Assembly (NCBI RefSeq): GCF_003399625.1
Contig: NZ_NBXA01000022.1
Coordinates: 1 to 64,000, forward strand
Source: Subtercola boreus
GTDB taxonomy: Bacteria > Actinomycetota > Actinomycetes > Actinomycetales > Microbacteriaceae
DNA: 64,000 nt
Reading direction: 5' to 3'
Positions 1 through 64,000 of this stretch are shown piece by piece. Each line of letters opens with the position of its first letter. The first letter of the stretch is position 1. Below the pieces are notes generated by a model. The model made no database searches, had not been told where the DNA came from, and worked only from the letters and a program-made list of their open reading frames with translations. The translations under genes and the position numbers were made by a program.

Positions 1-362
1 GTCGTATGCGTGCGGGTGGCGAGCCGAAGGCGATCCTGAACCGTCCGCTTCGACGCCTGCGTCACCGACTCCAGAAACAGTTGCACTGACCGGAACCCGT
101 GAGACTTCGACAACCCCTCATCGCCGTGTTCGGCAGCAGACAAAGCCGCCACCTCCCCCGCCATCCGCACACGCAAGCCATCCACGATCCGGCCTAGTGA
201 CTCGACCTCCGCAGTCGCGGCCATGACGTCGTCGTCGGCAAGCCCGCAGGGCGCGGCAGCCCCAACCCCAGACCCAGGCAGCACGCCCAACCCCTGCAGC
301 GCATCCACCAAACCATGCATCACCGAAGCGATGTCAAAGGAGGAGGCGGCTGGCTGGTTCAT
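1..362 (-). CDS. DUF222 / HNH endonuclease family protein, N-terminal part (cut by window edge)
   Basis: The gene reads leftwards from an ATG at 362 and stays open for 120 residues to the window edge. The visible part runs MNQPAASSFDIASVMHG..., with an Ala/Leu-rich helix, a conserved stretch near residues 60-80 (ESLGRIVDGLRVRMAGEVAA) and then SLLSK-like SKSHGFRSVQ. This is the layout of the DUF222 domain that precedes an HNH nuclease domain in the large 13E12-type family of Microbacteriaceae and mycobacteria. The HNH part would lie outside the window, so nuclease activity is not shown. Codon use is less GC-biased than in neighbouring genes (several TTG, GGG and TCT codons), as is common for this multi-copy accessory family. 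Confidence 0.75.
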   Translation of the reverse strand, partial: MNQPAASSFDIASVMHGLVDALQGLGVLPGSGVGAAAPCGLADDDVMAATAEVESLGRIVDGLRVRMAGEVAALSAAEHGDEGLSKSHGFRSVQLFLESVTQASKRTVQDRLRLATRTHT

Positions 363-453
363 ACAAACAGTCAAACACCAACCACTGACATTCCCTCAAT
401 AAGACTGCGACAAGCTGCAGCCGAAGCAAAAACAGTTCCTGAAAGTTTTCGGC

Positions 454-459
454 GACAAT
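454..459 (+). promoter_or_regulatory. Predicted -10 element of azlC (leaderless start)
   Basis: GACAAT lies exactly 6 nt before the azlC ATG and no Shine-Dalgarno sequence is present. This spacing fits a transcript beginning at the start codon. GACAAT is a weaker match to TANNNT than the other examples in this window. Confidence 0.4.
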
Positions 460-465
460 GAAGCA

Positions 466-1182
466 ATGACTCCGACCCCCGAGACGAGCGGCGCCGCACG
501 CGCCAGCCTCGCCGTCGGTCTCGCCACGGCCGCCTACGGAATCTCGTTCGGAGCGCTGGCCACCGCCGCCGGCCTCGATGTCTGGCAGACCTGTTTCCTG
601 AGCCTCGTAATGTTCACAGGCGGCTCGCAGTTCGCCCTCGTCGGCGTCATCGCGTCGGGAGGTGTCGCCGCCGGACCTTCGGCCATCGCCAGCGCAGCCC
701 TGCTCGGCTCGCGCAACGTCATCTATGCGCTGCGAATGTCGCCCGTGGTCGGATCGGGTTGGATGAAACGAATTGCAGCCGCCCACCTGACGATCGATGA
801 GTCCGTGGCCGTTTCGACCGCCCAGTCGACGCCGGCCGCGCAACGCATCGGGTTCTGGCTGACGGGGCTCCTCGTCTTCGTCGGCTGGAATCTCACCACT
901 CTCGTGGGCGCTCTCATCGGTAACCTGATCGGTGACGTCAGCGCCTACGGGCTGGATGCCGCCGCGGCTGCGGCCTTCCTCGGGCTGCTCTGGCCCCGCC
1001 TGAAACACCTCCAAGCCCAGGCCGTCGCCGTGGTCGCCGCCGTCGCCGCGGCACTCCTGACACCGGTGGTCGCCCCAGGGGTCCCGGTGATCGTCGCGGC
1101 GACCGTCGCGGTCGTCTTCGGGCTGACCGACTGGCTGGGCCCACGCACTACACGAGACACAGAAGGAGCCCCGCTCGCGTGA
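466..1182 (+). CDS. azlC: AzlC family branched-chain amino acid exporter, large subunit
   Basis: This 238-residue membrane protein matches the AzlC/BrnF family. The conserved first helix region (GLATAAYGISFGALATAAGL, about residues 18-37) is followed by MFTGGSQFALVG (about 50-61) and a GSRNVIYALRMSP loop (about 81-93). Five or six hydrophobic segments are visible. The family exports leucine, isoleucine, valine and methionine together with a small AzlD/BrnE partner, and azlD follows here with a 4 bp overlap (GTGA), so the two are translationally coupled. The substrate is inferred from the family. No lrp-type regulator is next to it. Confidence 0.88.
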   Translation: MTPTPETSGAARASLAVGLATAAYGISFGALATAAGLDVWQTCFLSLVMFTGGSQFALVGVIASGGVAAGPSAIASAALLGSRNVIYALRMSPVVGSGWMKRIAAAHLTIDESVAVSTAQSTPAAQRIGFWLTGLLVFVGWNLTTLVGALIGNLIGDVSAYGLDAAAAAAFLGLLWPRLKHLQAQAVAVVAAVAAALLTPVVAPGVPVIVAATVAVVFGLTDWLGPRTTRDTEGAPLA

Positions 1183-1484
1183 CGCTCTGGCAGATCCTCA
1201 TTCTCGCGTCGATCGCGTGTTTCGCTCTCAAGCTCACCGGCTACGTGATCCCGCCGGCGCTCCTCACACGACCGACGCCAGCCCGTGTGGCCAATCTGCT
1301 CACCGTTGCGCTCCTGGCGGGTCTGATTGCTGTGCAGACGCTCGGCCAGGGGCAGTCGTTGGTTCTGGATGCTCGTGTGCCGGCCATCCTCGCAGCCGCT
1401 GGCCTCTACGCCCTGAAGGTGCCCTTCATCGTCGTCGTCGCCGTGGCGGCGCTGGTGGCGGCGGGCATCCGGCTGGTGACCTAG
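1179..1484 (+). CDS. azlD: AzlD domain protein, small subunit of the amino acid exporter
   Basis: This is a 101-residue hydrophobic protein with four predicted helices and the family features KLTGYVIPPALL (about residues 19-30) and VANLLTVALLAGL. The GTG start overlaps the azlC stop codon, which supports the start choice and indicates coupled translation. With AzlC it should form the two-component exporter for branched-chain amino acids. Its stop codon overlaps by 4 bp the stop of the convergent dehydrogenase gene, so there is no room for a terminator between them. Confidence 0.87.
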   Translation: MTLWQILILASIACFALKLTGYVIPPALLTRPTPARVANLLTVALLAGLIAVQTLGQGQSLVLDARVPAILAAAGLYALKVPFIVVVAVAALVAAGIRLVT

Positions 1485-2512
1485 TAGCCGGCCTCCGGAT
1501 CCACGACCCCGGCGAATCTGCCGTCACCGAGGAACGCCGCCACATTCTGTTCCAGCCGCGCCGCGAGGAGCGGAGCGGTCATCTCGGGGGTGTCCGCGCT
1601 GTGCGGCGTGACGATCACGTTCGACGCCGACCAGAGCGGGTGGCCGTCGGGCAGCGGCTCTGGGTCGGTGACGTCGACGCCCGCGCCGGCGATCTCGCCG
1701 GATTCGAGGGCAGCGACCAGCGCGTCCGTGTCGATGAGGCCGCCGCGGGCGATGTTGACGAGATACGCGGTCTTCTTCATCAGAGTGAGCTGTCGCTCCC
1801 CGATCAGGTGCCGGGTGCCCGACGTCATGGCGGCGGCCACGAACACCACGTCTGCTTCGGCGAGCACCTCATCGAGGGCATCCGAAGCCACGGTGCGATC
1901 GGCTCCGGGCAGTGGATCGGCGCTCCGACGCACGACCGTGGTCGTGACGTCGAACGGCGCGAGGAGGCGGAGCATCTCGACGGCGATACCACCCGCACCG
2001 ATGATGACGACGTGGCGGCCGTACAGCGAGTCCCCCGTGGACTCGCCCCAGGATGTCGCGCGCACCCGCTCGGGAATGCGGCGCATGAGCGCCAGTGCGA
2101 GCATCAGCGCGTGCTCGGCGACAGGCTGGGCGTAGGCGCCTTTGGCGCTCGTCCAGAGCAGGTGCGGCCGGTTGTGGCTCTTCAGAACATCGGCGAACGC
2201 GTCGACTCCAGCCCACGGAAGCTGCACCCACTGCACCTGGGGGTTCGCATCGAGGGCCGCCCCGAGATCGTTCGCCGAGCTGGAGGTGAGCCAGACGATG
2301 CCGCGGGTGGCCTCGGAGAGCTCGCTCACCTCTCCCCCGGCGGCGGTCACGGCGTCGACGAAGAGGGCACCGGGCTTCGGGAGGATCGCGATGGGCCCCG
2401 GGATGGGCCGGAGCTCGGTGCTCACGGGCACGACATCGACGGAGAGCACAGCACGGTGCTGGCCGGCGTTCGGCCCTGCGACGTCGGGCTGGTCGTAACG
2501 GGAGGTGCTCAT
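1481..2512 (-). CDS. D-isomer-specific 2-hydroxyacid dehydrogenase family protein
   Basis: This is a 343-residue NAD(P)-dependent dehydrogenase of the 2-hydroxyacid/phosphoglycerate dehydrogenase superfamily. The Rossmann glycine motif is IGAGGIA (about residues 171-177). The catalytic triad is Arg256 (in NIARGG), Glu285 (in TDPEPLP) and His304 (in VTPHSAD). The first ~40 residues form a non-conserved extension. Members reduce 2-oxoacids such as glyoxylate, hydroxypyruvate or pyruvate; the substrate cannot be read from the sequence. It lies 30 bp downstream of an ABC ATPase gene on the same strand and is convergent with azlD. The upstream AAAGG is only a moderate ribosome binding site. Confidence 0.85.
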   Translation of the reverse strand: MSTSRYDQPDVAGPNAGQHRAVLSVDVVPVSTELRPIPGPIAILPKPGALFVDAVTAAGGEVSELSEATRGIVWLTSSSANDLGAALDANPQVQWVQLPWAGVDAFADVLKSHNRPHLLWTSAKGAYAQPVAEHALMLALALMRRIPERVRATSWGESTGDSLYGRHVVIIGAGGIAVEMLRLLAPFDVTTTVVRRSADPLPGADRTVASDALDEVLAEADVVFVAAAMTSGTRHLIGERQLTLMKKTAYLVNIARGGLIDTDALVAALESGEIAGAGVDVTDPEPLPDGHPLWSASNVIVTPHSADTPEMTAPLLAARLEQNVAAFLGDGRFAGVVDPEAGY

Positions 2513-2542
2513 GGAGGCCTTTCGGGCGGATCCGGCGGGCGC

Positions 2543-3355
2543 CTAGCGTTCCGTCGTACCCATTGTCTTCGCCAGGCTGGCGACGTACGGATGCCTCGGA
2601 TCGGAGAGCACCTCGTCCATGGTACCGACGCCGACGACCACGCCTTCGTGCAGCACGACGATCCTGTCCACCGATCGCCGCAGCACCTCCAGGTCATGGC
2701 TCACGATCAGGGCGGTCGCGCCGCGCTCCCGCTGCATGGCGACGATCACGTCGATGATGGGGCCCCGGATCGAGACATCCACACCCGCCGTGGGCTCGTC
2801 GGCCACGAGGAACACGGGATCCAGGATGAGCGAACGCGCGATCGCGACGCGCTGGCGTTGGCCGTTCGACAGCTCGTGCGGGAGCTTCCGGGCTGTTCCG
2901 TTCGGCAGCAGCAGGGCATCCAGAAGCGTCGCGACCTTCAGGCTGGCGGACTTCTCGTCAAAACGTTTGTCGCGGGAGAAGATCGGCTCGGCAACGAGCT
3001 CGGCGACGGTCAGGTTGGGAGCGAAGTCGTTGCCCGAGCTCTGCGGAAGATAACCGACGCCGAAGGTCAGCCGATTGAACTTGCGACCGCGCACGCCCTT
3101 GCGGAGGTCGAATCCGAGAACCCGGAACTCCCCGCCGGTCACCCGGGGGTTGACGGCCCGCGACTTGGCTCCGGCCAGCCCCGACGCGACGAGGCCGAAA
3201 GTGGACTTGCCCGACCCGCTCGACCCGACCAGCCCGATGATCTCACCGGGTTCGATGCGGAGACTGACTCCGCGAACGGCGGTGTGGACAGCGCTGACGC
3301 TGTGGGCGGGGTACTCGATCGTCACATCGGACGCGAGCAGAACGGGCTCACTCAT
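2543..3355 (-). CDS. ABC transporter ATP-binding protein (peptide/nickel type), orphan
   Basis: This 270-residue nucleotide-binding subunit has Walker A GSSGSGKST (44-52), Q-loop LPQSSG (103-108), ABC signature LSNGQRQRV (162-170), Walker B FLVADE (182-187) and the switch His220. The spacing and the C-terminal DPRHPYVASL motif (about 252-261) are typical of Dpp/Opp/Nik-type ATPases. No permease or solute-binding gene is nearby, so its partner lies elsewhere or it serves a non-transport role. A TAAGCT hexamer lies 7 nt before the ATG at 3363-3368, which suggests its own leaderless promoter downstream of dnaG. Confidence 0.85.
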   Translation of the reverse strand: MSEPVLLASDVTIEYPAHSVSAVHTAVRGVSLRIEPGEIIGLVGSSGSGKSTFGLVASGLAGAKSRAVNPRVTGGEFRVLGFDLRKGVRGRKFNRLTFGVGYLPQSSGNDFAPNLTVAELVAEPIFSRDKRFDEKSASLKVATLLDALLLPNGTARKLPHELSNGQRQRVAIARSLILDPVFLVADEPTAGVDVSIRGPIIDVIVAMQRERGATALIVSHDLEVLRRSVDRIVVLHEGVVVGVGTMDEVLSDPRHPYVASLAKTMGTTER

Positions 3356-3390
3356 GACTGCGAGCTTAACTGTTCTGCCTCGAAGGAGCG

Positions 3391-5373
3391 TCAGTCTGCG
3401 TGGATGGCGCGCCGCTCCGCTTCCAGTTGCATCAGTTCGCGCTGCAAGGATCGATACGCGTCGGGGTCGACGGACTGCTCCGTGCGCTGCAGCCGCCCGA
3501 GTACCTCTTCTTTTCGCCGCACGAGGTGTCGTTCGATGAGCGAGGAGGTGACGCGCCGGAGATAGACGTCGAGTTCACGCTCCGGCCGCTCCGGAACCGG
3601 AGCGACGGCGAGCTGCTCGACGAGCGTGACGTAGGGCGCCCCGACGCTTTCCACGATGGTGGCGACCCAGTCGGGCCGTTCGTAGTCGTCGATGGATGCC
3701 GCGATCGCACTCCGCACGGCCGCGAGCGACTGGTCGCTGAAGCCGACGACGGATGCCCGGGCCAGCAGTTCACGGCCCACGACCTTCGGGTACTGCAGCA
3801 TCGCCATCAGGGCATCGCGTTCGAGACGCACAGCCGTCGTGCTGGGAAGCTGGGTGAGCGACACCTGTTGCACCGGAGGCGCTTCCTGCTGGGGCTGCTG
3901 GGACCGCTGACCGAGCTCCTGCCGACCGGCCACCTGAGGAGATTGCTGCTGCGGCTGGGATCGTTGCTGCTGGGGTTGCTGCTGCTGGGGTTGCTGCTGC
4001 CTCTGTTCAGGCCGACGACCCTGTTGCGGTTGTCCGCCCTGCGACCCTGCCTCACGGCGCCGGGCACTCTCCACGGCACTCTTGACCTCCGCGAGGTCCA
4101 CCCCGAGCATCCCGGCGAGCTCCCGCGTGTAGCCCGGCCGGAGCGCGGGGTCACGGATGTCGGAGACGATCGGTGCCGCATCCCGGAGGCCGGCCGCCCG
4201 GCCCTCGACCGTGTTGAGGTCGTAGTTCGACAGCTTCTGCCTGATCGCGAACTCGAACATGGGCTTCTTCGACGTGATGAGCCTTCGCACCGCGTCATCT
4301 CCGCGGCCCAGGCGGAGATCGCAGGGGTCGAGCCCGTCGGGCGCCACGGCCACGTAGGTCTGCGCCTCGAAACGCTGCTCCTCGCTGAAGGCGCGGAGTG
4401 CTGCCTTCTGCCCTGCGGCGTCGGGGTCGAAGGTGAAGACCACTTCGCCGAGCCCGACGGTGTCGTCGCCCAGGATGCGCCGGATGATCTTGATGTGTTC
4501 GACACCGAAGGCCGTTCCGCAGGTGGCCACCGCGGTCGTCACCCCGGCGAGATGGCAGGCCATGACGTCGGTGTAGCCCTCGACCACCACGACCTGCCGC
4601 GCGCGGGAGATGTCGCGCTTGGCCAGATCCAGACCGTAGAGCACCTGTGACTTGTGGTAGACCGGCGTCTCGGGGGTGTTGAGGTATTTGGGGCCCTTGT
4701 CGTCGTCGTACAGCCGCCGGGCGCCGAAGCCGACGGTCTGGCCGGTCTGGTCGCGGATCGGCCACACCAGCCGGCCGCGGAAACGATCGTAGCACCCACG
4801 GTCGCCCGAGCTGGTGAGACCGGCGAGCGAGAGTTCCTCGGCGGTGTAGCCGCGGGAACGGAGGTGTTTGCCGAGGTTGTCCCAGCCCTGAGGGGCGTAC
4901 CCGACACCGAAGCGTTCGGCAGCGGCAGCGTCGAACCCGCGTTCCCCGAGGAACCGCCGGCCGATGTCGGCGCCCTCCGTGACGAGCTGTTCGGTGAACC
5001 ACTCCCTCGCCGCCTCATTCGCCGCAAGCAGCCTGGCCCGGTTGGTGTGGTCGCTGGCGGAGCCGCCGTCTTCATAGTGCAACTCGAACCCGATGCCGGC
5101 AGCGAGCCGCTCGACGGCTTCACTGAACGTGACGTGGTCGATCTTCTGCAGGAAGGTGAAGACGTCTCCGCCCTCACCGCAGCCGAAGCACTTGTAGTAG
5201 CCCACCTGCGGCCGTACGTGGAAGCTCGGTGAACGCTCGTCGTGGAAGGGGCAGAGACCCTTCATCGACCCGACACCCGCGCTCTTCAGTGTGACGAATT
5301 CGCCCACCACGTCGGCGATGTTGATGCGCGATCGCACCTCGTCGATGTCGGCGCGCCTGATCAGCCCGGCCAT
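3391..5373 (-). CDS. dnaG: DNA primase
   Basis: This is bacterial primase (660 residues), which makes RNA primers for the replisome. The N-terminal zinc site is Cys41-His44...Cys62-Cys65 (CPFH and CFGC). The catalytic TOPRIM domain follows, with VVVVEGYTDV (Glu265) and FTFDPDAAGQ (Asp316, Asp318). A glutamine-rich linker spans about residues 440-503 (+ strand 3865-4056), and the C-terminal DnaB-interaction domain ends the protein. I chose the ATG at 5373 because MAGLIRRADIDEVR matches the family N-terminus; the frame stays open upstream only through dgt. It starts 4 nt after the dgt stop, so the two are probably one transcript, as in other actinobacteria. The linker is longer and more Q-rich than usual. 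Confidence 0.97.
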   Translation of the reverse strand: MAGLIRRADIDEVRSRINIADVVGEFVTLKSAGVGSMKGLCPFHDERSPSFHVRPQVGYYKCFGCGEGGDVFTFLQKIDHVTFSEAVERLAAGIGFELHYEDGGSASDHTNRARLLAANEAAREWFTEQLVTEGADIGRRFLGERGFDAAAAERFGVGYAPQGWDNLGKHLRSRGYTAEELSLAGLTSSGDRGCYDRFRGRLVWPIRDQTGQTVGFGARRLYDDDKGPKYLNTPETPVYHKSQVLYGLDLAKRDISRARQVVVVEGYTDVMACHLAGVTTAVATCGTAFGVEHIKIIRRILGDDTVGLGEVVFTFDPDAAGQKAALRAFSEEQRFEAQTYVAVAPDGLDPCDLRLGRGDDAVRRLITSKKPMFEFAIRQKLSNYDLNTVEGRAAGLRDAAPIVSDIRDPALRPGYTRELAGMLGVDLAEVKSAVESARRREAGSQGGQPQQGRRPEQRQQQPQQQQPQQQRSQPQQQSPQVAGRQELGQRSQQPQQEAPPVQQVSLTQLPSTTAVRLERDALMAMLQYPKVVGRELLARASVVGFSDQSLAAVRSAIAASIDDYERPDWVATIVESVGAPYVTLVEQLAVAPVPERPERELDVYLRRVTSSLIERHLVRRKEEVLGRLQRTEQSVDPDAYRSLQRELMQLEAERRAIHAD

Positions 5374-5377
5374 GGTG

Positions 5378-6673
5378 TCACGCCTTCTCGGGGATCGGGG
5401 TGACCGCGGTGAGCCGGGTGTGCCAGGTGAGAGCGGACTGGTCGGTGAGGCTCGCGACCTGGTCGACGACGACACGCTTGCGCTCGGCATCGGACCCGGC
5501 GGCGGCCCAGTCCGCGGCGAAGGGCGGCTCGAGATGCTGCTCCCCCGACGCCATCAGGGTCTCCGCCAGGTCGACGAGCAGCGCCCGCTGTGCCCGGTAG
5601 ATGGGCTTCCGCTTGGTGCTCGACATCACGAAGGCTGCCACGATGCCCTTCAGAACCGCGATCTCCGCCGCGACGGAACGGGGAACCACCACGTTGGCGC
5701 TGTAGCGGATGAGGCTCGCCGCGGGATACGCCTCGCGAGTGGCCTGCGTGGCGGAACCCGCGAACCGCCCGATCAGCTGGCTTGTCAGGTTCTTGAGCCG
5801 GGCCTGGGCTACGCGGCTGCCGTTCCAGTCGTCCATCCAGATGTCGAGGGAGTCGAGCCGGTCGAAGGCCGCGATGAGTTCGGCGTGACTGAACGACCCG
5901 CCCACCCAGGAGTGCATGCTCGTGACGAGGGCATCGTGGTCGACCCGGCTGCCGAGAGCCGGCACGTCGACGTAGCCGTTCAGCACCGCATCCTCGAAGT
6001 CGTGCACCGAGTAGGCGATGTCGTCGGAGAGATCCATGACCTGGGCCTCGACGCAGAGCACCCCGGCGCGCGCGCCCTGCCTCAACCAGGTGAAGACGGG
6101 CACGTCGTCGCTGTAGACGCCGAACTTCTGCCGCCCGCTCGCGTCGGTCACCGCTTCGTCGGCCGACCACGGGTACTTGCAGCTCGCATCGAGGCTCGCG
6201 CGGGTCAGGTTCAGCCCGAAGGTCTCGCCTCCCTGCCCGAACACCTTCGGTTCGAGCCTGGTCAGGATGCGGAGGCTCTGCGCGTTGCCCTCGAACCCGC
6301 CGATGTCGGCTGCCCACTCGGAGAGCGCACGCTCCCCGTTGTGGCCGAACGGAGGGTGACCGAGGTCGTGGGCGAGGCACGCGGTGTCGACCACGTCGGG
6401 ATCGAGCCCGAGGCTCGAGGCGAGTTCTCGCCCCACCTGCGCCACCTCGAGGGAGTGCGTGAGCCGGTTGCGCGCGAAGTCGAGGTCGGCCGCCGGGCTC
6501 AGCACCTGGGTCTTCGCGGCGAGACGACGGAGAGCCCCTGAGTGCAGCAGGCGAGCGCGATCCCGGGCGAAGTCGCTCCGGCGGCTGTAGTGCTCTTCGG
6601 GAAGCGGGCGCTCGGTGTCGACGATGCCGTACCCGCTCGGGGGTTCGACCGACATCACGCGGGCGTCAGCCAC
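5378..6673 (-). CDS. dgt: Deoxyguanosinetriphosphate triphosphohydrolase-like protein
   Basis: This HD-domain dNTPase (431 residues from GTG 6673) hydrolyses dNTPs to nucleoside and triphosphate. Metal ligands are visible at His73 (RLTHSLEV), His102-Asp103 (LAHDLGHPPFGHNG) and a later Asp in DLSDDIAYSVHD. The KTQVL and RLTHSLEVAQ motifs are typical of the dgt/YpgQ group. The start is a choice between GTG 6673, with GGAG 7 nt upstream and an overlap with the dusB stop, and ATG 6655, with no clear ribosome site; I prefer the GTG. It sits between dusB and dnaG in a conserved actinobacterial gene order, linking nucleotide-pool control with primase. Confidence 0.93.
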   Translation of the reverse strand: MADARVMSVEPPSGYGIVDTERPLPEEHYSRRSDFARDRARLLHSGALRRLAAKTQVLSPAADLDFARNRLTHSLEVAQVGRELASSLGLDPDVVDTACLAHDLGHPPFGHNGERALSEWAADIGGFEGNAQSLRILTRLEPKVFGQGGETFGLNLTRASLDASCKYPWSADEAVTDASGRQKFGVYSDDVPVFTWLRQGARAGVLCVEAQVMDLSDDIAYSVHDFEDAVLNGYVDVPALGSRVDHDALVTSMHSWVGGSFSHAELIAAFDRLDSLDIWMDDWNGSRVAQARLKNLTSQLIGRFAGSATQATREAYPAASLIRYSANVVVPRSVAAEIAVLKGIVAAFVMSSTKRKPIYRAQRALLVDLAETLMASGEQHLEPPFAADWAAAGSDAERKRVVVDQVASLTDQSALTWHTRLTAVTPIPEKA

Positions 6674-7859
6674 CGCTGTGCTCCAGCTCCGCGCCGGCGA
6701 GTTGGCGGAGGCCCGGGCTGTCGAGCGTGCGGGAGGCGAGCCAGCCGTCGGGCAGGGTCGGCTTCTTCGGCCGGCCGGCCCGGCCCCGCGGGCCCTCAGC
6801 GTCGACACCCGGATACGGCAGATCGGGGTCGAGCATCGCCAGCAGGTCGTCCATCTCGGCGAGCGAGGTGACCATCGCGAGCGACGTTCTGATTTCGTGC
6901 CCCACCGGGTAGCCCTTGAAGTACCAGGCGACATGCTTGCGGATGTCGCGGCAGGCGTGCTCCTCGCTGTCGTAGAACTCGGTGAGCAGCACCGTGTGAC
7001 GGCGGAGCGCCAGAGCGACTTGGCCGAGGGGCGGGTGGGCACGGGCCGCGATGGCCTCCGCCTCGGAGATCTCGCCGTTACGCGCACGGAAGGCCGCTGC
7101 GAGGTCGCCGAAGAGCCACGGCCGACCGAGACATCCGCGGCCGACGACCACGCCGTCGCAGCCGGTCTCGTCGACCATACGGAGCGCGTCGTCGGCCGAC
7201 CAGATGTCTCCGTTGCCGAGCACCGGCACACTCGTGATGGTCTGCTTGAGCTTCGCGATGGCCGACCAGTCAGCCTGGCCCGAGTAGAAGTCGGCAGCCG
7301 TGCGGGCGTGCAGGGCGATGGATGCGACACCGGCACCCTCAGCGGCACGCGCGGCTTCGAGGTAGGTGAGGTGGGTGTCGTCGATGCCCTTCCGCATCTT
7401 CACCGTCACCGGGATGTCGCCGGCCGCGTCGACCGCGGCTTCGACGATCGAGCGGAAGAGATCGCTCTTCCACGGCAGCGCCGAGCCACCGCCTCGCCGG
7501 GTGACCTTGGGCACGGGGCATCCGAAGTTCATGTCGATGTGGTCGGCACGGTCTTCGGCGACCAGCATGGTGACGGCCTCACGCATCACCTTCGGGTCGA
7601 CGCCATAGAGCTGGATCGACCGAGTCGTCTCGGAGGGATGGTGCGTGATGAGGCGCATCGACTCGGGGGTGCGTTCGACGAGAGCGCGCGACGTGATCAT
7701 CTCGCTGACGTACAGCCCGGCGCCGTATTCCCGGCAGAGCCGGCGGTAGGCGGTGTTCGTGATTCCCGCCATGGGCGCGAGAACGACCGGCACGTCGAGG
7801 GCGATCGGGCCGATGGAGAGTCTCCGCCCGGGGGCGGTGGTGGTTGTTGGTGCGGACAT
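6666..7859 (-). CDS. dusB: tRNA-dihydrouridine synthase
   Basis: This FMN-dependent enzyme (397 residues) reduces uridine to dihydrouridine in tRNA D-loops. Visible features are the N-terminal VVLAPMAGITN (about 25-35), the catalytic-cysteine motif MNFGCPVPKVTRRGGG (Cys114), the FMN-contacting VTVKMRKG strand, and GNGDIWS and VGRGCLGRPW toward the end of the barrel. Length and motifs fit the DusB/Dus3 group. It is the first gene of a dusB-dgt-dnaG run, with the dgt start inside its last codons. Upstream there is no strong ribosome site; GAGAAT 7 nt before the ATG may be a weak leaderless promoter. Confidence 0.94.
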   Translation of the reverse strand: MSAPTTTTAPGRRLSIGPIALDVPVVLAPMAGITNTAYRRLCREYGAGLYVSEMITSRALVERTPESMRLITHHPSETTRSIQLYGVDPKVMREAVTMLVAEDRADHIDMNFGCPVPKVTRRGGGSALPWKSDLFRSIVEAAVDAAGDIPVTVKMRKGIDDTHLTYLEAARAAEGAGVASIALHARTAADFYSGQADWSAIAKLKQTITSVPVLGNGDIWSADDALRMVDETGCDGVVVGRGCLGRPWLFGDLAAAFRARNGEISEAEAIAARAHPPLGQVALALRRHTVLLTEFYDSEEHACRDIRKHVAWYFKGYPVGHEIRTSLAMVTSLAEMDDLLAMLDPDLPYPGVDAEGPRGRAGRPKKPTLPDGWLASRTLDSPGLRQLAGAELEHSGG

Positions 7860-7922
7860 CTCGTCAATTCTCCCAGAGTTTCGAAGGGGCGACGCCGTCC
7901 AGGGTGCGACTGTGGAGAAGTG

Positions 7923-8078
7923 TCAGTTCTGCTCCGGTGTGGAGGAGCTGTTCGCATCCGCCGGCGCGCACACCCCGTCGACGCTGCAGACCATGCCCGC
8001 GGGAGTGACCCCACCCAGTAGGGACGTCACCGGGGAGAGGATCTTCACCGCACCGGCCGGAACGCCGTTCCCGGTCAC
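7923..8078 (-). CDS. Small hypothetical protein (51 aa) coupled to the DsbA-like gene
   Basis: A GTG start overlaps the stop of the DsbA-family gene (GTGA), and the frame runs 51 codons to TGA. The product begins MTGNGVPAGAVKILSP and contains two cysteines spaced CSVDGVC (residues 31-37), ending in a Ser/Pro-rich tail (NSSSTPEQN). About 85% of third codon positions are G or C, as in real genes here, which argues for coding. I do not recognise the family. The overlap and the adjacent thiol oxidoreductase suggest co-expression; a role as substrate or partner is only a guess. It could also be a former C-terminal extension separated by a frameshift. Confidence 0.5.
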   Translation of the reverse strand: MTGNGVPAGAVKILSPVTSLLGGVTPAGMVCSVDGVCAPADANSSSTPEQN

Positions 8079-8767
8079 GATGCCACTGCCTTCCGCTCCT
8101 CGGTCAGCTGCGTCAGCAATTCGCTGAACGTCGCCGCATCCTGTGCCCCGGAGACTCCGTACTGCTCATCGAACACGAAGAACGGCACACCCTGGATGCC
8201 GTAGGCGACGGCCTGCGCCTGGTCGGCCTTCACCCCGGCGAGGTACTCGTTCTCACGGAGCGAGCGTAGGGCGTCCTCACGATCGAGCCCGATCTCGGCG
8301 GCCAAGTCGGCCAGATCCTCGTCGCGCCCCACGTGCCGCCCCTCTTCGAAGTACGCCTTCAGCAGGCGTTCCTTCGCTTCGAGCTGCAGGCCGTGCGCCT
8401 TCGCGTAGTGGATCAGCTGGTGGGCCTTGACCGTGTTGGTGTGCTGGAGTGCGTCGTAGTCGTAGTGCAGCCCCACGTCGGTGGCGATGCCGGTCACCCG
8501 CTCCAGCATCTCGGCAGCCTGCGCAGGGCCGATGCCCTTGTGAGAAGCGAGGAACTCGGTCTCGCTGCCCTGGAAGTCGACGGGCGTGTCGGGTGACAGT
8601 TCGAAGGAGTGGTACTCGACCTCGATGTCGGATGCCTCGGCCCCGGCCGCTGCACGATACGAAGCGATGCCGCTCTCGAGCTTCCGCTTGCCGATGTAGC
8701 ACCACGGGCAGGCGATGTCGCTCCACACGTCGATCTTGATGGGGGCGGTTGTCCGAGAGTCGCTCAT
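8075..8767 (-). CDS. DsbA family oxidoreductase (FrnE-like, cytoplasmic)
   Basis: This is a 230-residue thioredoxin-fold protein of the DsbA/FrnE group. The active site is CPWC (Cys20-Cys23) in SDIACPWCYIGK, followed by a helical insertion and a cis-proline loop, GVPFFVF, near the C-terminus. There is no signal peptide, so it acts in the cytoplasm, as FrnE-type proteins do in disulfide exchange or oxidative stress. I chose the ATG at 8767 (MSDSRTTAPIKIDVWS) because the family N-terminus begins there; the longer frame is antisense to the divergent ybaK-like gene. The following 51-aa ORF overlaps its stop. Confidence 0.9.
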   Translation of the reverse strand: MSDSRTTAPIKIDVWSDIACPWCYIGKRKLESGIASYRAAAGAEASDIEVEYHSFELSPDTPVDFQGSETEFLASHKGIGPAQAAEMLERVTGIATDVGLHYDYDALQHTNTVKAHQLIHYAKAHGLQLEAKERLLKAYFEEGRHVGRDEDLADLAAEIGLDREDALRSLRENEYLAGVKADQAQAVAYGIQGVPFFVFDEQYGVSGAQDAATFSELLTQLTEERKAVAS

Positions 8768-8825
8768 ATGGAACCCAACGGGCCGGGTGGGAAGGCTATT
8801 CCCCGATGCGCGGTTGGATGAAGAC

Positions 8826-9344
8826 ATGAACGATGTGACGAACCCGCCCGAAGAGCTCCATCCGCCCACCGGGCGCCAGCGGGTGGAGCAGGATGCCCAC
8901 CGGTACGGCCTCGCAGTCGAGATCGTCGAGCGACCCGCCGCCGGCAGTCTCGACGAAGCCGCCGCACTGCTCGGGCTCGACCCCTCCGACATCGTCAAGT
9001 CGCTCGTGGTGAAGCGGCACGACGGCGACTACCTGTTCGCACTTGTTCCGGGCGACAGGCAGATCAGCTGGTCGAAGCTCCGCACGCTGGTGGGAGTCAA
9101 CAAGCTCTCGCTGCCCTCCCCCGAGGCAGCCCTTGAGGCCACCGGCTACGAGCGCGGCACCATCACGCCCCTCGGCAGCACGACGGCCCTGCCGGTGTAC
9201 GCCGACGAACGGATGACCGGCAAACGCATCGCGCTGGGCGCCGGTGAGCACGGCCACTCCCTCTTCGCCGAGGCCGACGCCCTGCTGGCCGCCCTCGGCG
9301 CCACGGTCGCCGACATCACAGACCCCCTCAAGCCCCGCGCCTGA
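8826..9344 (+). CDS. YbaK/EbsC family aminoacyl-tRNA deacylase
   Basis: This 172-residue protein has the YbaK/ProX fold. Family features are DIVKSLVVK (with the conserved lysine, about residues 55-63), LVPGDRQISWSKLR, and a Gly/Thr-rich loop (TPLGSTTALPVYAD). Members hydrolyse mischarged tRNAs such as Cys-tRNA(Pro) or Ala-tRNA(Pro). I chose the ATG at 8826; the frame is open further upstream but without family similarity. TTGGAT lies 6 nt before this ATG and no ribosome site is obvious, so the mRNA may be leaderless. The gene is divergent from the DsbA-like gene and convergent with uppS. Confidence 0.85.
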   Translation: MNDVTNPPEELHPPTGRQRVEQDAHRYGLAVEIVERPAAGSLDEAAALLGLDPSDIVKSLVVKRHDGDYLFALVPGDRQISWSKLRTLVGVNKLSLPSPEAALEATGYERGTITPLGSTTALPVYADERMTGKRIALGAGEHGHSLFAEADALLAALGATVADITDPLKPRA

Positions 9345-9371
9345 TCGACAGTCCGCCGAAACGTCAGTCGG

Positions 9372-10178
9372 TCAGAGGCCGGCGGGGGTGTCGACGGCGC
9401 CGCCGAAGCGGCGGGCGCGGCCGGTGTAGTGCTCGATCGCCTGCCAGAGGTCTGCGCGCGTGAAGTCGGGCCAGAGCCGGTCGAGGAAGACCATCTCTGC
9501 GTACGCCGACTGCCACAGCATGAAGTTGCTCGTTCGCTGCTCGCCGGAGCTCCGCACGAACAGGTCGACGTCGGGCAGGTCGGGCACGTACAGGTGCTTC
9601 TGGATGAGCTTCTCGGAGATGCCCGACGGCTTCAGCCGCCCGGCAGCGACCTCCGCGGCGATCTGCTGCACGGCATCCGTGAGCTCGTTGCGCCCGCCGT
9701 AGTTCACGCACATGGTGAGCGTCAGCGTCGAGTTGCCGGCCGTGAGCTGCTCGGCGAACTGCAGCTCGTTGATCACGGAGGCCCAGAGCCGGGGGCGGCG
9801 ACCCGCCCAGCGCACCCGCACCCCCCACTCGTTCAACTGGTCCCGGCGACGGTGCAGCACCTCCCGGTTGAAACCCATCAGAAACCGCACCTCGTCGGGT
9901 GAGCGCTTCCAGTTCTCGGTCGAGAACGCGTACACGCTGAGATGCTTCACACCGATCTGGATGGCGCCCGCGACGACGTCGAGCAGCGCTGCCTCTCCGG
10001 CCTTGTGCCCTTCGACCCGGGTGAGTCCGCGGGAGTTGGCCCAGCGACCGTTGCCGTCCATGACGATCGCAACGTGCTTCGGCACCTGCGACACCGGGAT
10101 CTCGGGCGGATACAGCCCGGTGTAGTCGAGCGGCTTGAACTCGGCGGCCAGCGGTGAGGTCTTGCCTACTCGGCTCAT
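9372..10178 (-). CDS. uppS: Isoprenyl transferase (undecaprenyl diphosphate synthase type)
   Basis: This is a 268-residue cis-prenyltransferase that condenses isopentenyl diphosphate units to make the polyprenyl carrier for cell wall synthesis. The catalytic motif is [13 protein letters not shown] with Asp41. Further conserved blocks are [18 protein letters not shown] and, near the C-terminus, [15 protein letters not shown] and the Trp/Glu region [10 protein letters not shown]. In actinobacteria two such enzymes often divide the work (Z-farnesyl and decaprenyl synthases); which one this is cannot be told here. The ATG overlaps the recO stop (ATGA), giving a recO-uppS unit. I rejected a 54-residue N-terminal extension that is read only through recO. 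Confidence 0.95.
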
Positions 10179-11014
10179 GCGGTCGGGGCTTTCGGTGAGG
10201 ATGTCAGGGAGGGCAGGGTGGGGAGGCCGGGGAACGAGGATGCCGCGTGACGGGCCAGTTGCGCATCCCGGAGCGTCTTCACCGGTTCGTTCGAGCGGTC
10301 GACGTGCTGGAGGGAGCGAAGGCCCCGTTCGAGGTGCCACTGGGCGTAGGCCGCGACGATGCCGCTGGCCTGGGACTTCACCCGGTCTGCGGCGGCATCG
10401 GCGAGCATCCAGTCGCCGGAGAGCAGCGCGCTCAGCAGTTCCAGCGTCGAACCGTCGAGCCGGGGAGTGCCGGGAGGTGCGAGTTCGTCACTCACGACGC
10501 CGCCGAGCTGCACCACGAACGCCGAGTGCGGGCCGGGGGCTCCCGAGACGGCGCAGTCGAAGAAGCTCGGTGCCCAGCCTGCCATCGAGAGGGCGCGGAG
10601 CAGGTAGGAGTCCAGGGTGAGGCTCGAGCCGTGCTCGCCCCGCGAGAGCGACCGGAGGGCGCCGACGAGCAGCAGGTACTGCTGCTGGGTCGCGTCGGCA
10701 TCAGTGAGTTTGTCGGCCGTCTCGACCATCGCACTGGCGGCCGTGTAACTGCCGTAGTCGGAAGCGATCTCGGCACCGTAGGAGGCGATCGTCACCGCCT
10801 GGGTGATCGTGTCGAGCGTACGGCCCTCGAAGAACTGCACGTCGGCGACCATGAACGGTTCGAGCCGGGCACCGAACTTCGACGCGGTGCGTCGCACCCC
10901 CTTCGCCACCGCACGGATCTTGCCGTGCTGGCGCGAGAGCATCGTGACGATGCGGTCGGCTTCACCCAGCTTGTGGGTGCGGAGCACGACGACTTCATCA
11001 CGGTAGAGGGGCAC
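10175..11014 (-). CDS. recO: DNA repair protein RecO
   Basis: RecO (279 residues) acts with RecF and RecR to load RecA on gapped DNA. The N-terminal OB fold is clear: [20 protein letters not shown], ending the first block with RIVTML, then [24 protein letters not shown]. The middle part is the usual helical domain (residues ~80-240). The GTG start has no ribosome site, but a GATAAT hexamer ends 6 nt upstream, so the transcript is probably leaderless. uppS follows with a 4 bp overlap. The C-terminal Pro/Ser-rich tail is not conserved in the family. Confidence 0.93.
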
Positions 11015-11020
11015 CTGCCA

Positions 11021-11026
11021 ATTATC
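11021..11026 (-). promoter_or_regulatory. Predicted -10 element of recO (leaderless start)
   Basis: Read on the minus strand, GATAAT ends exactly 6 nt before the recO GTG, with TGGCAG between. There is no Shine-Dalgarno sequence. The TCAGCC-ctgc-GGCTGA inverted repeat at 11025-11040 overlaps it and may end the leuA transcript. Confidence 0.55.
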
Positions 11027-11070
11027 AGCCCTGCGGCTGACAGTGGTGGGAGGCGCCCCTCAGGGTCGTG

Positions 11071-12966
<1,896 letters not shown>

Positions 12967-12972
12967 AGGCTA
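12967..12972 (-). promoter_or_regulatory. Predicted -10 element of the leuL-leuA transcript
   Basis: TAGCCT on the minus strand ends 6 nt before the leader GTG. It lies only a few bases after the stop codon of the upstream MprF-like gene. Confidence 0.6.
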
Positions 12973-12978
12973 GCACTA

Positions 12979-15498
12979 TCAACTGCGGGTGAGGAAGCCG
13001 AACGCGTGCCGGGCAGAGAACGTCGGCACATAGGCCCTCGCCAGACTCACGCCGACGACGGGCAGGGCGAGCGGGTCGGCGTAGGCGAGATACAGGGGCA
13101 CCCGTGCCGGCTTGAACTTCTGTTTGAACGACAGCAGCGACTGGAATCCGTAGACCGGTTCGAGGGCCCGGCCGAGAACGCTCAACAGGGCCTGGGTCGC
13201 GTTCTCCTGGCGGGCCGGGTTCGCCGCGTCATCCGGAGCACCCTGGGCGAGCGGCGCCGCGGAGAGACTGACGAAGTCGAGGCCGCCCGCCTTCGCCCCG
13301 AGAATGGTCTCAGCGATCAGGAACTCCATCACCCCGTTCACGGAGTCGGGCCGGCGCCGCATGAAGTCGAGCGTCCACCCGCACACCGTGCCGGCACGGT
13401 AGCTCGGCAGCCAGCTGGTCACGCCCAGCACGGCACCGTCGGTGTCGACGGCCAGCATCAGCCGCACATCCGGATCGGTCAGTTCGTCGAGGCCTCCGAG
13501 GGTGAATCCCATCTCGGGCAGGTCCTTCTCGGCCACCCAGAGTTCGGAGATGTCCCGCACCTGGGCGACCTGGGAGGCACTGAGCTTGGCGAACGACGTC
13601 CACTCGGCCGTGATCCCGAGCTTCACGGCCTTGTTGATGGCGGTACGGATGCCCTGCATCTTCTTTCCCTCGAGGCTGAACGAGGCCACCTCGACGACCG
13701 CCTCTTCCGCGATCTGCATGAGCGACCAGTGCATCTGCCGGAATTCGGGCGCGAGTTCGCCCGACACCGCGTAGAAGACCGGGGTCCAGCCGTGGTCGGT
13801 CGCGAACCGGGCGAAGTCCGCCAGAGCCCCCGCCCGATCATCCGGAGCACAGAGCGGCTCACCGGTCGCGATGGCGATGCCGTTGATCACCCGGTAGGCC
13901 ACCGCCGGTGCACCCTGCTCCGGGCCACCGAACCAGTAGTGGTGCCCGCTCCAGGTGGCCATCCACGACAGGGAACCGGTCGCCCCGGAGTACAGGAGCG
14001 AACGGATGCGCGCACTCGCATTCGCCTCAGAACCGAGCTTCAACCGGCTGATCGACAGCAGGGCCGCGATGACGACGACGATCCAGAAGGCGGGTCCGAC
14101 CCATTCGTAGAGAAGCCGTGTCGCGTCGCTCGACGGGAACACATCCGCGCGCTCGAGGGTGAGGAATCCGACCGGCATGAACCGCTCGGGCAAGTCGACC
14201 GCGAGGTCGCCGAGCGAGACGACCGGGGTGAAGTCGGCCCGGAGCAGCCAGGCCAGGGAGAGGTACACGGCAGCGACCACTCCGAGGGCGACCGACACGA
14301 CCACGAAGAAACGCGGTGTCGCCCCGGCCGAGAACTCGCTCGGGAAGATGCGGAGGCTCGACACCAGCAGCCCGGCGATGAGAAGCGGCAGCACGATGGA
14401 GATGACCACAGAGATGCTGTGCTGGTCGAACTGGCCGTTCGAGAGATCGAAGAACGTGTTCGCACCGATCGCGGGGAACACCCCGTAGTAGGTGAGGCCG
14501 AGTACGGCAAAGAAGAGGTTGACGGCGACGGCGAGCCAGAGTGCGACCCGCCGGCCACGCACGATCCCGAGCGCCGAGACGAGGAGCACGACGAGCGGGA
14601 GGAGGGTGACGAGCACGGGGCCGACCCCGTCGAGCCGCGCCGCAGCGACCGCGTCGGAGCACAGCTCGCTGTACTGCCCGGACACACAGGCAGACGCGAT
14701 GTCGGCCTGGTTCGACAGGGTGTCCCGAAACAGCAGGCCGAGGGGCTGCAACGGTCCGAAACCGTTCGGCGAGACGATGGTGATGAGGGGGCCGACGGCC
14801 GTGATCGCCACGAGGGACGCAAGGAGCGAACGGAGCTCGCGGTGGCTGCTGCGGGTGACGCGGCGGGCCGCCGGGCCATCCCGTCGTCGCCGGAGGAACA
14901 TGCCGAACAGCAGACCGACCACGGCCGCCAGAAGTCGGTAGAGGTCGGAGGGCAACCCGGAGTAGAGCACGAACATCAGAAGCGCTGCGAAGCCGAGAAC
15001 CCGGATACGGCGCCGCAGCAGAGGGCCGGCGAAGGCGCTGGCCGCCAGGATCGCTCCCACCACCGGGATCAGCGGATCGATCGTGGCCATCGAGCGCACC
15101 TGCTCGGCCGCGATCACCTGCAGCCAGATGCCGAGGCCCTGTAGAGCCAGGCCGAGGGCGCTCGCCACAACGGCCACGGTCAGATAGACCACGACGGTGC
15201 GCCAGGTGCCGAGCAGTCGTTCTGCCGCGCCGAGCACGATGAGGATGATCGGCACCAGCACGACGATGTGCAGGGCCCGCGCGGCGAAGAGCACGCTCGT
15301 GATCCCCGCGAACCAGTGGTGCTGGCTGACGACCTGGTCGAAACTCAACGAGAGGAGGCTCTCGAAGAGACGCCCGAGAGAGGCCCGGAACACCATCTGC
15401 AGGATGCCCACCACGATCGCGACTCCCGCGATCACCCAGGTGAACGGGATCGACTGGGCCCACCGCGCGACCGAGGCGAGCCAGGGCCGAAGCGTCAC
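12979..15498 (-). CDS. MprF-like membrane aminoacyl-phospholipid synthase (DUF2156)
   Basis: This is an 839-residue protein. The N-terminal ~500 residues hold many hydrophobic helices; the first ~220 look rhomboid-like. The cytoplasmic C-terminal part (about 510-839) is the DUF2156/MprF synthase domain, with SLEGKKMQGIRTAINKA, the GVMEFLIAE helix, FVSLSAAPLAQG and YGFQSLLSFKQKFKP as hallmarks. Such enzymes transfer an amino acid (Lys, Ala or others) from tRNA to a membrane lipid, altering surface charge. The GTG start overlaps the stop of the upstream esterase gene (GTGA), which fixes the start and shows coupling. The amino acid and the lipid (phosphatidylglycerol or diacylglycerol) cannot be read from the sequence. 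Confidence 0.85.
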   Translation of the reverse strand: MTLRPWLASVARWAQSIPFTWVIAGVAIVVGILQMVFRASLGRLFESLLSLSFDQVVSQHHWFAGITSVLFAARALHIVVLVPIILIVLGAAERLLGTWRTVVVYLTVAVVASALGLALQGLGIWLQVIAAEQVRSMATIDPLIPVVGAILAASAFAGPLLRRRIRVLGFAALLMFVLYSGLPSDLYRLLAAVVGLLFGMFLRRRRDGPAARRVTRSSHRELRSLLASLVAITAVGPLITIVSPNGFGPLQPLGLLFRDTLSNQADIASACVSGQYSELCSDAVAAARLDGVGPVLVTLLPLVVLLVSALGIVRGRRVALWLAVAVNLFFAVLGLTYYGVFPAIGANTFFDLSNGQFDQHSISVVISIVLPLLIAGLLVSSLRIFPSEFSAGATPRFFVVVSVALGVVAAVYLSLAWLLRADFTPVVSLGDLAVDLPERFMPVGFLTLERADVFPSSDATRLLYEWVGPAFWIVVVIAALLSISRLKLGSEANASARIRSLLYSGATGSLSWMATWSGHHYWFGGPEQGAPAVAYRVINGIAIATGEPLCAPDDRAGALADFARFATDHGWTPVFYAVSGELAPEFRQMHWSLMQIAEEAVVEVASFSLEGKKMQGIRTAINKAVKLGITAEWTSFAKLSASQVAQVRDISELWVAEKDLPEMGFTLGGLDELTDPDVRLMLAVDTDGAVLGVTSWLPSYRAGTVCGWTLDFMRRRPDSVNGVMEFLIAETILGAKAGGLDFVSLSAAPLAQGAPDDAANPARQENATQALLSVLGRALEPVYGFQSLLSFKQKFKPARVPLYLAYADPLALPVVGVSLARAYVPTFSARHAFGFLTRS

Positions 15499-16808
15499 GG
15501 GGCGAGCCCCCAGTGCGACGCCAGCAGGCCGACGCCGCGGGCGAAGGAATACGTGGCTGTCGTGTAGTCGTGGCCGCTCCCCGGTGCCACGAACGAGGTG
15601 GTGGTCATCCCGGCCGCCTGGGCCGCGGCGGCGACGGTGAGCTGGGTGGCGAGGAACTCCGGGTCGTTCTCGCCGACGGCGAAGACCGCGTAACTCCCGG
15701 TGTACGGTGTGTGTTCCCGAAGAATAGTCAGGGGCTGGGCAGCTGTGTAGGCCGACACGCTCCCGGCGAACCCGGAGTCGATGGTCTCCTGCGGCGTGCT
15801 CCCGTTGGTGGGTACCAGTTCGCCGGAGATGTCGAGGAGGGCACCGAAGAGCTCCGGATGCTCGGCTCCCAGCTGGATCGCGCAGGTTCCCCCTTCGGAG
15901 AAGCCGGCGATCGCCCACGTCTCCGGTGCGGCGCTGGCGGGCAGGTGTGCGGTGATCCAGGCCACCACGTCGACACTCAGGTAGGTGGCCGCGTTTCCGA
16001 GGGCACCGTCGACGCACATCGGATTGTTCTCGGGGGCGCCGAGCTGGTCGGGGCTCACCACGATCGGGGCGAGACCGTTGTGCGTTTTCGCGAACGCGTC
16101 GAGCGACTCCGTGAGGTGACCGGAGACCAGCGGATCGGCCGGGGCGCCCGGTTGGCCCGAGAGGGCGATGACGACAGGAAGCGCCGGCGGATGCGCCACG
16201 AGTGCAGCGGGTGGCAGGTAGACGAGGCCGTCGCGGGCGTGGAATCCCGAGACGGTGCCGGGGATCCGCACGCTGGAGGTCGAGCCTGCGGCCGGGAGGT
16301 CAGCTGGTGGCTGCCAGCTGGTGTACAGCGGGTCGGCGAAGGCGACGGCCTCCCCCAGCACCGGAAGGGACGACGCGTCGTAGGGGCTCACGCCGGCCAG
16401 GGACTGGATCGTGGGATACGTTCCGATGTCGATGTTGACACTCATCGCACCCGCAGCGAGAAACACGACCGCGCCAAGAGCGCCGAGCAGTTTTCGGCGG
16501 AGGCGCCCGGCCACCACGGAACAGAGCCCGAGCGCGACACCGGCAACCGCAGCCGCGATCCAGGCACGGGTGACGAGGGAGAACGACACGCCGAAGAGGT
16601 TCAGCACGTCATCCGTGAACCAGGTGAGGAGGGCCCCTGCCACAGCGCCCACGACCATCACGATGAGGCAGACGGTGACCCAGCGACCGCGGATCCAGGT
16701 CGCGTTCGGCCGCGCAACCACCAGCACCAGTGCCAGCAGCAGAGCGACCGCGTAGAGCACCCACACCACGGGTCCGTCGACGATGCTTGCGCTCCCGAAA
16801 GAACCCAT
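15495..16808 (-). CDS. Membrane-anchored alpha/beta-hydrolase fold esterase
   Basis: This is a 437-residue protein with about four hydrophobic segments in the first ~140 residues, followed by an extracytoplasmic esterase domain of the Esterase D/putative esterase type. The nucleophile elbow is IAGFSEGGTCA (Ser in GFSEG), a later Asp is in VGENDPEF, and the His is in PGSGHDYTT near the end. ATG 16808 has GAGG 7 nt upstream. It is coupled to the MprF-like synthase; in Corynebacterium and related actinobacteria, aminoacyl-lipid synthases are partnered with a hydrolase that removes the amino acid, and this gene fits that role by context. The substrate is inferred, not shown. Confidence 0.78.
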   Translation of the reverse strand: MGSFGSASIVDGPVVWVLYAVALLLALVLVVARPNATWIRGRWVTVCLIVMVVGAVAGALLTWFTDDVLNLFGVSFSLVTRAWIAAAVAGVALGLCSVVAGRLRRKLLGALGAVVFLAAGAMSVNIDIGTYPTIQSLAGVSPYDASSLPVLGEAVAFADPLYTSWQPPADLPAAGSTSSVRIPGTVSGFHARDGLVYLPPAALVAHPPALPVVIALSGQPGAPADPLVSGHLTESLDAFAKTHNGLAPIVVSPDQLGAPENNPMCVDGALGNAATYLSVDVVAWITAHLPASAAPETWAIAGFSEGGTCAIQLGAEHPELFGALLDISGELVPTNGSTPQETIDSGFAGSVSAYTAAQPLTILREHTPYTGSYAVFAVGENDPEFLATQLTVAAAAQAAGMTTTSFVAPGSGHDYTTATYSFARGVGLLASHWGLAP

Positions 16809-16925
16809 GCAGCAACCTCGATCTGTGTTTCCAGCCCCCCGCAGCCCCGGTGGGGACGCCGACGCCCAGTGTGCTGGGCCTTTCTGAATGTAGTCTGTAG
16901 AGACCGAACCGGAAGGCCGTGACAC

Positions 16926-17813
16926 ATGGACATCCTCATCTCCGGTGGGTCGGGGTTCATCGGCACCGAGCTCACCAGGCAGCTCCGCCAGAGCGGGCAC
17001 GAGGTGGTGCGGCTTGTGCGGCACCCGACTCGGAACGCCGACGAACGCATGTGGGACCCGGATGCGCTCTGGCTGAACCCCGAGGCCGTCGAACGCGCCG
17101 ACGCGGTGATCAACCTGTCGGGCGCATCCATCTCCCGTCTCCCGTGGACGCTGGCGTACAAGCGCGTCATCCTCGAATCCCGGGTCAACGCCACCTCAAC
17201 GCTCGCCACTGCGATCACCCGGGCCGAGAAGCCGCCGACGGTGTTCCTCAGCGGGTCGGCTGTGGGGTACTACGGCGACCGTCCCGGCGAGGTGCTCACC
17301 GAGCAGAGCCCGATCGGATCGGGGTTCCTGCCGAAGGTCGTCGATGCCTGGGAACGTGCCTCCCAGGTTGCCGCACCTGTCACGCGCGTGGTGAACTTCC
17401 GCACGGGCGTTGTGCTCGGAGCCGGCGGACTGACGAACACGCTGAAGCTCATCGCCCGCCTCGGCGGTGCAGGGCCGCTCGGATCGGGAACCCAGCACTG
17501 GCCCTGGATCAGCCTGCACGACGAAGCCGCCGGCATTCGCCACCTGCTCGACTCCACCCTGAGCGGACCGGTGAATCTCGCCGCGCCCCAGCCGGCGACC
17601 GCAGCCGAGGTCATGAGGACGATCGCCGAGCAGGTGCACCGGCCGTACTGGCTGCCCGCGCCGGCGTGGGCGATAAAGGGCATCCTGGCCGATGCAGGCA
17701 GGGAGCTCATCCTGAGCGATCAGAACGAGTCGTCGGAACTGATCGTCTCCGACGGTTTCGCCTTCACCGACACCGACCTCGGTGAGACGGTGGCGAAGGC
17801 GCTGGCCGGCTGA
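16926..17813 (+). CDS. TIGR01777 family epimerase (SDR superfamily, YfcH-like)
   Basis: This is a 295-residue NAD(P)-binding protein. The N-terminus DILISGGSGFIGTELTR carries the GGSGFIG nucleotide motif (7-13). Other family blocks are NLSGASIS, SGSAVGYYGD (about residues 98-107), WISLHDEA and NLAAPQPAT. The C-terminal DUF1731-like helix is present. The enzymatic reaction of this family is not established, though some members act in cell division or cell-wall sugar metabolism. It is divergent from the esterase gene, with a 117 bp gap that should hold both promoters; GGAAGG about 9 nt before the ATG is a reasonable ribosome site. Confidence 0.88.
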   Translation: MDILISGGSGFIGTELTRQLRQSGHEVVRLVRHPTRNADERMWDPDALWLNPEAVERADAVINLSGASISRLPWTLAYKRVILESRVNATSTLATAITRAEKPPTVFLSGSAVGYYGDRPGEVLTEQSPIGSGFLPKVVDAWERASQVAAPVTRVVNFRTGVVLGAGGLTNTLKLIARLGGAGPLGSGTQHWPWISLHDEAAGIRHLLDSTLSGPVNLAAPQPATAAEVMRTIAEQVHRPYWLPAPAWAIKGILADAGRELILSDQNESSELIVSDGFAFTDTDLGETVAKALAG

Positions 17814-17832
17814 GCCCGGCGGGCGGCCGCGC

Positions 17833-18291
17833 CTATGCGGCGTTCGGCTGCACCTGGTAGAACGCGATCGCCTGCCGGAGCGCCTTCCGCGCCCGCTTGC
17901 GGTCACCGCTCGCGTCGTAGGCGAGACCCAGCCGGAACCATGCCTTCCAGCTCTCGGGCGCAGATTCGACCTCCGCACGGTAGAGCTCGAACTCGGCGTC
18001 GGCGTCGGCGCGGTACGGGCGTCCGCTCGGGCGCTTCGGCAGGTCATCCACCGGCAGGTCGTCGTTGTTCCGCAGGATGCCGACGAGCTTCTGGGTGCGG
18101 AATCCGAAGAGCAGCTCGCGGTAGAGAGCCCAGGCACCCACCACCGGCAGAACCAGCAGGGCCACACCGATGCCGATGCCGATGCCGGCCGGGTCACCCG
18201 TGCCGATGAAAAGCAGGGCGTGCTGGAACATCAGCGCGATGTACATCACGAGCAGCAGGGCCATCACCAGGGCCGCGATCCGGCCCTTCAT
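17833..18291 (-). CDS. Membrane protein with a TPR-like C-terminus
   Basis: This 152-residue protein starts with two hydrophobic helices (about 5-30 and 35-58). A soluble C-terminal part follows, with one tetratricopeptide-like helix pair: SWKAWFRLGLAYDASGD and RKRARKALRQAIAFY. The ATG overlaps the dapB stop (ATGA), so it is translated with dapB. The motif suggests protein binding at the cytoplasmic membrane face; no enzymatic signature is present. Similar short TPR proteins next to dapB occur in Microbacteriaceae to my knowledge, but no function is known. Confidence 0.75.
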   Translation of the reverse strand: MKGRIAALVMALLLVMYIALMFQHALLFIGTGDPAGIGIGIGVALLVLPVVGAWALYRELLFGFRTQKLVGILRNNDDLPVDDLPKRPSGRPYRADADAEFELYRAEVESAPESWKAWFRLGLAYDASGDRKRARKALRQAIAFYQVQPNAA

Positions 18292-19121
18292 GCGGTGGTC
18301 GCCCGTGCCGCCTGGCCCGAGACCCGCTCCGGCTCGGGCACCCAGCCGTCGTCGGGCGCGGCTGCGGCGCGGAGGAGACGGTTGAGGTCGAGCAGCCTGT
18401 CGAGCCCCACGACGACCCCCGTCGCCGTGGTAGCGGCCCGGAGGCCGAGCAGGATTCCCGCCTCGTACGACGTCGACGACAGGGTCTCGTGGCTGAGGGT
18501 CAGCACCTCGCCCACGCCGCCGAAGATCACGGACTGCTTCGCGACGACTCCCTGCATCCGGAGGCTGTGCACGGGAACGCTCGCCACCTGCTGGCCTCTC
18601 GCCCGCTGGTCGGTGTGCGGAGCGGAGACCGGGCCGACCCCGCTTCGTGCCGCGGCGATGAGTTCGGCGGTGCGCACGGCGGTGCCCGAGGGAGAGTCCA
18701 CCTTGGTGGCGCCGTGCGCCTCGACGATCTCGATGGAATCGAAGAACTGCGCCGCCATGGCCGCGAAGGCTGTGGCGAGAACCGAGCCGAGCGAGAAGTT
18801 CGGCACGATGACCACTCCGGTGCCAGGCGTCGCCGCCACACGGTGCTCGAGGGCGAGGATGCGATCGCCCGACCACCCGGAGGTGCCGACCAGAACGTTG
18901 ATGCCGTGCGAGACGGCGAAGTCGACCACGGCCTGGCTCGCGGCCGGCACCGTGACATCGAGCACGACGTCGGCCCCGATCATCCCGTCGAGGGCATCCT
19001 TCGAGCCCAGCTCGGCGACGATCTCGAACTCGGCTGCGGCACCGGATTCGCGCGTCAGCAGTTCGTGCGCCAGGCGCCCCATCTTGCCCGACGCGCCGAC
19101 GATGGCCACCTTGGTACTCAT
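18288..19121 (-). CDS. dapB: 4-hydroxy-tetrahydrodipicolinate reductase
   Basis: DapB (277 residues) reduces the product of DapA in the lysine and diaminopimelate pathway, feeding peptidoglycan. The N-terminal dinucleotide motif is VAIVGASGKMGRL, and the substrate/catalytic region EAHGATKVDSPSGTA carries the Lys-Asp-Ser-Pro-Ser-Gly signature. GTSGW and NFSLGSV are further family blocks. The C-terminal ~25 residues after the conserved helix (ending in PERVSGQAARATTA) are variable. The start ATG lies 6 nt after TAGATT without a ribosome site, so the mRNA is probably leaderless. The divergent GNAT gene starts only 35 bp away. Confidence 0.95.
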   Translation of the reverse strand: MSTKVAIVGASGKMGRLAHELLTRESGAAAEFEIVAELGSKDALDGMIGADVVLDVTVPAASQAVVDFAVSHGINVLVGTSGWSGDRILALEHRVAATPGTGVVIVPNFSLGSVLATAFAAMAAQFFDSIEIVEAHGATKVDSPSGTAVRTAELIAAARSGVGPVSAPHTDQRARGQQVASVPVHSLRMQGVVAKQSVIFGGVGEVLTLSHETLSSTSYEAGILLGLRAATTATGVVVGLDRLLDLNRLLRAAAAPDDGWVPEPERVSGQAARATTA

Positions 19122-19127
19122 AGGGAC

Positions 19128-19133
19128 AATCTA
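19128..19133 (-). promoter_or_regulatory. Predicted -10 element of dapB (leaderless start)
   Basis: TAGATT on the minus strand ends 6 nt before the dapB ATG. With the divergent GNAT element at 19145-19150, two leaderless promoters lie back to back within 35 bp. Confidence 0.62.
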
Positions 19134-19144
19134 CCAAGCGCGCG

Positions 19145-19150
19145 TAGGCT
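19145..19150 (+). promoter_or_regulatory. Predicted -10 element of the GNAT gene (leaderless start)
   Basis: TAGGCT ends 6 nt before the GTG at 19157, and there is no Shine-Dalgarno sequence between. Confidence 0.6.
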
Positions 19151-19156
19151 TTCCCT

Positions 19157-19669
19157 GTGCGCCTCGTCGAAACCACGGTCACCGATCCGGATGCCCAGCT
19201 GCTGCTCGGGCACTACTTCGCCTCCCGTGCTGATGGCTTTCCGCCCGAACTCGGCACGTACCGGGTGACGTTCCCCGACCCGACCCGGTTCGTGCCCCCG
19301 CACGGCGTCTTCGTGGTGCTGCGGGGCGACGTGGTGCTGCGGGGCGAGGTGGTGCGGCCGGGTTACGCTGACGTGCCGCTCGGCTGCGGCGGCATCCGGC
19401 GCCTGGACACTCCTGACGACGAGACCCCCACCTTCGAGGTGAAACACGTGTGGCTCGAACCTCCAGCGCGCGGGCAGGGCTGGGCGGGCATCCTGATGCA
19501 GCACCTCGAAGACCGGGCGAAGAGCCTCGGCGCGGCAGCCGTCGTGCTCGACACGAATGCGAGCCTCCTGGGCGCGGCGAAGCTCTACACGCGGCGCGGC
19601 TACGAGAACATCCCGGCCTACAACGACAACCCGAATGCGACGAACTGGTACCGCAAAGCGCTGGCCTGA
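19157..19669 (+). CDS. GNAT family N-acetyltransferase
   Basis: This is a 170-residue acetyltransferase. The acetyl-CoA binding motif A is VWLEPPARGQGWAGILM (Arg/Gln-x-x-Gly-x-Gly/Ala form), followed by AAAVVLDTNASLLGA and an aromatic C-terminal strand, LYTRRGYENIPAYND. This arrangement is common in small-molecule GNATs; the substrate is unknown. The internal stretch FVVLRGDVVLRGEVVRPG contains a short in-frame duplication (VVLRG repeated, from near-identical 21 bp units around 19310-19350). The GTG start fits a leaderless transcript. It is divergent from dapB. Confidence 0.85.
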   Translation: MRLVETTVTDPDAQLLLGHYFASRADGFPPELGTYRVTFPDPTRFVPPHGVFVVLRGDVVLRGEVVRPGYADVPLGCGGIRRLDTPDDETPTFEVKHVWLEPPARGQGWAGILMQHLEDRAKSLGAAAVVLDTNASLLGAAKLYTRRGYENIPAYNDNPNATNWYRKALA

Positions 19670-19709
19670 CGGCTGTCCGGAAGCGTGGGAGTGTGGGACG
19701 CGCGCGCCG

Positions 19710-20318
19710 CTAGTACGGCTGCTGGTCGGCGAGGCCTGTGCGGAGTTCCACGGGAAGGTGGCCGAGATCGTTGTGGGTGACCAGCTCGGGCATCCGCCCG
19801 CTCCGGTACCGGATGATCGTGAGCCCGCAGTTCGCCTGGTTGACCCCGACCCAGCGCCAACCCGGCGCGCTCAGCGCCTCACGCACGAACCAGCCGATGA
19901 CGAAGTTGTGGGTGATGAGCAGGTCGTGGGTGGTCTCCCGCGATGGCGTGAGGAACTCGGCCACGGCGTCGGACATCTGCGCCCGTCCGGCGTCGACCTC
20001 CTCCTCGGTCACCGAGTTGAAGAACGGTTCGAACGCCTTCGGCATCTCGGGTGAGTACTCGGTGGGCACACAGTCGAACAGCAGGGGCGTGGGTTTCGGA
20101 TCGAGCGCGGGAAGCTGGCGTGCCATGATGGCAGCCGTCTCCTCAGCCCGCTGCAGGGGCGAGTGCCAGACGCTCTTGAAGGGCACACCACCCAGACGGT
20201 CGGCCAGCAGGCGCGCCTGGCGCTCACCGCGCGGCGAGAGCGGGCCGTCGGCGACGCCGTACTCTGCATCGACCTGCTCACCGTGCCTCACCAGATACAG
20301 CACATGGCCCATCGTCAC
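19710..20318 (-). CDS. Histidine phosphatase family protein
   Basis: This is a 202-residue phosphoglycerate-mutase-like phosphatase. The catalytic histidine motif LYLVRHGEQ is at the N-terminus (about residues 7-15), and the second conserved Arg/Glu region is WHSPLQRAEETA. A later LLITHNFVIGW carries the distal histidine. The small-molecule substrate cannot be assigned. The start overlaps the stop of the M16 protease gene (ATGA), so the two genes are co-translated; GTG/ATG choices differ by only two codons. Confidence 0.85.
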   Translation of the reverse strand: MTMGHVLYLVRHGEQVDAEYGVADGPLSPRGERQARLLADRLGGVPFKSVWHSPLQRAEETAAIMARQLPALDPKPTPLLFDCVPTEYSPEMPKAFEPFFNSVTEEEVDAGRAQMSDAVAEFLTPSRETTHDLLITHNFVIGWFVREALSAPGWRWVGVNQANCGLTIIRYRSGRMPELVTHNDLGHLPVELRTGLADQQPY

Positions 20319-21676
20319 TGTTGCACCACCCCGTCGAATGCGCCCGCCTCGAGGGCACCGACCGCGGCGATGGACAACGGCCGCGAACGGAGCTCGGCCG
20401 CGAGTTGCTGCACGTCATCCAGCGTCACCGCGTCGAGTCGTCGGAGGCCCTCGTCGAGGTCGGCGAACTCTCCCGTGGTGATCTCCGAGCGGCCGAGACG
20501 TGACATGCGGGTGTCGCTGTCTTCGAGCGAGAGGGCCGCCGAGCCCGAGAGCTGGCCCTTGGCGCGGGTCAGTTCGTCTGCCGTGATGCCAGCGGCTGCG
20601 AGCTTTCCGAATTCCTCGAGCAGCAGTTCGCTCACCTGGGCCGCGTTCTTCGGCGAGCATCCGGCGTACATGCCGAACAACCCTGCGTCGGAGTAGCCGG
20701 CGGCGTAGGAATAGACCGAGTAGGCGAGGCCGCGTTTCTCCCGCACCTCCTGGAAGAGCCGGGACGACATGCCGCCGCCGAAGACGGCGTTCAGCACGCT
20801 CAGGGTCGAGCGCCGGTCATCCGTCGCCACCAGGCCCGGGTAGCCGAGCATGACGACGGCCTGCTCGTTGGGCCGGGTGGTGATCGAGAGCGCCGAGCCG
20901 CGGGTGAGCACGACAGAGTCGCCAGTGCGTCGCTCGACGGGGCGCGCGGAGCCGGCGAGATCCCAGCCGGCAGCGGCGACGGCCTGCTGCACGCGGGCGA
21001 CGAGCTCATCGTGGTCGACCGCGCCCGCAACCGTCACCACGAGGTCGTTCGGACGGTAGTTCGCGAGGTAGTGCTCCCAGACGGCGTCACGGGTGACCGC
21101 ACGGATGGTGTCGCCCGTTCCGCCGATCGGCCGGCCCAGCGGATGATCGCCGAGCACGGCCTCGAACAGGCGCTCTCCCACGACGTCGTTGGGGTCGTCA
21201 TCCGCCATCGCGAGTTCTTCGAGGATGACTCCGCGTTCGTTGTCGAACTCGACCTCGTCGAGCAGCGACGAAGTGAACATGTCAGCGAGCACGTCGACGG
21301 CCATCGGGAGATCCCGATCCTGCACCTTCGCGTAGTAGCAGGTGTACTCCTTGCCGGTGAGGGCGTTGTGCTCACCGCCGACCTGGTCGAACGAGACGGC
21401 GATGTCGAGCGCCGTCCGCGACGGGGTGCCCTTGAAGAGCAGGTGCTCGAGGAAGTGGGTCGAGCCGAACCGCGACGGGACGGCCGCGACGGCGCCGAGC
21501 TCGTCGCGGGATCCGACCGCCACCCAGAAGCCGATCGTGGCGCTCCGGGCACCGGGAACACGTTCGCTCAGGATCCGGATGCCGCTCGGCAGCACGGAAC
21601 GCCTCACAAGGGCGTCACCGGAAGCGGTGAGGGACAACTCGGGCAGGTCGAGGGGAAGAGCAACAGCACCGTTCAT
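20315..21676 (-). CDS. M16 family zinc metallopeptidase (pitrilysin/processing peptidase type)
   Basis: This is a 453-residue peptidase with the inverted zinc motif HFLEH (His74, Glu77, His78) in THFLEHLLFKGT and the distal glutamate in ERGVILEELAM. The second M16C half-domain follows, with GGGMSSRLFQEVREKRGLAY. The family degrades small peptides or leader sequences. In many actinobacteria and firmicutes this gene follows pnp directly; here a quinone oxidoreductase is inserted between them. I chose ATG 21676 over the upstream TTG. TAGGGT lies 8 nt before it and no strong ribosome site exists. Confidence 0.9.
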   Translation of the reverse strand: MNGAVALPLDLPELSLTASGDALVRRSVLPSGIRILSERVPGARSATIGFWVAVGSRDELGAVAAVPSRFGSTHFLEHLLFKGTPSRTALDIAVSFDQVGGEHNALTGKEYTCYYAKVQDRDLPMAVDVLADMFTSSLLDEVEFDNERGVILEELAMADDDPNDVVGERLFEAVLGDHPLGRPIGGTGDTIRAVTRDAVWEHYLANYRPNDLVVTVAGAVDHDELVARVQQAVAAAGWDLAGSARPVERRTGDSVVLTRGSALSITTRPNEQAVVMLGYPGLVATDDRRSTLSVLNAVFGGGMSSRLFQEVREKRGLAYSVYSYAAGYSDAGLFGMYAGCSPKNAAQVSELLLEEFGKLAAAGITADELTRAKGQLSGSAALSLEDSDTRMSRLGRSEITTGEFADLDEGLRRLDAVTLDDVQQLAAELRSRPLSIAAVGALEAGAFDGVVQQ

Positions 21677-21771
21677 CGAGACCAACCCTAGCCGATGACA
21701 CCCCGGAAGACCGGGAGGATGTGCCGCAGACGACGGCCGGGTGGCCGAGCGCTGGTCGTCACGCGCGAACC

Positions 21772-22764
21772 TCAGTCGCGGGCATCCGAGACGTCACGGG
21801 CCTTCATCACGGTCTGGCCGTGAGCCGGCTTCATTCCCAGCACGATCTTTCCCCGGGCGTGGCGCTTCTCGAGATCGTCGAACGCGTCGCGCACGAAACC
21901 GAAGGGGTAGTACCCCGAGATCAGCACCGAAACCTGCCTGTCTGCGGCGAGCTGGGCGAGTTTCGTGAGCACGTCGGTGTTGTGCTTCTCGGTCGCTTCG
22001 TCGGGGCAGATGGTCTCGAGTTCCAGGTCGCGACGGTGCTCAGTGGAGCTGAAGCGCTTCGGGTCGACACCGAGCTCTTCGGCGAGGGCCGCACCGTTCT
22101 GGCCGAAGTTGTCGATGTAGGCGTCGACACCGTCGGGTGCCAGCTTCTCGATGCGCTCGATGATCCCGTCTCCATAGACGACCGGCTTGATGCCGAGCTG
22201 GCGCAGGTAGTCGAAGTTCCGTTCGCCGCAGGTGCCGATGACGGTCGCGCCCCGGAGCTTCGCGAGCTGGATCTCGATGCTGCCCACCCCTCCGGCCGCC
22301 GCTGAGACCACGACGGTGTCGCCCTGGCCGACACGCACCTGGTCGACGAGGTCGTGGGCGGCGAGCCCGGCCAGGAAGAGCGACCCGGCAACCTCCCACG
22401 GAAGCTGCTTCGGCTTCGCCACGAGGCTCGTCGCCTTCACCACGATGTGGTACGCGTGCGACGACATCCGGGCGTGACCGAGCACCTCGGCGTTCCGCTT
22501 GAACTGGGTCACCCCGTTGCCCACAGCGATGACGATCCCGGCGAAGTCACTGCCCTGGGTCTGGTGGCGCGAGGTCTCGATCCGATCGGCGAACTGCCCC
22601 TGGCGGATGTAGGCCTCGATGTGGTTGATGCCCGCGGCGAGCACTTCGACGAGCACCTCGCCGGGGCCGGGCTCCGGCATCCGCACGTCGACGAACTCGA
22701 GCACCTCCACTCCCCCGAACTCGGCGAACTGGACAGACGTGGTGGACAGCGCAGTGCGACTCAT
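21772..22764 (-). CDS. Zinc-free quinone oxidoreductase-like MDR protein
   Basis: This is a 330-residue NADP-dependent medium-chain dehydrogenase/reductase. The GroES-like N-terminal fold holds PGPGEVLVEVLAAGIN, the catalytic-site region is GSDFAGIV, and the nucleotide motif is AAAGGVGSIEIQLAK. The structural and catalytic zinc cysteines of true alcohol dehydrogenases are missing, as in quinone oxidoreductases. It starts at ATG 22764 behind AGAGAAGG, a good ribosome site. The gene interrupts the usual pnp-M16 order, which suggests a later insertion in this lineage. Substrate unknown. Confidence 0.85.
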   Translation of the reverse strand: MSRTALSTTSVQFAEFGGVEVLEFVDVRMPEPGPGEVLVEVLAAGINHIEAYIRQGQFADRIETSRHQTQGSDFAGIVIAVGNGVTQFKRNAEVLGHARMSSHAYHIVVKATSLVAKPKQLPWEVAGSLFLAGLAAHDLVDQVRVGQGDTVVVSAAAGGVGSIEIQLAKLRGATVIGTCGERNFDYLRQLGIKPVVYGDGIIERIEKLAPDGVDAYIDNFGQNGAALAEELGVDPKRFSSTEHRRDLELETICPDEATEKHNTDVLTKLAQLAADRQVSVLISGYYPFGFVRDAFDDLEKRHARGKIVLGMKPAHGQTVMKARDVSDARD

Positions 22765-22869
22765 GGTGTGCCTTCTCTCTGCTGCGATCATCCGCCCCTG
22801 CGGGCCCTCTCGGCAAGAGGTTTCCGGATGCTCGTCCCACCTGATTCCGCGTGGTAGAAGCGGAACGAC

Positions 22870-22917
22870 GGATGCCCGCCAGAACCGCTCGGTGTGAGCA
22901 GGTTCTGACGGGCATCC
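22870..22917 (-). terminator. Long hairpin after pnp
   Basis: An almost perfect 17 bp stem (22870-22886 with 22901-22917, one mismatch) and a 14 nt loop lie 18 bp beyond the pnp stop. No U-tract follows, so it may be a terminator of the GC-rich actinobacterial kind or an RNA-stability hairpin. Confidence 0.65.
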
Positions 22918-22934
22918 GGGAGGAACGGGTGTGG

Positions 22935-25238
22935 CTAGCCTTCGGCGGGAGCCGAGGGGCCCTCGCTGTGGGCAGCGGAACCCTCGGTGTCGGCGGCGAC
23001 GGCCACGAGGTTGTCCTCGAGCGCGGCCTCATCGATCACCGGGGCGAGCGACAGCTTTCCGCGGTCGTCGATCTTGGTGATCTCGACCTGGATCTTCTGG
23101 CCGACGCCGAGCACGTCTTCGACGTTCTCGACACGCTTGCCACCGGCGAGCTTCCGGACCTCGCTGATGTGCAGCAGGCCGTCCTTGCCGGGCATGAGCG
23201 AGACGAACGCACCGAACGTCGCGATCTTCACGACGGTTCCGAGGAACCGCTCGCCGACCTCGGGGTTGAGGGGGTTCGCGATGGCGTTGACCGCCGCGCG
23301 CGCCGCCTCGGCCGACGGGCCGTCGACCGCGCCGATGTAGACGGTGCCGTCGTCCTCGATCGAGATGTCGGCTCCGGTGTCGTCCTGGATCTGGTTGATC
23401 GTCTTGCCCTTCGGGCCGATCAGCTCACCGATCTTGTCGACCGGGATCTGGACCGAGATCACGCGGGGCGCGGTCGGGGCCATCTCGTCGGGCGTGGAGA
23501 TCGCCGCGTTCAGCACCTCGAGGATCGCCGTGCGGGCCGCCTTGGCCTGGCCGAGCGCGCCATCGAGCACCGAGGTGGGGATACCGTCGAGCTTCGTGTC
23601 GAGCTGGATAGCCGTGATGAACTCACTCGTACCGGCGACCTTGAAGTCCATGTCGCCGAGCGCGTCTTCGGCGCCGAGGATGTCGGTGAGGGCCGCGTAG
23701 CGCGTCTCGCCGTCGACCTCGTCGGAGACGAGACCCATGGCGATGCCGGCGACGGGTGCGCGAAGCGGCACACCGGCGTTCAGCAGCGACAGGGTGGAGG
23801 CGCAGACGGAACCCATCGACGTCGAACCGTTGGAACCGAGAGCCTCGGAGACCTGGCGGATGGCGTAGGGGAACTCCTCGCGCGAGGGCAGCACCGGCAC
23901 GAGGGCGCGCTCGGCGAGGAAGCCGTGCCCGATCTCGCGACGCTTCGGGGTACCCACGCGGCCGGTCTCACCGGTCGAGTAGGGCGGGAAGTTGTAGTGA
24001 TGCATGTAGCGCTTCTTGGTGACAGGGCTCAGCGAATCGATCTGCTGCTCCATCTTCAGCATGTTCAGCGTGGTGACACCCAGGATCTGGGTCTCGCCGC
24101 GCTGGAAGATCGCCGAACCGTGCACGCGGGGAATGACCTCGACCTCGGCGTCCAGCGGACGGATGTCGCTGAGGCCACGGCCGTCGATGCGGATTCCGTC
24201 GCGGAGGATACGGCCGCGCACGACGACCTTCGTGACAGCCTTGTAGGCGGCCGAGAACTCGGCGAGCACGACGGCCGGAACGGATCCGGCTTCGACCTGC
24301 TCGGATATGGTCGACTTGACGCGGGCCTTGAGTGCGTCATCCGCATCCTGGCGCTCGATCTTGTCGGCGATCTGGTAGATGTTGACGAGTTCGTCGTAGG
24401 CGAGGCCCGCAACGGTGTCGTAGGACTCCTTCGAGTACGGCAGGAACACCGGGTACTCGACGATGGCCTTGGCGCTCTGCGAGGCCATGGCGGCCTGGGC
24501 GGCGACGAGCTGCTTGATGAACGGCTTCGACGCCTCGAGGCCCTGGCTGACGACAGCCTCGTCGGGCTTGGTGGCGCCGGCCTGGATGAGGCCCCACGCG
24601 TGCTCGGTGGCTTCGGCTTCGACCATCATGATCGCGACGTCTTCGTTGCCGTTCCTGTCGGTGACGACCCGGCCGGCCACGACGATGTCGAAGACGGCGT
24701 CGACGAGCTGGGCTGCGGTCGGGAAGGCGACCCACTGCGTGCCGATGAGCGCGAGGCGCACCGCACCGATCGGGCCCGAGAACGGAACGCCCGAGATCTG
24801 GCTCGACGCGGATGCCGCGTTGATGGCCAGTGCGTCGTAGAACTCGCCCGGGGCGATCGACAGCACGGTGATGACGACCTGCACCTCGTTGCGGAGGCCG
24901 GTGACGAACGACGGGCGAAGGGGCCGGTCGATCAGGCGACAGACCAGGATGGCCTCTGTCGAGGGGCGGCCTTCACGGCGGAAGAACGAGCCGGGGATCT
25001 TGCCGGCTGCATACGAACGCTCTTCGACGTCGATGGTCAGCGGGAAGAAGTCGAAGTTGTCCTTCGGGTGCTTCGAGACGCTCGTGGCGCTCAACAGCAT
25101 GGTTTCCTCGTCGAGGTAGGCAGCGACTGCTCCCTGCGCCTGCTGCGCAAGGCGGCCGGTCTCGAAGCGGATCGTGCGGGTGCCGTACGAACCGTTGTCG
25201 AGCACGGCTTCGGCGAATGTGATTTCTGGACCCTCCAT
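22935..25238 (-). CDS. pnp: Polyribonucleotide nucleotidyltransferase (PNPase)
   Basis: PNPase (767 residues) degrades RNA 3'-5' by phosphorolysis. It has two RNase PH domains with an intervening helical domain, then the KH domain ([19 protein letters not shown], about 610-630) and the S1 domain ([19 protein letters not shown], then DGLLHISE). The active-site region [14 protein letters not shown] is the FFRR-loop of the first core. A strong ribosome site (AAGGAGAG) precedes the ATG. It is transcribed from a long structured leader and ends in a hairpin at 22870-22917. The gene order rpsO ... pnp is kept, but a GH25 gene and a membrane protein lie between. Confidence 0.98.
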
Positions 25239-25400
25239 ATGGGGGTTCTCTCCTTTGACTCATTAGTAGTGCACTGCGTTCCGCGCCATACCGGCGCTCA
25301 GAACGTCGTCATCCCGTATGGATGACGATCCTCCTCGGAGCAGGGCATGCCTCGGCATGCCTCAGGAGCGATTGACGACTGGCCAACAGTAGAAATACAC
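25239..25400 (-). ncRNA. Structured 5' leader of pnp, probable Actino-pnp element
   Basis: The pnp leader holds a perfect 9 bp hairpin (25306-25314 with 25320-25328, 5 nt loop). A second hairpin has CTCCT 25331-25335 pairing with AGGAG 25364-25368 around two copies of the palindrome GGCATGCC (25344-25351, 25354-25361). TGACGA at 25373-25378 could instead pair with the TCGTCA arm of the first hairpin. A conserved Actino-pnp RNA motif upstream of actinobacterial pnp genes is established knowledge; the assignment here rests on position and structure, and the ends are approximate. Confidence 0.65.
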
Positions 25401-25533
25401 CGAGCGGGCGGCTCCACCCTCGGGATACCACCACCGGTGACCAGTTCCGTACCTGGCTGCTCCGTTTGTAGCACCTCCAGTCTACTCCCGGGGTCCGAAT
25501 GCGCCTAGCGGCGCGCCCGGGGAGTAGTTGTGC

Positions 25534-25539
25534 TAAACT
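25534..25539 (+). promoter_or_regulatory. Predicted extended -10 of the GH25 gene (leaderless start)
   Basis: TAAACT, preceded by TGC, ends 6 nt before the ATG at 25546. Between it and the pnp leader (25401-25533) I see only the divergent promoter region, with a TACTGT near 25398-25403 on the minus strand as a possible pnp -10. Confidence 0.6.
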
Positions 25540-25545
25540 GAGCAG

Positions 25546-27072
25546 ATGTCACCTCTCTCCCGCACGGGTATTGCACTGGCCACCGTCGCCCTCCTGCTCC
25601 TCGGTGTGCCCGTGGCCCATGCCGAGTCGGCTCCGGATGGCGCGCCCTCGCTCGAGCAGCAGAATGCTGCGCACGACCATGTGATGGGTGCAACACTCGA
25701 CGCTGAGGAGCCGGGCGACCCGTCACTCGGGCCGCAGGTCGCGACGGAGGCACGCACGGCGGCATCGGCAACGGGCACGCACGTGCTCGGCATGGATGTG
25801 AGCGGCTGGCAGGAGAGCGTCGACTGGAACACCGCGTGGTCGAATGGCGCGCGATTCGCCTACATCAAGACCACCGAGAGCAACGACTACGCATCGAGTC
25901 ACTTCGCGGGCCAGTGGTCGGGAGCGACCGGCGTCGGGATGGTGCGCGGTGCGTACCACTTCGCGAATCCCTTCGAGTCGACAGGTGCCGTCCAGGCCAA
26001 CTGGTTTGTCGACCACGGCGGCCGGTGGAGCCCTGACGGGCGCACGCTGCCGCCGCTGCTCGACATCGAGTACGACCCCTATACCGGGTCAGACCACACG
26101 AACAGCTGCTACGGGCTGAGCCAGGCTGTCACGGTGGCGTGGATCCGCGAGTTCTCGAACACGGTGCTCGCGCGGACGGGCGTGCTCCCCGCGATCTACA
26201 CCACGACGAACTGGTGGAAGCTCTGCACCGGCAACTCGTCATCGTTCGGTGCGAATCCGCTGTTCATTGCGCGCTGGCCCGAGAACATCTCGGACGGCGC
26301 CGGCACCCTCCCCGCCGGATGGTCGGACTACTCGATCTGGCAGTACGCCAGCGCCGGCACATTCCCCGGCGACCAGGACCTGTTCAACGGCGACTACTCC
26401 CAGCTGCACCTGTTCGCCTCGAACGGTCAGACCCCCACCGGCGGGCCGTCCCTCGACGCCAACTACATCTCTGCGCTCTACCAGGACTACCTCGATCGGT
26501 TCCCGAGCGCGGCGGACATCAATTTCTGGGAGGGGTTCCTCGCCACAGGCTCACCCCGGTCCAGCATCGCCGCCAGCTTCGTCGACAGCGACGAGTACCG
26601 CCTGAAGCGGATCGATGCCGCCTACAAGGACATCCTCGGCCGTCAGGCAGAGGAGAGCGGCCGCCAGAACTGGCTGCGGGCGATGCAGGCCGGGGTCATC
26701 ACGACCGATGACATCGAGACATCGTTCTACGCCTCAGACGAGTACTACCAGCGGCATGGCGGCACCGACACGAGTTTCGCCAAGGCGCTCTACAACACGC
26801 TGCTCGAGCGCGATGGCGGGGCATCGGAGTACGCCTTCTGGGCGGGTCTCACCCGCCAGCAGGGCCGGGCATGGGTCACCGCGCAGTTCTGGGACTCGAC
26901 CGAGACCATCAGCAAGCGCGTGGCGGCGATGTACAACCGCTACCTGGGTCGACAGCCCGATCCGAGCGGTCTCACCACCTGGGTCGCGCTCGACCTGCAA
27001 CTCGGCGACTCCGGAGTGCGCGCCGGGCTCACGAGCAGCGGCGAGTACTTCGGCAGGGCGCAGGCGCGCTGA
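25546..27072 (+). CDS. Secreted GH25 lysozyme with DUF4214 repeats
   Basis: This is a 508-residue exported muramidase. A signal peptide (about 1-26, cleavage after AHA) is followed by a spacer and a GH25 domain (about 78-290). The catalytic acids are visible: Asp84 in GMDVSGWQ and the Asp173-x-Glu175 pair in LLDIEYDP. The C-terminal ~200 residues carry four copies of a DUF4214-type repeat (for example YQDYLDRFPSAADINFWEGF, YKDILGRQAEESGRQNW and YNRYLGRQPDPSGLTTW), a module thought to bind cell-surface material. The enzyme should cleave peptidoglycan. It lies divergent from pnp, within the usually tight rpsO-pnp interval, and has its own leaderless promoter. Confidence 0.93.
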   Translation: MSPLSRTGIALATVALLLLGVPVAHAESAPDGAPSLEQQNAAHDHVMGATLDAEEPGDPSLGPQVATEARTAASATGTHVLGMDVSGWQESVDWNTAWSNGARFAYIKTTESNDYASSHFAGQWSGATGVGMVRGAYHFANPFESTGAVQANWFVDHGGRWSPDGRTLPPLLDIEYDPYTGSDHTNSCYGLSQAVTVAWIREFSNTVLARTGVLPAIYTTTNWWKLCTGNSSSFGANPLFIARWPENISDGAGTLPAGWSDYSIWQYASAGTFPGDQDLFNGDYSQLHLFASNGQTPTGGPSLDANYISALYQDYLDRFPSAADINFWEGFLATGSPRSSIAASFVDSDEYRLKRIDAAYKDILGRQAEESGRQNWLRAMQAGVITTDDIETSFYASDEYYQRHGGTDTSFAKALYNTLLERDGGASEYAFWAGLTRQQGRAWVTAQFWDSTETISKRVAAMYNRYLGRQPDPSGLTTWVALDLQLGDSGVRAGLTSSGEYFGRAQAR

Positions 27073-27103
27073 GCTGGACTCGCCTCCCCTCAGAAGGAAG
27101 GAC

Positions 27104-27775
27104 CTATGCCTCGGAGCCCGCGTCCGACTCGGGCAGGATACTCAGGGCAGAGCCCAGTCGCACATCGAGCCGGTAGTTCCTCCTGCGGGGCTCGATTGGC
27201 GTATCGCGGGTGCTGAACGGTGAGACACGGACCGCGACAGGAACCTCGCGGATCGTGAGCTCCACCGTGCGGTACACCCCGCGGGCCGCCAGGGGCCGGA
27301 GGGCCGAGTCGATCTGCTGGTCGATCTCCTTCGGCAGGTAACCGACCCGGTACACCTTGCCAGAAGCGACGGCGTCGACGGCCACCCGGATGTCGCGCCC
27401 GAGCCAGGCTGTCGCGCCCGGGACCAGCACCGCGATGACCTCAGTGCCGGCACGGGCGACCGTCGCCTCGACGCTGGCCCTGTGCCGATGGCCGTCGATG
27501 ACGGGGAACGTCTGCGTTCCGGGCAGGGGAACCAGCCTCAGCTGATCGGTGAGCACGAGCGAACCTTCACCGTCGCGCCGGAGAGACCGCACGAACAGCG
27601 GAAGCACCAGCAGCACAGCCGCGGCCACCGCAGCGAGAAGGAGGACGGTGAGGGCGAGGGGGCTGACGACGGGGAGATCGAGCCGCTGGAACAGCGCCGC
27701 GACCAGCGAGAGCACCAGAACGAGCGCCGCGAGGAAGGGATCCCAGCGCCAGAGGGGAAGTCGTCTACGTTTCAT
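27104..27775 (-). CDS. Uncharacterised membrane protein (alkaline-shock/DUF6286-like position)
   Basis: This 223-residue protein starts with a basic segment (MKRRRLPLWRW) and two hydrophobic helices (about 12-32 and 38-62). A soluble C-terminal domain of about 150 residues, rich in beta-strand pattern, follows and ends with arginine-rich and acidic stretches. I do not recognise the family with confidence. ATG 27775 was chosen; the frame reads 18 codons further upstream, but that part is the rpsO terminator hairpin. It lies downstream of rpsO on the same strand, behind that terminator. Confidence 0.65.
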   Translation of the reverse strand: MKRRRLPLWRWDPFLAALVLVLSLVAALFQRLDLPVVSPLALTVLLLAAVAAAVLLVLPLFVRSLRRDGEGSLVLTDQLRLVPLPGTQTFPVIDGHRHRASVEATVARAGTEVIAVLVPGATAWLGRDIRVAVDAVASGKVYRVGYLPKEIDQQIDSALRPLAARGVYRTVELTIREVPVAVRVSPFSTRDTPIEPRRRNYRLDVRLGSALSILPESDAGSEA

Positions 27776-27788
27776 GGGAGGTATGGAA

Positions 27789-27822
27789 ATGGGCCGCTCC
27801 TCCCGCAGGAGGAACGGCCCAT
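27789..27822 (-). terminator. rpsO terminator hairpin
   Basis: The inverted repeat ATGGGCCG...CGGCCCAT with inner TCCTCC/GGAGGA makes a stem of 14-15 bp and a 4 nt loop. It is 31 bp beyond the rpsO stop and is followed by TTTCC on the minus strand. A strong intrinsic terminator. Confidence 0.85.
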
Positions 27823-27853
27823 CCGCCAAGAAACGGTCTGAATCAGACGCAAT

Positions 27854-28123
27854 CTATCGGCGAAGGCCCAGACGCGCGATCAGCGAACGGTAACGCTCGA
27901 TGTCGACGCTCTGCAGGTAGCCGAGGAGTCGGCGACGCTGACCGACCAGCAGCAACAGGCCGCGACGTGAGTGGTGGTCGTGCTTGTGAAACTTGAGGTG
28001 CTCCGTGAGATCGAGGATGCGAGTGGTCAGCATTGCGACCTGCACCTCGGGAGAACCGGTGTCACCTGGGTGGGTGGCGTACTCGTCGATGATGGCTTTC
28101 TTGGCATCTGGCGTAAGTGGCAT
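27854..28123 (-). CDS. rpsO: 30S ribosomal protein S15
   Basis: S15 is exactly 89 residues here, as expected. The signature [19 protein letters not shown], with the conserved HDHHSRR binding 16S rRNA helix 22, and the C-terminal [10 protein letters not shown] are clear. The ATG at 28123 (MPLTPDAKK) has AAAAGGGG 7-9 nt upstream. A TAAACT promoter element sits at 28211-28216, giving a leader of about 85 nt that could hold the S15 autoregulatory site, though I cannot identify one. A strong terminator follows. Confidence 0.98.
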
Positions 28124-28210
28124 AGATGACCCCTTTTCTCTCATTGCGCGGCGCCCATCACAGATTGTGTGGGCTCTCTTGATCCGCGGCCGTTCGACGG
28201 CAACCTTGCG

Positions 28211-28216
28211 AGTTTA
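28211..28216 (-). promoter_or_regulatory. Predicted -10 element of rpsO
   Basis: TAAACT on the minus strand lies about 88 nt before the rpsO ATG. Unlike the leaderless genes here, rpsO has both a leader and a good ribosome site. Confidence 0.5.
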
Positions 28217-28239
28217 GCACCGAATTGCCCGGGCAGCCG

Positions 28240-28629
28240 CTATGAACCGGCGATGAGGGTTCCGAGCCAGAATCCGGCACCGGCCAGCAGCACGGAGACC
28301 ACGAGCATCCCGACGCCATTGCAGAGGGCTGCTCCGTAGCGGCCGGCCTGCAGAAGCCGGACCGTCTCGAAACTCGCTGTGCTGAACGTGGTGTAACCGC
28401 CGAGCAGACCCGTTCCGAGCATCAGCCGCCAGTCATTCGACAGAACCTGGCCGAGCGCCAACGACGTGACGAAGCCGAGGAGCATCGCTCCGCTGAGGTT
28501 GATGACCGTCGTACCGAAAGGGTATCGCGATCCGAGACGGGACCGGACGACCCCATCCACGACGAAGCGGATGATCGCCCCGAGGCCTCCGGAGACAGCC
28601 ACCAGAACGGTGAGGAGAAGTGCCGCCAT
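28240..28629 (-). CDS. crcB: Fluoride channel CrcB/Fluc, first paralogue
   Basis: This is a 129-residue, four-helix Fluc family protein. Family blocks are GGLGAIIRFVVDG with the conserved GA-x-x-R, PFGTTVINLSGA with the pore Asn, LLGTGLLGGYTTFSTASFE with the GG-x-T-T-F-S-T-(F) track, and a last helix. It expels fluoride passively. Its ATG overlaps the stop of the second crcB by one base (TGATG). Two adjacent paralogues often make an antiparallel heterodimer. Confidence 0.94.
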   Translation of the reverse strand: MAALLLTVLVAVSGGLGAIIRFVVDGVVRSRLGSRYPFGTTVINLSGAMLLGFVTSLALGQVLSNDWRLMLGTGLLGGYTTFSTASFETVRLLQAGRYGAALCNGVGMLVVSVLLAGAGFWLGTLIAGS

Positions 28630-29186
28630 CAGCGCTTACCCCCTGTACTGTCCGAACCCGTGGCACGGCGATCCGCCCGCCGGTTCGCCCGGATACCGAC
28701 AGCGATTCCGAGGATGCTCGCCGCCACGCCAGCCACAAGGGTGCCCATGGCGTACAGAAGGGCGAGGCCGACCCTTCCCTCATGGAGGAGCGTGAGGGTG
28801 TCGACGGAGAGTGCGCTGTAGGTGGTGAAGCCGCCGAGAGCACCGGTTCCGAGCAGCAGCCGGAGCACCCGGCGGCGGCCCCTGTCCTCGCCCCGGCGCA
28901 CGAGGTTCTCGAGCAGCAGGCCGAGCAGGAAGGCGCCGACCGCGTTGATCACCAGCGTGATGACCGGCACACCGCCCACCGGTTCGACCATCTGCTGCAG
29001 CGTGTAGCGCGCGAGCGTTCCAGCGGCACCGCCCACACCGACGATCAGAAGGAAGATCGGGCGGAGGTGCACCGGTCGAGAGCTCGCCACAGCTTCGAGC
29101 GACCCGGTCTCGATGTCGTCGACCTCGACATCGCTGTCATAGGGGAGCTCGTAATCACCGGGCGCGGGGTCGCTGTCACTCATCAT
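28629..29186 (-). CDS. crcB: Fluoride channel CrcB/Fluc, second paralogue with long acidic N-terminus
   Basis: This CrcB paralogue (185 residues from ATG 29186) has an extra acidic N-terminus of ~40 residues (DYELPYDSDVEVDDIETG) before the channel. The channel has GGAAGTLARYTLQQ, ITLVINAVGAFLLG and TGALGGFTTYSALSVD; in this copy the pore track reads GGFTTYSALS rather than TTFSTAS. It probably pairs with the other copy to form a heterodimeric fluoride channel. TAGGCT lies 7 nt before a second ATG at 29183, so translation may begin there on a leaderless mRNA; GTG 29189 is a third choice. No fluoride riboswitch fits upstream. Confidence 0.92.
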   Translation of the reverse strand: MMSDSDPAPGDYELPYDSDVEVDDIETGSLEAVASSRPVHLRPIFLLIVGVGGAAGTLARYTLQQMVEPVGGVPVITLVINAVGAFLLGLLLENLVRRGEDRGRRRVLRLLLGTGALGGFTTYSALSVDTLTLLHEGRVGLALLYAMGTLVAGVAASILGIAVGIRANRRADRRATGSDSTGGKR

Positions 29187-29211
29187 CACCAGCCTACGAT
29201 CCCCGACGCCC

Positions 29212-29217
29212 TAAACT
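29212..29217 (+). promoter_or_regulatory. Predicted -10 element of the 80-aa gene (leaderless start)
   Basis: TAAACT ends 6 nt before ATG 29224. It is back to back with the TAGGCT element of the divergent crcB gene (29191-29196). Confidence 0.62.
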
Positions 29218-29223
29218 CGGGCC

Positions 29224-29466
29224 ATGAGCAACTACGAATTCGGGGGACGCAGCGATATCGAGAAATCCCTCGACATGCTGGTCAACCTCGACAACGCGCA
29301 GTCGAACGCCCTGGCCGTTCTCGAGATCGACTCGGAGATCGAGCGCCTGCAGCGCGAGCTCGACAAATACGACGTCAACCCGAACCACGTTCCCGACGCC
29401 GACTTCATCGAGATCCTGAGCGGATACGTCGAACGCGCCGACGACTGGAACGCGTCGAAGGCGTAA
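29224..29466 (+). CDS. Small acidic hypothetical protein (80 aa)
   Basis: This 80-residue, mostly helical, acidic protein has a central leucine-rich heptad-like stretch (IDSEIERLQRELDKYD) that could form a coiled coil or dimer helix. There is no signal peptide, membrane segment or enzyme motif. Third codon positions are almost all G or C, and a leaderless promoter precedes the ATG, so I consider it a real gene. I do not recognise the family. It is divergent from crcB and convergent with the thioesterase. Confidence 0.72.
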   Translation: MSNYEFGGRSDIEKSLDMLVNLDNAQSNALAVLEIDSEIERLQRELDKYDVNPNHVPDADFIEILSGYVERADDWNASKA

Positions 29467-29528
29467 CCCGGCATCCGGTCAGCCGCTGCGTAGAGACTCT
29501 GCGGAGGGACGCTGCGCAGTGCCGCCCG

Positions 29529-29978
29529 TCATCGCTGGATGACCAGCAGCGTCGACGTCGCTGTCGCGAGCAGGCGCCCCTGGGCATCCGTCAGCGTCGC
29601 CTCGGTGAACGCGGCCCGGCCACCCATCTTGATCACCCGGCCCGTTGCGCGCACCTCGCCTGTGTCGACCGTCATGCCGCGAAGGTACGACACCTTCAGT
29701 TCGAGCGTGGTGTACGCCTGGTCCGCTCTCAGCAGGGAGTGCACGGCGCAGCCGCACGCCGAGTCGAGCAGCGCCGCCGCGTAACCGCCGTGCACGGAAC
29801 CGATCGGGTTGTAGACGTCGGCGGTCGGTGTGCCCGTGAAGACGGCCGTGCCCTCGCCGACCTCGATGAGGTCGAAGTTCATCGTGCGGCCGATGTTGGG
29901 CTGCGTACCGGCATCGATGAGGGCCTTCAACTGTTCGATCCCGGTCAGACCGGGTGCCACGTCATCAGCGAGCGTCAC
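29529..29978 (-). CDS. PaaI family hotdog thioesterase
   Basis: This 149-residue hotdog-fold protein carries the PaaI/YdiI signature NPIGSVHGGYAAALLDSACG, in which the HGG-x-x-x-x-x-D loop contributes the active site. ELKVSYLRGM and GRAAFTEATLTDAQGR are the usual second half. Such enzymes hydrolyse acyl-CoA thioesters, often aromatic ones. The GTG start at 29978 is the first in frame with the family N-terminus. No linked CoA pathway gene is present, so the substrate is open. It is divergent from the 2-oxoglutarate oxygenase gene. Confidence 0.86.
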   Translation of the reverse strand: MTLADDVAPGLTGIEQLKALIDAGTQPNIGRTMNFDLIEVGEGTAVFTGTPTADVYNPIGSVHGGYAAALLDSACGCAVHSLLRADQAYTTLELKVSYLRGMTVDTGEVRATGRVIKMGGRAAFTEATLTDAQGRLLATATSTLLVIQR

Positions 29979-30036
29979 GATTGTTCTCGAAGCGTCATAT
30001 TTCTCTCCGCGGGGATGGGGGTCGGTCCCCCGACGT

Positions 30037-30042
30037 TATCGT
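30037..30042 (+). promoter_or_regulatory. Predicted -10 element of the oxygenase operon (leaderless start)
   Basis: TATCGT ends 6 nt before ATG 30049; no ribosome site is present. Confidence 0.55.
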
Positions 30043-30048
30043 TGATCC

Positions 30049-31101
30049 ATGGCAATCACTACGTCCCTCGCGGCTGGCAGCGACCTCCGTCTGCCGGTCC
30101 TCGATCTCTCCCGGCTCGACCGGGGCGACACCGAAGCCGAGGCATTCCGCTCCGAACTCCGTCAGGCGACCCACGAATTCGGCTTCTTCTACCTCACCGG
30201 CCACGGGGTTCCGCAACCTCTCATCGACAGGGTGATCGGAACGGCCAGAGAGTTCTTCGCGCTTCCCGAGGCCGACAAGCTGGCGATCGAGAACCTGCAG
30301 AGCGCGCAGTTCCGCGGCTACACCCGCGTCGGCGGCGAACTGACCCAGGGAAAGGTCGACTGGCGCGAACAGATCGACATCGGCGCAGAACGCGAGCCCG
30401 TGGACCGTTCCGACGGTGTCGCCGACTACTGGCGACTGGAGGGCCCGAACCAGTGGCCGGCCGCCCTGCCCGAGCTCCGCGAGGTGATGAGTGAGTGGCG
30501 TGAGGCCCTTTCCGAGGTGGCCCTCACCCTGATGCGCGCGTGGGCGGTCTCGCTCGGCTCCCCCGCCGATGTCTTCGACGAGGCCTTCGCCGACAAGCCC
30601 TTCCCGCTGATCAAGATCGTTCGCTACCCCGGCAAGAGCGACCCCGAACCCCAGCAGGGCGTGGGTGCGCACAAGGACTCCGGCGTACTCACCCTGCTCT
30701 TCGTCGAAGACGGCAAAGGGGGCCTCCAGGTCGAGAAGGACGGCGAGTGGATCGACGCTCCCCCGCTGCCCGGAACGTTCGTCGTCAACATCGGCGAGTT
30801 GCTCGAAGTCGCGACCGACGGCTACCTCAAGGCCACCGTGCACCGGGTCATCTCACCCCGGATCGGTGATGACCGCATCTCGATCCCGTTCTTCTACAGC
30901 CCCGCGCTGGATGCGAAGGTGCCCGCTCTCCCGCTTCCGCCCGAGCTGGCGCGGGATGCCGCGGGGGTGACCCTCGACCCCCGGAACCCGATCTACAACA
31001 CCTACGGCGAGAACGCCCTGAAGTCGAGGCTCCGCGCACATCCGGATGTCGCGGCGATCCACCACCCCGACCTGGCCGGCGGCCGGTCGGACGCCTCATG
31101 A
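30049..31101 (+). CDS. 2-oxoglutarate/Fe(II)-dependent oxygenase, isopenicillin N synthase-like
   Basis: This is a 350-residue non-heme iron oxygenase of the IPNS/plant dioxygenase-like family. The DIOX_N domain (EFGFFYLTGHGVP, about residues 43-55) is followed by the jelly-roll core. The iron ligands are His and Asp in GVGAHKDSG and the distal His in KATVHRVISP, with Arg-x-Ser (DRISIPFFYS) for 2-oxoglutarate. Bacterial relatives oxidise small metabolites; no beta-lactam genes are near, so this is not a penicillin pathway. It starts a three-gene run with the mini-GNAT ORF and the MFS exporter, linked by ATGA and GTGA overlaps. Confidence 0.9.
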   Translation: MAITTSLAAGSDLRLPVLDLSRLDRGDTEAEAFRSELRQATHEFGFFYLTGHGVPQPLIDRVIGTAREFFALPEADKLAIENLQSAQFRGYTRVGGELTQGKVDWREQIDIGAEREPVDRSDGVADYWRLEGPNQWPAALPELREVMSEWREALSEVALTLMRAWAVSLGSPADVFDEAFADKPFPLIKIVRYPGKSDPEPQQGVGAHKDSGVLTLLFVEDGKGGLQVEKDGEWIDAPPLPGTFVVNIGELLEVATDGYLKATVHRVISPRIGDDRISIPFFYSPALDAKVPALPLPPELARDAAGVTLDPRNPIYNTYGENALKSRLRAHPDVAAIHHPDLAGGRSDAS

Positions 31102-31256
31102 CCCAGCCCACGGGAGACAGCGTGGAGGTTCGCGACAACCCCGGCTCTCAGCGGTACGAGGCGTGGTTCCGCGGAGAGATCGCCGGCTACATCCGCACAC
31201 ACCCTGAGTTCCTGGATCTCGTCCCGGGCCCGGTGCAGAAGCGCCTCGACCTGTGA
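31098..31256 (+). CDS. 52-aa remnant of a YjdJ/NATD1-type GNAT with its core deleted
   Basis: This frame encodes 52 residues. The beginning (VEVRDNPGSQRYEAWFRGEI) resembles the first two strands of YjdJ/NATD1-type small acetyltransferases. It is joined directly to AGYIRTHPEFLDLVP, which resembles their last helix. The middle, with the acetyl-CoA loop, is absent, so it cannot be a working acetyltransferase. It remains perfectly in frame and overlaps its neighbours on both sides (ATGA with the oxygenase, GTGA with the MFS gene), so it may be kept for translational coupling. The family relation is from memory and unconfirmed by search. Confidence 0.6.
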   Translation: MTQPTGDSVEVRDNPGSQRYEAWFRGEIAGYIRTHPEFLDLVPGPVQKRLDL

Positions 31257-32614
31257 GCGAGGTCCCGGGGAGACCCGCAGCCGCGCCCTCACCCGGTTCT
31301 TCGACACCCGCGCCACCCACGCGCAGCCGGTTCGTCGACCTCACCCCCCTGAAGCGGAGTCCCGCCTTCGCGAGGCTCTGGGGTGGCGCCGCCATCTCGG
31401 GCATCGGCGGCCAGATGACCATCGTCGCGGTGGGCCTGCACATCTACGACCTCACCCAGTCGACGTTCGCCGTGTCGCTGGTGGGCATCATCGCGCTGCT
31501 GCCGATGATCGTCTTCGGACTCTACGGCGGCATCCTCGCCGATTCGTTCGACCGTCGACTGGTCGCTCTGGTCGCCGGTGTCGTCGCCTGGGCGTCGACC
31601 GCCGTGCTGGCCTCCCTCGCGTGGCTGCGGATCGATGTGGTCTGGCCGTTCTACCTGCTCGCCACGGTCATCGCGGTCGCTGCCGTCGTGATCGGCTCCA
31701 CCCGCCAGTCGATCGTGCCGCGCCTCCTGCCGAAGGAACTGCTGCCGGCAGCATCGGCTCTGAACGGCATCAGCGTCGGGGCCCAGATCACCATCGGCCC
31801 CGCGCTGGCCGGTGTGCTGGTGGCGACGGTCGGATTCCAGTGGACCTACACCGTCGACGTCGTGCTCTTCGTGGCCGCCTTCTCAGGCATCGTCTCGCTG
31901 CCGAAGATCGTGCCGGAGGGCGACCTGAAGCGGCCCGGGTTCGCGTCGCTGGTGGACGGCATGCGCTTTCTGAAGAGCGCGCCGAACGTGCGCATGACGT
32001 TCATCCTGGACATCATCGCGATGACCTTCGGCCAGCCCCGGGTGCTGTTCCCGGCGGTCGGCGCCGTGCTGCTCGGCGGCGGGGCGATCACCGTGGGCAT
32101 CCTCACCGCGGCTGCGGCGATCGGGGCACTCTTCAGCAGCATCCTCTCGGGTCGCCTCGGGCACGTTCGCTGGCAGGGCCGCGCGGTCGGCAGCGCCATC
32201 ACGGTCTACGGCCTGTTCATAGCCGGGTTCGGCCTGGTGCTGCTGGTGTCGTCGGGAACAGGCCTCCACGGCATCACCGAGTCGATCACCGATGCGAACA
32301 TCCCGGCGCTCATCGTCGCTGCCGTCATGCTCGCCGGATCGGGAGCCGCCGACAATGTGAGCGCGATCTTCCGCAACACGATCCTCCAGGCGGCCGTGCC
32401 CGACGGAATGCGGGGACGCATCCAGGGCGTCTTCATGGTGGTCGTCACCGGCGGCCCGCGCCTCGGCGATGCCTACATCGGCATCCTGTCGGCGTTCGCC
32501 TTCCTGTGGATCCCCCCGCTGATGGGCGGCGTCTTCATCGTCGTGCTGGTTCTGGCGATCGTGCGGGGCAACAAGCGGTTCCGCCAGTACGACGCCCTGG
32601 CACCGACCCCCTGA
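31253..32614 (+). CDS. MFS transporter, EntS-like
   Basis: This 453-residue major facilitator has about 12 hydrophobic segments after a ~30-residue Pro/Ser-rich N-terminus. The PLKRSPAFARLWGGAAIS entry, YGGILADSFDRR loop (helix 2-3 motif A form), STRQSIVPRLLPKE and GMRGRIQGVFMVVVTGG blocks are typical of the EntS/MFS-3 group, whose known members export siderophores or drugs. Its GTG start overlaps the mini-GNAT stop. The partner oxygenase suggests the exported or imported compound could be a modified metabolite, but this is inference. The 3' end runs into a tandem repeat. Confidence 0.87.
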   Translation: MSEVPGRPAAAPSPGSSTPAPPTRSRFVDLTPLKRSPAFARLWGGAAISGIGGQMTIVAVGLHIYDLTQSTFAVSLVGIIALLPMIVFGLYGGILADSFDRRLVALVAGVVAWASTAVLASLAWLRIDVVWPFYLLATVIAVAAVVIGSTRQSIVPRLLPKELLPAASALNGISVGAQITIGPALAGVLVATVGFQWTYTVDVVLFVAAFSGIVSLPKIVPEGDLKRPGFASLVDGMRFLKSAPNVRMTFILDIIAMTFGQPRVLFPAVGAVLLGGGAITVGILTAAAAIGALFSSILSGRLGHVRWQGRAVGSAITVYGLFIAGFGLVLLVSSGTGLHGITESITDANIPALIVAAVMLAGSGAADNVSAIFRNTILQAAVPDGMRGRIQGVFMVVVTGGPRLGDAYIGILSAFAFLWIPPLMGGVFIVVLVLAIVRGNKRFRQYDALAPTP

Positions 32615-32652
32615 GTCGCAGACCCCCCGAGGCGCAGACCCCCTGAGCTGAT
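32605..32652 (+). repeat. 16-bp tandem repeat spanning the MFS stop codon (3 copies)
   Basis: Three 16 bp units (32605-32620, 32621-32636, 32637-32652) begin GACCCC(C/T) and share a CGCAGACCCCC core. The MFS stop codon lies in unit 1, and TGA recurs in unit 3. A hairpin terminator follows 23 bp later. Confidence 0.8.
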
Positions 32653-32674
32653 GGTGCGCTACCACCATGAAAAG

Positions 32675-32721
32675 AGGCTCGCCGCCCGGGGTCCTGTGGA
32701 CGGCCCGGTGGCGGCGAGCCT
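32675..32721. terminator. Bidirectional hairpin between MFS and FKBP genes
   Basis: A perfect 12 bp stem (AGGCTCGCCGCC at 32675-32686 with its complement at 32710-32721) separates the convergent MFS and FKBP genes. AAAAG precedes it, giving a CTTTT run on the minus strand, so it suits termination of the FKBP transcript best. Confidence 0.75.
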
Positions 32722-32744
32722 GACGTTGAAGATGTGGAGGGTGC

Positions 32745-33116
32745 CTAGCTGACGCCCTTGAGGTCGATGACGAAGATGAGGGTGCGGCCGGAGAGCGCGT
32801 GACCGCCACCCGCAGCACCGTAGGCCAGTGCGGGCGGAACGGTGAGCTTGCGGCGACCGCCGACCTTCATGCCGGGGATGCCCTGCTGCCAGCCCGCGAT
32901 CAGCTGACGGAGCGGGAAGTTGATCGAGGTACCACGGCTCCACGACGAGTCGAACTCGTCGCCGGATTCGTAGTCGACGCCGAGGTAGTGCACATCGACG
33001 GTCGAACCGGCGGTGGCTTCGGGGCCGTCGCCTTCGACGATGTCGAGGATTTCGAGACCCTCGGGGGCGGGGCCGTCGGGGGCGTCGAGTTCTGGCTTGG
33101 TGTTGAGATCTGTCAT
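32745..33116 (-). CDS. FKBP-type peptidyl-prolyl isomerase
   Basis: This is a 123-residue cytoplasmic FKBP. The catalytic fold markers are VDVHYLGVDYESGDEFDSSW, LIAGWQQGIPGMKVGGRRKL and VPPALAYGAAGGGH, ending GRTLIFVIDL. A short acidic/Pro N-terminal extension (to about residue 22) precedes it. It isomerises X-Pro bonds to assist folding. ATG 33116 was chosen. It starts 4 nt after the HelD stop and could be co-transcribed, but TTGGAT 6 nt before the ATG may be a weak promoter of its own. Confidence 0.92.
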   Translation of the reverse strand: MTDLNTKPELDAPDGPAPEGLEILDIVEGDGPEATAGSTVDVHYLGVDYESGDEFDSSWSRGTSINFPLRQLIAGWQQGIPGMKVGGRRKLTVPPALAYGAAGGGHALSGRTLIFVIDLKGVS

Positions 33117-33120
33117 AGCT

Positions 33121-35388
33121 CTATCCAACCACGTCAGCTTCGACCACGAAGGTCAGCCGCTGCGTCGGCCGGGTCATCGCCACGTAGAGCGCCGACGCAC
33201 CGCGCGGGATGTCGGTGAGGATGCGCTCGGGATCCACGATCACCACCGAGTCGAACTCCAGCCCCTTCGCCTCCTGCGGGGTCATCACCGCGACCTGACG
33301 GGTGAGCCCGGCCGCCCCGAGACCCACCTCGCCGGGGAGGGCCGCGCTGAGCGTGTCGAACGTGCTCTGCAGCAGGTCGGGCAGCACGATGACACCGGTC
33401 GTTCCGAGGGACGCGATCCGTCGGTCCGCCAGCACCGCTTCGAGAGTCGAGCGCACCGTCGTGATCGGCCACTCGCTCTCCCGCACCGACGTCGAGCGGG
33501 TCACGGGCAGGCCCCGACGCTCGGCCATCTCCTGGGCGGCCTCGGCGATCTGGGTGGGGGTCCGGTAGTTCACCGTCAACTCCTCGAGCCGCCAGCCCTC
33601 GCCCTGCTTCGTGCGGCCGACGAGCGGCGCGACGGCCTCGCTCCAGCTGCGCGCGCTCGATGCCGCGCTGGCCTGGGCGATGTCGCCGACGATCGTGAAC
33701 GAGCGGAGCGGCCCGCGGCGCCGGAGGAGGCGCCACTGCATCGGCGAGAGCTCCTGCGCCTCGTCGACCACGATGTGACCGTAGGTCCAGGTGCGGTCGG
33801 CCGCAGCCCGCTCGGCCGTGGTCGCCCGCGACGCCTGCTCGGCGAAGGTGTCGGCCAGATCTTCGGCGTGCACGAGCCCTTCGACATCCATGTTCCGGAT
33901 GGCGTTCTCGGCGTTCTCGACATCGCGCTTCCGCTGCTTCTTGGCCTCGCGGTCGACGGCGGCATTCCGGTCGTTGTGTTCACCCAGGTGCTCCGCTGCC
34001 TCGTCGAGCAGCGGCACATCGGAGACCGTGAACGGGGCGTCGCGGCCCCGGCGGAGGAGCGCGCGCTTCTCGGGACTCCAGTTCGGGGTGAGGCCGGCTA
34101 GCCACTGCGGGCGCGCATAGAGATCCTGCAGGAGCTTCTGCGGGGTGAGCGGAATCCACGCCGTGTTCAGCGCCACACGCACGTCGTACGCCGAACGGAG
34201 GTCTTCGCGGAGCATCCCGTAGTCGTCCTCGTCGACGGTGTTGCCGTGCGAACGCAGCTGCGCGGCGAGGGATCGGGTCATGTCGTTCAGAGCCGTCTTG
34301 ACGAAAGTGACCCGCGCCTCGTTGTACGGCTTCCGACTCTCGTTCGCCCGGGTGATGGCCGTGGCGATCACGTGCGGCTCGAGGGTGAGCGACTCGCCGT
34401 TCACGTCGAGAACCTGCGCCTCATTGGGCACCTGCTGGCGGGAGCGGATGGCACGCTCGATCAGCGACGCCATCTCGGTGGCGCCCTTGACCCTCGCGAC
34501 CTCGGGCGCATCTTCGACCGTCGCGTCGACTCCCGGGTAGAGCTGGCCCACGCTCGCGAGCACGACTCCGGTCTCGCCGAGGCTCGGCAGCACCGCCTCG
34601 ATGTACTGCAGGAACGCGCGCGACGGACCGACCACGAGCACTCCGGAGGAGCGCAGCCGATCGCGAAACGAATACAGCAGGTAGGCCGCCCGGTGCAGCG
34701 CCACAGCGGTCTTGCCCGTACCTGGTCCGCCCTGTACGACGAGCACGCCGGGCAGCTCCGAACGGATGATGCGATCCTGCTCGGCCTGGATCGTCGCCAC
34801 GATGTCGTGCATCCGGCCGGTGCGCTCGGCCGAGAGTGACGCCATCAGTGCACCCTCCCCCTGCAGCGCGCTCGCCTCGTCGTCGGTGATCGAGGCGCCG
34901 TCGAAGATCTCGTCCTCGATCTTCACGATCTTCCGGCCCCGGCTGAGCAGGTGCCGGCGGGACCGGATGCCCATCGGCGTGGCCGCCGTGGCCTGGTAGA
35001 AGGGGCCCGCCTGCGGCACGCGCCAGTCGAGCAGGATCGGCCTCAGGTTCTCGTCCCTGAGGCCGATGCGACCGATGTAACGGAAGCGCCCGTCGTCGTC
35101 GGTGTCGGCTGCGCCGGCAACGGTGCCTGCTCCACCATCGCCGCGCTCGGGCTCGGCCACCTCGAGGCGACCGAAAGCCAGGCGTTCGTCCACCTCGTTC
35201 AGCTGCACGATGCGGTCTTCGAACACCCTCGCGAAGGCATCGCGCTCTGAGCGACTCTGGTGGTTGCCCCCCACATCCTGGCGGTGCACCCGCTCGAGCT
35301 GCCGCTGGGCATCCGTCCGCAGCTCGTCGAGGCGCGCATAGAGAGTCGCAACGTAGTCACGCTCTCGATCAAGCTCGGAAGAAACCAC
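33121..35388 (-). CDS. helD: HelD-like RNA polymerase recycling ATPase (superfamily 1 helicase fold)
   Basis: This 755-residue protein has the HelD/HelR layout: an N-terminal coiled coil (about 1-75, ERDYVATLYARLDELR) that reaches the polymerase secondary channel, then DWRVPQAGPFYQAT, Walker A QGGPGTGKTAVALHRAA, a middle clamp, the VVDEAQELSPMQW box (motif II) and a final VMTPQEAKGLEFDSVVIVDP with MTRPTQRL. HelD-type proteins release stalled RNA polymerase from DNA; some actinobacterial forms (HelR) give rifamycin tolerance, but I see no rifamycin-associated element here. GTG 35388 has AGGGG upstream, and a TAGAAT promoter lies at 35418-35423. FKBP follows. Confidence 0.9.
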   Translation of the reverse strand: MVSSELDRERDYVATLYARLDELRTDAQRQLERVHRQDVGGNHQSRSERDAFARVFEDRIVQLNEVDERLAFGRLEVAEPERGDGGAGTVAGAADTDDDGRFRYIGRIGLRDENLRPILLDWRVPQAGPFYQATAATPMGIRSRRHLLSRGRKIVKIEDEIFDGASITDDEASALQGEGALMASLSAERTGRMHDIVATIQAEQDRIIRSELPGVLVVQGGPGTGKTAVALHRAAYLLYSFRDRLRSSGVLVVGPSRAFLQYIEAVLPSLGETGVVLASVGQLYPGVDATVEDAPEVARVKGATEMASLIERAIRSRQQVPNEAQVLDVNGESLTLEPHVIATAITRANESRKPYNEARVTFVKTALNDMTRSLAAQLRSHGNTVDEDDYGMLREDLRSAYDVRVALNTAWIPLTPQKLLQDLYARPQWLAGLTPNWSPEKRALLRRGRDAPFTVSDVPLLDEAAEHLGEHNDRNAAVDREAKKQRKRDVENAENAIRNMDVEGLVHAEDLADTFAEQASRATTAERAAADRTWTYGHIVVDEAQELSPMQWRLLRRRGPLRSFTIVGDIAQASAASSARSWSEAVAPLVGRTKQGEGWRLEELTVNYRTPTQIAEAAQEMAERRGLPVTRSTSVRESEWPITTVRSTLEAVLADRRIASLGTTGVIVLPDLLQSTFDTLSAALPGEVGLGAAGLTRQVAVMTPQEAKGLEFDSVVIVDPERILTDIPRGASALYVAMTRPTQRLTFVVEADVVG

Positions 35389-35417
35389 GTGTGCACCCCT
35401 AAAAAATCCGGCACACA

Positions 35418-35423
35418 ATTCTA
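35418..35423 (-). promoter_or_regulatory. Predicted -10 element of the helD gene
   Basis: TAGAAT on the minus strand lies about 30 nt before GTG 35388, leaving a short leader with an AGGGG ribosome site. It sits between the PrsW tail repeat and helD. Confidence 0.6.
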
Positions 35424-35452
35424 GCCCGGCCACGAAGGCCCGGCGGCCCGGC

Positions 35453-35506
35453 AGCGCTCGGCGGGCGAGTAGCGCTCGGTCGGCCAGTGGCGCTCAGCCG
35501 ACCAGC
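35453..35506 (-). repeat. 18-bp tandem repeat at the prsW 3' end (3 copies)
   Basis: Three 18 bp units (35489-35506, 35471-35488, 35453-35470 in reading order) follow one another exactly. The first contains the prsW stop codon (CTGGTCGGCTGA...), and in the second the TGA has become CGA. Units are about 70-80% identical. Confidence 0.75.
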
Positions 35507-36693
35507 AGAGCGGCCCGGTCGGACACGACGGCGGCCAGCAGGTCGGATTCCTGCTGCTCGACGCCGATCCGGTTGCGGCCCGTGATGAGGCGCTGACGGG
35601 TGAAGGCCAGGGCCGTCGAATCGTGGATGAACCGGCGCATCTGCTTTGTCTTCGCAACAGGCTGCCGGCGCGCCCAGGCCGTGGCCGACCGGCGCCCGCG
35701 GCCGGTCGAGAGCATGTCGACCTCGGCCGGCACGAACCAGCCCGCCTCCTGGTATTCGGTGAGCCGTGCGCGGGTGAGCCTCGCCTCCGCGCGGCGGAGG
35801 AGCACCACCCCCACGATCGCCACGGCGAAGAGCGGCACCTGGATGACCGCGTAGGCGAAGAGGAATCCTTCGATGCCCTCGGCGACGACCGTGCTTCCGT
35901 TCCAGAGGGCGTGCAGCAGCATCGCGCAGAACAGCCCCGCGAGGAACAGCCCGGCGACCGGCCAGAACCCGCGGCGCCGGGAGGCGAAACCGAGCGCGAT
36001 GCCGGTGCAGGAGGTGAACATGACGTGGGCGAACGGTCCCATGATGCCGCGGAGCGCGAACGTGACCCCCAGCGAGACTCCCCCGCCCTCGATCAGCGAC
36101 GATCCGAAGTAGAGGATGTTCTCGGTGAACGCGAAGCCTCCCGCGACGGTCGCGGCGTAGACCAGGCCGTCGACGGGACCGTCGAACGTGCGCCGCAGCA
36201 CGAGGAAGATGAGCAGCACGCCGAGGCCCTTCGCGCTCTCCTCGACGATCGGCGCCTGCACCACGGCGCCGAAGACGTCACTCGGCACGGCCTGCCCGTC
36301 GCTGGCCACATAGACGAGGATCTGCACGCCGGCGTCGACCAGCAGGGCGAGGGCCACGGATGCTGCGGCCCCCCAGAGGAACGCGAACCAGAGGGCGCCG
36401 CGGGGCTCGGGCTCCCAGCGGTCGATGAGCCGCACGACGAGCAGCACCACGGTGAGCGGAATGAGCGCGATGATTCCGCAGATGAGAGCGGCGACGGGCC
36501 CGATCGAGAGCATCACGTAGCCGAGCACCAACAGGAACACGAAACTGAGCACACACAGCACGATCACTCCCAGCACGAATCCGGTGCTGACCGGCTTCTT
36601 CGGGGTCGGTGCCGACCAGACCGGGGTGGGCGGCGCCTCGGCGGGGCTCGGTGAAACGGCAGGAGGCGTGCCTCCGACGGACGCAATCGTCAT
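35494..36693 (-). CDS. prsW: PrsW family intramembrane metalloprotease
   Basis: This 399-residue membrane protein has about eight to nine hydrophobic helices after a Pro-rich N-terminus. The protease motifs are in order: APIVEESAKG (EE-x-x-K), GFAFTENILY (F-x-x-x-E-N), the histidine in GPFAHVMFTS and LLHALWNGS. The fold is that of PrsW, which in Bacillus cleaves an anti-sigma factor; other members have unknown targets. A hydrophilic ~120-residue tail follows the membrane part. No anti-sigma gene is adjacent. GAGG lies 9-12 nt before the ATG. The gene ends in a tandem repeat. Confidence 0.9.
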   Translation of the reverse strand: MTIASVGGTPPAVSPSPAEAPPTPVWSAPTPKKPVSTGFVLGVIVLCVLSFVFLLVLGYVMLSIGPVAALICGIIALIPLTVVLLVVRLIDRWEPEPRGALWFAFLWGAAASVALALLVDAGVQILVYVASDGQAVPSDVFGAVVQAPIVEESAKGLGVLLIFLVLRRTFDGPVDGLVYAATVAGGFAFTENILYFGSSLIEGGGVSLGVTFALRGIMGPFAHVMFTSCTGIALGFASRRRGFWPVAGLFLAGLFCAMLLHALWNGSTVVAEGIEGFLFAYAVIQVPLFAVAIVGVVLLRRAEARLTRARLTEYQEAGWFVPAEVDMLSTGRGRRSATAWARRQPVAKTKQMRRFIHDSTALAFTRQRLITGRNRIGVEQQESDLLAAVVSDRAALLVG

Positions 36694-36762
36694 GATGATT
36701 CCTCAGATCAGATGTTATTCGAGCATACTGGGCGGCGGCAGGCCGCACGAGTCGTCGAACAA

Positions 36763-36768
36763 TAGAAT
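36763..36768 (+). promoter_or_regulatory. Predicted -10 element of the DUF6328 gene (leaderless start)
   Basis: TAGAAT ends 6 nt before ATG 36775. The intervening CGCAGG could serve as a very close ribosome site, but its spacing is too short for normal use. Confidence 0.55.
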
Positions 36769-36774
36769 CGCAGG

Positions 36775-37314
36775 ATGAGCGAACCCGTGCACGAACCCGC
36801 ACCCGAATCGGAATCGGAGACGAGCAAGCTCGAACGCAACTGGACCGAATTGCTGCAGGAGCTTCGCGTCATCCAGACGGGCACCCAGATCCTCACCGGA
36901 TTCCTGCTCACCCTCCCGTTCCAGGCACAGTTCCCGTCGCTCACGCCCTTCCAGAGAACCCTGTATCTCTGTCTCGTCATCGGAGCGGCCCTGGCCACCG
37001 CCCTCGCGCTCGCACCGGTGAGCGTGCACCGGGCTCTCTTCCGGCTCGGCGACAAGCGCCAGATCGTCGATACCGGCAACGGCCTGGCCATCGTCACTCT
37101 GGCGGTGGTCGCACTCGTGCTCACCGGAACGATAACCTTCGTCTTCGACGTGGTGGTCGGTGACACGGCTGCGCTGGTGGTCGGCAGTGCGGCCCTGGTC
37201 GTGCTCGCCTCCCTCTGGGTGGTTCTGCCGCTCAGGGTGAGGTCGCGTGGAAGAACGGCGAACAGCGGTTCCGGTCACGACGGGACCGGGCACAGCGGAA
37301 CCGGGCGCACGTGA
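36775..37314 (+). CDS. DUF6328 family membrane protein
   Basis: This 179-residue protein has an acidic N-terminus, an amphipathic NWTELLQELRVIQTGTQIL segment and four hydrophobic helices (ending about residue 155). The first block followed by FLLTLPFQAQF matches the DUF6328 family, common in actinobacteria and of unknown function. A Gly/Thr/His-rich tail is encoded by a 15 bp tandem repeat just before the stop. The next gene, yihY-like, overlaps by 4 bp, so both membrane proteins are made together. Confidence 0.85.
   Translation: MSEPVHEPAPESESETSKLERNWTELLQELRVIQTGTQILTGFLLTLPFQAQFPSLTPFQRTLYLCLVIGAALATALALAPVSVHRALFRLGDKRQIVDTGNGLAIVTLAVVALVLTGTITFVFDVVVGDTAALVVGSAALVVLASLWVVLPLRVRSRGRTANSGSGHDGTGHSGTGRT
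37267..37311 (+). repeat. 15-bp tandem repeat at the DUF6328 3' end (3 copies)
   Basis: Three in-frame 15 bp units (37267-37281, 37282-37296, 37297-37311) encode GSGHD, GTGHS and GTGRT directly before the stop codon. The start of the next gene lies in the same bases. Confidence 0.8.
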
Positions 37315-38393
37315 GCGCCGACGACGACGTGCTGAACCCTCTCGCCGGCCTCACCAAGCCCGGACTCCGCGAACGGAGCAGCCACGCCGAGTACCGTGAG
37401 CTCGACCGGCACGCGCTGCTCTACGCCGCCCGACGCACGTATCACGGGTTCATCCTGCACCGTGGCATCGATTCGGGCGCCGCCCTCACTTTCTACTCGG
37501 CACTCGCGCTCTTCCCCTCCGTGCTGGCCATCGTGTCGATCGTCAGCCTCCTCGACCCGGAGGGCGACGTGGTGAAGGTCATCCTGAGCGTCATCGACTC
37601 GTTCGTGCCCGAGGCCACCCTGCAGACCACCCGGCTCGCCCTCGAGCAGTTCACCCGGACGCCGGATCCGGTCATCCCGCTCGTCGCCGGCATCGCCCTC
37701 ACGATCTGGACGGTCGCGAGCTACGCCACGGCCTTCGGGCGGATGGTGAACGGTATCTACGAGATCGAGGAGGGCCGACGCTTCTTCAAGCTGCGCATCC
37801 TGATGCTGGTCGAGTCGCTCGCCCTGATCGTGATGCTCTTCGTGATCGCCATCACGGTCATCGTCACCCCCGATGTGGCGCGCACCATCGTGAACTCCCT
37901 GCACTGGCCACCGCTCGCCGCCGATGTCTGGAACGTGCTGAAGTGGCCGTTGCTCGCAGCCTTCGCCGTGTTCACCGTCATCGTGCTCTACTACGGCACG
38001 CCGAACATCAGGCGGCGCCGGGTGCGCTGGCTCTCGCTGGGCGCCGGCTTCTCGATCGCCGCCTGGGCCCTGACCACCGCCGCCTACTCGATCTACGTGG
38101 CGCATTTCGCCTCGTACGACAGGTTCTACGGGCTGCTCGGCGGGGCGATCCTCACCCTGGTCTGGCTCTTCCTCTCCAACCTCGTGCTGGTGGTCGGTGT
38201 GGAGGTGGATGCCGAACTCACCCGGGCCCGGGAACTCCTGAAGGGCGTCGAGGCCGAGCAGGTCATCCCGGTGATCCCCCGCGACGAGCAGCGGAACGCC
38301 ATCCTCGCCAGGCGCATGCACCAGGACATCAGCGAGGGCCGCGCCATCCGCGCCCGCGCCATGGAACTCGCCGACCCCGACTACGAGATCTGA
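37311..38393 (+). CDS. YihY/virulence factor BrkB family membrane protein
   Basis: This 360-residue protein has six hydrophobic helices with YihY signatures: DSGAALTFYSALALFPSVL (about 54-72), the TVASYATAFGRMVNGIYE block, the middle WPLLAAFAVFTVIVLYYGTP, the RWLSLGAGFSIAAWALTT block and, near the end, YGLLGGAILTLVWLFLSN. The family is widespread and the function is not settled; it is not ribonuclease BN as once annotated. The charged C-terminus is cytoplasmic. The GTG start overlaps the upstream DUF6328 gene. It is convergent with aspA. Confidence 0.9.
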   Translation: MSADDDVLNPLAGLTKPGLRERSSHAEYRELDRHALLYAARRTYHGFILHRGIDSGAALTFYSALALFPSVLAIVSIVSLLDPEGDVVKVILSVIDSFVPEATLQTTRLALEQFTRTPDPVIPLVAGIALTIWTVASYATAFGRMVNGIYEIEEGRRFFKLRILMLVESLALIVMLFVIAITVIVTPDVARTIVNSLHWPPLAADVWNVLKWPLLAAFAVFTVIVLYYGTPNIRRRRVRWLSLGAGFSIAAWALTTAAYSIYVAHFASYDRFYGLLGGAILTLVWLFLSNLVLVVGVEVDAELTRARELLKGVEAEQVIPVIPRDEQRNAILARRMHQDISEGRAIRARAMELADPDYEI

Positions 38394-38428
38394 GAGACAG
38401 ACATCGGCGGGCGGAGGCAGGAACGGGG

Positions 38429-39946
38429 TCAGTCGAGGTCGGGCTCGCCGGGGTTCATCACGGCCTCGGCGTCGGCGGCGATCACCGGGATGGAGCTGGT
38501 GATCGTCTCGAGGCCCGAGAGCCGCGCGGGCGAGAGCAGCTTCGTCACACGCTCGCGGGTCATCAGGTCGGCCTCCACAACGAGGTCGGCGATGTTCCGG
38601 CCGGTCAGCAGGGCCGTCTTGGCCAGGGCGGATGAGGCGGAGTAGCCGATGTACGGAGTGAGCGCGGTCACCACACCCACAGACGTGGAGACGAGCCGGT
38701 CGAGCCGGTCGACGTTCGCCGTGATGCCGTCGACGCAGTTCACGCGGAGCGTATGACAGCCCTGCGTCATCCAGGCGACGCTCTGCAACAGCGAGTGCGC
38801 GATGACGGGCTCGAAGGCGTTCAGCTGCAACTGGCCGCCCTCGGCTGCCATGGTCACCGTGAGGTCGGCGCCGGCGACCGAGAACGCTATCTGGTTGACG
38901 ACCTCCGGGATGACGGGGTTCACCTTGCCCGGCATGATGCTCGACCCGGCCTGGCGTGCCGGCAGGTTGATCTCACCGAAACCGGCCTGCGGGCCGCTCG
39001 AGAGCAGCCGGAGGTCGTTGCAGATCTTCGACAGCTTGATGGCGGAGCGCTTCAGGATGCCCGACACGGTCATGAAGACACCGGCGTCGCTCGTCGCCTC
39101 GATGAGGTCGGGAGCCGTGACGTACTCGAACCCGGTCAGCTCACGGAGGTGCCACCTGGCGCGCTCGGCATACCGCGGATCGGCGGTGATGCCGGTGCCG
39201 ATGGCGGTCGCCCCGAGGTTGATCTCCCAGAGCAGGGGAACCGTCTCGGTCATGCGGGCGTTGTCCTCGCCGAGGGTCGTGGCGAAGCCGTGGAACTCCT
39301 GGCCGAGGGTCATCGGCACGGCATCCTGAAGCTGGGTGCGACCGATCTTCAGAACGTCGTTGAACTCGAGCCCCTTCTTCGCGAAACTGGCGCGGAGCAG
39401 CTCGTGCTCGGCGATCAGGTCGTTCAGCCCGAAGCCGACGGCCAGCTTCACCGCGGTCGGGTAGACGTCGTTCGTGCTCTGGCTGCGGTTCACGTCGTCA
39501 AGCGGGTGCATCAGGTCGTAGCGGCCCTTGGCCTCGCCCATCAGTTCCAGCGCGATGTTCGCGAGAACCTCGTTCGCGTTCATGTTCGTCGATGTGCCGG
39601 CACCGCCCTGGATGACGCCCACCACGAACTGGTCGTGGAACGAACCCGCCCGAACGAGCTTGCACGCCTCGTCGATGAAGCGCGCCTTCTCAGGGTCGAG
39701 CACGCCCAGTTCGGCGTTCGCGCGAGCGGCGGCCTGCTTGACGATCACGAGGGCGTCAACGAGGTCGGAGTAGACCGAGATGGGCCGCCTCGAGATGGGG
39801 AAGTTCTCGAGCGCCCGGGCCGTGTGGATGCCCCAGTAGGCCTCGAAGGGGATCTCGACCGACCCGAGCGAATCGGTCTCGGTGCGGGTGGCGGAATCGG
39901 TGCGGGTGGCGGTCTCTTCTTCGATGATCTCTGGCACCCGCACCAC
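38429..39946 (-). CDS. aspA: Aspartate ammonia-lyase
   Basis: AspA (up to 505 residues) converts aspartate to fumarate and ammonia. The superfamily signature loop GSSIMPGKVNP, with the catalytic Ser, is intact, and TSTNMNANEVLAN, GRTQLQDAVP and the N-terminal TRTETDSLGSVEIP are the expected blocks. The frame allows GTG starts at 39946 and 39937; TACTGT ends 7 nt before the latter, so a leaderless mRNA starting there is possible. The N-terminus holds a small duplication (ATRTDSATRTETDS). ALDH ends 10 bp upstream on the same strand and may be co-transcribed. Confidence 0.94.
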   Translation of the reverse strand: MVRVPEIIEEETATRTDSATRTETDSLGSVEIPFEAYWGIHTARALENFPISRRPISVYSDLVDALVIVKQAAARANAELGVLDPEKARFIDEACKLVRAGSFHDQFVVGVIQGGAGTSTNMNANEVLANIALELMGEAKGRYDLMHPLDDVNRSQSTNDVYPTAVKLAVGFGLNDLIAEHELLRASFAKKGLEFNDVLKIGRTQLQDAVPMTLGQEFHGFATTLGEDNARMTETVPLLWEINLGATAIGTGITADPRYAERARWHLRELTGFEYVTAPDLIEATSDAGVFMTVSGILKRSAIKLSKICNDLRLLSSGPQAGFGEINLPARQAGSSIMPGKVNPVIPEVVNQIAFSVAGADLTVTMAAEGGQLQLNAFEPVIAHSLLQSVAWMTQGCHTLRVNCVDGITANVDRLDRLVSTSVGVVTALTPYIGYSASSALAKTALLTGRNIADLVVEADLMTRERVTKLLSPARLSGLETITSSIPVIAADAEAVMNPGEPDLD

Positions 39947-39956
39947 AGTACTCGCG

Positions 39957-41363
39957 CTAGGTCAGTCTTCTGAGGAATCCACGGATGAACGCATCTTTCT
40001 TCTGCGTGAAGGGCGGATACACCAGATTGAACGTGTCGGGCTTCAGAATCTTGCTCAGCACGGCCTTCTCGTGACTGAACACTGCGACGCTCCTCTCCCC
40101 GTGGTACGACCCCATGCCGCTCTGCCCGACCCCGCCGAACGGCAGGTCGGCCACGAGCAGGTGCGCCGCAGGAACGTTGAACGACACGGCTCCCGACGAC
40201 GTCCGGGTGAGCAGGGCGCGCCGCGCCTTCTTCGAATTCGTGAAGGCATAGAGCGCCAGCGGCTTCTCCCCGGCGTTGATGAAGGCGATCGCGTCCGTGA
40301 GGGAGTCAGCGGTGACGATCGGCAGCAGCGGCCCGAAGATCTCCGCGGCCATCACCGGGGAGTCCCGGCGGACGCCCGAGATCACAGTCGGGGCGATGTA
40401 GCGGGTGCGGGCATCCGACTCGCCGCCCGCAACGATCCGCTCACTGCCCTGAATGCCGTCGAGGAGCCCGGTGAGGCGTTCGAACTGCGCGTCGTTCACG
40501 ATGCGACCGTAGCTGTCGCTGGTCGCCGGGTCGGCGCCGTAGAACTCCTCGATGACCGTGACGAGCAGCGGCTCCAGGCGCCGGGCGATGGCGGCGGTCG
40601 TGAGCACGTAGTCCGGTGCGACGCAGGTCTGCCCGGCGTTCATGAACTTGCCCCAGGCGAGCCGGTGGGCCACTGCTTCCAGGTCGACGGTGTCATCGAT
40701 GTAGGCCGGGCTCTTTCCGCCGAGCTCGAGGGTGACAGGCGTGAGGTTCTTCGCGGCGGCCTCCAGCACGATGCGACCGACCCGCGCGTTGCCGGTGTAG
40801 AAGATGTGGTCGAACCGCTCCGCGAGGAGCTCGGTGGTCTCGGGCACTCCGCCCTCCACCACGGCGACCGCGCGGTTGTCGAGGTAGCGCGCGAAGAGCC
40901 GGGCGAACACCGCGGATGTCGCGGGCGCGAGCTCGCTCGGCTTCGCCACGACCGCGTTGCCGGCTGCCAGGGCCCCGATGATCGGTACCAGCAGCAGCTG
41001 CACGGGATAGTTCCACGGCGCGATGACGAGAACGACCCCGAGCGGCTCCTTGACGGTGTACGCCGACGCCGGGGCGATCAGGAGAGGTGTGCGCACCCGC
41101 TTCGGCCGGAGCCAGCGGCGGAGGTTGGCGATCGTGTAGTCGAGCTCCGCGATCACGAACCCGATCTCGGTGAGCTGGGCCTCGGCCGGATTCTTGCGGA
41201 GATCCGCCACCAGCGCCGCCTCGATCTCGGCTGTCCGCTCGATCAGCAGGGACCGCATCGCCTTCAACGCCTTCAGGCGCCAGGCATACGGCTTGGTGAT
41301 GCCTCGATCGAACGACGAACGCAGGCTGCTGACGATCTCTGAGGGGGAAGCACCGGTGCTCAT
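39957..41363 (-). CDS. Aldehyde dehydrogenase family protein (class 3-like)
   Basis: This 468-residue enzyme has the nucleophile Cys in NAGQTCVAPDY, the general base Glu in VTLELGGKSPAYID, and the cofactor-binding PWNYPVQLLL and KPSELAP blocks. The short length and the C-terminal hydrophobic region (LVYPPFTQKKDAFIRGFLRR) resemble class 3/fatty-aldehyde dehydrogenases. The substrate is unknown. TACGAT ends 6 nt before the ATG; GAGAGG between could also act as a ribosome site. It precedes aspA on the same strand and follows the esterase gene. Confidence 0.9.
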   Translation of the reverse strand: MSTGASPSEIVSSLRSSFDRGITKPYAWRLKALKAMRSLLIERTAEIEAALVADLRKNPAEAQLTEIGFVIAELDYTIANLRRWLRPKRVRTPLLIAPASAYTVKEPLGVVLVIAPWNYPVQLLLVPIIGALAAGNAVVAKPSELAPATSAVFARLFARYLDNRAVAVVEGGVPETTELLAERFDHIFYTGNARVGRIVLEAAAKNLTPVTLELGGKSPAYIDDTVDLEAVAHRLAWGKFMNAGQTCVAPDYVLTTAAIARRLEPLLVTVIEEFYGADPATSDSYGRIVNDAQFERLTGLLDGIQGSERIVAGGESDARTRYIAPTVISGVRRDSPVMAAEIFGPLLPIVTADSLTDAIAFINAGEKPLALYAFTNSKKARRALLTRTSSGAVSFNVPAAHLLVADLPFGGVGQSGMGSYHGERSVAVFSHEKAVLSKILKPDTFNLVYPPFTQKKDAFIRGFLRRLT

Positions 41364-41369
41364 CCTCTC

Positions 41370-41375
41370 ATCGTA
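41370..41375 (-). promoter_or_regulatory. Predicted -10 element of the aldehyde dehydrogenase gene
   Basis: TACGAT on the minus strand ends 6 nt before ATG 41363. It lies in the 69 bp gap after the upstream esterase gene. Confidence 0.5.
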
Positions 41376-41432
41376 GGACGGTTCGCTCTGCAGGGGGCTG
41401 TGGATGCTCGGGACGCCGCCGCGCGGGAGCTC

Positions 41433-42872
41433 TCAGGCGTACCTCGGGGAGAACGTGAACCTCCGCCCGATCATCCGTTTCGCGTCGAACGGCGGCCACG
41501 CCACATCCGGACTGCCGTCGCGGGCGAACTGCGCCCACTGCTGCTGGATGCGCACGGCGAACTCCTCGAGGTCGCTCCAGAGCACGCCGCCGAGCATCGG
41601 CGAGCCGCGCCAGAACTCCTCGTCGGCCCAGACGAACGGCAGGTCGATGCAGTGGCACGCTCCCCACGGCGTTCCTTTCGGTCGCCAGTCGAACCGGTAG
41701 GTGAACACCCGCCCGCCGTTCTCGCTGAGGAGCCGTGCTAGAGCCAGCGCCGGGGCACCGAACACGCGCCGGGTCAGTCCTCCGGCAAGCGGCGCTGTAA
41801 CCGGTCGGAGGGCAGCGGATGCCCGAACCGCCCTGAGCGCCGGCACGCTGTCGAAGAACGGCGTGAAGTCGTCGCGGGTGTAGCCGACCAGAACGTCGAC
41901 GGCCGCGGCCCGGCGCGCCAGCCGCTCCTGACGTTCGGCCGCGGGTGCGACCGGCCATGCACCGGGCGTCGGCGCGAACGGCATGCCGATCGTGAGGCGG
42001 TCGCCAGTGAGGCCCCGGGGCGCCGCGAACTGCGCCGACAGCAGCTGCTCGGTGGTGGCGTCGACCGGCGACGTCTGCCCCAGCTCCCGCACGACGGCGG
42101 CGCCGAGCTGGGCTGCGATCGCTTCCCGCCCCCTGTTCAGGCCAAGCGGAGCGCTCTGCAGGATGACGCGGTTGTAGAACCCGTCGGCCTCGGGGATCGC
42201 GAGCAGTTCGACGATGGAGTCTGCTCCCGCGGACTGGCCGAACAGCGTGACGCGATCCGGGTCTCCGCCGAAGGCTGCGATGTTCTCGTGCACCCAGGCG
42301 AGTGCGGCGAGCTGGTCCTGCACGCCGAGGTTGGCCGGGGACACCCCCTCGATCGGCAGGTACCCGAACACACCGAGCCGGTAGTTGATGCCCACGACGA
42401 TCACGTTGCCGCTCTGCACAAGCCGGGTCGGTTCGTAGATCTCCCCTGCGCCGGAGCCGTTGACATAGGCCCCGCCGTGGATCCAGACCATCACCGGCAG
42501 CGGTTCGGCGGCGCTGCGCCGAGGCGCTTCGGCCGCAGCGGTTTCGGGCGCAGCGGTGTCGGGCGCCGTGATGTTCAGGAACAGGCAGTCCTCGCTCATC
42601 GGCGGCACGCGCTTCGGCAGGGCGAGCATGACCATGCCGAAGGTCGGTTGCGGACACATGGGCCCGTCGACCAGGGCATCGCGGACGCCCTCCCAGGCCC
42701 CCTCGGGCTGCGGCGCGCCGAACCGTTCCGCCCGGGCGTAGCGCACTCCACGGAAGTGCCGGATGCCGCCCTCCACCGAACCACGGAGCACACCCGGGCC
42801 CGTCTGCACGTCGACGCGCGGCGCGTCATCCGGAGCCGCGAGGAAGCCCGAGAGGGCCGTTCCGTCCGTCAT
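41433..42872 (-). CDS. Type B carboxylesterase/lipase family protein
   Basis: This 479-residue alpha/beta hydrolase has the carboxylesterase-B pattern: GGIRHFRGVRYARAERF, SEDCLFLNITAP, VMVWIHGGAYVNGSG (oxyanion hole), and the nucleophile elbow TLFGQSAGADS. The Glu and His of the triad should lie in the C-terminal half. Between the SEDCL block and IHGG there is a low-complexity insert made of Ala/Pro/Glu repeats (15 bp units near 42525-42570). It starts 3 nt after the NmrA-like gene, so the two are co-transcribed. Substrate unknown. Confidence 0.88.
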   Translation of the reverse strand: MTDGTALSGFLAAPDDAPRVDVQTGPGVLRGSVEGGIRHFRGVRYARAERFGAPQPEGAWEGVRDALVDGPMCPQPTFGMVMLALPKRVPPMSEDCLFLNITAPDTAAPETAAAEAPRRSAAEPLPVMVWIHGGAYVNGSGAGEIYEPTRLVQSGNVIVVGINYRLGVFGYLPIEGVSPANLGVQDQLAALAWVHENIAAFGGDPDRVTLFGQSAGADSIVELLAIPEADGFYNRVILQSAPLGLNRGREAIAAQLGAAVVRELGQTSPVDATTEQLLSAQFAAPRGLTGDRLTIGMPFAPTPGAWPVAPAAERQERLARRAAAVDVLVGYTRDDFTPFFDSVPALRAVRASAALRPVTAPLAGGLTRRVFGAPALALARLLSENGGRVFTYRFDWRPKGTPWGACHCIDLPFVWADEEFWRGSPMLGGVLWSDLEEFAVRIQQQWAQFARDGSPDVAWPPFDAKRMIGRRFTFSPRYA

Positions 42873-42875
42873 CGC

Positions 42876-43760
42876 TCAGCGCCCCGCCAGCACGTCTTCG
42901 AGGGTGCGCGGGGCCCTTCCGGTCAGTCGTTCGACGTCGCCCGAGATTGCAGCCAGCTCGCCGTCGCGGATGCCCGTGTAGGTGCTCACCCAGGCATCGA
43001 CCATGAACGCCGGGGCGTCGAAGTGCGCCCGTGAGGCATAGGCCTCCTCGACGGTCTCGTCGACGAAGCTCAGCGCGCGTCCGGTGACGGCCGAGGCGCG
43101 GCTGGCGACCTCCGCGAAGCTCAGCGTCTCGCCGCCGGTGAGGGCGTAGACCGCGCCGCGATGGGCGGCCGGATCGAGAAGCACCTTCGCCGCGACATCC
43201 GCCACGTCGTCGCGGGCGACCGCAGCCATGCGGCCCTCGCCCGCCGGCCCCCGGATGACTCCCTTCTCATCGGCCCACTGCGGCAGCAGGTCGAGGTAGA
43301 AGTTGTCGCGGAGGAACGTGAAGTCGAGGCCGCTCTGCCGGATCACCTCCTCCGTCTCGCCATGGTCGCGTGCGAGCGTGAAGCTCGCGTCGGGGCCGGC
43401 GCCGACGAAGGAGGTGTAGACGATGTGGTCGACGCCCGCCTCGATCGCCGACTGCACGAACTGCACGTGCTCGGCGACCCGGTCGGTGGATTCCGCTGCC
43501 GACACCATGAACAGCACATCGACACCCTCGAGCGCCTGCCGCGCCGCGTGCGGATCGCCGTACTCGGTCACACCGACGGTGACGTCGAGCGAGTCGAACG
43601 CGGGTGCCCGGCTGGCGTCGCGGACGATCATCCGGAAGGCCCGGCCAACCGCGTCGAGACGCTGCGCGACACCCCCACCGATGCGGCCGGTGGCCCCGGT
43701 CACGGCGATCACGGGCAGCGTGGAAGAGGACGAGAGGTCGGACACCGGAAGATCTGTCAT
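42876..43760 (-). CDS. NmrA-like NAD(P)-binding protein (azoreductase/quinone reductase type)
   Basis: This is a 294-residue atypical SDR. The glycine motif is VTGATGRIGGGVAQRL (about residues 20-35), with no catalytic Tyr-x-x-x-Lys, as in NmrA/QOR2 proteins. Further blocks are VDVLFMVSA, DHIVYTSFVGAG, TFLRDNFYLDLLPQW and DVADVAAKVL. Members reduce quinones or sense the NAD(P)H ratio. TAGGGT ends 6 nt before the ATG, so the mRNA may be leaderless; that TAG is also the stop codon of the upstream Gfo/Idh/MocA gene. The esterase gene follows closely. Confidence 0.87.
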   Translation of the reverse strand: MTDLPVSDLSSSSTLPVIAVTGATGRIGGGVAQRLDAVGRAFRMIVRDASRAPAFDSLDVTVGVTEYGDPHAARQALEGVDVLFMVSAAESTDRVAEHVQFVQSAIEAGVDHIVYTSFVGAGPDASFTLARDHGETEEVIRQSGLDFTFLRDNFYLDLLPQWADEKGVIRGPAGEGRMAAVARDDVADVAAKVLLDPAAHRGAVYALTGGETLSFAEVASRASAVTGRALSFVDETVEEAYASRAHFDAPAFMVDAWVSTYTGIRDGELAAISGDVERLTGRAPRTLEDVLAGR

Positions 43761-43766
43761 GCAGAA

Positions 43767-43772
43767 ACCCTA
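43767..43772 (-). promoter_or_regulatory. Predicted -10 element of the NmrA-like gene (overlaps upstream stop)
   Basis: TAGGGT ends 6 nt before ATG 43760. Its first three bases are the TAG stop codon of the upstream oxidoreductase gene. Confidence 0.55.
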
Positions 43773-44831
43773 GACGCTGGCCGCCTCACGGTGCACCTGC
43801 TCGATCAGACCGATCACCCGGAGCGCATCGCGCGGATCCACCGGCAGCGGTCCGCCTGAGGCCAGCGCCTCACCGAGCAGCCGGTAGAAGCCGGAATAGT
43901 CGCCCCGCTCGGGTTCGACGGCCACGGGTCCGGGGTCACCGTCGACACCGAGCACTCCCCAGGCGGAGGGCGGTTCGACACCGAACCCCGCGTCGGTCGG
44001 GAGTGCACCACCCTTCAGCGCGGCCTCCTGCCCATCGAGGCCCCACTTCGTGTACGCCGTCTGAGGCGTCAGAACGTGGAACCGGTTGCCCTTCTGGGCG
44101 GCCAGGGAGTTCATCCACAGATGACTGGTCACGCCCGAATCGTGCCGGAGCACGAGGAACGCATCGTCGGGAGCACTCGAGCGCGGGTGGCGGGTCGCCA
44201 GCTCGGCATGGGCGACGACCGCCGGGCCGAACAGGTCGAGTGCCTGGTCGATGAGGTGGGTGCCGAGGTCGAAGAGAATGCCGCCGCCCTGAAGAACCGT
44301 CGCCTCGGCCTTCCACGAGCGGGCGCCTTCGGGCTTGAACCACTCGAAGCGCGACTCGAAACGGCTCACCCCGGCGAGGCGTCCGTCGCCGATCAGTTTC
44401 GCCAGCGTCAGGTAGTCGGCGTCGAAACGCCGGTTCTGGAACACGGTCAGGGGCACGCCGCGCTCCGCGGCGAGGGCGATGAGCTCCTCTCCCTCTTCCG
44501 TGTTCACGACGAACGGCTTGTCGACGAGCACGGCGATCCCCGCTTCGATGGCCGTCCGCGCCAGGCCGTGGTGGCTGGCCGGGGGCGTGCCGATCACCAC
44601 GAGGTCGATGTCATCCGGCGCCTCGAACAGCTCTGCCGCGCTCGAGAGGATGCGGGCATCCGGATGCAGCCGCCGGGCCTCGGCCTGCCGGGACTCATCC
44701 CCGGTGACGATGACACGGAGCGCGAAGGCGTCGTCTGCCTCGAGGAAGGGCGCGTGGAACACCCGCCCGGAGAGCCCGAAGCCCAACAGGGCGGTGCGGA
44801 TCGGCTGGCTGCGCGGAGCGAGATGATTCAT
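43770..44831 (-). CDS. Gfo/Idh/MocA family oxidoreductase
   Basis: This 353-residue NAD(P)-dependent sugar or polyol oxidoreductase has the N-terminal motif ALLGFGLSGRVFHAPF. The catalytic Lys motif VDKPFVVNTEEG (EKP-equivalent) is at about 112-123, and GGGILFDLGTHLIDQALDLF carries the GG-x-x-x-D-x-G-x-H block. This resembles the YvaA/scyllo-inositol dehydrogenase subgroup, but the substrate is not fixed by sequence. TAGTGT ends 6 nt before the ATG. It is divergent from an MFS gene, with an inverted repeat GGGAA/TTCCC between. Confidence 0.9.
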   Translation of the reverse strand: MNHLAPRSQPIRTALLGFGLSGRVFHAPFLEADDAFALRVIVTGDESRQAEARRLHPDARILSSAAELFEAPDDIDLVVIGTPPASHHGLARTAIEAGIAVLVDKPFVVNTEEGEELIALAAERGVPLTVFQNRRFDADYLTLAKLIGDGRLAGVSRFESRFEWFKPEGARSWKAEATVLQGGGILFDLGTHLIDQALDLFGPAVVAHAELATRHPRSSAPDDAFLVLRHDSGVTSHLWMNSLAAQKGNRFHVLTPQTAYTKWGLDGQEAALKGGALPTDAGFGVEPPSAWGVLGVDGDPGPVAVEPERGDYSGFYRLLGEALASGGPLPVDPRDALRVIGLIEQVHREAASV

Positions 44832-44837
44832 GTACCA

Positions 44838-44843
44838 ACACTA
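44838..44843 (-). promoter_or_regulatory. Predicted -10 element of the Gfo/Idh/MocA gene (leaderless start)
   Basis: TAGTGT on the minus strand ends 6 nt before ATG 44831. Beyond it, GGGAA (44850-44854) and TTCCC (44866-44870) form an inverted repeat centred between this gene and the divergent MFS gene, a possible operator. Confidence 0.55.
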
Positions 44844-44886
44844 ACCAGTTGGGAATACCCAGCCCGTTCCCAGCGTTCTGTTGGCA

Positions 44887-46389
44887 GTGACCCATGCCCA
44901 GACAAGCCCTTCGGGCATCCTGACCGAACGTGAGAAGCGACGCCTCACGAAGCCACAGAGCGAACGCGGAATCATCGCCACGCTCGCCTTCACGGGCCTC
45001 ATCGCCGCCTTCATGCAGACCCTCGTGACGCCGATCGTGCCCCAGCTGCCGATCCTGCTGAACACGAGCCCGTCGAACGCGACCTGGGTGCTGACAGCGA
45101 CGCTCCTCGCGGCGGCCGTCTCCATTCCCATCAGCGGCCGGCTCGGAGACATGTTCGGCAAGCGCCGCATCGTCATCGCCCTGCTGGCTCTGCTGCTGGT
45201 CGGTTCCGTGGTCTCCGCCCTCTCGAGCGACGTGCTGCTGATGATCGTGGGCCGGGTCCTGCAGGGAACCGGACTGGGTGTGATCGCGCTCGGCGTGAGC
45301 ATCCTCCGCGACGTCCTCCACCCGAAGCGTCTCGGCGGTGCGGTCGCCCTGGTGAGCGCGACGCTCGGAATCGGCGGCGCCGTCGGCCTGCCGATCTCCG
45401 CCCTGATCGCCCAGAACCTCGACTGGCACTTCCTGTTCTGGCTCTCCGGGCTACTCGCGCTCATCGCCCTCGTGCTGGTCTGGACCATCGTGCCGGTCAG
45501 CACCCTCCGCTCGGGCGGCTCGTTCGACTTCATCGGTGCGGTGCTGTTCGCGATCGGCCTGGTGGGCATCCTGCTGGCTGTCTCGAAGGGCGGCGAATGG
45601 GGCTGGGGCAGCCTCGCCACGATCGGGATGCTCGCGGGCGGTGTTCTCGTTCTGCTCGTCTTCGGCGTGTACGAACTCCGCATCGACAACCCGCTTGTCG
45701 ATCTGAGGATCGCGGCGCGCCGCACCGTGCTGCTGACGAACCTCGCCTCCATCACCGTCGGATTCGCCTTCTTCGCCAGCGCCGCGGTGCTGCCGCAGCT
45801 GCTCGAGTCGCCCACCGACACCGGTGTGGGGCTCGGCCAGACCCTGCTCGTGGCGAGCCTCTGCCTCACCCCCAGTGGTCTCGTGATGTTCTTCCTCTCG
45901 CCCGTCGCCGCTCGACTCAGCGCCGCACGAGGGCCGCGCACGAGCCTGGTGGTCGGTGGGCTCTTCATCGTGATCGCGTACGCGCTGGCCGTCGGCCTGA
46001 TGACCGAGGTCTGGCACGCCGTGCTCATCGCCACGATCACCGGTCTCGGTGTCGGGTTCGCCTACGCTGCCATGCCGACGCTCATCATGCGTGCCGTGCC
46101 GGCGAACGAGACGGCCGCGGCGAACGGTCTGAACTCGGTCATGCGCACCCTCGGCTCCACCGTGGCAGCTGCCGTGCTCGGCCTGATCCTCGCCTCGAAT
46201 GCCGTGGTCGTGAACGGCCACGCCATCCCGACGGCCGCGTCGTTCCAGCTCTGCTTCATCATCGCCGCCGTCATCGCCCTGATCGGCACGGTTCTGGCCT
46301 TCCTGCTGCCCAAGCACGAAGTGCCGACCGACACGGCGAGCATTCCCTCTGTGAAGACGGCGGACGCCGAGCGGGTCTCCGCCCGCTGA
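44887..46389 (+). CDS. MFS transporter, DHA2-type (14-helix drug/proton antiporter)
   Basis: This protein of about 500 residues has some 14 hydrophobic segments. The family-specific motif C-like region is LGIGGAVGLPISALIA, and motif A SGRLGDMFGKRR lies after helix 2. PTLIMRAVPANETAAANGLN is a late DHA2 landmark. Such transporters export drugs, dyes or metabolites. The start is uncertain: GTG 44887 or TTG 44881; neither has a ribosome site. It shares a short divergent promoter region with the Gfo/Idh/MocA gene. No TetR or MarR regulator is adjacent. Confidence 0.87.
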   Translation: MTHAQTSPSGILTEREKRRLTKPQSERGIIATLAFTGLIAAFMQTLVTPIVPQLPILLNTSPSNATWVLTATLLAAAVSIPISGRLGDMFGKRRIVIALLALLLVGSVVSALSSDVLLMIVGRVLQGTGLGVIALGVSILRDVLHPKRLGGAVALVSATLGIGGAVGLPISALIAQNLDWHFLFWLSGLLALIALVLVWTIVPVSTLRSGGSFDFIGAVLFAIGLVGILLAVSKGGEWGWGSLATIGMLAGGVLVLLVFGVYELRIDNPLVDLRIAARRTVLLTNLASITVGFAFFASAAVLPQLLESPTDTGVGLGQTLLVASLCLTPSGLVMFFLSPVAARLSAARGPRTSLVVGGLFIVIAYALAVGLMTEVWHAVLIATITGLGVGFAYAAMPTLIMRAVPANETAAANGLNSVMRTLGSTVAAAVLGLILASNAVVVNGHAIPTAASFQLCFIIAAVIALIGTVLAFLLPKHEVPTDTASIPSVKTADAERVSAR

Positions 46390-46462
46390 GCGCACACCGC
46401 GGCCGATTCCACACTGTCAACCGATATCGCGGGACGACCGCAGATGCCTAGGGTGAAGCACC

Positions 46463-48211
46463 ATGGATCCCGCTGAACTGCTGCTCATCCTGGCGGGTTC
46501 CCTCGCCGTCAGCGCTCTGGCGCGCTGGCGCGGCTGGCCGGCACCGCTCCTGGTCGTCGCCGTGGCGCTCGGCGTCTCGTTCATTCCCGGTGTTCCGAGC
46601 ATCGAGATCGATCCCGAGATCGTGCTGAGCGTCATCCTGCCGCCCCTGCTCTATTCAGCGGCTCTGGATGTCTCGTTCCAGAACTTCTCGCAGAGCCTCC
46701 GGCAGATCCGGCGGCTCGGGATCGGGCTGGTGGTGGTGACGGCGCTCGTCGTCGGGCTCGTCGCGTGGTGGCTGGTCCCCGCGCTCACTCTGCCCGGCGC
46801 CCTGCTCCTCGGGGCGATCGTGGCACCACCCGATGCTGTCTCCGCTTCGTCGATCGGTCGCCGGCTGGGGCTGCCCCGCCGAGTGATGACGGTGCTCTCG
46901 GGTGAGAGCCTGATCAACGACGCCGCCTCCCTGACCCTCTTCAAGGTGTTCGTCGCGATCATCGGCGGATCCATGCTGAGCGTGGGCGGTGTGCTCTGGA
47001 TGTTCGTGCTGGCGATCGTCGTGGGGCTGGCTGTCGGGCTGGTGATCGGTGTGCTGGTGCAATTCGTCCGCACCCGGGTTCCCGACTCGCTCGTCGGCAC
47101 GACCCTCGGGCTGCTCGTGCCCTTCGGCGCCTATGCCGCGGGTGAGGCCCTCGGCGGCTCGGGTGTGCTCGCGGTCGTGGCAGCGGGACTCTATGTGGGC
47201 TACAACTCCCCGAAGACCGGCTACGAGACCCGGCTGCAGGAGCGCCCGGTGTGGGCCTCGATCGACCTCCTGCTGGAGGGCTTCGTGTTCGCCCTGATCG
47301 GACTGCAGGTCGCCGACGTCGTGCGGGCGGTGTCGGGCAGCTCGCTCGGCCTCGCCCGGTCGGCAGCCCTCGCCGGCGCCGTGTTCGTGGTCGTGCTGCT
47401 CGTTCGTCCGGCCTACGTGTTCGCCACCTACTACCGCACCAAGGGGCAGCGGAACCTCGGCAGGCGGCTCGGCAGGCATCTGGTCGAGCGGATGCCGGGC
47501 ATCCGGAGGCTCGGCATCGTTCGGCGCGGCCGTGCGCACCGGAGCGAGCATCCGCAGCCGCAGTTCAGCAGGCGCGAACTCGTGGTCGTCTCGTGGACCG
47601 GGATGCGCGGGGTCGTCACCCTGGCCTCGGCTGCGGCCGTGCCCACCATGGCCGCCTCCGGTGAGTTCGCCGGCCGCGAGACGATCACGCTGGTGGCCTT
47701 TGTCGTGACCGTCGGCACACTGCTGCTGCAGGGACTGAGCCTGCCGTGGATCATCCGTCGCCTGAACGTGATCGACAGCGGACAGGAAGAGCGCGACGGC
47801 GTCGAGGAGGTGCGGATCTTCGAGCTCAGCGTGCGGGAGGCGAACGACTACATCGACCAGCACCGCGAGAAGTGGGGCACGAAGTACGGTCTCGACGAGC
47901 TCGACGGATCGATCGAGATCCTGAAGCAGCAGTACGAACGCCAGGCGACCGTTCTGCTCGATGAGAACGAACTCGACCAGCAGGACATCGACGCCCCCGG
48001 CCTCGACACGGCCGAGGCGGAGAAGCCCCGGCTCAGCGGGCCCCAGCTCACGTCGCTCCGCCGGGAGCTCATCGACTTCCGGCGGTCGGTCGTGCTGCGG
48101 CAGCGGAATGCCGGCGAACTCGACGAGGACGTCATGCGGAGCGTGTTGCGCGGGCTCGACGCCGAGGAGCTGGCGCTCGACACGTCGACGGTGACCCGCA
48201 ACAGGTCCTGA
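46463..48211 (+). CDS. CPA1-type sodium/proton antiporter (NhaP/YjcE-like)
   Basis: This 582-residue antiporter has about 12 helices in the first ~440 residues and a long charged cytoplasmic tail (about 441-582) with coiled-coil-like segments. The ion-binding helix holds GESLINDAASLTLFKVF with the Asn-Asp pair, and the earlier GAIVAPPDAVSASSIGRRLG is the CPA1 crossover region. WTGMRGVVTLASAAAVP is another family block. It should exchange Na+ or K+ for protons at the cytoplasmic membrane. TAGGGT lies 8 nt before the ATG. It is the first of several cation-handling genes here. Confidence 0.92.
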   Translation: MDPAELLLILAGSLAVSALARWRGWPAPLLVVAVALGVSFIPGVPSIEIDPEIVLSVILPPLLYSAALDVSFQNFSQSLRQIRRLGIGLVVVTALVVGLVAWWLVPALTLPGALLLGAIVAPPDAVSASSIGRRLGLPRRVMTVLSGESLINDAASLTLFKVFVAIIGGSMLSVGGVLWMFVLAIVVGLAVGLVIGVLVQFVRTRVPDSLVGTTLGLLVPFGAYAAGEALGGSGVLAVVAAGLYVGYNSPKTGYETRLQERPVWASIDLLLEGFVFALIGLQVADVVRAVSGSSLGLARSAALAGAVFVVVLLVRPAYVFATYYRTKGQRNLGRRLGRHLVERMPGIRRLGIVRRGRAHRSEHPQPQFSRRELVVVSWTGMRGVVTLASAAAVPTMAASGEFAGRETITLVAFVVTVGTLLLQGLSLPWIIRRLNVIDSGQEERDGVEEVRIFELSVREANDYIDQHREKWGTKYGLDELDGSIEILKQQYERQATVLLDENELDQQDIDAPGLDTAEAEKPRLSGPQLTSLRRELIDFRRSVVLRQRNAGELDEDVMRSVLRGLDAEELALDTSTVTRNRS

Positions 48212-48239
48212 CCGGTATCGTGGGATCCGATGGGTTCTG

Positions 48240-49193
48240 ATGAGTTCTGACGCGGAGCAGGGCGGTTCGCCCGGGGGTGCTGGGAGCGCCGCCTGGGCGA
48301 TCGGGCACGTGCCGTTCGCCCGTGGGTTCTACGCCGGCAGGCGCGTGCGCGGCGTCGAGGTTCGCGAGGAGACCCTGGCCGCCCCCTTCGACACCGTTCG
48401 CCTGAAACGCCACGAACGCGTGGGCGGTGCGGATGTCGGCGGTGCCGGGGCAGCCGCTCCCCTCGTGGTGTTCTTCCCCGACGCCGAAGCCGTCTCCGCG
48501 CGTGGGCGGAGAAGCGGCGACTGGCTGGCCGCTTCGCTCGCCCGGCGGCTGCCGGTCGTGGTGGTGACGGTGCAGATTCCCGCTGCGGTGCTCGACGACA
48601 GGGAGGCGGCGTTCGAAGCACTGCTCCGTGCGCTCGGGGCGGGCGGTGGCGGCAGCAGCGGCAGCGGTGCAAGCGGCGGCAGTGCCAGCGGCGCCGGCGG
48701 CGACCCGAAGATCGCGCTCGTCGGCGTGGGCACGGGCGGAGCCCTGGCCGCCCGCACCGCGATGCGGGCCAGGGACACCCGCGACGTGCCCGATAGCGCG
48801 GTTTCGGTTTCCGAGGTGCCCGGCGGGCCGCGCATCCAGAGGCAGGCGCTCATCTCCCCCGATTTCGCGCTGCTCACCGGGCCTCCCGCCACGGAGGACG
48901 CCCTCCGCACGTCGCTCGTGGCCCGGCTCTCCGAACTCCCCGCGACACTCGTGCAGCAGTACGGCGATCGTGCAGCGAGCCGAAGCGACCCCTCCCAGAA
49001 TCTCGTCGAGCTGCTCCGCGAATCGGGGGTGGCCGTGCGCTCCATCGCCTACCCGCCCCAGCGCCTCGACTGGACAGAGTACCCGCGTGCAGTACGGAGC
49101 TCCAGCCGTGCACTCGACGACCTCGTCGCGTTCCTCGAGCGGGGTATCGTTACCGACGGATTCGACGTCGTACCGGCGTGGAACCTGCACTGA
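48240..49193 (+). CDS. Alpha/beta-hydrolase-like protein without a serine nucleophile
   Basis: This 317-residue protein resembles an alpha/beta-hydrolase core: a first strand APLVVFFPDAEAV, a second RLPVVVVTVQIP, and the elbow position IALVGVGTGGALAA. In that elbow the usual G-x-S-x-G reads G-V-G-T-G, so the nucleophile Ser is missing. A Gly/Ser linker of ~18 residues separates the helix from the elbow (48643-48700). A C-terminal helix ends in PAWNLH. It may bind a ligand or partner rather than act as an enzyme. I do not recognise a named family. Its stop codon begins a 17 bp tandem repeat. Confidence 0.65.
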   Translation: MSSDAEQGGSPGGAGSAAWAIGHVPFARGFYAGRRVRGVEVREETLAAPFDTVRLKRHERVGGADVGGAGAAAPLVVFFPDAEAVSARGRRSGDWLAASLARRLPVVVVTVQIPAAVLDDREAAFEALLRALGAGGGGSSGSGASGGSASGAGGDPKIALVGVGTGGALAARTAMRARDTRDVPDSAVSVSEVPGGPRIQRQALISPDFALLTGPPATEDALRTSLVARLSELPATLVQQYGDRAASRSDPSQNLVELLRESGVAVRSIAYPPQRLDWTEYPRAVRSSSRALDDLVAFLERGIVTDGFDVVPAWNLH

Positions 49194-49258
49194 TCCCCAC
49201 ACCGCCCTGATCCCCGCACCGCCCTGATCCCCACACCGCCCTGATCCCCGCACCTCAA
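49191..49258 (+). repeat. 17-bp tandem repeat starting at a stop codon (4 copies)
   Basis: Four 17 bp units start at 49191, 49208, 49225 and 49242, each beginning TGATCCCC. Units 1 and 3 are identical, and units 2 and 4 share CCCCGCACC, so a 34 bp dimer has been duplicated. The first TGA is the stop of the upstream gene. The KimA-like gene begins 12 bp later. Confidence 0.9.
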
Positions 49259-49269
49259 CCGCACCGAGG

Positions 49270-51264
49270 ATGGCCATGCCCGCACCCGACACCGACAAGG
49301 CGAACGCCCGGCACCACGTGATACCCGATCCGGAGGCCAGACCCCAGAGCCGACTCCGACAGTGGCTGCTCCAGGGCCTCGTCGACCAGTCGGGGCGCTA
49401 CCAGGGCTCCTACGGCGTGAAGGTCGAGAAGACGCACTCCTGGTGGCGGGTGATGTGCCTGACCGGCGTCGACTACTTCTCGACCCTCGGCTACCAGCCC
49501 GCGATCGCCGCACTTGCGGCCGGGTTGCTCTCGCCGTTCGCCACGATCGTGCTGCTGCTGCTCACCCTGTTCGGCGCCCTGCCGGTGTACCGCCGGGTCG
49601 CTCGCGAGAGCTTCAAGGGCGAGGGTTCGATCGCGATGCTCGAGCGGCTGCTGCCCTGGTGGGGTGGCAAGCTCTTCGTGCTGGTGCTGCTGGGGTTCGC
49701 CGCCACCGACTTCATGATCACGATCACCCTGTCGGCCGCCGACGCCTCGGCGCACGCCATCGAGAACCCGTTCGCGCCGTCGTGGTTCCACGGCAACGAG
49801 GTCATCATCACTCTCGTGCTGGTGGCGCTGCTCGGGGCCGTCTTCATCCGCGGCTTCAAGGAGGCCATCGGCATCGCCACCGTGCTCGTCGCGGTCTACC
49901 TGGTGCTGAACTTCGTCGTGGTGCTCGTGTCGATCGTCCACGTGTTCGAGAACACCGTTGTGATCACCAACTGGTGGGAGGCGCTGAACGCGCAGCACGG
50001 CAACCCGCTGGTCATGGTGGGCATAGCGCTGATCGTCTTCCCGAAGCTCGCCCTCGGCCTGTCCGGCTTCGAGACCGGCGTGGCCGTGATGCCGCAGATC
50101 ACCGGCAGCCCGGGCGACACTCCCGAGCAGCCGACCGGGCGCATCCGGGGAACCTGGCGCCTCCTCACGACGGCCGCCGTCATCATGAGCACCTTCCTCA
50201 TCACGTCGAGCTTCGTCACCACGCTGCTCATCCCGCAGGCAGAGTTCCAGGCGGGTGGGCAGGCCAACGGCCGCGCCCTGGCCTATCTCGCACACGAGTA
50301 CCTCGGCAGTGCCTTCGGAACGATCTACGACATCTCGACCATCGCCATCCTCTGGTTCGCCGGCGCTTCGGCCATGGCGGGCCTGCTGAACCTCGTGCCC
50401 CGGTACCTGCCCCGCTACGGTATGGCCCCGCAGTGGGTGCGCGCGGTCAGGCCGCTCGTGCTCGTGTTCACCAGCATCGCCTTCATCATCACCCTCGCCT
50501 TCAAGGCCAGTGTGGATGCCCAGGGCGGCGCCTATGCGACAGGAGTGCTCGTGCTGATCACCTCCGCCTCGGTCGCGGTCACCCTGTCTGCCCGTCGCCA
50601 GCGGCAGAAGAAGCGCACGGTCGGGTTCGGCATCGTCGCGCTGGTCTTCGTCTACACGACCATCGCGAACGTGTTCGAGCGGCCCGACGGCGTGCGCATC
50701 GCGGCGCTGTTCATCCTGGCGATCCTCGTCGTGTCGCTGGTCTCCCGCGTGCAGCGCTCGTTCCAGTTGCGGGCCACTTCGGTGACGCTCGACGAGACCG
50801 CTCTGGAGTTCCTCCGGGCCGATGCCGAACTCAGGGTGATCCACCTCATTGCGAACGAGCCCGACGACGGCAGCGCGCTCGAGTACCGCATCAAGAACAA
50901 GGAGGAGCGGCACGACAGCCACATTCCGAACTCGGCGAGGATCATCTTCATCGAGGTCTATCCGGCCGACTCATCGAACTTCGAGGAGGATCTGGTCGTT
51001 CGCGGAGTGACCAAGCACGGTTACCGGGTGCTCGAGGTGCGAAGCGGCAACGTGCCCAACACGCTCGCCGTGGTGATGCTGACGATCCGCGACGAGACGG
51101 GGGTCGTGCCAGAGATCTACTTCGAGTGGACGGAGGGCAACCCCGTGTCGAACATGCTCCGTTTTCTGATCACCGGCAGCGGCGAGGTCGCGCCGGTCAC
51201 CCGCGAGGTGCTCCGCGAGGCGGAGAAGAACGTCACGCTCCGCCCGGCCGTGCACGTGAGCTGA
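49270..51264 (+). CDS. APC superfamily permease, KimA-like potassium importer
   Basis: This is a 664-residue transporter with about 12 helices (residues ~65-500) and a ~160-residue cytoplasmic C-terminal domain. The motif [20 protein letters not shown] after the first amphipathic segment is the hallmark of the KimA/YdaO group, high-affinity K+/H+ symporters controlled by c-di-AMP in Bacillus. [17 protein letters not shown] is the broken sixth helix of APC folds. Substrate assignment is by similarity and by context (antiporter upstream, K+ channel downstream). The start could also be the second ATG, at 49276. I see no ydaO-type riboswitch in the short gap before it. Confidence 0.8.
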
Positions 51265-51278
51265 TCCGGGAACAGGGC

Positions 51279-52126
51279 CTAACCCTTCGGAGTCTCCTCC
51301 CGGAGCGCCCGCAACTCCGCGGTGAACACCTCGCGCGAGTGCGCCATCTCGGCCCGCAGCTCGTCGATCTGCCGCGACAGGGCGTCGACATGGTCGACGT
51401 TCGCCCGCTGCACCTGCACCTCGCTGCTCCGCACGCGGTCGACCAGCCAGCTGGCGAGGGTCGCGGTCACCACACCGAGAAGGGCGATGCCCGCGATCAT
51501 CAGTCCGACCGCGATCATCCGCCCCTCCACCGTGACTGGCGTGTAGTCGCCGTAACCGACCGTCGTGATGGTGACGAAGGCCCACCACAGCGCGTCGCCG
51601 AACGAGACGATGGATGCCCCGGTGCGTTCTGCTCGGAGTCCAGGATGCCGAGGGCCGCGATCAGCACGAGCAGGCCGGCGGACCCGATCACGTAGGTGGC
51701 CACGCGTCCGCGGAACGCTGTGCCCGCCGTGCGCTGCAACACGGAGAACAGCATGACCAACCGCAGGAGCCGGAGGGGGCGCAGCAGCGGCAGCACGACG
51801 ATCAGGAACTCGAGGATGTGCGTGAAGAACCACCGCCACCGGCGCGGAGCGAGGTAGAGGTTCGCGACGTAGTTCACCACGAAGACGCCCCAGACCGCCC
51901 ACATGACGATCTCGGCGACGAAGTTGGCCTCGTCGTGGAGGTTGCCGATCACATCCCACGAATACGCGATGAGGAACACCAGCGACACCGCGGTGAGCGG
52001 CCACTCCATGCGGGCGTTCCAGGAGGCCTGGCCCTCGATTCCGCGAACGATCGGCACCCTGTGCAGCTCGACCTGCTCGTCAAGGGTGCGGGCCCGCCGT
52101 CGGGGCAGGATCCTCGGAATGCTCAT
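51279..52126 (-). pseudogene. Voltage-gated-like potassium channel, broken by a single-base frameshift
   Basis: The first part (from ATG 52126, MSIPRILPRRRARTLDEQ) gives about 170 residues with 4-5 hydrophobic helices, including an arginine-bearing LLRPLRLLRLVMLF S4-like segment. The pore helix and filter, ITTVGYGDYTP, then a last helix and a coiled-coil tail, lie in another frame to stop 51279. The two join if one G is added to the GGGG run at 51617-51620 (CCCC on the + strand). The full product would be about 282 residues, normal for a six-helix K+ channel. It is either a true inactivating deletion or a homopolymer sequencing error. Confidence 0.85.
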
Positions 52127-52234
52127 CGTGACCCCACTCGACGGGCGGCCACAGTGCGCCGCGGAAGGCTGCAGAACGTGCCCCCAGCCTAGTGCGAGGG
52201 TCCGCATCCCGGCGGCGGGGCGGGGCGGGGGCGC

Positions 52235-53812
52235 TCAGGCGCCGGGCAGCCACTTCTTCGCGGTGAGGAACTCGCCGCGGGCGCGGGCGTAGTCCTCGAT
52301 CGCGCGGTCGGCGCGCTGCTGCTCCAGCGCGTGCAGACGGCCGTACCCGAAGGTGTTCTCGCCGGCCTCGGCGGCGGCTCCGGCAGTGGCGTACAGCAGC
52401 CGCTGGAGCGCCACGCTGTCGCGGTACTCCCCCAGCGCATCCTGCACCCGCTCCGCGGCGGAGGCGAGGCGCGCGACCTTCTCGCCGAACACCGCCGTTC
52501 CCGCGAACGCGGTGTCGCCCGAGGTCACCGCCTCGATGCCGAACCGCAGCCGCCGGGCGGCTTTCCGCACCACGTGCACCCGGGCATTCCACTCGTCGGG
52601 GTTGCCCGCCTTCGCAACGGCCTTCATCCGTCTCTTCACCCGCCGGAAGTCCGCGGTGATCGGCCGGCCGAGCACCTTCGTGGCGCGCCCGGCCGATCTC
52701 TTGCCGAGCCGGGCTGCGTCGCCCGTGCCGGCGGCGAACGCTTCGAGAGAATCGAGCAGCCGGAAGTACCGTGCGCTCGACAGGATGCGCTGCAGGTAGC
52801 CGAGCGAGCGCTGGTACTCCGCCTCCTTGTCGGAGACGAGGCGCGCGAGCACCGCTTCGTGCATACGCTTGTTCGCCTGTGAGCGCACGAGATTCCGCGC
52901 CCTGTCGTGCATGACCTGCGGGTCGCGGGTGTCGCCGAGCACGGTTCCGAGTTCGGCGAGCTCCCGCTCGAGCCGCTTCGCCTCGTCGGAGTCCAGCACC
53001 GACCGGTAGGTGGCGAGGATGCTCCGCAGCCGCCGCACGGAGGAGCGCATCGTGTGCACCGCACCCGCTTCGTCTTGGCGAACGAGTGGATCGGCCTGCT
53101 TCAGCCGTTCCGTCTGCACAGCGATCGCGGCACGGAGCACATCACCCGCCGAGCTCTTGCCGCTGAGCGGTCGCCGGGGTTCCCGCTCCCCCAACCGCTC
53201 GCGGCCGAGCGCGTGGGCGAGCTTCGAGACGCTCGCCGACGGCCGGGCACCAGCCGTCTCGAGCTTCTTCTCGATGGCGTCGAGCAGCAGAGCGCGCTTC
53301 CGCGGCGAGCCGGGAGCGTCGTCGGTGAGTTCGACCTCCCATTCGCGCCAGACCCGCAGCTGGGCGGTGGCGACATCCCCGGCCGACACCAGGTCGTCGG
53401 CGATCTCGGCGAGCGCCACGTCGTCGCCGTCGTGGAGGCAGGTCGTCGTGCGGGTCGTGGTCAGTCGGGCGACAGGAGCGAGCGGATGATCGCGCACGTG
53501 CACCAGCACGAGGTCGAGCACGGCCTCGGGGATCGGTCCGTCGTCGCCGAGCGGCCAGTGCAGCTCCAACCGGCCCTCGTCGCCCGGCAGTTTGATGTGC
53601 CAGCCCTCGTCGGAGCCGCCCTCGCGGCGCCGGAGCACGATCCGCTGGGCTGCGAGATGGAGTTCCGCGGTGTCGTAGTAGACCGCGTGCAGCGTCACCG
53701 TCTCGGGGTCGGAGACCCGCGCGACCTGGGCCACCCCGGTCAGATCCGGCACGACGGTCTGGTCGTCGACGTCGTACTTCCGCTCGATCTCGATGTGCAC
53801 CTGATGATTCAT
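52235..53812 (-). CDS. CYTH and CHAD domain protein
   Basis: This is a 525-residue protein. The N-terminal CYTH domain (about 1-210) has HIEIERKYDV (the E-x-E-x-K motif), VYYDTAEL, RIVLRRREGG and HIKLPG strands, which line a triphosphate tunnel. The C-terminal CHAD domain (about 225-515) is a helical bundle with histidines and arginines: VHTMRSSVRRLRSILATYR and VHVVRKAARRLRFGIEAV. CHAD domains bind polyphosphate. CYTH-CHAD fusions are thought to bind or hydrolyse inorganic polyphosphate or triphosphate. It stands alone between the broken channel and the S9 peptidase; 52127-52234 shows nothing I can assign. Confidence 0.92.
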   Translation of the reverse strand: MNHQVHIEIERKYDVDDQTVVPDLTGVAQVARVSDPETVTLHAVYYDTAELHLAAQRIVLRRREGGSDEGWHIKLPGDEGRLELHWPLGDDGPIPEAVLDLVLVHVRDHPLAPVARLTTTRTTTCLHDGDDVALAEIADDLVSAGDVATAQLRVWREWEVELTDDAPGSPRKRALLLDAIEKKLETAGARPSASVSKLAHALGRERLGEREPRRPLSGKSSAGDVLRAAIAVQTERLKQADPLVRQDEAGAVHTMRSSVRRLRSILATYRSVLDSDEAKRLERELAELGTVLGDTRDPQVMHDRARNLVRSQANKRMHEAVLARLVSDKEAEYQRSLGYLQRILSSARYFRLLDSLEAFAAGTGDAARLGKRSAGRATKVLGRPITADFRRVKRRMKAVAKAGNPDEWNARVHVVRKAARRLRFGIEAVTSGDTAFAGTAVFGEKVARLASAAERVQDALGEYRDSVALQRLLYATAGAAAEAGENTFGYGRLHALEQQRADRAIEDYARARGEFLTAKKWLPGA

Positions 53813-53865
53813 GCCCGTTGCCCCGACCCTCTTGCCTTCGACTCCGCCTTACACGCTAACTCAAC

Positions 53866-53871
53866 TACGGT
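53866..53871 (+). promoter_or_regulatory. Predicted -10 element of the S9 peptidase gene (leaderless start)
   Basis: TACGGT ends 6 nt before ATG 53878; there is no Shine-Dalgarno sequence. Confidence 0.58.
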
Positions 53872-53877
53872 GGATGC

Positions 53878-56157
53878 ATGTCACTGCAGCATCCCCCGGT
53901 CGCCCGGAAGGCCCCCACCGAACGCATCCATCACGGCGACACGGTGATCGACCACTACGAATGGCTTCGCGAGAAGGACGACGAGAAGGTGCTCGCACAC
54001 CTCACCGCCGAGAACGCCTGGGCCGAGCAGCAGACGGCGCACCTCGAACCCGTTCGACAGGCTGTCTTCGACGAGATCAAGGCCCGCACCCTCGAGACCG
54101 ACCTGTCGGTTCCCGTGAGGAGCGGCTCCTGGTGGTACTACACCCGCACGGTCGAGGGCAGCCAGTACGGCATCCACGCCCGCGCGCCCATCGCCGGCAC
54201 CGACGACTGGACCCCGCCCCGCCTCGAACCCGGCGTTGCCGTTCCCGGCGAGGTGGTCGTGCTCGACGACAACGTCGAGGCGGAGGGCACCGACTTCTAC
54301 TCCCTCGGGAGCTTCGACACGAGCACGGATGGCCGGCTGCTCGCCTACGCCGTGGACACGGTGGGCGACGAGCGCTACACACTCCGCATCCGCGACCTCG
54401 ACACCGGCGAGAATCTGCCGGACGTCGTGGAGAACACCGCGCCCGGAGCCACCTTCACCCCCGACGGGCGCTTCGTCTTCTACCCGACCGTCGACGAGGC
54501 GTGGCGCCCCGACACCATCTGGCGGCACCGGGTCGGCAGTGACGGGACCGACGTCGTCGTCTTCACCGAACCCGACGAGCGCTACTGGCTCGGTATCGGT
54601 CTCACCCGCAGCGAGAAGTACCTGCAGCTCGACCTCGGCTCGAGCGTCACCAGTGAGACCCACCTGCTCGACACAGCCGACCCCGAGGGCGACTTCGTAC
54701 TCGTCTGGCCGCGGGTGGAGGGCATCGAGTACTTGGTCGAGCACGCCGTCATCCCGGGGGCAGGCGACAGCGCAGGCGACCGCCTCCTCGTCACCCACAA
54801 TGCGAATGGTGAGAACTTCGAGCTGCTGGAGGTGGCTCCGGATGCTCCGCTCGACGAGTCCCGCTGGCGTACCGTGCTGGCGGCGAGCGACGACGTGCGG
54901 CTCGAGAGCGTCGACGCCTTCGAGACCCACCTCAGCGTGGAGTACCGGCGCGACGCGCTGACCCGCGTGGCGGTCATCCGGCTGGATGCTGCCACGGACT
55001 CAGCGCCGGGCGCCGCGGGCGCGGTGGGCAGCAGCAGCCGAGGGCTCCTCCCCGGCTACGGCCCTCTCGAGGAGCTCCCCTTCACCGAGCCGCTCTTCTC
55101 CGTCGGCACCGGCGGCAACCCGGAGTGGACCCAGCCGACCCTCCGCGTCGGCTTCACCTCGTTCGTGACCCCCTCCACCGTCTACGACTACGTTCTCTCC
55201 ACCGGTGACCTCCGCCAGCTCAAGCAGCAACCGGTGCTCGGCGGCTACGACAGCAGCGCCTACACCCAGCGCCGCGAATGGGCGGAGGCCGACGACGGCA
55301 CGCTCATCCCGATCTCGCTCGTCGAGCGCCGGGATCTCGTGCGCACCGGTGCCCCCGCTCCCCTCGTTCTCTACGGCTACGGATCGTACGAGGCGAGCAT
55401 CGACCCGTCGTTCTCGGTCGCCCGGCTCTCGCTCCTCGATCGCGGCGTGGTCTTCGCCATCGCCCATGTGCGCGGCGGCGGCGAACGCGGACGCTGGTGG
55501 TACGAGCAGGGCAAGAAGCTCGCGAAACGCAACACGTTCAGCGACTTCATCGCCGCGGCGCACCACCTCGTCGACGCCGGCTACACCACGCCCGACCGGC
55601 TCGTCGCGCAGGGCGGAAGCGCCGGCGGGCTGCTGATGGGCGCGATCGCCAACGATACGCCAGAACTCTTCGCGGGCATCCTCGCGCAGGTGCCGTTCGT
55701 CGACGCTCTCACCTCGATCCTCGACCCGTCGCTGCCGCTCACCGTGATCGAATGGGACGAGTGGGGCGATCCCCTCCACGACGCCGGGGTCTACGCCTAC
55801 ATGAAGTCGTACTCCCCCTACGAGAACGTGCGGGACGGCATCCGGTACCCGAAGATCCTCGCGGTGACCAGCCTGAACGACACGCGGGTGCTGTACGTGG
55901 AACCGGCCAAGTGGGTCGCAAGGCTGCGCGAAGCGGGAGCGGATCCGCTGCTGAAGATCGAGCTCACAGCCGGGCACGGCGGGGTGAGCGGGCGCTACGA
56001 GCGCTGGAAGGAGACCGCCTACGAGTACGCGTGGATGCTCGATGTGCTCGGTGCACTCAGCGCACCCGGCGCCCAGGCCCCCGGCGCACAGGCACCCCGT
56101 GCCCAGGCCCCCGCAGGCGCAACCCCTGTTCAGGGGACACCGAGTACGGAAGCATAG
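53878..56157 (+). CDS. S9 family prolyl oligopeptidase / oligopeptidase B
   Basis: This 759-residue serine peptidase has an N-terminal HGDTVIDHYEWLREKDD start (S9A/OpdB type), a beta-propeller to about residue 420, and a catalytic domain. The nucleophile lies in AQGGSAGGLLMGA, the Asp in LNDTRVLY and the His in AGHGGVSGRYERW. The enzyme would cleave short peptides after basic or Pro residues; propeller residues do not fix the subtype. There is no signal peptide. The tail is Ala/Pro/Gln-rich and encoded by a 15 bp tandem repeat. A maltokinase gene follows 36 bp later. Confidence 0.92.
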   Translation: MSLQHPPVARKAPTERIHHGDTVIDHYEWLREKDDEKVLAHLTAENAWAEQQTAHLEPVRQAVFDEIKARTLETDLSVPVRSGSWWYYTRTVEGSQYGIHARAPIAGTDDWTPPRLEPGVAVPGEVVVLDDNVEAEGTDFYSLGSFDTSTDGRLLAYAVDTVGDERYTLRIRDLDTGENLPDVVENTAPGATFTPDGRFVFYPTVDEAWRPDTIWRHRVGSDGTDVVVFTEPDERYWLGIGLTRSEKYLQLDLGSSVTSETHLLDTADPEGDFVLVWPRVEGIEYLVEHAVIPGAGDSAGDRLLVTHNANGENFELLEVAPDAPLDESRWRTVLAASDDVRLESVDAFETHLSVEYRRDALTRVAVIRLDAATDSAPGAAGAVGSSSRGLLPGYGPLEELPFTEPLFSVGTGGNPEWTQPTLRVGFTSFVTPSTVYDYVLSTGDLRQLKQQPVLGGYDSSAYTQRREWAEADDGTLIPISLVERRDLVRTGAPAPLVLYGYGSYEASIDPSFSVARLSLLDRGVVFAIAHVRGGGERGRWWYEQGKKLAKRNTFSDFIAAAHHLVDAGYTTPDRLVAQGGSAGGLLMGAIANDTPELFAGILAQVPFVDALTSILDPSLPLTVIEWDEWGDPLHDAGVYAYMKSYSPYENVRDGIRYPKILAVTSLNDTRVLYVEPAKWVARLREAGADPLLKIELTAGHGGVSGRYERWKETAYEYAWMLDVLGALSAPGAQAPGAQAPRAQAPAGATPVQGTPSTEA
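56068..56112 (+). repeat. 15-bp tandem repeat in the S9 peptidase tail (3 copies)
   Basis: Three in-frame 15 bp units (56068-56082, 56083-56097, 56098-56112) encode GAQAP, GAQAP and RAQAP. They lie in the non-conserved tail, 14 codons before the stop. Confidence 0.8.
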
Positions 56158-56193
56158 GCTGAGCACTCTTGCTGGCCACGACGAAAGCGAATC

Positions 56194-57690
56194 ATGACCG
56201 ACACAGCACCCGGTGACCTCTCAGGCCCCGATTCAGCGCCCTTCGACAATGCCCTCATCGATTCCCTGACCGAATGGATGCCCCGGCAGCGCTGGTTCGG
56301 TGGCAAGACCACCAGCCCTGCGCTGCGGCTGATCGGCAGCTTCGACCTGCCGCACGGCGACGCGGAGGTGCGGGTCACGACGTTCCTCGTGCTCGACGAG
56401 GGCGGCCAGCAGTCCCGCCTCTACCAGGTGCCCCTCACCGTGCGGAGCGAGCGCGCTCCCGAACTCGAGGCCTCCCTGATCGTCGCCGTGAGCGCGGAGC
56501 CGGGCTCCGACAGCCCGGACAGTGACGTTCCGGTCAACGCCGTGACCGTGGGCGACAAGGGCGCTCACACCCAGTTCGTCTACGACGGAACCCACGACCT
56601 CGCCTACTCGGGCGCCCTCCTCGACCTGATCGCCCGCGACCAGGCGAGCGACGGCACCGGCGGCGCGACGGCCACGGGGCGGGCCCAGGTCTCCGGGCAT
56701 CCCCTCACCGTGACCCACGCCAGGGTGCTGAGCGGTGAGCAGTCGAACTCGTCGATCATCATGACGGTGACGACCGCGGAGGGCGCGGAACATCGGCCCG
56801 TCATCTGCAAGGTGTTCCGGGTGCTCCACCACGGCAACAACCCCGACGTGGTGCTGCAGTCCGCCCTGGCGAAGGCCGGTTCCACCCGGGTGCCCGCCTC
56901 GATCGGAAGCGTCGTCGGCCAGTGGCACGACTCGCGGATGCCCGACGGGCGCACCTCGGGGCATCTCGCCTTCGCGCAGGAGTTCCTGCCGGGCGTCGAG
57001 GATGCCTGGCGCGTGGCCCTCGACGCGGTCGAGGCCGGACGCTCGTTCGTCGCCGAGGCCGCCGCTCTCGGCGAGGCCACCGCGGAGGTGCACGAGACGC
57101 TCGCCGCCGTGCTGCCGACCGTCGCCCCCTCCGACGATCTCGTCGCCGGTGTCATGACGAGCATGCGCCGTCGTCACGGCGGAGCCGTACGCGAGGTGCC
57201 GTCGCTCGCCGAGCACAACGACGCCATCGAGCGGGTCTTCGAGGCCGCCGAGGCGAGCCCCTGGCCGAATCTCCAGCGGATCCACGGCGACTACCACCTC
57301 GGCCAGGTGCTTCACACGCCGAACGGCGGCTGGGTGCTGGTGGACTTCGAGGGCGAGCCGCTCCGGCCGATGGTCGAGCGGAGCCAGCCCGACCTCGTGC
57401 TCCGCGACATCGCGGGCATGCTCCGTTCCTTCGACTACGTCGCCGGTTCCTACGCGCAGACCCACCCCGGCGAGTCCGCGACGCAGTGGGCGCTGGATGC
57501 CCGGGCCGCCTTCCTCGACGCGTACATCGCCCGCGCGGGGCTCGACCTCCGCGCGAATCGTGCCCTCCTCGACGCCTTCGAGATCGACAAGGCGCTCTAC
57601 GAGGCGATCTACGAGGTGCGGAACCGCCCCACCTGGGTCTCGATCCCCACCACCGCGGTCGCCCGCCTGGCGAACCGCCCCCGCGGCTAG
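56194..57690 (+). CDS. mak: Maltokinase (Mak/Pep2-like), orphan
   Basis: This 498-residue aminoglycoside-phosphotransferase-fold kinase has the cap domain start SLTEWMPRQRWFGGK (about 24-38), the catalytic loop IHGDYHLGQVLH (Asp in HGDYH), the metal site VLVDFEGEPLRP, and the C-terminal LDAFEIDKALYEAIYEVRNRP signature of actinobacterial maltokinases. These phosphorylate maltose to maltose-1-phosphate for the GlgE glucan pathway, usually fused to or beside treS. No treS, glgE or glgB is in this window, so it stands apart or serves another sugar, such as glucosamine. Transcript start: TAGGCT overlaps the upstream stop. Confidence 0.85.
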   Translation: MTDTAPGDLSGPDSAPFDNALIDSLTEWMPRQRWFGGKTTSPALRLIGSFDLPHGDAEVRVTTFLVLDEGGQQSRLYQVPLTVRSERAPELEASLIVAVSAEPGSDSPDSDVPVNAVTVGDKGAHTQFVYDGTHDLAYSGALLDLIARDQASDGTGGATATGRAQVSGHPLTVTHARVLSGEQSNSSIIMTVTTAEGAEHRPVICKVFRVLHHGNNPDVVLQSALAKAGSTRVPASIGSVVGQWHDSRMPDGRTSGHLAFAQEFLPGVEDAWRVALDAVEAGRSFVAEAAALGEATAEVHETLAAVLPTVAPSDDLVAGVMTSMRRRHGGAVREVPSLAEHNDAIERVFEAAEASPWPNLQRIHGDYHLGQVLHTPNGGWVLVDFEGEPLRPMVERSQPDLVLRDIAGMLRSFDYVAGSYAQTHPGESATQWALDARAAFLDAYIARAGLDLRANRALLDAFEIDKALYEAIYEVRNRPTWVSIPTTAVARLANRPRG

Positions 57691-57708
57691 CAGAGCAGCT
57701 CCCTGAAG

Positions 57709-59214
57709 TCAGACCCTCAGGTCGCGGGCGGTGGGGCCCTCGAGGAGCGTGCCGTCGGGCGCGAAACGGGAGCCGTGGAGGGGACAGTCCCAGCTCGTCT
57801 CGGCGGAGTTCCAGGTGAGCACCCCGCCGAGGTGCGGACAGACGGCCGAGACCTGGCAGGTGCGACCCCCGACGGTCGATGTTCCCGTCGGATGGATGCC
57901 TGACCGCCCGATCAGTCCCTCCCCCTCGGCGGGGAGCGGAAGGGCATCCGTCGACGGACCGGCGAGCACACCCGCCCACCCCTTCAGCGCCCACCAACCC
58001 GTTGCAGCGTTCGCGCCGATGCCCGACGCCATCGCGGCCGGCAGCGTGGCCCGGTGGTGAAGCGTCTTCGCCCAGGACGGCGAGTCGCCCGAGAGGTCGC
58101 TGAACAGCGTGAGCGCGGCCTGCACGGCGTTGGTCATCCCCCACTTGTCGTAGCCGCTCGCGAAGTAGATGCGCCCCCGGCCGCGCGGCAGGTACCCCAC
58201 AAAGGGAACCCGGTGCGGCGTCTCGTAGTCCTGGGCGCTCCACGAGTGCGTGGGTACGGCACCCGGGAAGTGCCGTGCGGTCCACTCGTGCAGGTCGTCG
58301 ACCAGCCGCTGGGTGTCGCCGGCGCGGCCGACCGGATGCCCGTTCCCGCCGACGATCAGCGTCGAGGTCTCCCCACCGGCACCTGGCACCGTGCGGATCG
58401 AGCGGCTCGGCGCATCCACCGACAGGTACATGCTCTGAGGCAACGCGCCACTCTCCGGCACCTCGTACGACCCCGCATACGACCGCTGCGCCCGCAGCTT
58501 CGCGAAATACAGCCCGCGGTCGAGGATCGGCACCCCCGTGGTGAGGTGCACGTGCGCACCGAAGACCGTTCCACGCGAGGTGCGCACCTCGGCCGGATCG
58601 GATGCCCGCACCCCCGTCACCCGGGTGTTCTCGACGATGACGCCGCCGAGCGCCCGAACGTCCGCCGCCAGCGCGGTGAGAACGTCGAGCGGGTCGAACT
58701 GCGCCTGGTCGGTGAGCACGACGGCGCCGAACGTCTCGAAGGGCAGGTCGGTGCTGTCGACGAGCCGCACATCGAGCCCGGATGCCCGGGCGATCCGGAA
58801 CTCCCGCCCCACCGTCTCGACACCCGCAGCGGTTCCCGCGTAACTGACCGCGTCGCGGCGCTGCACGGCGACACCGCTCGAGGAGGCGTAGTCGAGCATC
58901 CACTCCTGGCCGGCGCGGTTGGCGTCCACATAGGCCTGCACGATCGATTGGTACGTGTGCGCCCTGATCTTCTGCAGTTGACTCCCTTGCAGGAGCGACA
59001 GCTTTGCGGTCGAACGGCCGGTTGCGACCGCACCGATCGAGCGCGACTCCAGCACCGCGACCCGTTTGCCCGTTCTCGCGAACAGCAGCGCGGTCACGAG
59101 ACCCGTCAACCCCGCCCCCACCACGACCTCGTCGTAGCGGGCATCCGGTTCGAACGGGTCTGTCGTGATCCCAGCACCGGTTTCAGAACGGGAGTCGAAC
59201 CACAGTGACGTCAT
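57709..59214 (-). CDS. FAD-dependent oxidoreductase with C-terminal Rieske domain
   Basis: This is a 501-residue fusion. The first ~400 residues form a DAO-type flavoprotein: VVVGAGLTGLVTALLFAR (nucleotide motif, about 30-47), GRSTAKLSLLQG and a late IYFASGYDKWGMTNAV. The last ~80 residues form a Rieske [2Fe-2S] domain with the ligands in CPHLGG (Cys, His) and CPLHGSRF (Cys, His). This architecture is shared with YhfW-like proteins, whose function is not settled; electron transfer between flavin and iron-sulfur cluster is implied. TAGCCT ends 6 nt before the ATG. It is convergent with mak and follows the corA tail repeat. Confidence 0.9.
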   Translation of the reverse strand: MTSLWFDSRSETGAGITTDPFEPDARYDEVVVGAGLTGLVTALLFARTGKRVAVLESRSIGAVATGRSTAKLSLLQGSQLQKIRAHTYQSIVQAYVDANRAGQEWMLDYASSSGVAVQRRDAVSYAGTAAGVETVGREFRIARASGLDVRLVDSTDLPFETFGAVVLTDQAQFDPLDVLTALAADVRALGGVIVENTRVTGVRASDPAEVRTSRGTVFGAHVHLTTGVPILDRGLYFAKLRAQRSYAGSYEVPESGALPQSMYLSVDAPSRSIRTVPGAGGETSTLIVGGNGHPVGRAGDTQRLVDDLHEWTARHFPGAVPTHSWSAQDYETPHRVPFVGYLPRGRGRIYFASGYDKWGMTNAVQAALTLFSDLSGDSPSWAKTLHHRATLPAAMASGIGANAATGWWALKGWAGVLAGPSTDALPLPAEGEGLIGRSGIHPTGTSTVGGRTCQVSAVCPHLGGVLTWNSAETSWDCPLHGSRFAPDGTLLEGPTARDLRV

Positions 59215-59220
59215 CGCCTC

Positions 59221-59226
59221 AGGCTA
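59221..59226 (-). promoter_or_regulatory. Predicted -10 element of the FAD-Rieske gene (leaderless start)
   Basis: TAGCCT on the minus strand ends 6 nt before ATG 59214. It sits between the corA tail repeat and the gene; no ribosome site is present beyond GAGG within the 6 nt gap. Confidence 0.58.
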
Positions 59227-59260
59227 CGCCGCAGCCCTGATCTCGTCGGCCCCTTGCGCT

Positions 59261-59350
59261 CAGAGCCAGCCCTGCCTTCAGAACCAACCTTGCGCTCAGA
59301 GCCAGCCGAACAATCAGAGCCAGCCGGACAATCAGAGCCAGCCGCGCTTC
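59261..59350 (-). repeat. 18-bp tandem repeat at the corA 3' end, each unit with an in-frame stop (5 copies)
   Basis: Units start every 18 bp at 59261, 59279, 59297, 59315 and 59333 (+ strand coordinates), with CAGAGCCAGCC as the core. In the corA frame each unit reads G-W-(L/F)-stop, so the corA C-terminus and stop codon have been copied five times. A sixth partial unit (59251-59260) is recognisable. Confidence 0.9.
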
Positions 59351-60456
59351 TTGAACATGGCGTACAGGCCCACGCTGAGCCCCACCATGAGCCCGAGCGC
59401 CGCCGGATAGCTCCACGCGAAGTGCAGTTCGGGCATGTAGTCGAAGTTCATGCCATAGATGCCCGTCACCACAGTCGGCGCGAAGAAGATGGCCGCCCAG
59501 GCGGAGATCTTCTTGACCTCGTCGTTCTGGTGGTTGCTCGTCTCTGCGAGCTTCTTCATGTCCTCGTTCTGGCGCTGCGCGACGAGGGTCGCGTTCACCG
59601 TCAGGATCTCCCTGAGCGTCTGCCGGAATCCATCCACCCGCTCGTTCACGACGGCGACGTGGTCGGCGACATCCCGGAACGCCCGCTTCAGCTCGAGGTT
59701 TCCCTCCCCCTTGCCGTAGGTCTCCCGGAGGGTCTGCAGCATCGCCGTGAGCGGCAGGGTCGCGCGCTGGAAGTCGAGCACCTCCTGGGAGAGCTCATAG
59801 ATGCGCCGGGACACCGAAGGGTCCCCCTCGAACACCTGCGCCTCGATCTCGTCGATGTCCGTCTCGAGGCCGGCGACGACGGGAGCGTACTGGTCGACGA
59901 CCGCGTCCATGATGCCGTAGAGCGCGGCGATGGGCCCGAGTGCGAGCAGCCGCGGATCGCCCTCCATCCGACGGCGGACCACCGACAGGTCGGGCTTGGC
60001 GCTGTGCCGCACCGAGACCACGAAGTTCGGCCCGACGAACAGGTGGAGCTCGCCGAATTCGACCTCCTCCCGTTCGTCCACATAGAAGGCCGCCCGCAGT
60101 ACGACGAACAGGACGTCTCCGTAGCGTTCGAGCTTCGGCCGCTGGTGGGCGCCGACCGCATCCTCGATCGCGAGCGGGTGCAGGTCGAACTCGGCCTGCA
60201 GGTCGGCGAGGGCCGCGCCGTTCGGACGGTAGAGCCCTATCCAGGCGAGGGCGTCCGGGATGCTCGCCAGAGCCTCGATCGTCTGCTGGGGTGTGGCGGG
60301 CGAGAGAACTCGGGTGCCGTGGGAGTAGATCGCGTTGTCGATGACACCTCCGCCCCCCTCCGCATCGACCGGATCGGCGACCACATCGTGCGTTCCGGAG
60401 CCGTCTGTGGAGGGCCTGCGGGTGACCGCGCCTCTGATGACCTGTGAGAATTTCAT
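59332..60456 (-). CDS. corA: CorA family magnesium/cobalt transporter
   Basis: This is a 374-residue CorA protein. A large cytoplasmic domain with the long stalk helix is followed by two C-terminal helices around the pore signature GIYGMNFDYMPEL (GMN motif). The Trp/Pro region FAWSYPAALGLM and a basic KKRGWL end are typical. It makes a pentameric Mg2+ channel in the membrane. The ATG has GAGGTG 9 nt upstream. A hairpin followed by U residues in its leader may regulate it. The 3' end is a repeat that copies the stop codon. Confidence 0.93.
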   Translation of the reverse strand: MKFSQVIRGAVTRRPSTDGSGTHDVVADPVDAEGGGGVIDNAIYSHGTRVLSPATPQQTIEALASIPDALAWIGLYRPNGAALADLQAEFDLHPLAIEDAVGAHQRPKLERYGDVLFVVLRAAFYVDEREEVEFGELHLFVGPNFVVSVRHSAKPDLSVVRRRMEGDPRLLALGPIAALYGIMDAVVDQYAPVVAGLETDIDEIEAQVFEGDPSVSRRIYELSQEVLDFQRATLPLTAMLQTLRETYGKGEGNLELKRAFRDVADHVAVVNERVDGFRQTLREILTVNATLVAQRQNEDMKKLAETSNHQNDEVKKISAWAAIFFAPTVVTGIYGMNFDYMPELHFAWSYPAALGLMVGLSVGLYAMFKKRGWL

Positions 60457-60486
60457 GGGAATTCACCTCTCCGGGCGCACCGACTG

Positions 60487-60511
60487 GGGGAAAAGGTCGC
60501 CACGCCGACCT
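60487..60511 (-). promoter_or_regulatory. Terminator-like hairpin in the corA leader
   Basis: On the minus strand AGGTCG pairs with CGACCT (60506-60511 with 60494-60499, 6 bp, 6 nt loop) and is followed by TTTTCCCC, about 30 nt before the corA ribosome site. It looks like a small intrinsic terminator that could act as an attenuator. The wider gap 60512-60674 is AT-richer and otherwise unassigned; it must hold both divergent promoters. Confidence 0.4.
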
Positions 60512-60674
60512 CAGAATGACATACTTCTTCAGGCACAAAATCATCGAACGTCGTGTTTCTGAATAATCCGCGTGGCGTTAACCTCGCGTCCAGATATGTC
60601 TGGTTGGCTTTGTCCCGCACCACCCGTCGTGCGCCCACCACAGCGGGAAGTCAACCCGAAACGGCTCATTCACA

Positions 60675-61622
60675 ATGACCACCCTCGCGCAGTACCCGCG
60701 TCCTGACCACTTCGTGCTCCATTTCAGCGACACGCACTTCGTCGGCACCGACGACCTGCTGTACGGCAAGGTCGACAGCGAAGGCCATCTCACGAGGATC
60801 CTCGGAGAGCTGCTCGAGTCGGGCGCCCGGCCAGAGGCCATCATCTTCACCGGCGACCTCGCCGACAAGGGCGACCCGAAGGCCTACGAGAAGCTCCGGG
60901 CGATCGTCGAGCCGGCCGCCGCGAAGCTCGGTGCTGTCGTCATCTGGGTGATGGGCAACCACGACAACCGTGCAGCGTTCCGTGCGGGTCTCCTCGACCA
61001 GCAGCCATCGATGAGGCCCATCGACCGCGTGCACGACATCAACGGCCTCCGCATCATCACGCTCGACTCGACCGTTCCCGGCTCCCACTACGGCGAGGTC
61101 ACACCCGACCAGCTGGACTGGCTGGCCGAGGAGCTCTCGAGCCCTGCGCCGCACGGCACGATCCTCGCCATGCACCACCCGCCCGTGCCGAGTGTGCTCG
61201 ACCTCGCCGTGATGGTGGAGCTCCGTGACCAGGCGTCGCTCGCCGAGGTGCTGCAGGGCAGCGACGTGCGCTCGATCATCGCCGGCCACCTGCACTACTC
61301 CTCGACGGCGATGTTCGCGGGCATCCCCGTCAGTGTCGCGTCGGCCACCTGCTACACGCAGGACCTCAACGTGCCCATCGGCGGCACCCTCGCCCGCGAC
61401 GGCGCCCAGGCCTTCAACCTGATCCACGTCTACGAGAACACCGTGCTGCACTCAGTCGTGCCGATCGGGCACTACGCGCGGGTGTCGTACACCAGCGCCT
61501 CGGAGACGGCGGCCATCCTCGACAAGGCCGGCGTCGCCTTCGGCCCGCCCGCCGCCGCACCGGTCACGCCCGAGGAGCCCCTCGTCGTGCCGGCACTGAC
61601 GGCCGCCGCCTCGACCCGCTGA
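60675..61622 (+). CDS. CpdA-like 3',5'-cyclic nucleotide phosphodiesterase (metallophosphoesterase)
   Basis: This 315-residue calcineurin-like phosphoesterase has all five metal-site motifs: HFSDTHF (D-x-H), FTGDLADKG (GD-x-x), MGNHDNR (GNHD), the His in LAMHHPPVP, and AGHLHYSS (GH-x-H). The arrangement matches Rv0805 and CpdA, which hydrolyse cAMP and cGMP. A ~45-residue Ala/Pro tail follows the domain. No cyclase is nearby. The ATG at 60675 has no clear ribosome site; ACGGCTC is the closest. It is divergent from corA. Confidence 0.88.
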
Positions 61623-61627
61623 ACTCA

Positions 61628-61646
61628 TTCGCAAACTTTTTGCGAA
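61628..61646 (+). repeat. Perfect inverted repeat between cpdA-like and secreted-protein genes
   Basis: TTCGCAAA at 61628-61635 and TTTGCGAA at 61639-61646 are perfect complements with a 3 nt spacer. It begins 5 bp after the cpdA-like stop. It could be an operator for the following gene or a weak terminator; there is no U-tract. Confidence 0.6.
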
Positions 61647-61711
61647 AGCGGCGTAATGGATGCCCGTGAACGGCATCTCTTCCTATGAACAACAATATAG
61701 GAGGAACACTC

Positions 61712-62203
61712 ATGTTCGCAAAGACTTCACGCCGTACTCTCACCGCGGCCACCGCCGCTCTCACCCTCGCGGCCGGCCTCGCCGTCGGCACCGCCTCGTC
61801 GGCCTCAGCCGAGCCTGCACCTGCGACCAACACATCTTCGTTCAGCTTCACGGCTCCCGACCAAGTTTCTTCAATTGGGGAGCAGATCCGTCTGGTGTTC
61901 ACTCTTCGCGGGGTCGGTCTGACAACTGCAGAGAGCGCGGGTGTCACAGCGTCGGTCAACTGCCTCAACGGAAGTTGGGCTCGAATCGACCTCTACCACT
62001 TCGAGAACACTCACCAATCGTGGGCCGAGACGAGGTTGCAGGCGTCGGACAGCGGCAAGACATGCACGATCCAGGTTGCTGGCCTGGCACCAGGAAGTTC
62101 AGTGTATTTTCCGGCCAACGAGATTCGCCACCTCTACCTGAACCAGCCTTACATCTCGCTCTACGGTGACGTCGTCATCCACAGCCGCACCGGCGGCCTG
62201 TGA
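61712..62203 (+). CDS. Small secreted protein of unknown function
   Basis: This is a 163-residue exported protein. The signal peptide (MFAKTSRRTLTAATAALTLA..., cleavage after ASA at about residue 33) is followed by a ~130-residue domain rich in Ser/Thr and beta-strand pattern. Two cysteines (in SVNCLNGSW and KTCTIQVAG) could form one disulfide. I do not recognise the family; the layout suggests an immunoglobulin-like sandwich. The ATG at 61712 has a near-perfect AGGAGG, 7 nt upstream, stronger than most in the window. Base composition is clearly less GC-rich than neighbours, hinting at transfer. A terminator hairpin follows. Confidence 0.8.
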   Translation: MFAKTSRRTLTAATAALTLAAGLAVGTASSASAEPAPATNTSSFSFTAPDQVSSIGEQIRLVFTLRGVGLTTAESAGVTASVNCLNGSWARIDLYHFENTHQSWAETRLQASDSGKTCTIQVAGLAPGSSVYFPANEIRHLYLNQPYISLYGDVVIHSRTGGL

Positions 62204-62220
62204 CCCAGAACCGACCCAAG

Positions 62221-62253
62221 CCAGGCCCGTCTGCCACGCGCAGACGGGCCTGG
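62221..62253 (+). terminator. Strong terminator hairpin
   Basis: A perfect 13 bp stem (62221-62233 with 62241-62253) with a 7 nt loop lies 18 bp after the secreted-protein stop and is followed by CGCGTTTCTCT. It separates the convergent Stealth gene. Confidence 0.85.
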
Positions 62254-62274
62254 CGCGTTTCTCTGCGCAGCCGC

Positions 62275-63957
62275 TCAGCTGGCGTCTTCGAACTCCGACG
62301 CGGCGGCGACCTGGCGCTCCGACTCCCAGGGGGCCGGGAACGGGAAGTACTGCTCGAGGAACTCCTGCACCACGAGGGTGCGCTCCGCGGCATCCACTTC
62401 GGGGTAGCTGCCGTCGTTCAGGCAGAAGAAGTCGAACGAACGCTTCCGCAGGATGTCCGGCAGGAGCCCGAGGCCGGAGCGCATTGTGGTGTCGACGTAC
62501 GACACTCTCGCCGCCTCCTGCACCACTGCCTGCCCGGTCATCAGAGCGTAGTAGTGGTAGAACGAGTTGGTCACCGAGATGTCGGTGCTCGATCGGAAGC
62601 GACTCGCGGCCGTGCGGCGGAAGTCCTCGGGGAACTCGTTCTCGAGCTCTTGCATCACGCTCTTCCGAAGCGGTGCGGCAGCGTGTTCGAGGTGGCGGGT
62701 GATGATCCGCCCGAACTTCTCCCAGAGCAGCCGGCGGTTGACCCGCGCGGCGTTCTCGAAGCCGCTTCGGCCGAGGTCGTTCTCGCCGAGGCCGATGCGG
62801 GTCTGGGCCTCGATGAACTTCGTGACGCCACCGGGTGAGAAGAACATGTTCGGCTGCACGGGGCGACCGAAGAACATGTCGTCGTTCGAGTAGAGGAAGT
62901 ACTCGCTGATACCCGGGATGCGGTGCAGCTGGCTCTCGACGGCCTGCGAGTTGTGGGTCGGCAGCACACTGGTGTCTTCGAAGAACTCCTCGCTCGGCAC
63001 GAAGGTGACCCGGGGATGCTCGGCGAGCCACGCGGGCTTCGGGGAGTCCGTGGCGATGAAGATACGCCGAACCCAGGGCGCGAAGAGGTACACCGAGCGG
63101 AGGGCGTACTTCAGCTCGTCGATCTGGCGGAACCGGGCATCCGAATCGTCGCCGTCGCCCGCGATGTAACCGGTACCCTGCGCGCGCCTGCGGCGCTGGT
63201 AGTCGATGTCGTTGCCGTCGACCCAGGAGAAGACCATGTCGATGTCGAAGACCACGTCGGTCGCCTGCACGTCGAACATGCCGCGAAGGGTGCGCCACGT
63301 CTCGCCGTAGAGCTCCACTGTGGAGGGGATCGCCTCGGTGCGGGGCAGGATGCGCCTCGTCAGCGAGTTCTCGACGGGGCAGATGATGTTCTCGTCGTCG
63401 AAGCTCCAGAACTGCAGCTCGATGCCGATGGACGACCCGTAGGTGAGACCGCCGACGGGCTCGACGCGCGGCCGGTACAGGCGGAAGATGCGGGCCTTGC
63501 GGCTCTCCGACAGCGTTCCGGTGCTCACCAGCATCGGCGGCCGCTTCTTGCCCGTGACGGTCTTGGAGTACATCGGTTCGTTCTGGCAGGCGAGCGCGAG
63601 GGCGCGCTCGAGCTTCCGACGGGCGGCCGCGTCGATGACCACCACGGGTCGTTCGTCGTTGCCGCGGATGAGGAAGAACTCGATTCCCGAACCGAGCAGG
63701 ACGCTCCGCACGAACAGGAGATCCTCGACCATCGCCTCGTGCGGGGTCAGCGTGGTGTTGACCAGGGCGAGCATGCCCTTTCGCACGATGACATCCGGCC
63801 GGCCGTGGCTCTTCGGCCAGGAGCGCGGTGCGCCGAGGTGACCGGATGCCCGATTGAAGAGTTCCTCGGGCGCCTCGGGCTCGAGGCTGTTCTCGAGAGC
63901 GACGTTGTGGGTCGCCGCACTGCCCGTCGACATGCCGGCGGAGGTGCTGCCGATCAT
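62275..63957 (-). CDS. Stealth family protein (sugar-phosphate/hexose-1-phosphate transferase)
   Basis: This 560-residue protein has the four Stealth blocks. CR1 is DIDMVFSWVDGND; CR2 covers RQIDELKYALRSVYLFAPW and RRIFIATDSPKPAWL; CR3 includes THNSQAVESQLHRIPGISEY and YSNDDMFFGRPV; CR4 is near the C-terminus, with FCLNDGSYP. A variable ~260-residue N-terminal part precedes CR1. Stealth proteins transfer sugar phosphates in capsule or exopolysaccharide synthesis, like human GNPTAB and mycobacterial CpsY. The start overlaps the stop of an upstream gene that leaves the window (ATGA), which suggests a polysaccharide operon to the right. Confidence 0.92.
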   Translation of the reverse strand: MIGSTSAGMSTGSAATHNVALENSLEPEAPEELFNRASGHLGAPRSWPKSHGRPDVIVRKGMLALVNTTLTPHEAMVEDLLFVRSVLLGSGIEFFLIRGNDERPVVVIDAAARRKLERALALACQNEPMYSKTVTGKKRPPMLVSTGTLSESRKARIFRLYRPRVEPVGGLTYGSSIGIELQFWSFDDENIICPVENSLTRRILPRTEAIPSTVELYGETWRTLRGMFDVQATDVVFDIDMVFSWVDGNDIDYQRRRRAQGTGYIAGDGDDSDARFRQIDELKYALRSVYLFAPWVRRIFIATDSPKPAWLAEHPRVTFVPSEEFFEDTSVLPTHNSQAVESQLHRIPGISEYFLYSNDDMFFGRPVQPNMFFSPGGVTKFIEAQTRIGLGENDLGRSGFENAARVNRRLLWEKFGRIITRHLEHAAAPLRKSVMQELENEFPEDFRRTAASRFRSSTDISVTNSFYHYYALMTGQAVVQEAARVSYVDTTMRSGLGLLPDILRKRSFDFFCLNDGSYPEVDAAERTLVVQEFLEQYFPFPAPWESERQVAAASEFEDAS

Positions 63958-64000
63958 GAGAGGGCCGCCTCGAGCAGGCTCACCAGAGCTTCGAGCTGAA
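63954..64000 (-). CDS. C-terminal end of an upstream gene (cut by window edge)
   Basis: The last 14 codons of a gene are visible, ending QLEALVSLLEAALS and a TGA that overlaps the Stealth start codon (ATGA). The leucine-rich helix gives no family clue. Its coupling to the Stealth gene suggests a polysaccharide-related partner such as a glycosyltransferase, which is a guess from context. Confidence 0.6.
   Translation of the reverse strand, partial: QLEALVSLLEAALS

What the first reader, a model, noticed from the sequence alone, without database searches (positions are those of the whole stretch)
32605..59350. Six genes end in short tandem repeats of 15-18 bp, four of which contain the stop codon
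Seen directly: MFS (32605-32652, 16 bp x3), PrsW (35453-35506, 18 bp x3), DUF6328 (37267-37311, 15 bp x3), the degenerate hydrolase (49191-49258, 17 bp x4), S9 peptidase (56068-56112, 15 bp x3) and CorA (59261-59350, 18 bp x5). Four units contain the stop codon, and in CorA every unit repeats it in frame. All are at gene 3' ends and on both strands. Unit length is constant (15-18) but sequence is unrelated, so this is not one mobile element. Inference: a local copying process (slippage, or repair at transcript ends) acts preferentially at 3' ends, or backup stops and tail variation are tolerated there. I do not know of a description of this pattern.
Basis: partly seen in the sequence, partly recalled or inferred. 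Interest (0 to 1): 0.72.

Follow-up and report, generated by a model that had tools for sequence, protein, structure and literature searches.

The report
Tandem repeats tolerated after stop codons
In a bacterium of the genus Subtercola, short stretches of DNA appear to be copied head-to-tail again and again, and the copies are found mainly just after the ends of genes, most likely because copying a stop codon leaves the protein unchanged.

Summary
The six arrays are real and four cross the stop codon. In 1.17 Mb of this Subtercola genome (28% of it), intergenic arrays within 60 nt of a stop and of no start number 68 against 10.5 expected from uniform placement; relocated within intergenic gaps up to 600 bp, 76 of 124 sit near stops against 35.7 (sd 4.9), and three congeners agree. 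Best explanation: short tandem duplications arise genome-wide at a species-dependent rate and selection filters them. A duplication spanning a stop keeps the protein intact in its first copy ("stop shield"); one spanning a start does not (63 crossings over 1039 stops, 8 over 1227 starts). Backup-stop selection is not supported: copied stops are kept no better than neighbouring triplets. Between species, array presence in convergent gaps looks independent, but in co-directional gaps the two closest species share arrays more than chance. A 1.71-fold stop-proximity excess and a C-over-G bias on the sense strand remain unexplained, so a role in Rho-dependent termination or a weak mutational hotspot is not excluded.

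The parts
32605..32647 (+). 16-bp x 2.7 array crossing the stop of the MFS gene (CDS ends 32614)
   Evidence: by eye G009 has three copies with other spacers, the other four congeners compared do not have it in this form
35441..35508 (-). 18-bp x 3.8 degenerate array crossing the stop of the PrsW-protease gene (CDS 35494-36693, minus strand)
   Evidence: by eye G009 carries near-perfect 18-bp copies, G001 none; no hit in the other three congener stretches
37262..37306 (+). 15-bp x 3 repeat in the last codons of the DUF6328 gene (36775-37314)
   Evidence: the tail differs in G009, G001 and G005
49190..49254 (+). 17-bp x 3.8 array (34-bp higher-order period) starting at the stop of the alpha/beta hydrolase gene (CDS ends 49193)
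   Evidence: by eye G009 lacks it but has another duplication further downstream, and G001 has a different 18-bp duplication that contains the stop
56065..56113 (+). 15-bp x 3.3 repeat (five-residue units) in the tail of the S9 peptidase gene (53878-56157), ending 44 nt before its end
   Evidence: by eye the tail is shorter and not repeated in G009, G005, G007 and G004
59252..59344 (-). 18-bp x 5 array crossing the stop of the CorA gene (59332-60456, minus strand); TGA in frame in every unit
   Evidence: G009 has five downstream copies with other spacers; by eye 10 of 11 congeners lack this array, though G006 has a different short repeat further downstream
29484..29516 (.). 13-bp x 2.5 array between two convergent genes, within 60 nt of both stops; not in the finding

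Best explanation
Short tandem duplications (commonly 12-18 bp), followed by copy-number change and point mutation, arise throughout the genome of this Subtercola and several congeners at a species-dependent rate, and selection decides where they are seen. Inside genes mostly in-frame units survive; near starts they are rare. A duplication whose unit contains a stop codon is harmless whatever its length, because the first copy still ends the protein at the same residue and the extra copies fall in untranslated DNA (a 'stop shield'); DNA between convergent genes is similarly free. This gives arrays with unrelated units, on both strands, at gene 3' ends. Shown here: positional enrichment, frame pattern, stop/start asymmetry, differences between species at the same gene ends, covariation of coding and post-stop densities within Subtercola. 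Inferred: that the formation step is replication slippage or template switching, and that the position bias is mainly selective tolerance.
For: (1) Intergenic arrays near a stop only: 68 against 10.5 expected; near both stop and start 11 against 4.1; near a start only 21 against 13.6; far from both 65 against 45.7 (G000). (2) Relocation inside gaps up to 600 bp, centre within 60 nt of a stop: G000 76 of 124 versus 35.7 (sd 4.9), G001 28 of 52 versus 13.1, G009 42 of 66 versus 17.6, G010 19 of 31 versus 9.0. (3) 63 array crossings over 1039 stops, 8 over 1227 starts, in four genomes. (4) Stop-crossing arrays whose period is not a multiple of three begin within one period upstream of the stop in 40 of 49 cases and never beyond two periods, as the shield predicts. 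(5) Periods of 10 bp or more are multiples of three in 466 of 534 coding arrays and 119 of 249 intergenic ones. (6) Array density in coding DNA and in the 50 nt after stops covaries over seven Subtercola genomes: Pearson 0.92, p = 0.003; Spearman 0.79, p = 0.036. (7) In 28 orthologous convergent gaps, 21 have an array in at least one of three species and 2 in all three, about what independence gives. (8) 0 of 40 near-stop arrays without C- or G-domination share an exact 12-mer. (9) Convergent gaps of 200-600 bp: 17 sides with more array bases in 0-50 than in 50-100 nt, 17 the reverse, 52 ties; co-directional 20, 8 and 86.
Against: With distance to the next start held, stop proximity still raises array density 1.71-fold (bootstrap 1.38-2.26); within convergent gaps of 40-600 bp the ratio is 2.10 (1.41-3.56), though gap length is not held there; convergent gaps are twice as dense near the stop (0.250) as co-directional gaps whose start is over 120 nt away (0.124). 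Arrays are C-over-G on the sense strand in 149 against 75 cases, array-free segments in 1078 against 894. In co-directional gaps G000 and G009 share array presence in 9 of 83 gaps where independence would give about 2 (counts), so turnover is not complete there. Length differences fit insertion only in part: array in G000 not G001, median +45 but mean -27.7 (13 gaps); array in G001 not G000, median -49; array in G009 not G000, median -43; array in G000 not G009, median only +9 (9). Only 6 of 50 polarised insertions of 6 nt or more between G000 and G009 were simple adjacent duplications. Outside Subtercola the pooled groups do not follow one line: coding/post-stop densities are 0.0253/0.075 (Streptomyces group), 0.0157/0.042 (mixed), 0.0108/0.043 (Microbacterium group), 0.0081/0.097 (Agreia/Rathayibacter). 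The seven Subtercola genomes are related, so their correlation is not of independent points. No mutation rate was measured.
Confidence: 0.68

Rival explanations
1. Functional 3'-UTR elements: the arrays are expanded C-rich, unstructured RNA modules that load the Rho factor or otherwise help end transcription, so selection favours them after stops and between convergent genes.
For: Sense-strand composition of arrays is C 0.48, G 0.34 in convergent and C 0.45, G 0.31 in co-directional gaps, against 0.36/0.33 and 0.34/0.32 in array-free segments; no such bias in divergent gaps (13 versus 19). Density is highest in convergent gaps. Sharing of arrays by G000 and G009 in co-directional gaps.
Against: In convergent gaps presence is not shared between species beyond chance. 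Of the four stop-crossing arrays in the window, three occur in related form in one congener (G009) only and one in none, by eye, with 2 to 11 congeners compared per gene. Array-free DNA after stops already has C-rich over G-rich 20-mers 825 to 342, against 491 to 117 in arrays, so part of the bias is substrate. CorA and PrsW units are not markedly C-rich.
Confidence: 0.17
2. A local mutational hotspot at transcript ends: terminating or stalled RNA polymerase, convergent transcription or its collision with replication provokes short duplications there.
For: Residual 1.71-fold stop effect and the two-fold excess of convergent over co-directional gaps; the 14-mer duplication profile peaks 0 to 18 nt after the stop.
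Against: Coding and post-stop densities covary within Subtercola, similar range of unit lengths inside genes, no preference for the stop-proximal 50 nt within convergent gaps of 200-600 bp.
Confidence: 0.1
3. Selection for backup stop codons against read-through.
For: CorA units all keep an in-frame TGA.
Against: Copied stops are identical in 56 of 100 downstream copies, no better than neighbouring triplets (62 of 100, 48 of 76, 32 of 49). Of 38 gene-array pairs that include the whole stop, 20 have a period that is not a multiple of three. Gene-tail positions of downstream copies are no better conserved than spacer positions: mismatches 104 of 413 versus 83 of 413.
Confidence: 0.02
4. Assembly or gene-calling artefact.
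For: G000 is a draft of 95 contigs and genes were called by my own script, not checked against annotation.
Against: G001 (two contigs) and G010 (one contig) show the same pattern; the six host genes each match a Pfam family over its cut-off.
Confidence: 0.03

Closest known systems
Tandem repeats of Borg extrachromosomal elements (PMC9879509; start of abstract, passages and section 9 seen)
   Same: Many different units (18-21 nt in the passages seen); fast turnover between relatives; units in genes all divisible by three, only 14-38% of intergenic ones; [quoted passage not shown] the authors infer one formation mechanism for genic and intergenic repeats.
   Different: Here a bacterial chromosome; the window's units are degenerate rather than perfect; C-rich rather than A-rich; a measured concentration at stops and between convergent genes.
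GGGAATC repeats of Xanthomonas and GGGGA(C/T)T repeats of Nostoc (PMC4692102; passages seen)
   Different: One G-quadruplex-forming motif of 7 nt there; unrelated units, mostly 12-18 bp, here.
TAACTGA direct repeats of marine Beggiatoaceae (PMC4679880; passages seen)
   Same: Intergenic direct repeats, some overlapping stop codons.
   Different: One motif, mostly just upstream of start codons, where the present arrays are rarest.
Bacterial minisatellites / VNTR loci (recalled, general knowledge)
   Same: Head-to-tail units of about 10-100 bp.
   Different: I do not recall them being described as concentrated at stop codons; copy-number variation within a species was not tested here.

Membership tests
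Bacterial minisatellites (tandem repeats of 10-100 bp) | Head-to-tail copies of a unit of about 10-100 bp | tested here: met
   (some near-stop arrays have shorter units)
Bacterial minisatellites (tandem repeats of 10-100 bp) | Copy number varies between strains of one species | not testable with these tools
   one genome per species is held; between species, presence and copies differ
Borg-type tandem repeats | Unrelated units; in-frame in genes, free in intergenic DNA | tested here: met
   466 of 534 coding and 119 of 249 intergenic periods are multiples of three; unit comparison
Borg-type tandem repeats | Perfect units without substitutions | tested here: not met
   the six window arrays have 73-96% matches at their basic period, though some arrays elsewhere are perfect
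Motif-specific intergenic repeats (Xanthomonas GGGAATC, Beggiatoaceae TAACTGA) | One shared motif across loci | tested here: not met
   37 of 89 near-stop arrays share a 12-mer with another, against a mean of 41.7 in shuffles; the eight commonest shared words shown are made of C and G only; 0 of 40 without C- or G-domination share one
Mobile or dispersed elements (REP, MIRU; names recalled) | Same sequence at many places in the genome | tested here: inconclusive
   a 26-base pattern from the hydrolase array occurs in the whole genome only in that array (2 places); no shared words among 40 arrays; other units were not searched genome-wide
Intrinsic terminators | RNA hairpin more stable than composition gives | tested here: not met
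   126 array 40-mers, median z 0.07, against -0.03 in 400 sampled array-free ones, p = 0.55; but z below -2 in 11.9% versus 7.0%
Rho utilisation sites | C-over-G, unstructured sense RNA | tested here: inconclusive
   C over G in 149 against 75 arrays, but also in 1078 against 894 array-free segments
Rho utilisation sites | Termination depends on Rho | not testable with these tools
   no transcript data

The most novel reading that the evidence does not exclude
In some Subtercola lineages gene ends are continually rebuilt by tandem duplication of the last codons, the stop codon and the first untranslated bases, and the resulting C-rich repeat RNA serves as a fast-evolving, sequence-independent Rho-loading or transcript-insulating element, above all between convergent genes, where about half of the gaps of 40-300 bp carry an array (78 of 151 in four genomes).
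Probability: 0.15. Interest if true: 0.78.

Novelty: new variant of a known kind. Interest (0 to 1): 0.45.

Why it matters
If right, it gives a simple rule: a tandem duplication spanning a stop is silent for the protein, one spanning a start usually is not, so gene 3' ends come close to recording a genome's raw duplication rate. Post-stop arrays would then be a sequence-only readout of duplication mutagenesis, would help explain why distances between convergent genes drift, and point to related species (high: G000, G001, G009, G010; low: G004, G007) in which the cause of a changed duplication rate could be mapped. These are inferences.

Tried and rejected
Loss of the nuclease NucS (mismatch repair in actinobacteria, recalled) as cause of the high rate: the family is found in 12 of 12 Subtercola genomes, high and low alike. 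Conserved gene tail with variable spacer, suggested by CorA and MFS: not general, mismatches 104 of 413 in tail phases and 83 of 413 in spacer phases. Backup stops: not supported. Hairpins inside arrays: no general excess. Counting simple adjacent duplications in three-way alignments of 133 of 143 orthologous gaps: 6 of 50 polarised insertions qualify; the alignment may split degenerate arrays, so this is weak either way.

Literature: nine searches were answered. In the rows listed (capped) I saw no title or abstract start describing heterogeneous stop-spanning tandem repeats in bacteria; the library lacks most subscription journals. Subtercola with tandem repeat gave 0 papers.

Weak points of method: genes were called by a self-written hexamer model, not checked against annotation. 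The excess of multiples of three among intergenic arrays (119 of 249) suggests that some coding DNA was missed. The own-genome sample is not random: three large contigs (or most of them), the window, and the first 20 kb or the whole of 15 others; two contigs under 700 bp were left out. The orthologous gaps include 30 nt of gene on each side, and 143 of 266 gaps tried were found in both other genomes. In one search, 73 of the 80 loci were used (L135, L139, L142-L145, L176 left out) and one Arthrobacter locus (L168) was counted both in the Streptomyces group and in the mixed group. The seven values correlated were typed. The Fisher contrast (78 of 151 versus 1 of 27 convergent gaps) left out G005 (1 of 5).
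Full report
WHERE IT IS. The window lies in a 4.12-Mb genome of 95 contigs of the genus Subtercola: the CorA-bearing contig of the congener G009 has the length and identity of a contig titled S. boreus P27479 (165,473 bases, 98%), and that of G008 those of one titled S. boreus P27979 (176,122 bases, 89%). The CorA protein is 98% identical in G009 and 94% in G001.

THE OBSERVATION. All six arrays exist. Four cross the stop; two (DUF6328, S9) are 15-bp repeats inside the gene, just before it. Pfam supports the gene names MFS, PrsW, DUF6328, alpha/beta hydrolase, S9 peptidase and CorA.

GENOME SCALE. Of 513 arrays, 68 fall in intergenic DNA near a stop only, against 10.5 expected; near a start only 21 against 13.6; far from both 65 against 45.7. 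Periods of 12-24 bp that are not multiples of three stand out most: 24 against 1.6. Arrays cover 9-12% of intergenic bases 0-60 nt after stops, 6-10% from there to about 240 nt and 2-4% from 260 to 400 nt; upstream of starts 3-6%, but 0.9% in the last 20 nt; coding DNA 1.5%. A profile of repeated 14-mers rises at the stop, peaks at 0-18 nt (5-6.5% of stops), falls below 1% at 66-72 nt and lies at 1-3% beyond; inside genes it is mostly 0.2-1%. Relocating arrays within intergenic DNA gives the same answer in four genomes.

WHICH GAPS. Of gaps 60-250 bp long, convergent ones touch an array in 31 of 58 cases, co-directional in 37 of 214, divergent in 6 of 100; over all gap lengths 44 of 155, 64 of 470 and 20 of 158. 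A cross-table over four genomes shows two effects: nearness to a start halves density (0.49, 0.37-0.62), nearness to a stop raises it 1.71-fold (1.38-2.26). Within gaps of 200-600 bp the stop-side 50 nt hold more array than the next 50 nt in 17 convergent cases and fewer in 17; in co-directional gaps 20 and 8 (p = 0.036).

THE STOP SHIELD. There are 63 array crossings over 1039 stops and 8 over 1227 starts in four genomes. Stop-crossing arrays with out-of-frame periods begin within one period upstream of the stop in 40 of 49 cases, none beyond two. This is expected if the first copy must still carry the original end of the protein. The copied stop itself is not favoured: identical in 56 of 100 copies, against 62 of 100 for the triplet before it.

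ONE PROCESS, SEVERAL SPECIES. Coding arrays have units mostly of 9, 12, 15, 18 and 21 bp with the peak at 15; intergenic units are commonest at 15-18 and fall off above 18. Density differs strongly between congeners: 0-50 nt after stops G000 0.107, G009 0.167, G001 0.133, G010 0.163, G005 0.075, G004 0.037, G007 0.028, with coding densities 0.0146, 0.0142, 0.0149, 0.0181, 0.0120, 0.0063, 0.0045 (correlation). Outside the genus this line does not hold: Streptomyces group 0.075 after stops and 0.0253 in coding DNA, Agreia/Rathayibacter 0.097 and 0.0081, Microbacterium group 0.043 and 0.0108, mixed others 0.042 and 0.0157. Presence of NucS does not explain the differences.

TURNOVER. Of 266 gaps tried, 143 were found in G009 and G001 as well. 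Convergent gaps carry an array in at least one species in 21 of 28 and in all three in 2 of 28, near independence. Co-directional gaps do so in 27 of 83 and 4 of 83, and there G000 and G009 share arrays in 9 gaps where about 2 are expected; divergent gaps 7 of 32 and 0 of 32. By eye, the CorA array is absent from 10 of 11 congeners and has other spacers in G009; the hydrolase end has a different stop-containing duplication in G001.

WHAT REMAINS. Arrays are C-over-G on the sense strand beyond array-free DNA (149:75 against 1078:894), and convergent gaps are denser than co-directional gaps far from a start. A Rho-related function or a small hotspot could account for this. RNA folding shows no general excess of structure.

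COMPARISON. It works most like the tandem repeats of Borgs (PMC9879509; start of abstract, passages and section 9 seen), which also have many different units, in-frame in genes and free between them, but are perfect and A-rich. The stop-proximal placement resembles the GGGAATC repeats of Xanthomonas (PMC4692102; passages seen), which share one motif. I file it as a new variant of ordinary bacterial minisatellites: the parts are known; the concentration on stops, the stop/start asymmetry and the difference in load between congeners I did not see described in the listings of nine searches.

Noticed in passing
window 32675-32721: A long GC-rich inverted repeat follows the MFS array and looks like a terminator hairpin; the array sits between stop and hairpin. 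Seen by eye, not folded.
   Followed up: no
window 48240-49193: The hydrolase aligns over its whole length only in G009 (83%); in G001, G005, G007 and G004 the single alignment kept covers about the last 120 residues, which would fit a decayed or fast-changing N-terminal part.
   Followed up: partly
Subtercola G007 and G004 versus G000, G001, G009 and G010: Convergent gaps of 40-300 bp hold an array in 1 of 27 versus 78 of 151 cases: a strong difference in repeat load within one genus, cause unknown.
   Followed up: partly
G000, G009 and G001, intergenic DNA 0-60 nt after stops: The sense strand has more C than G even without arrays (0.359 and 0.322).
   Followed up: partly
L034 (G006), downstream of the CorA gene: A different short repeat, of about 11 bp by eye, lies some 40 nt after the CorA stop in G006, unrelated to the arrays of G000 and G009.
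   Followed up: no
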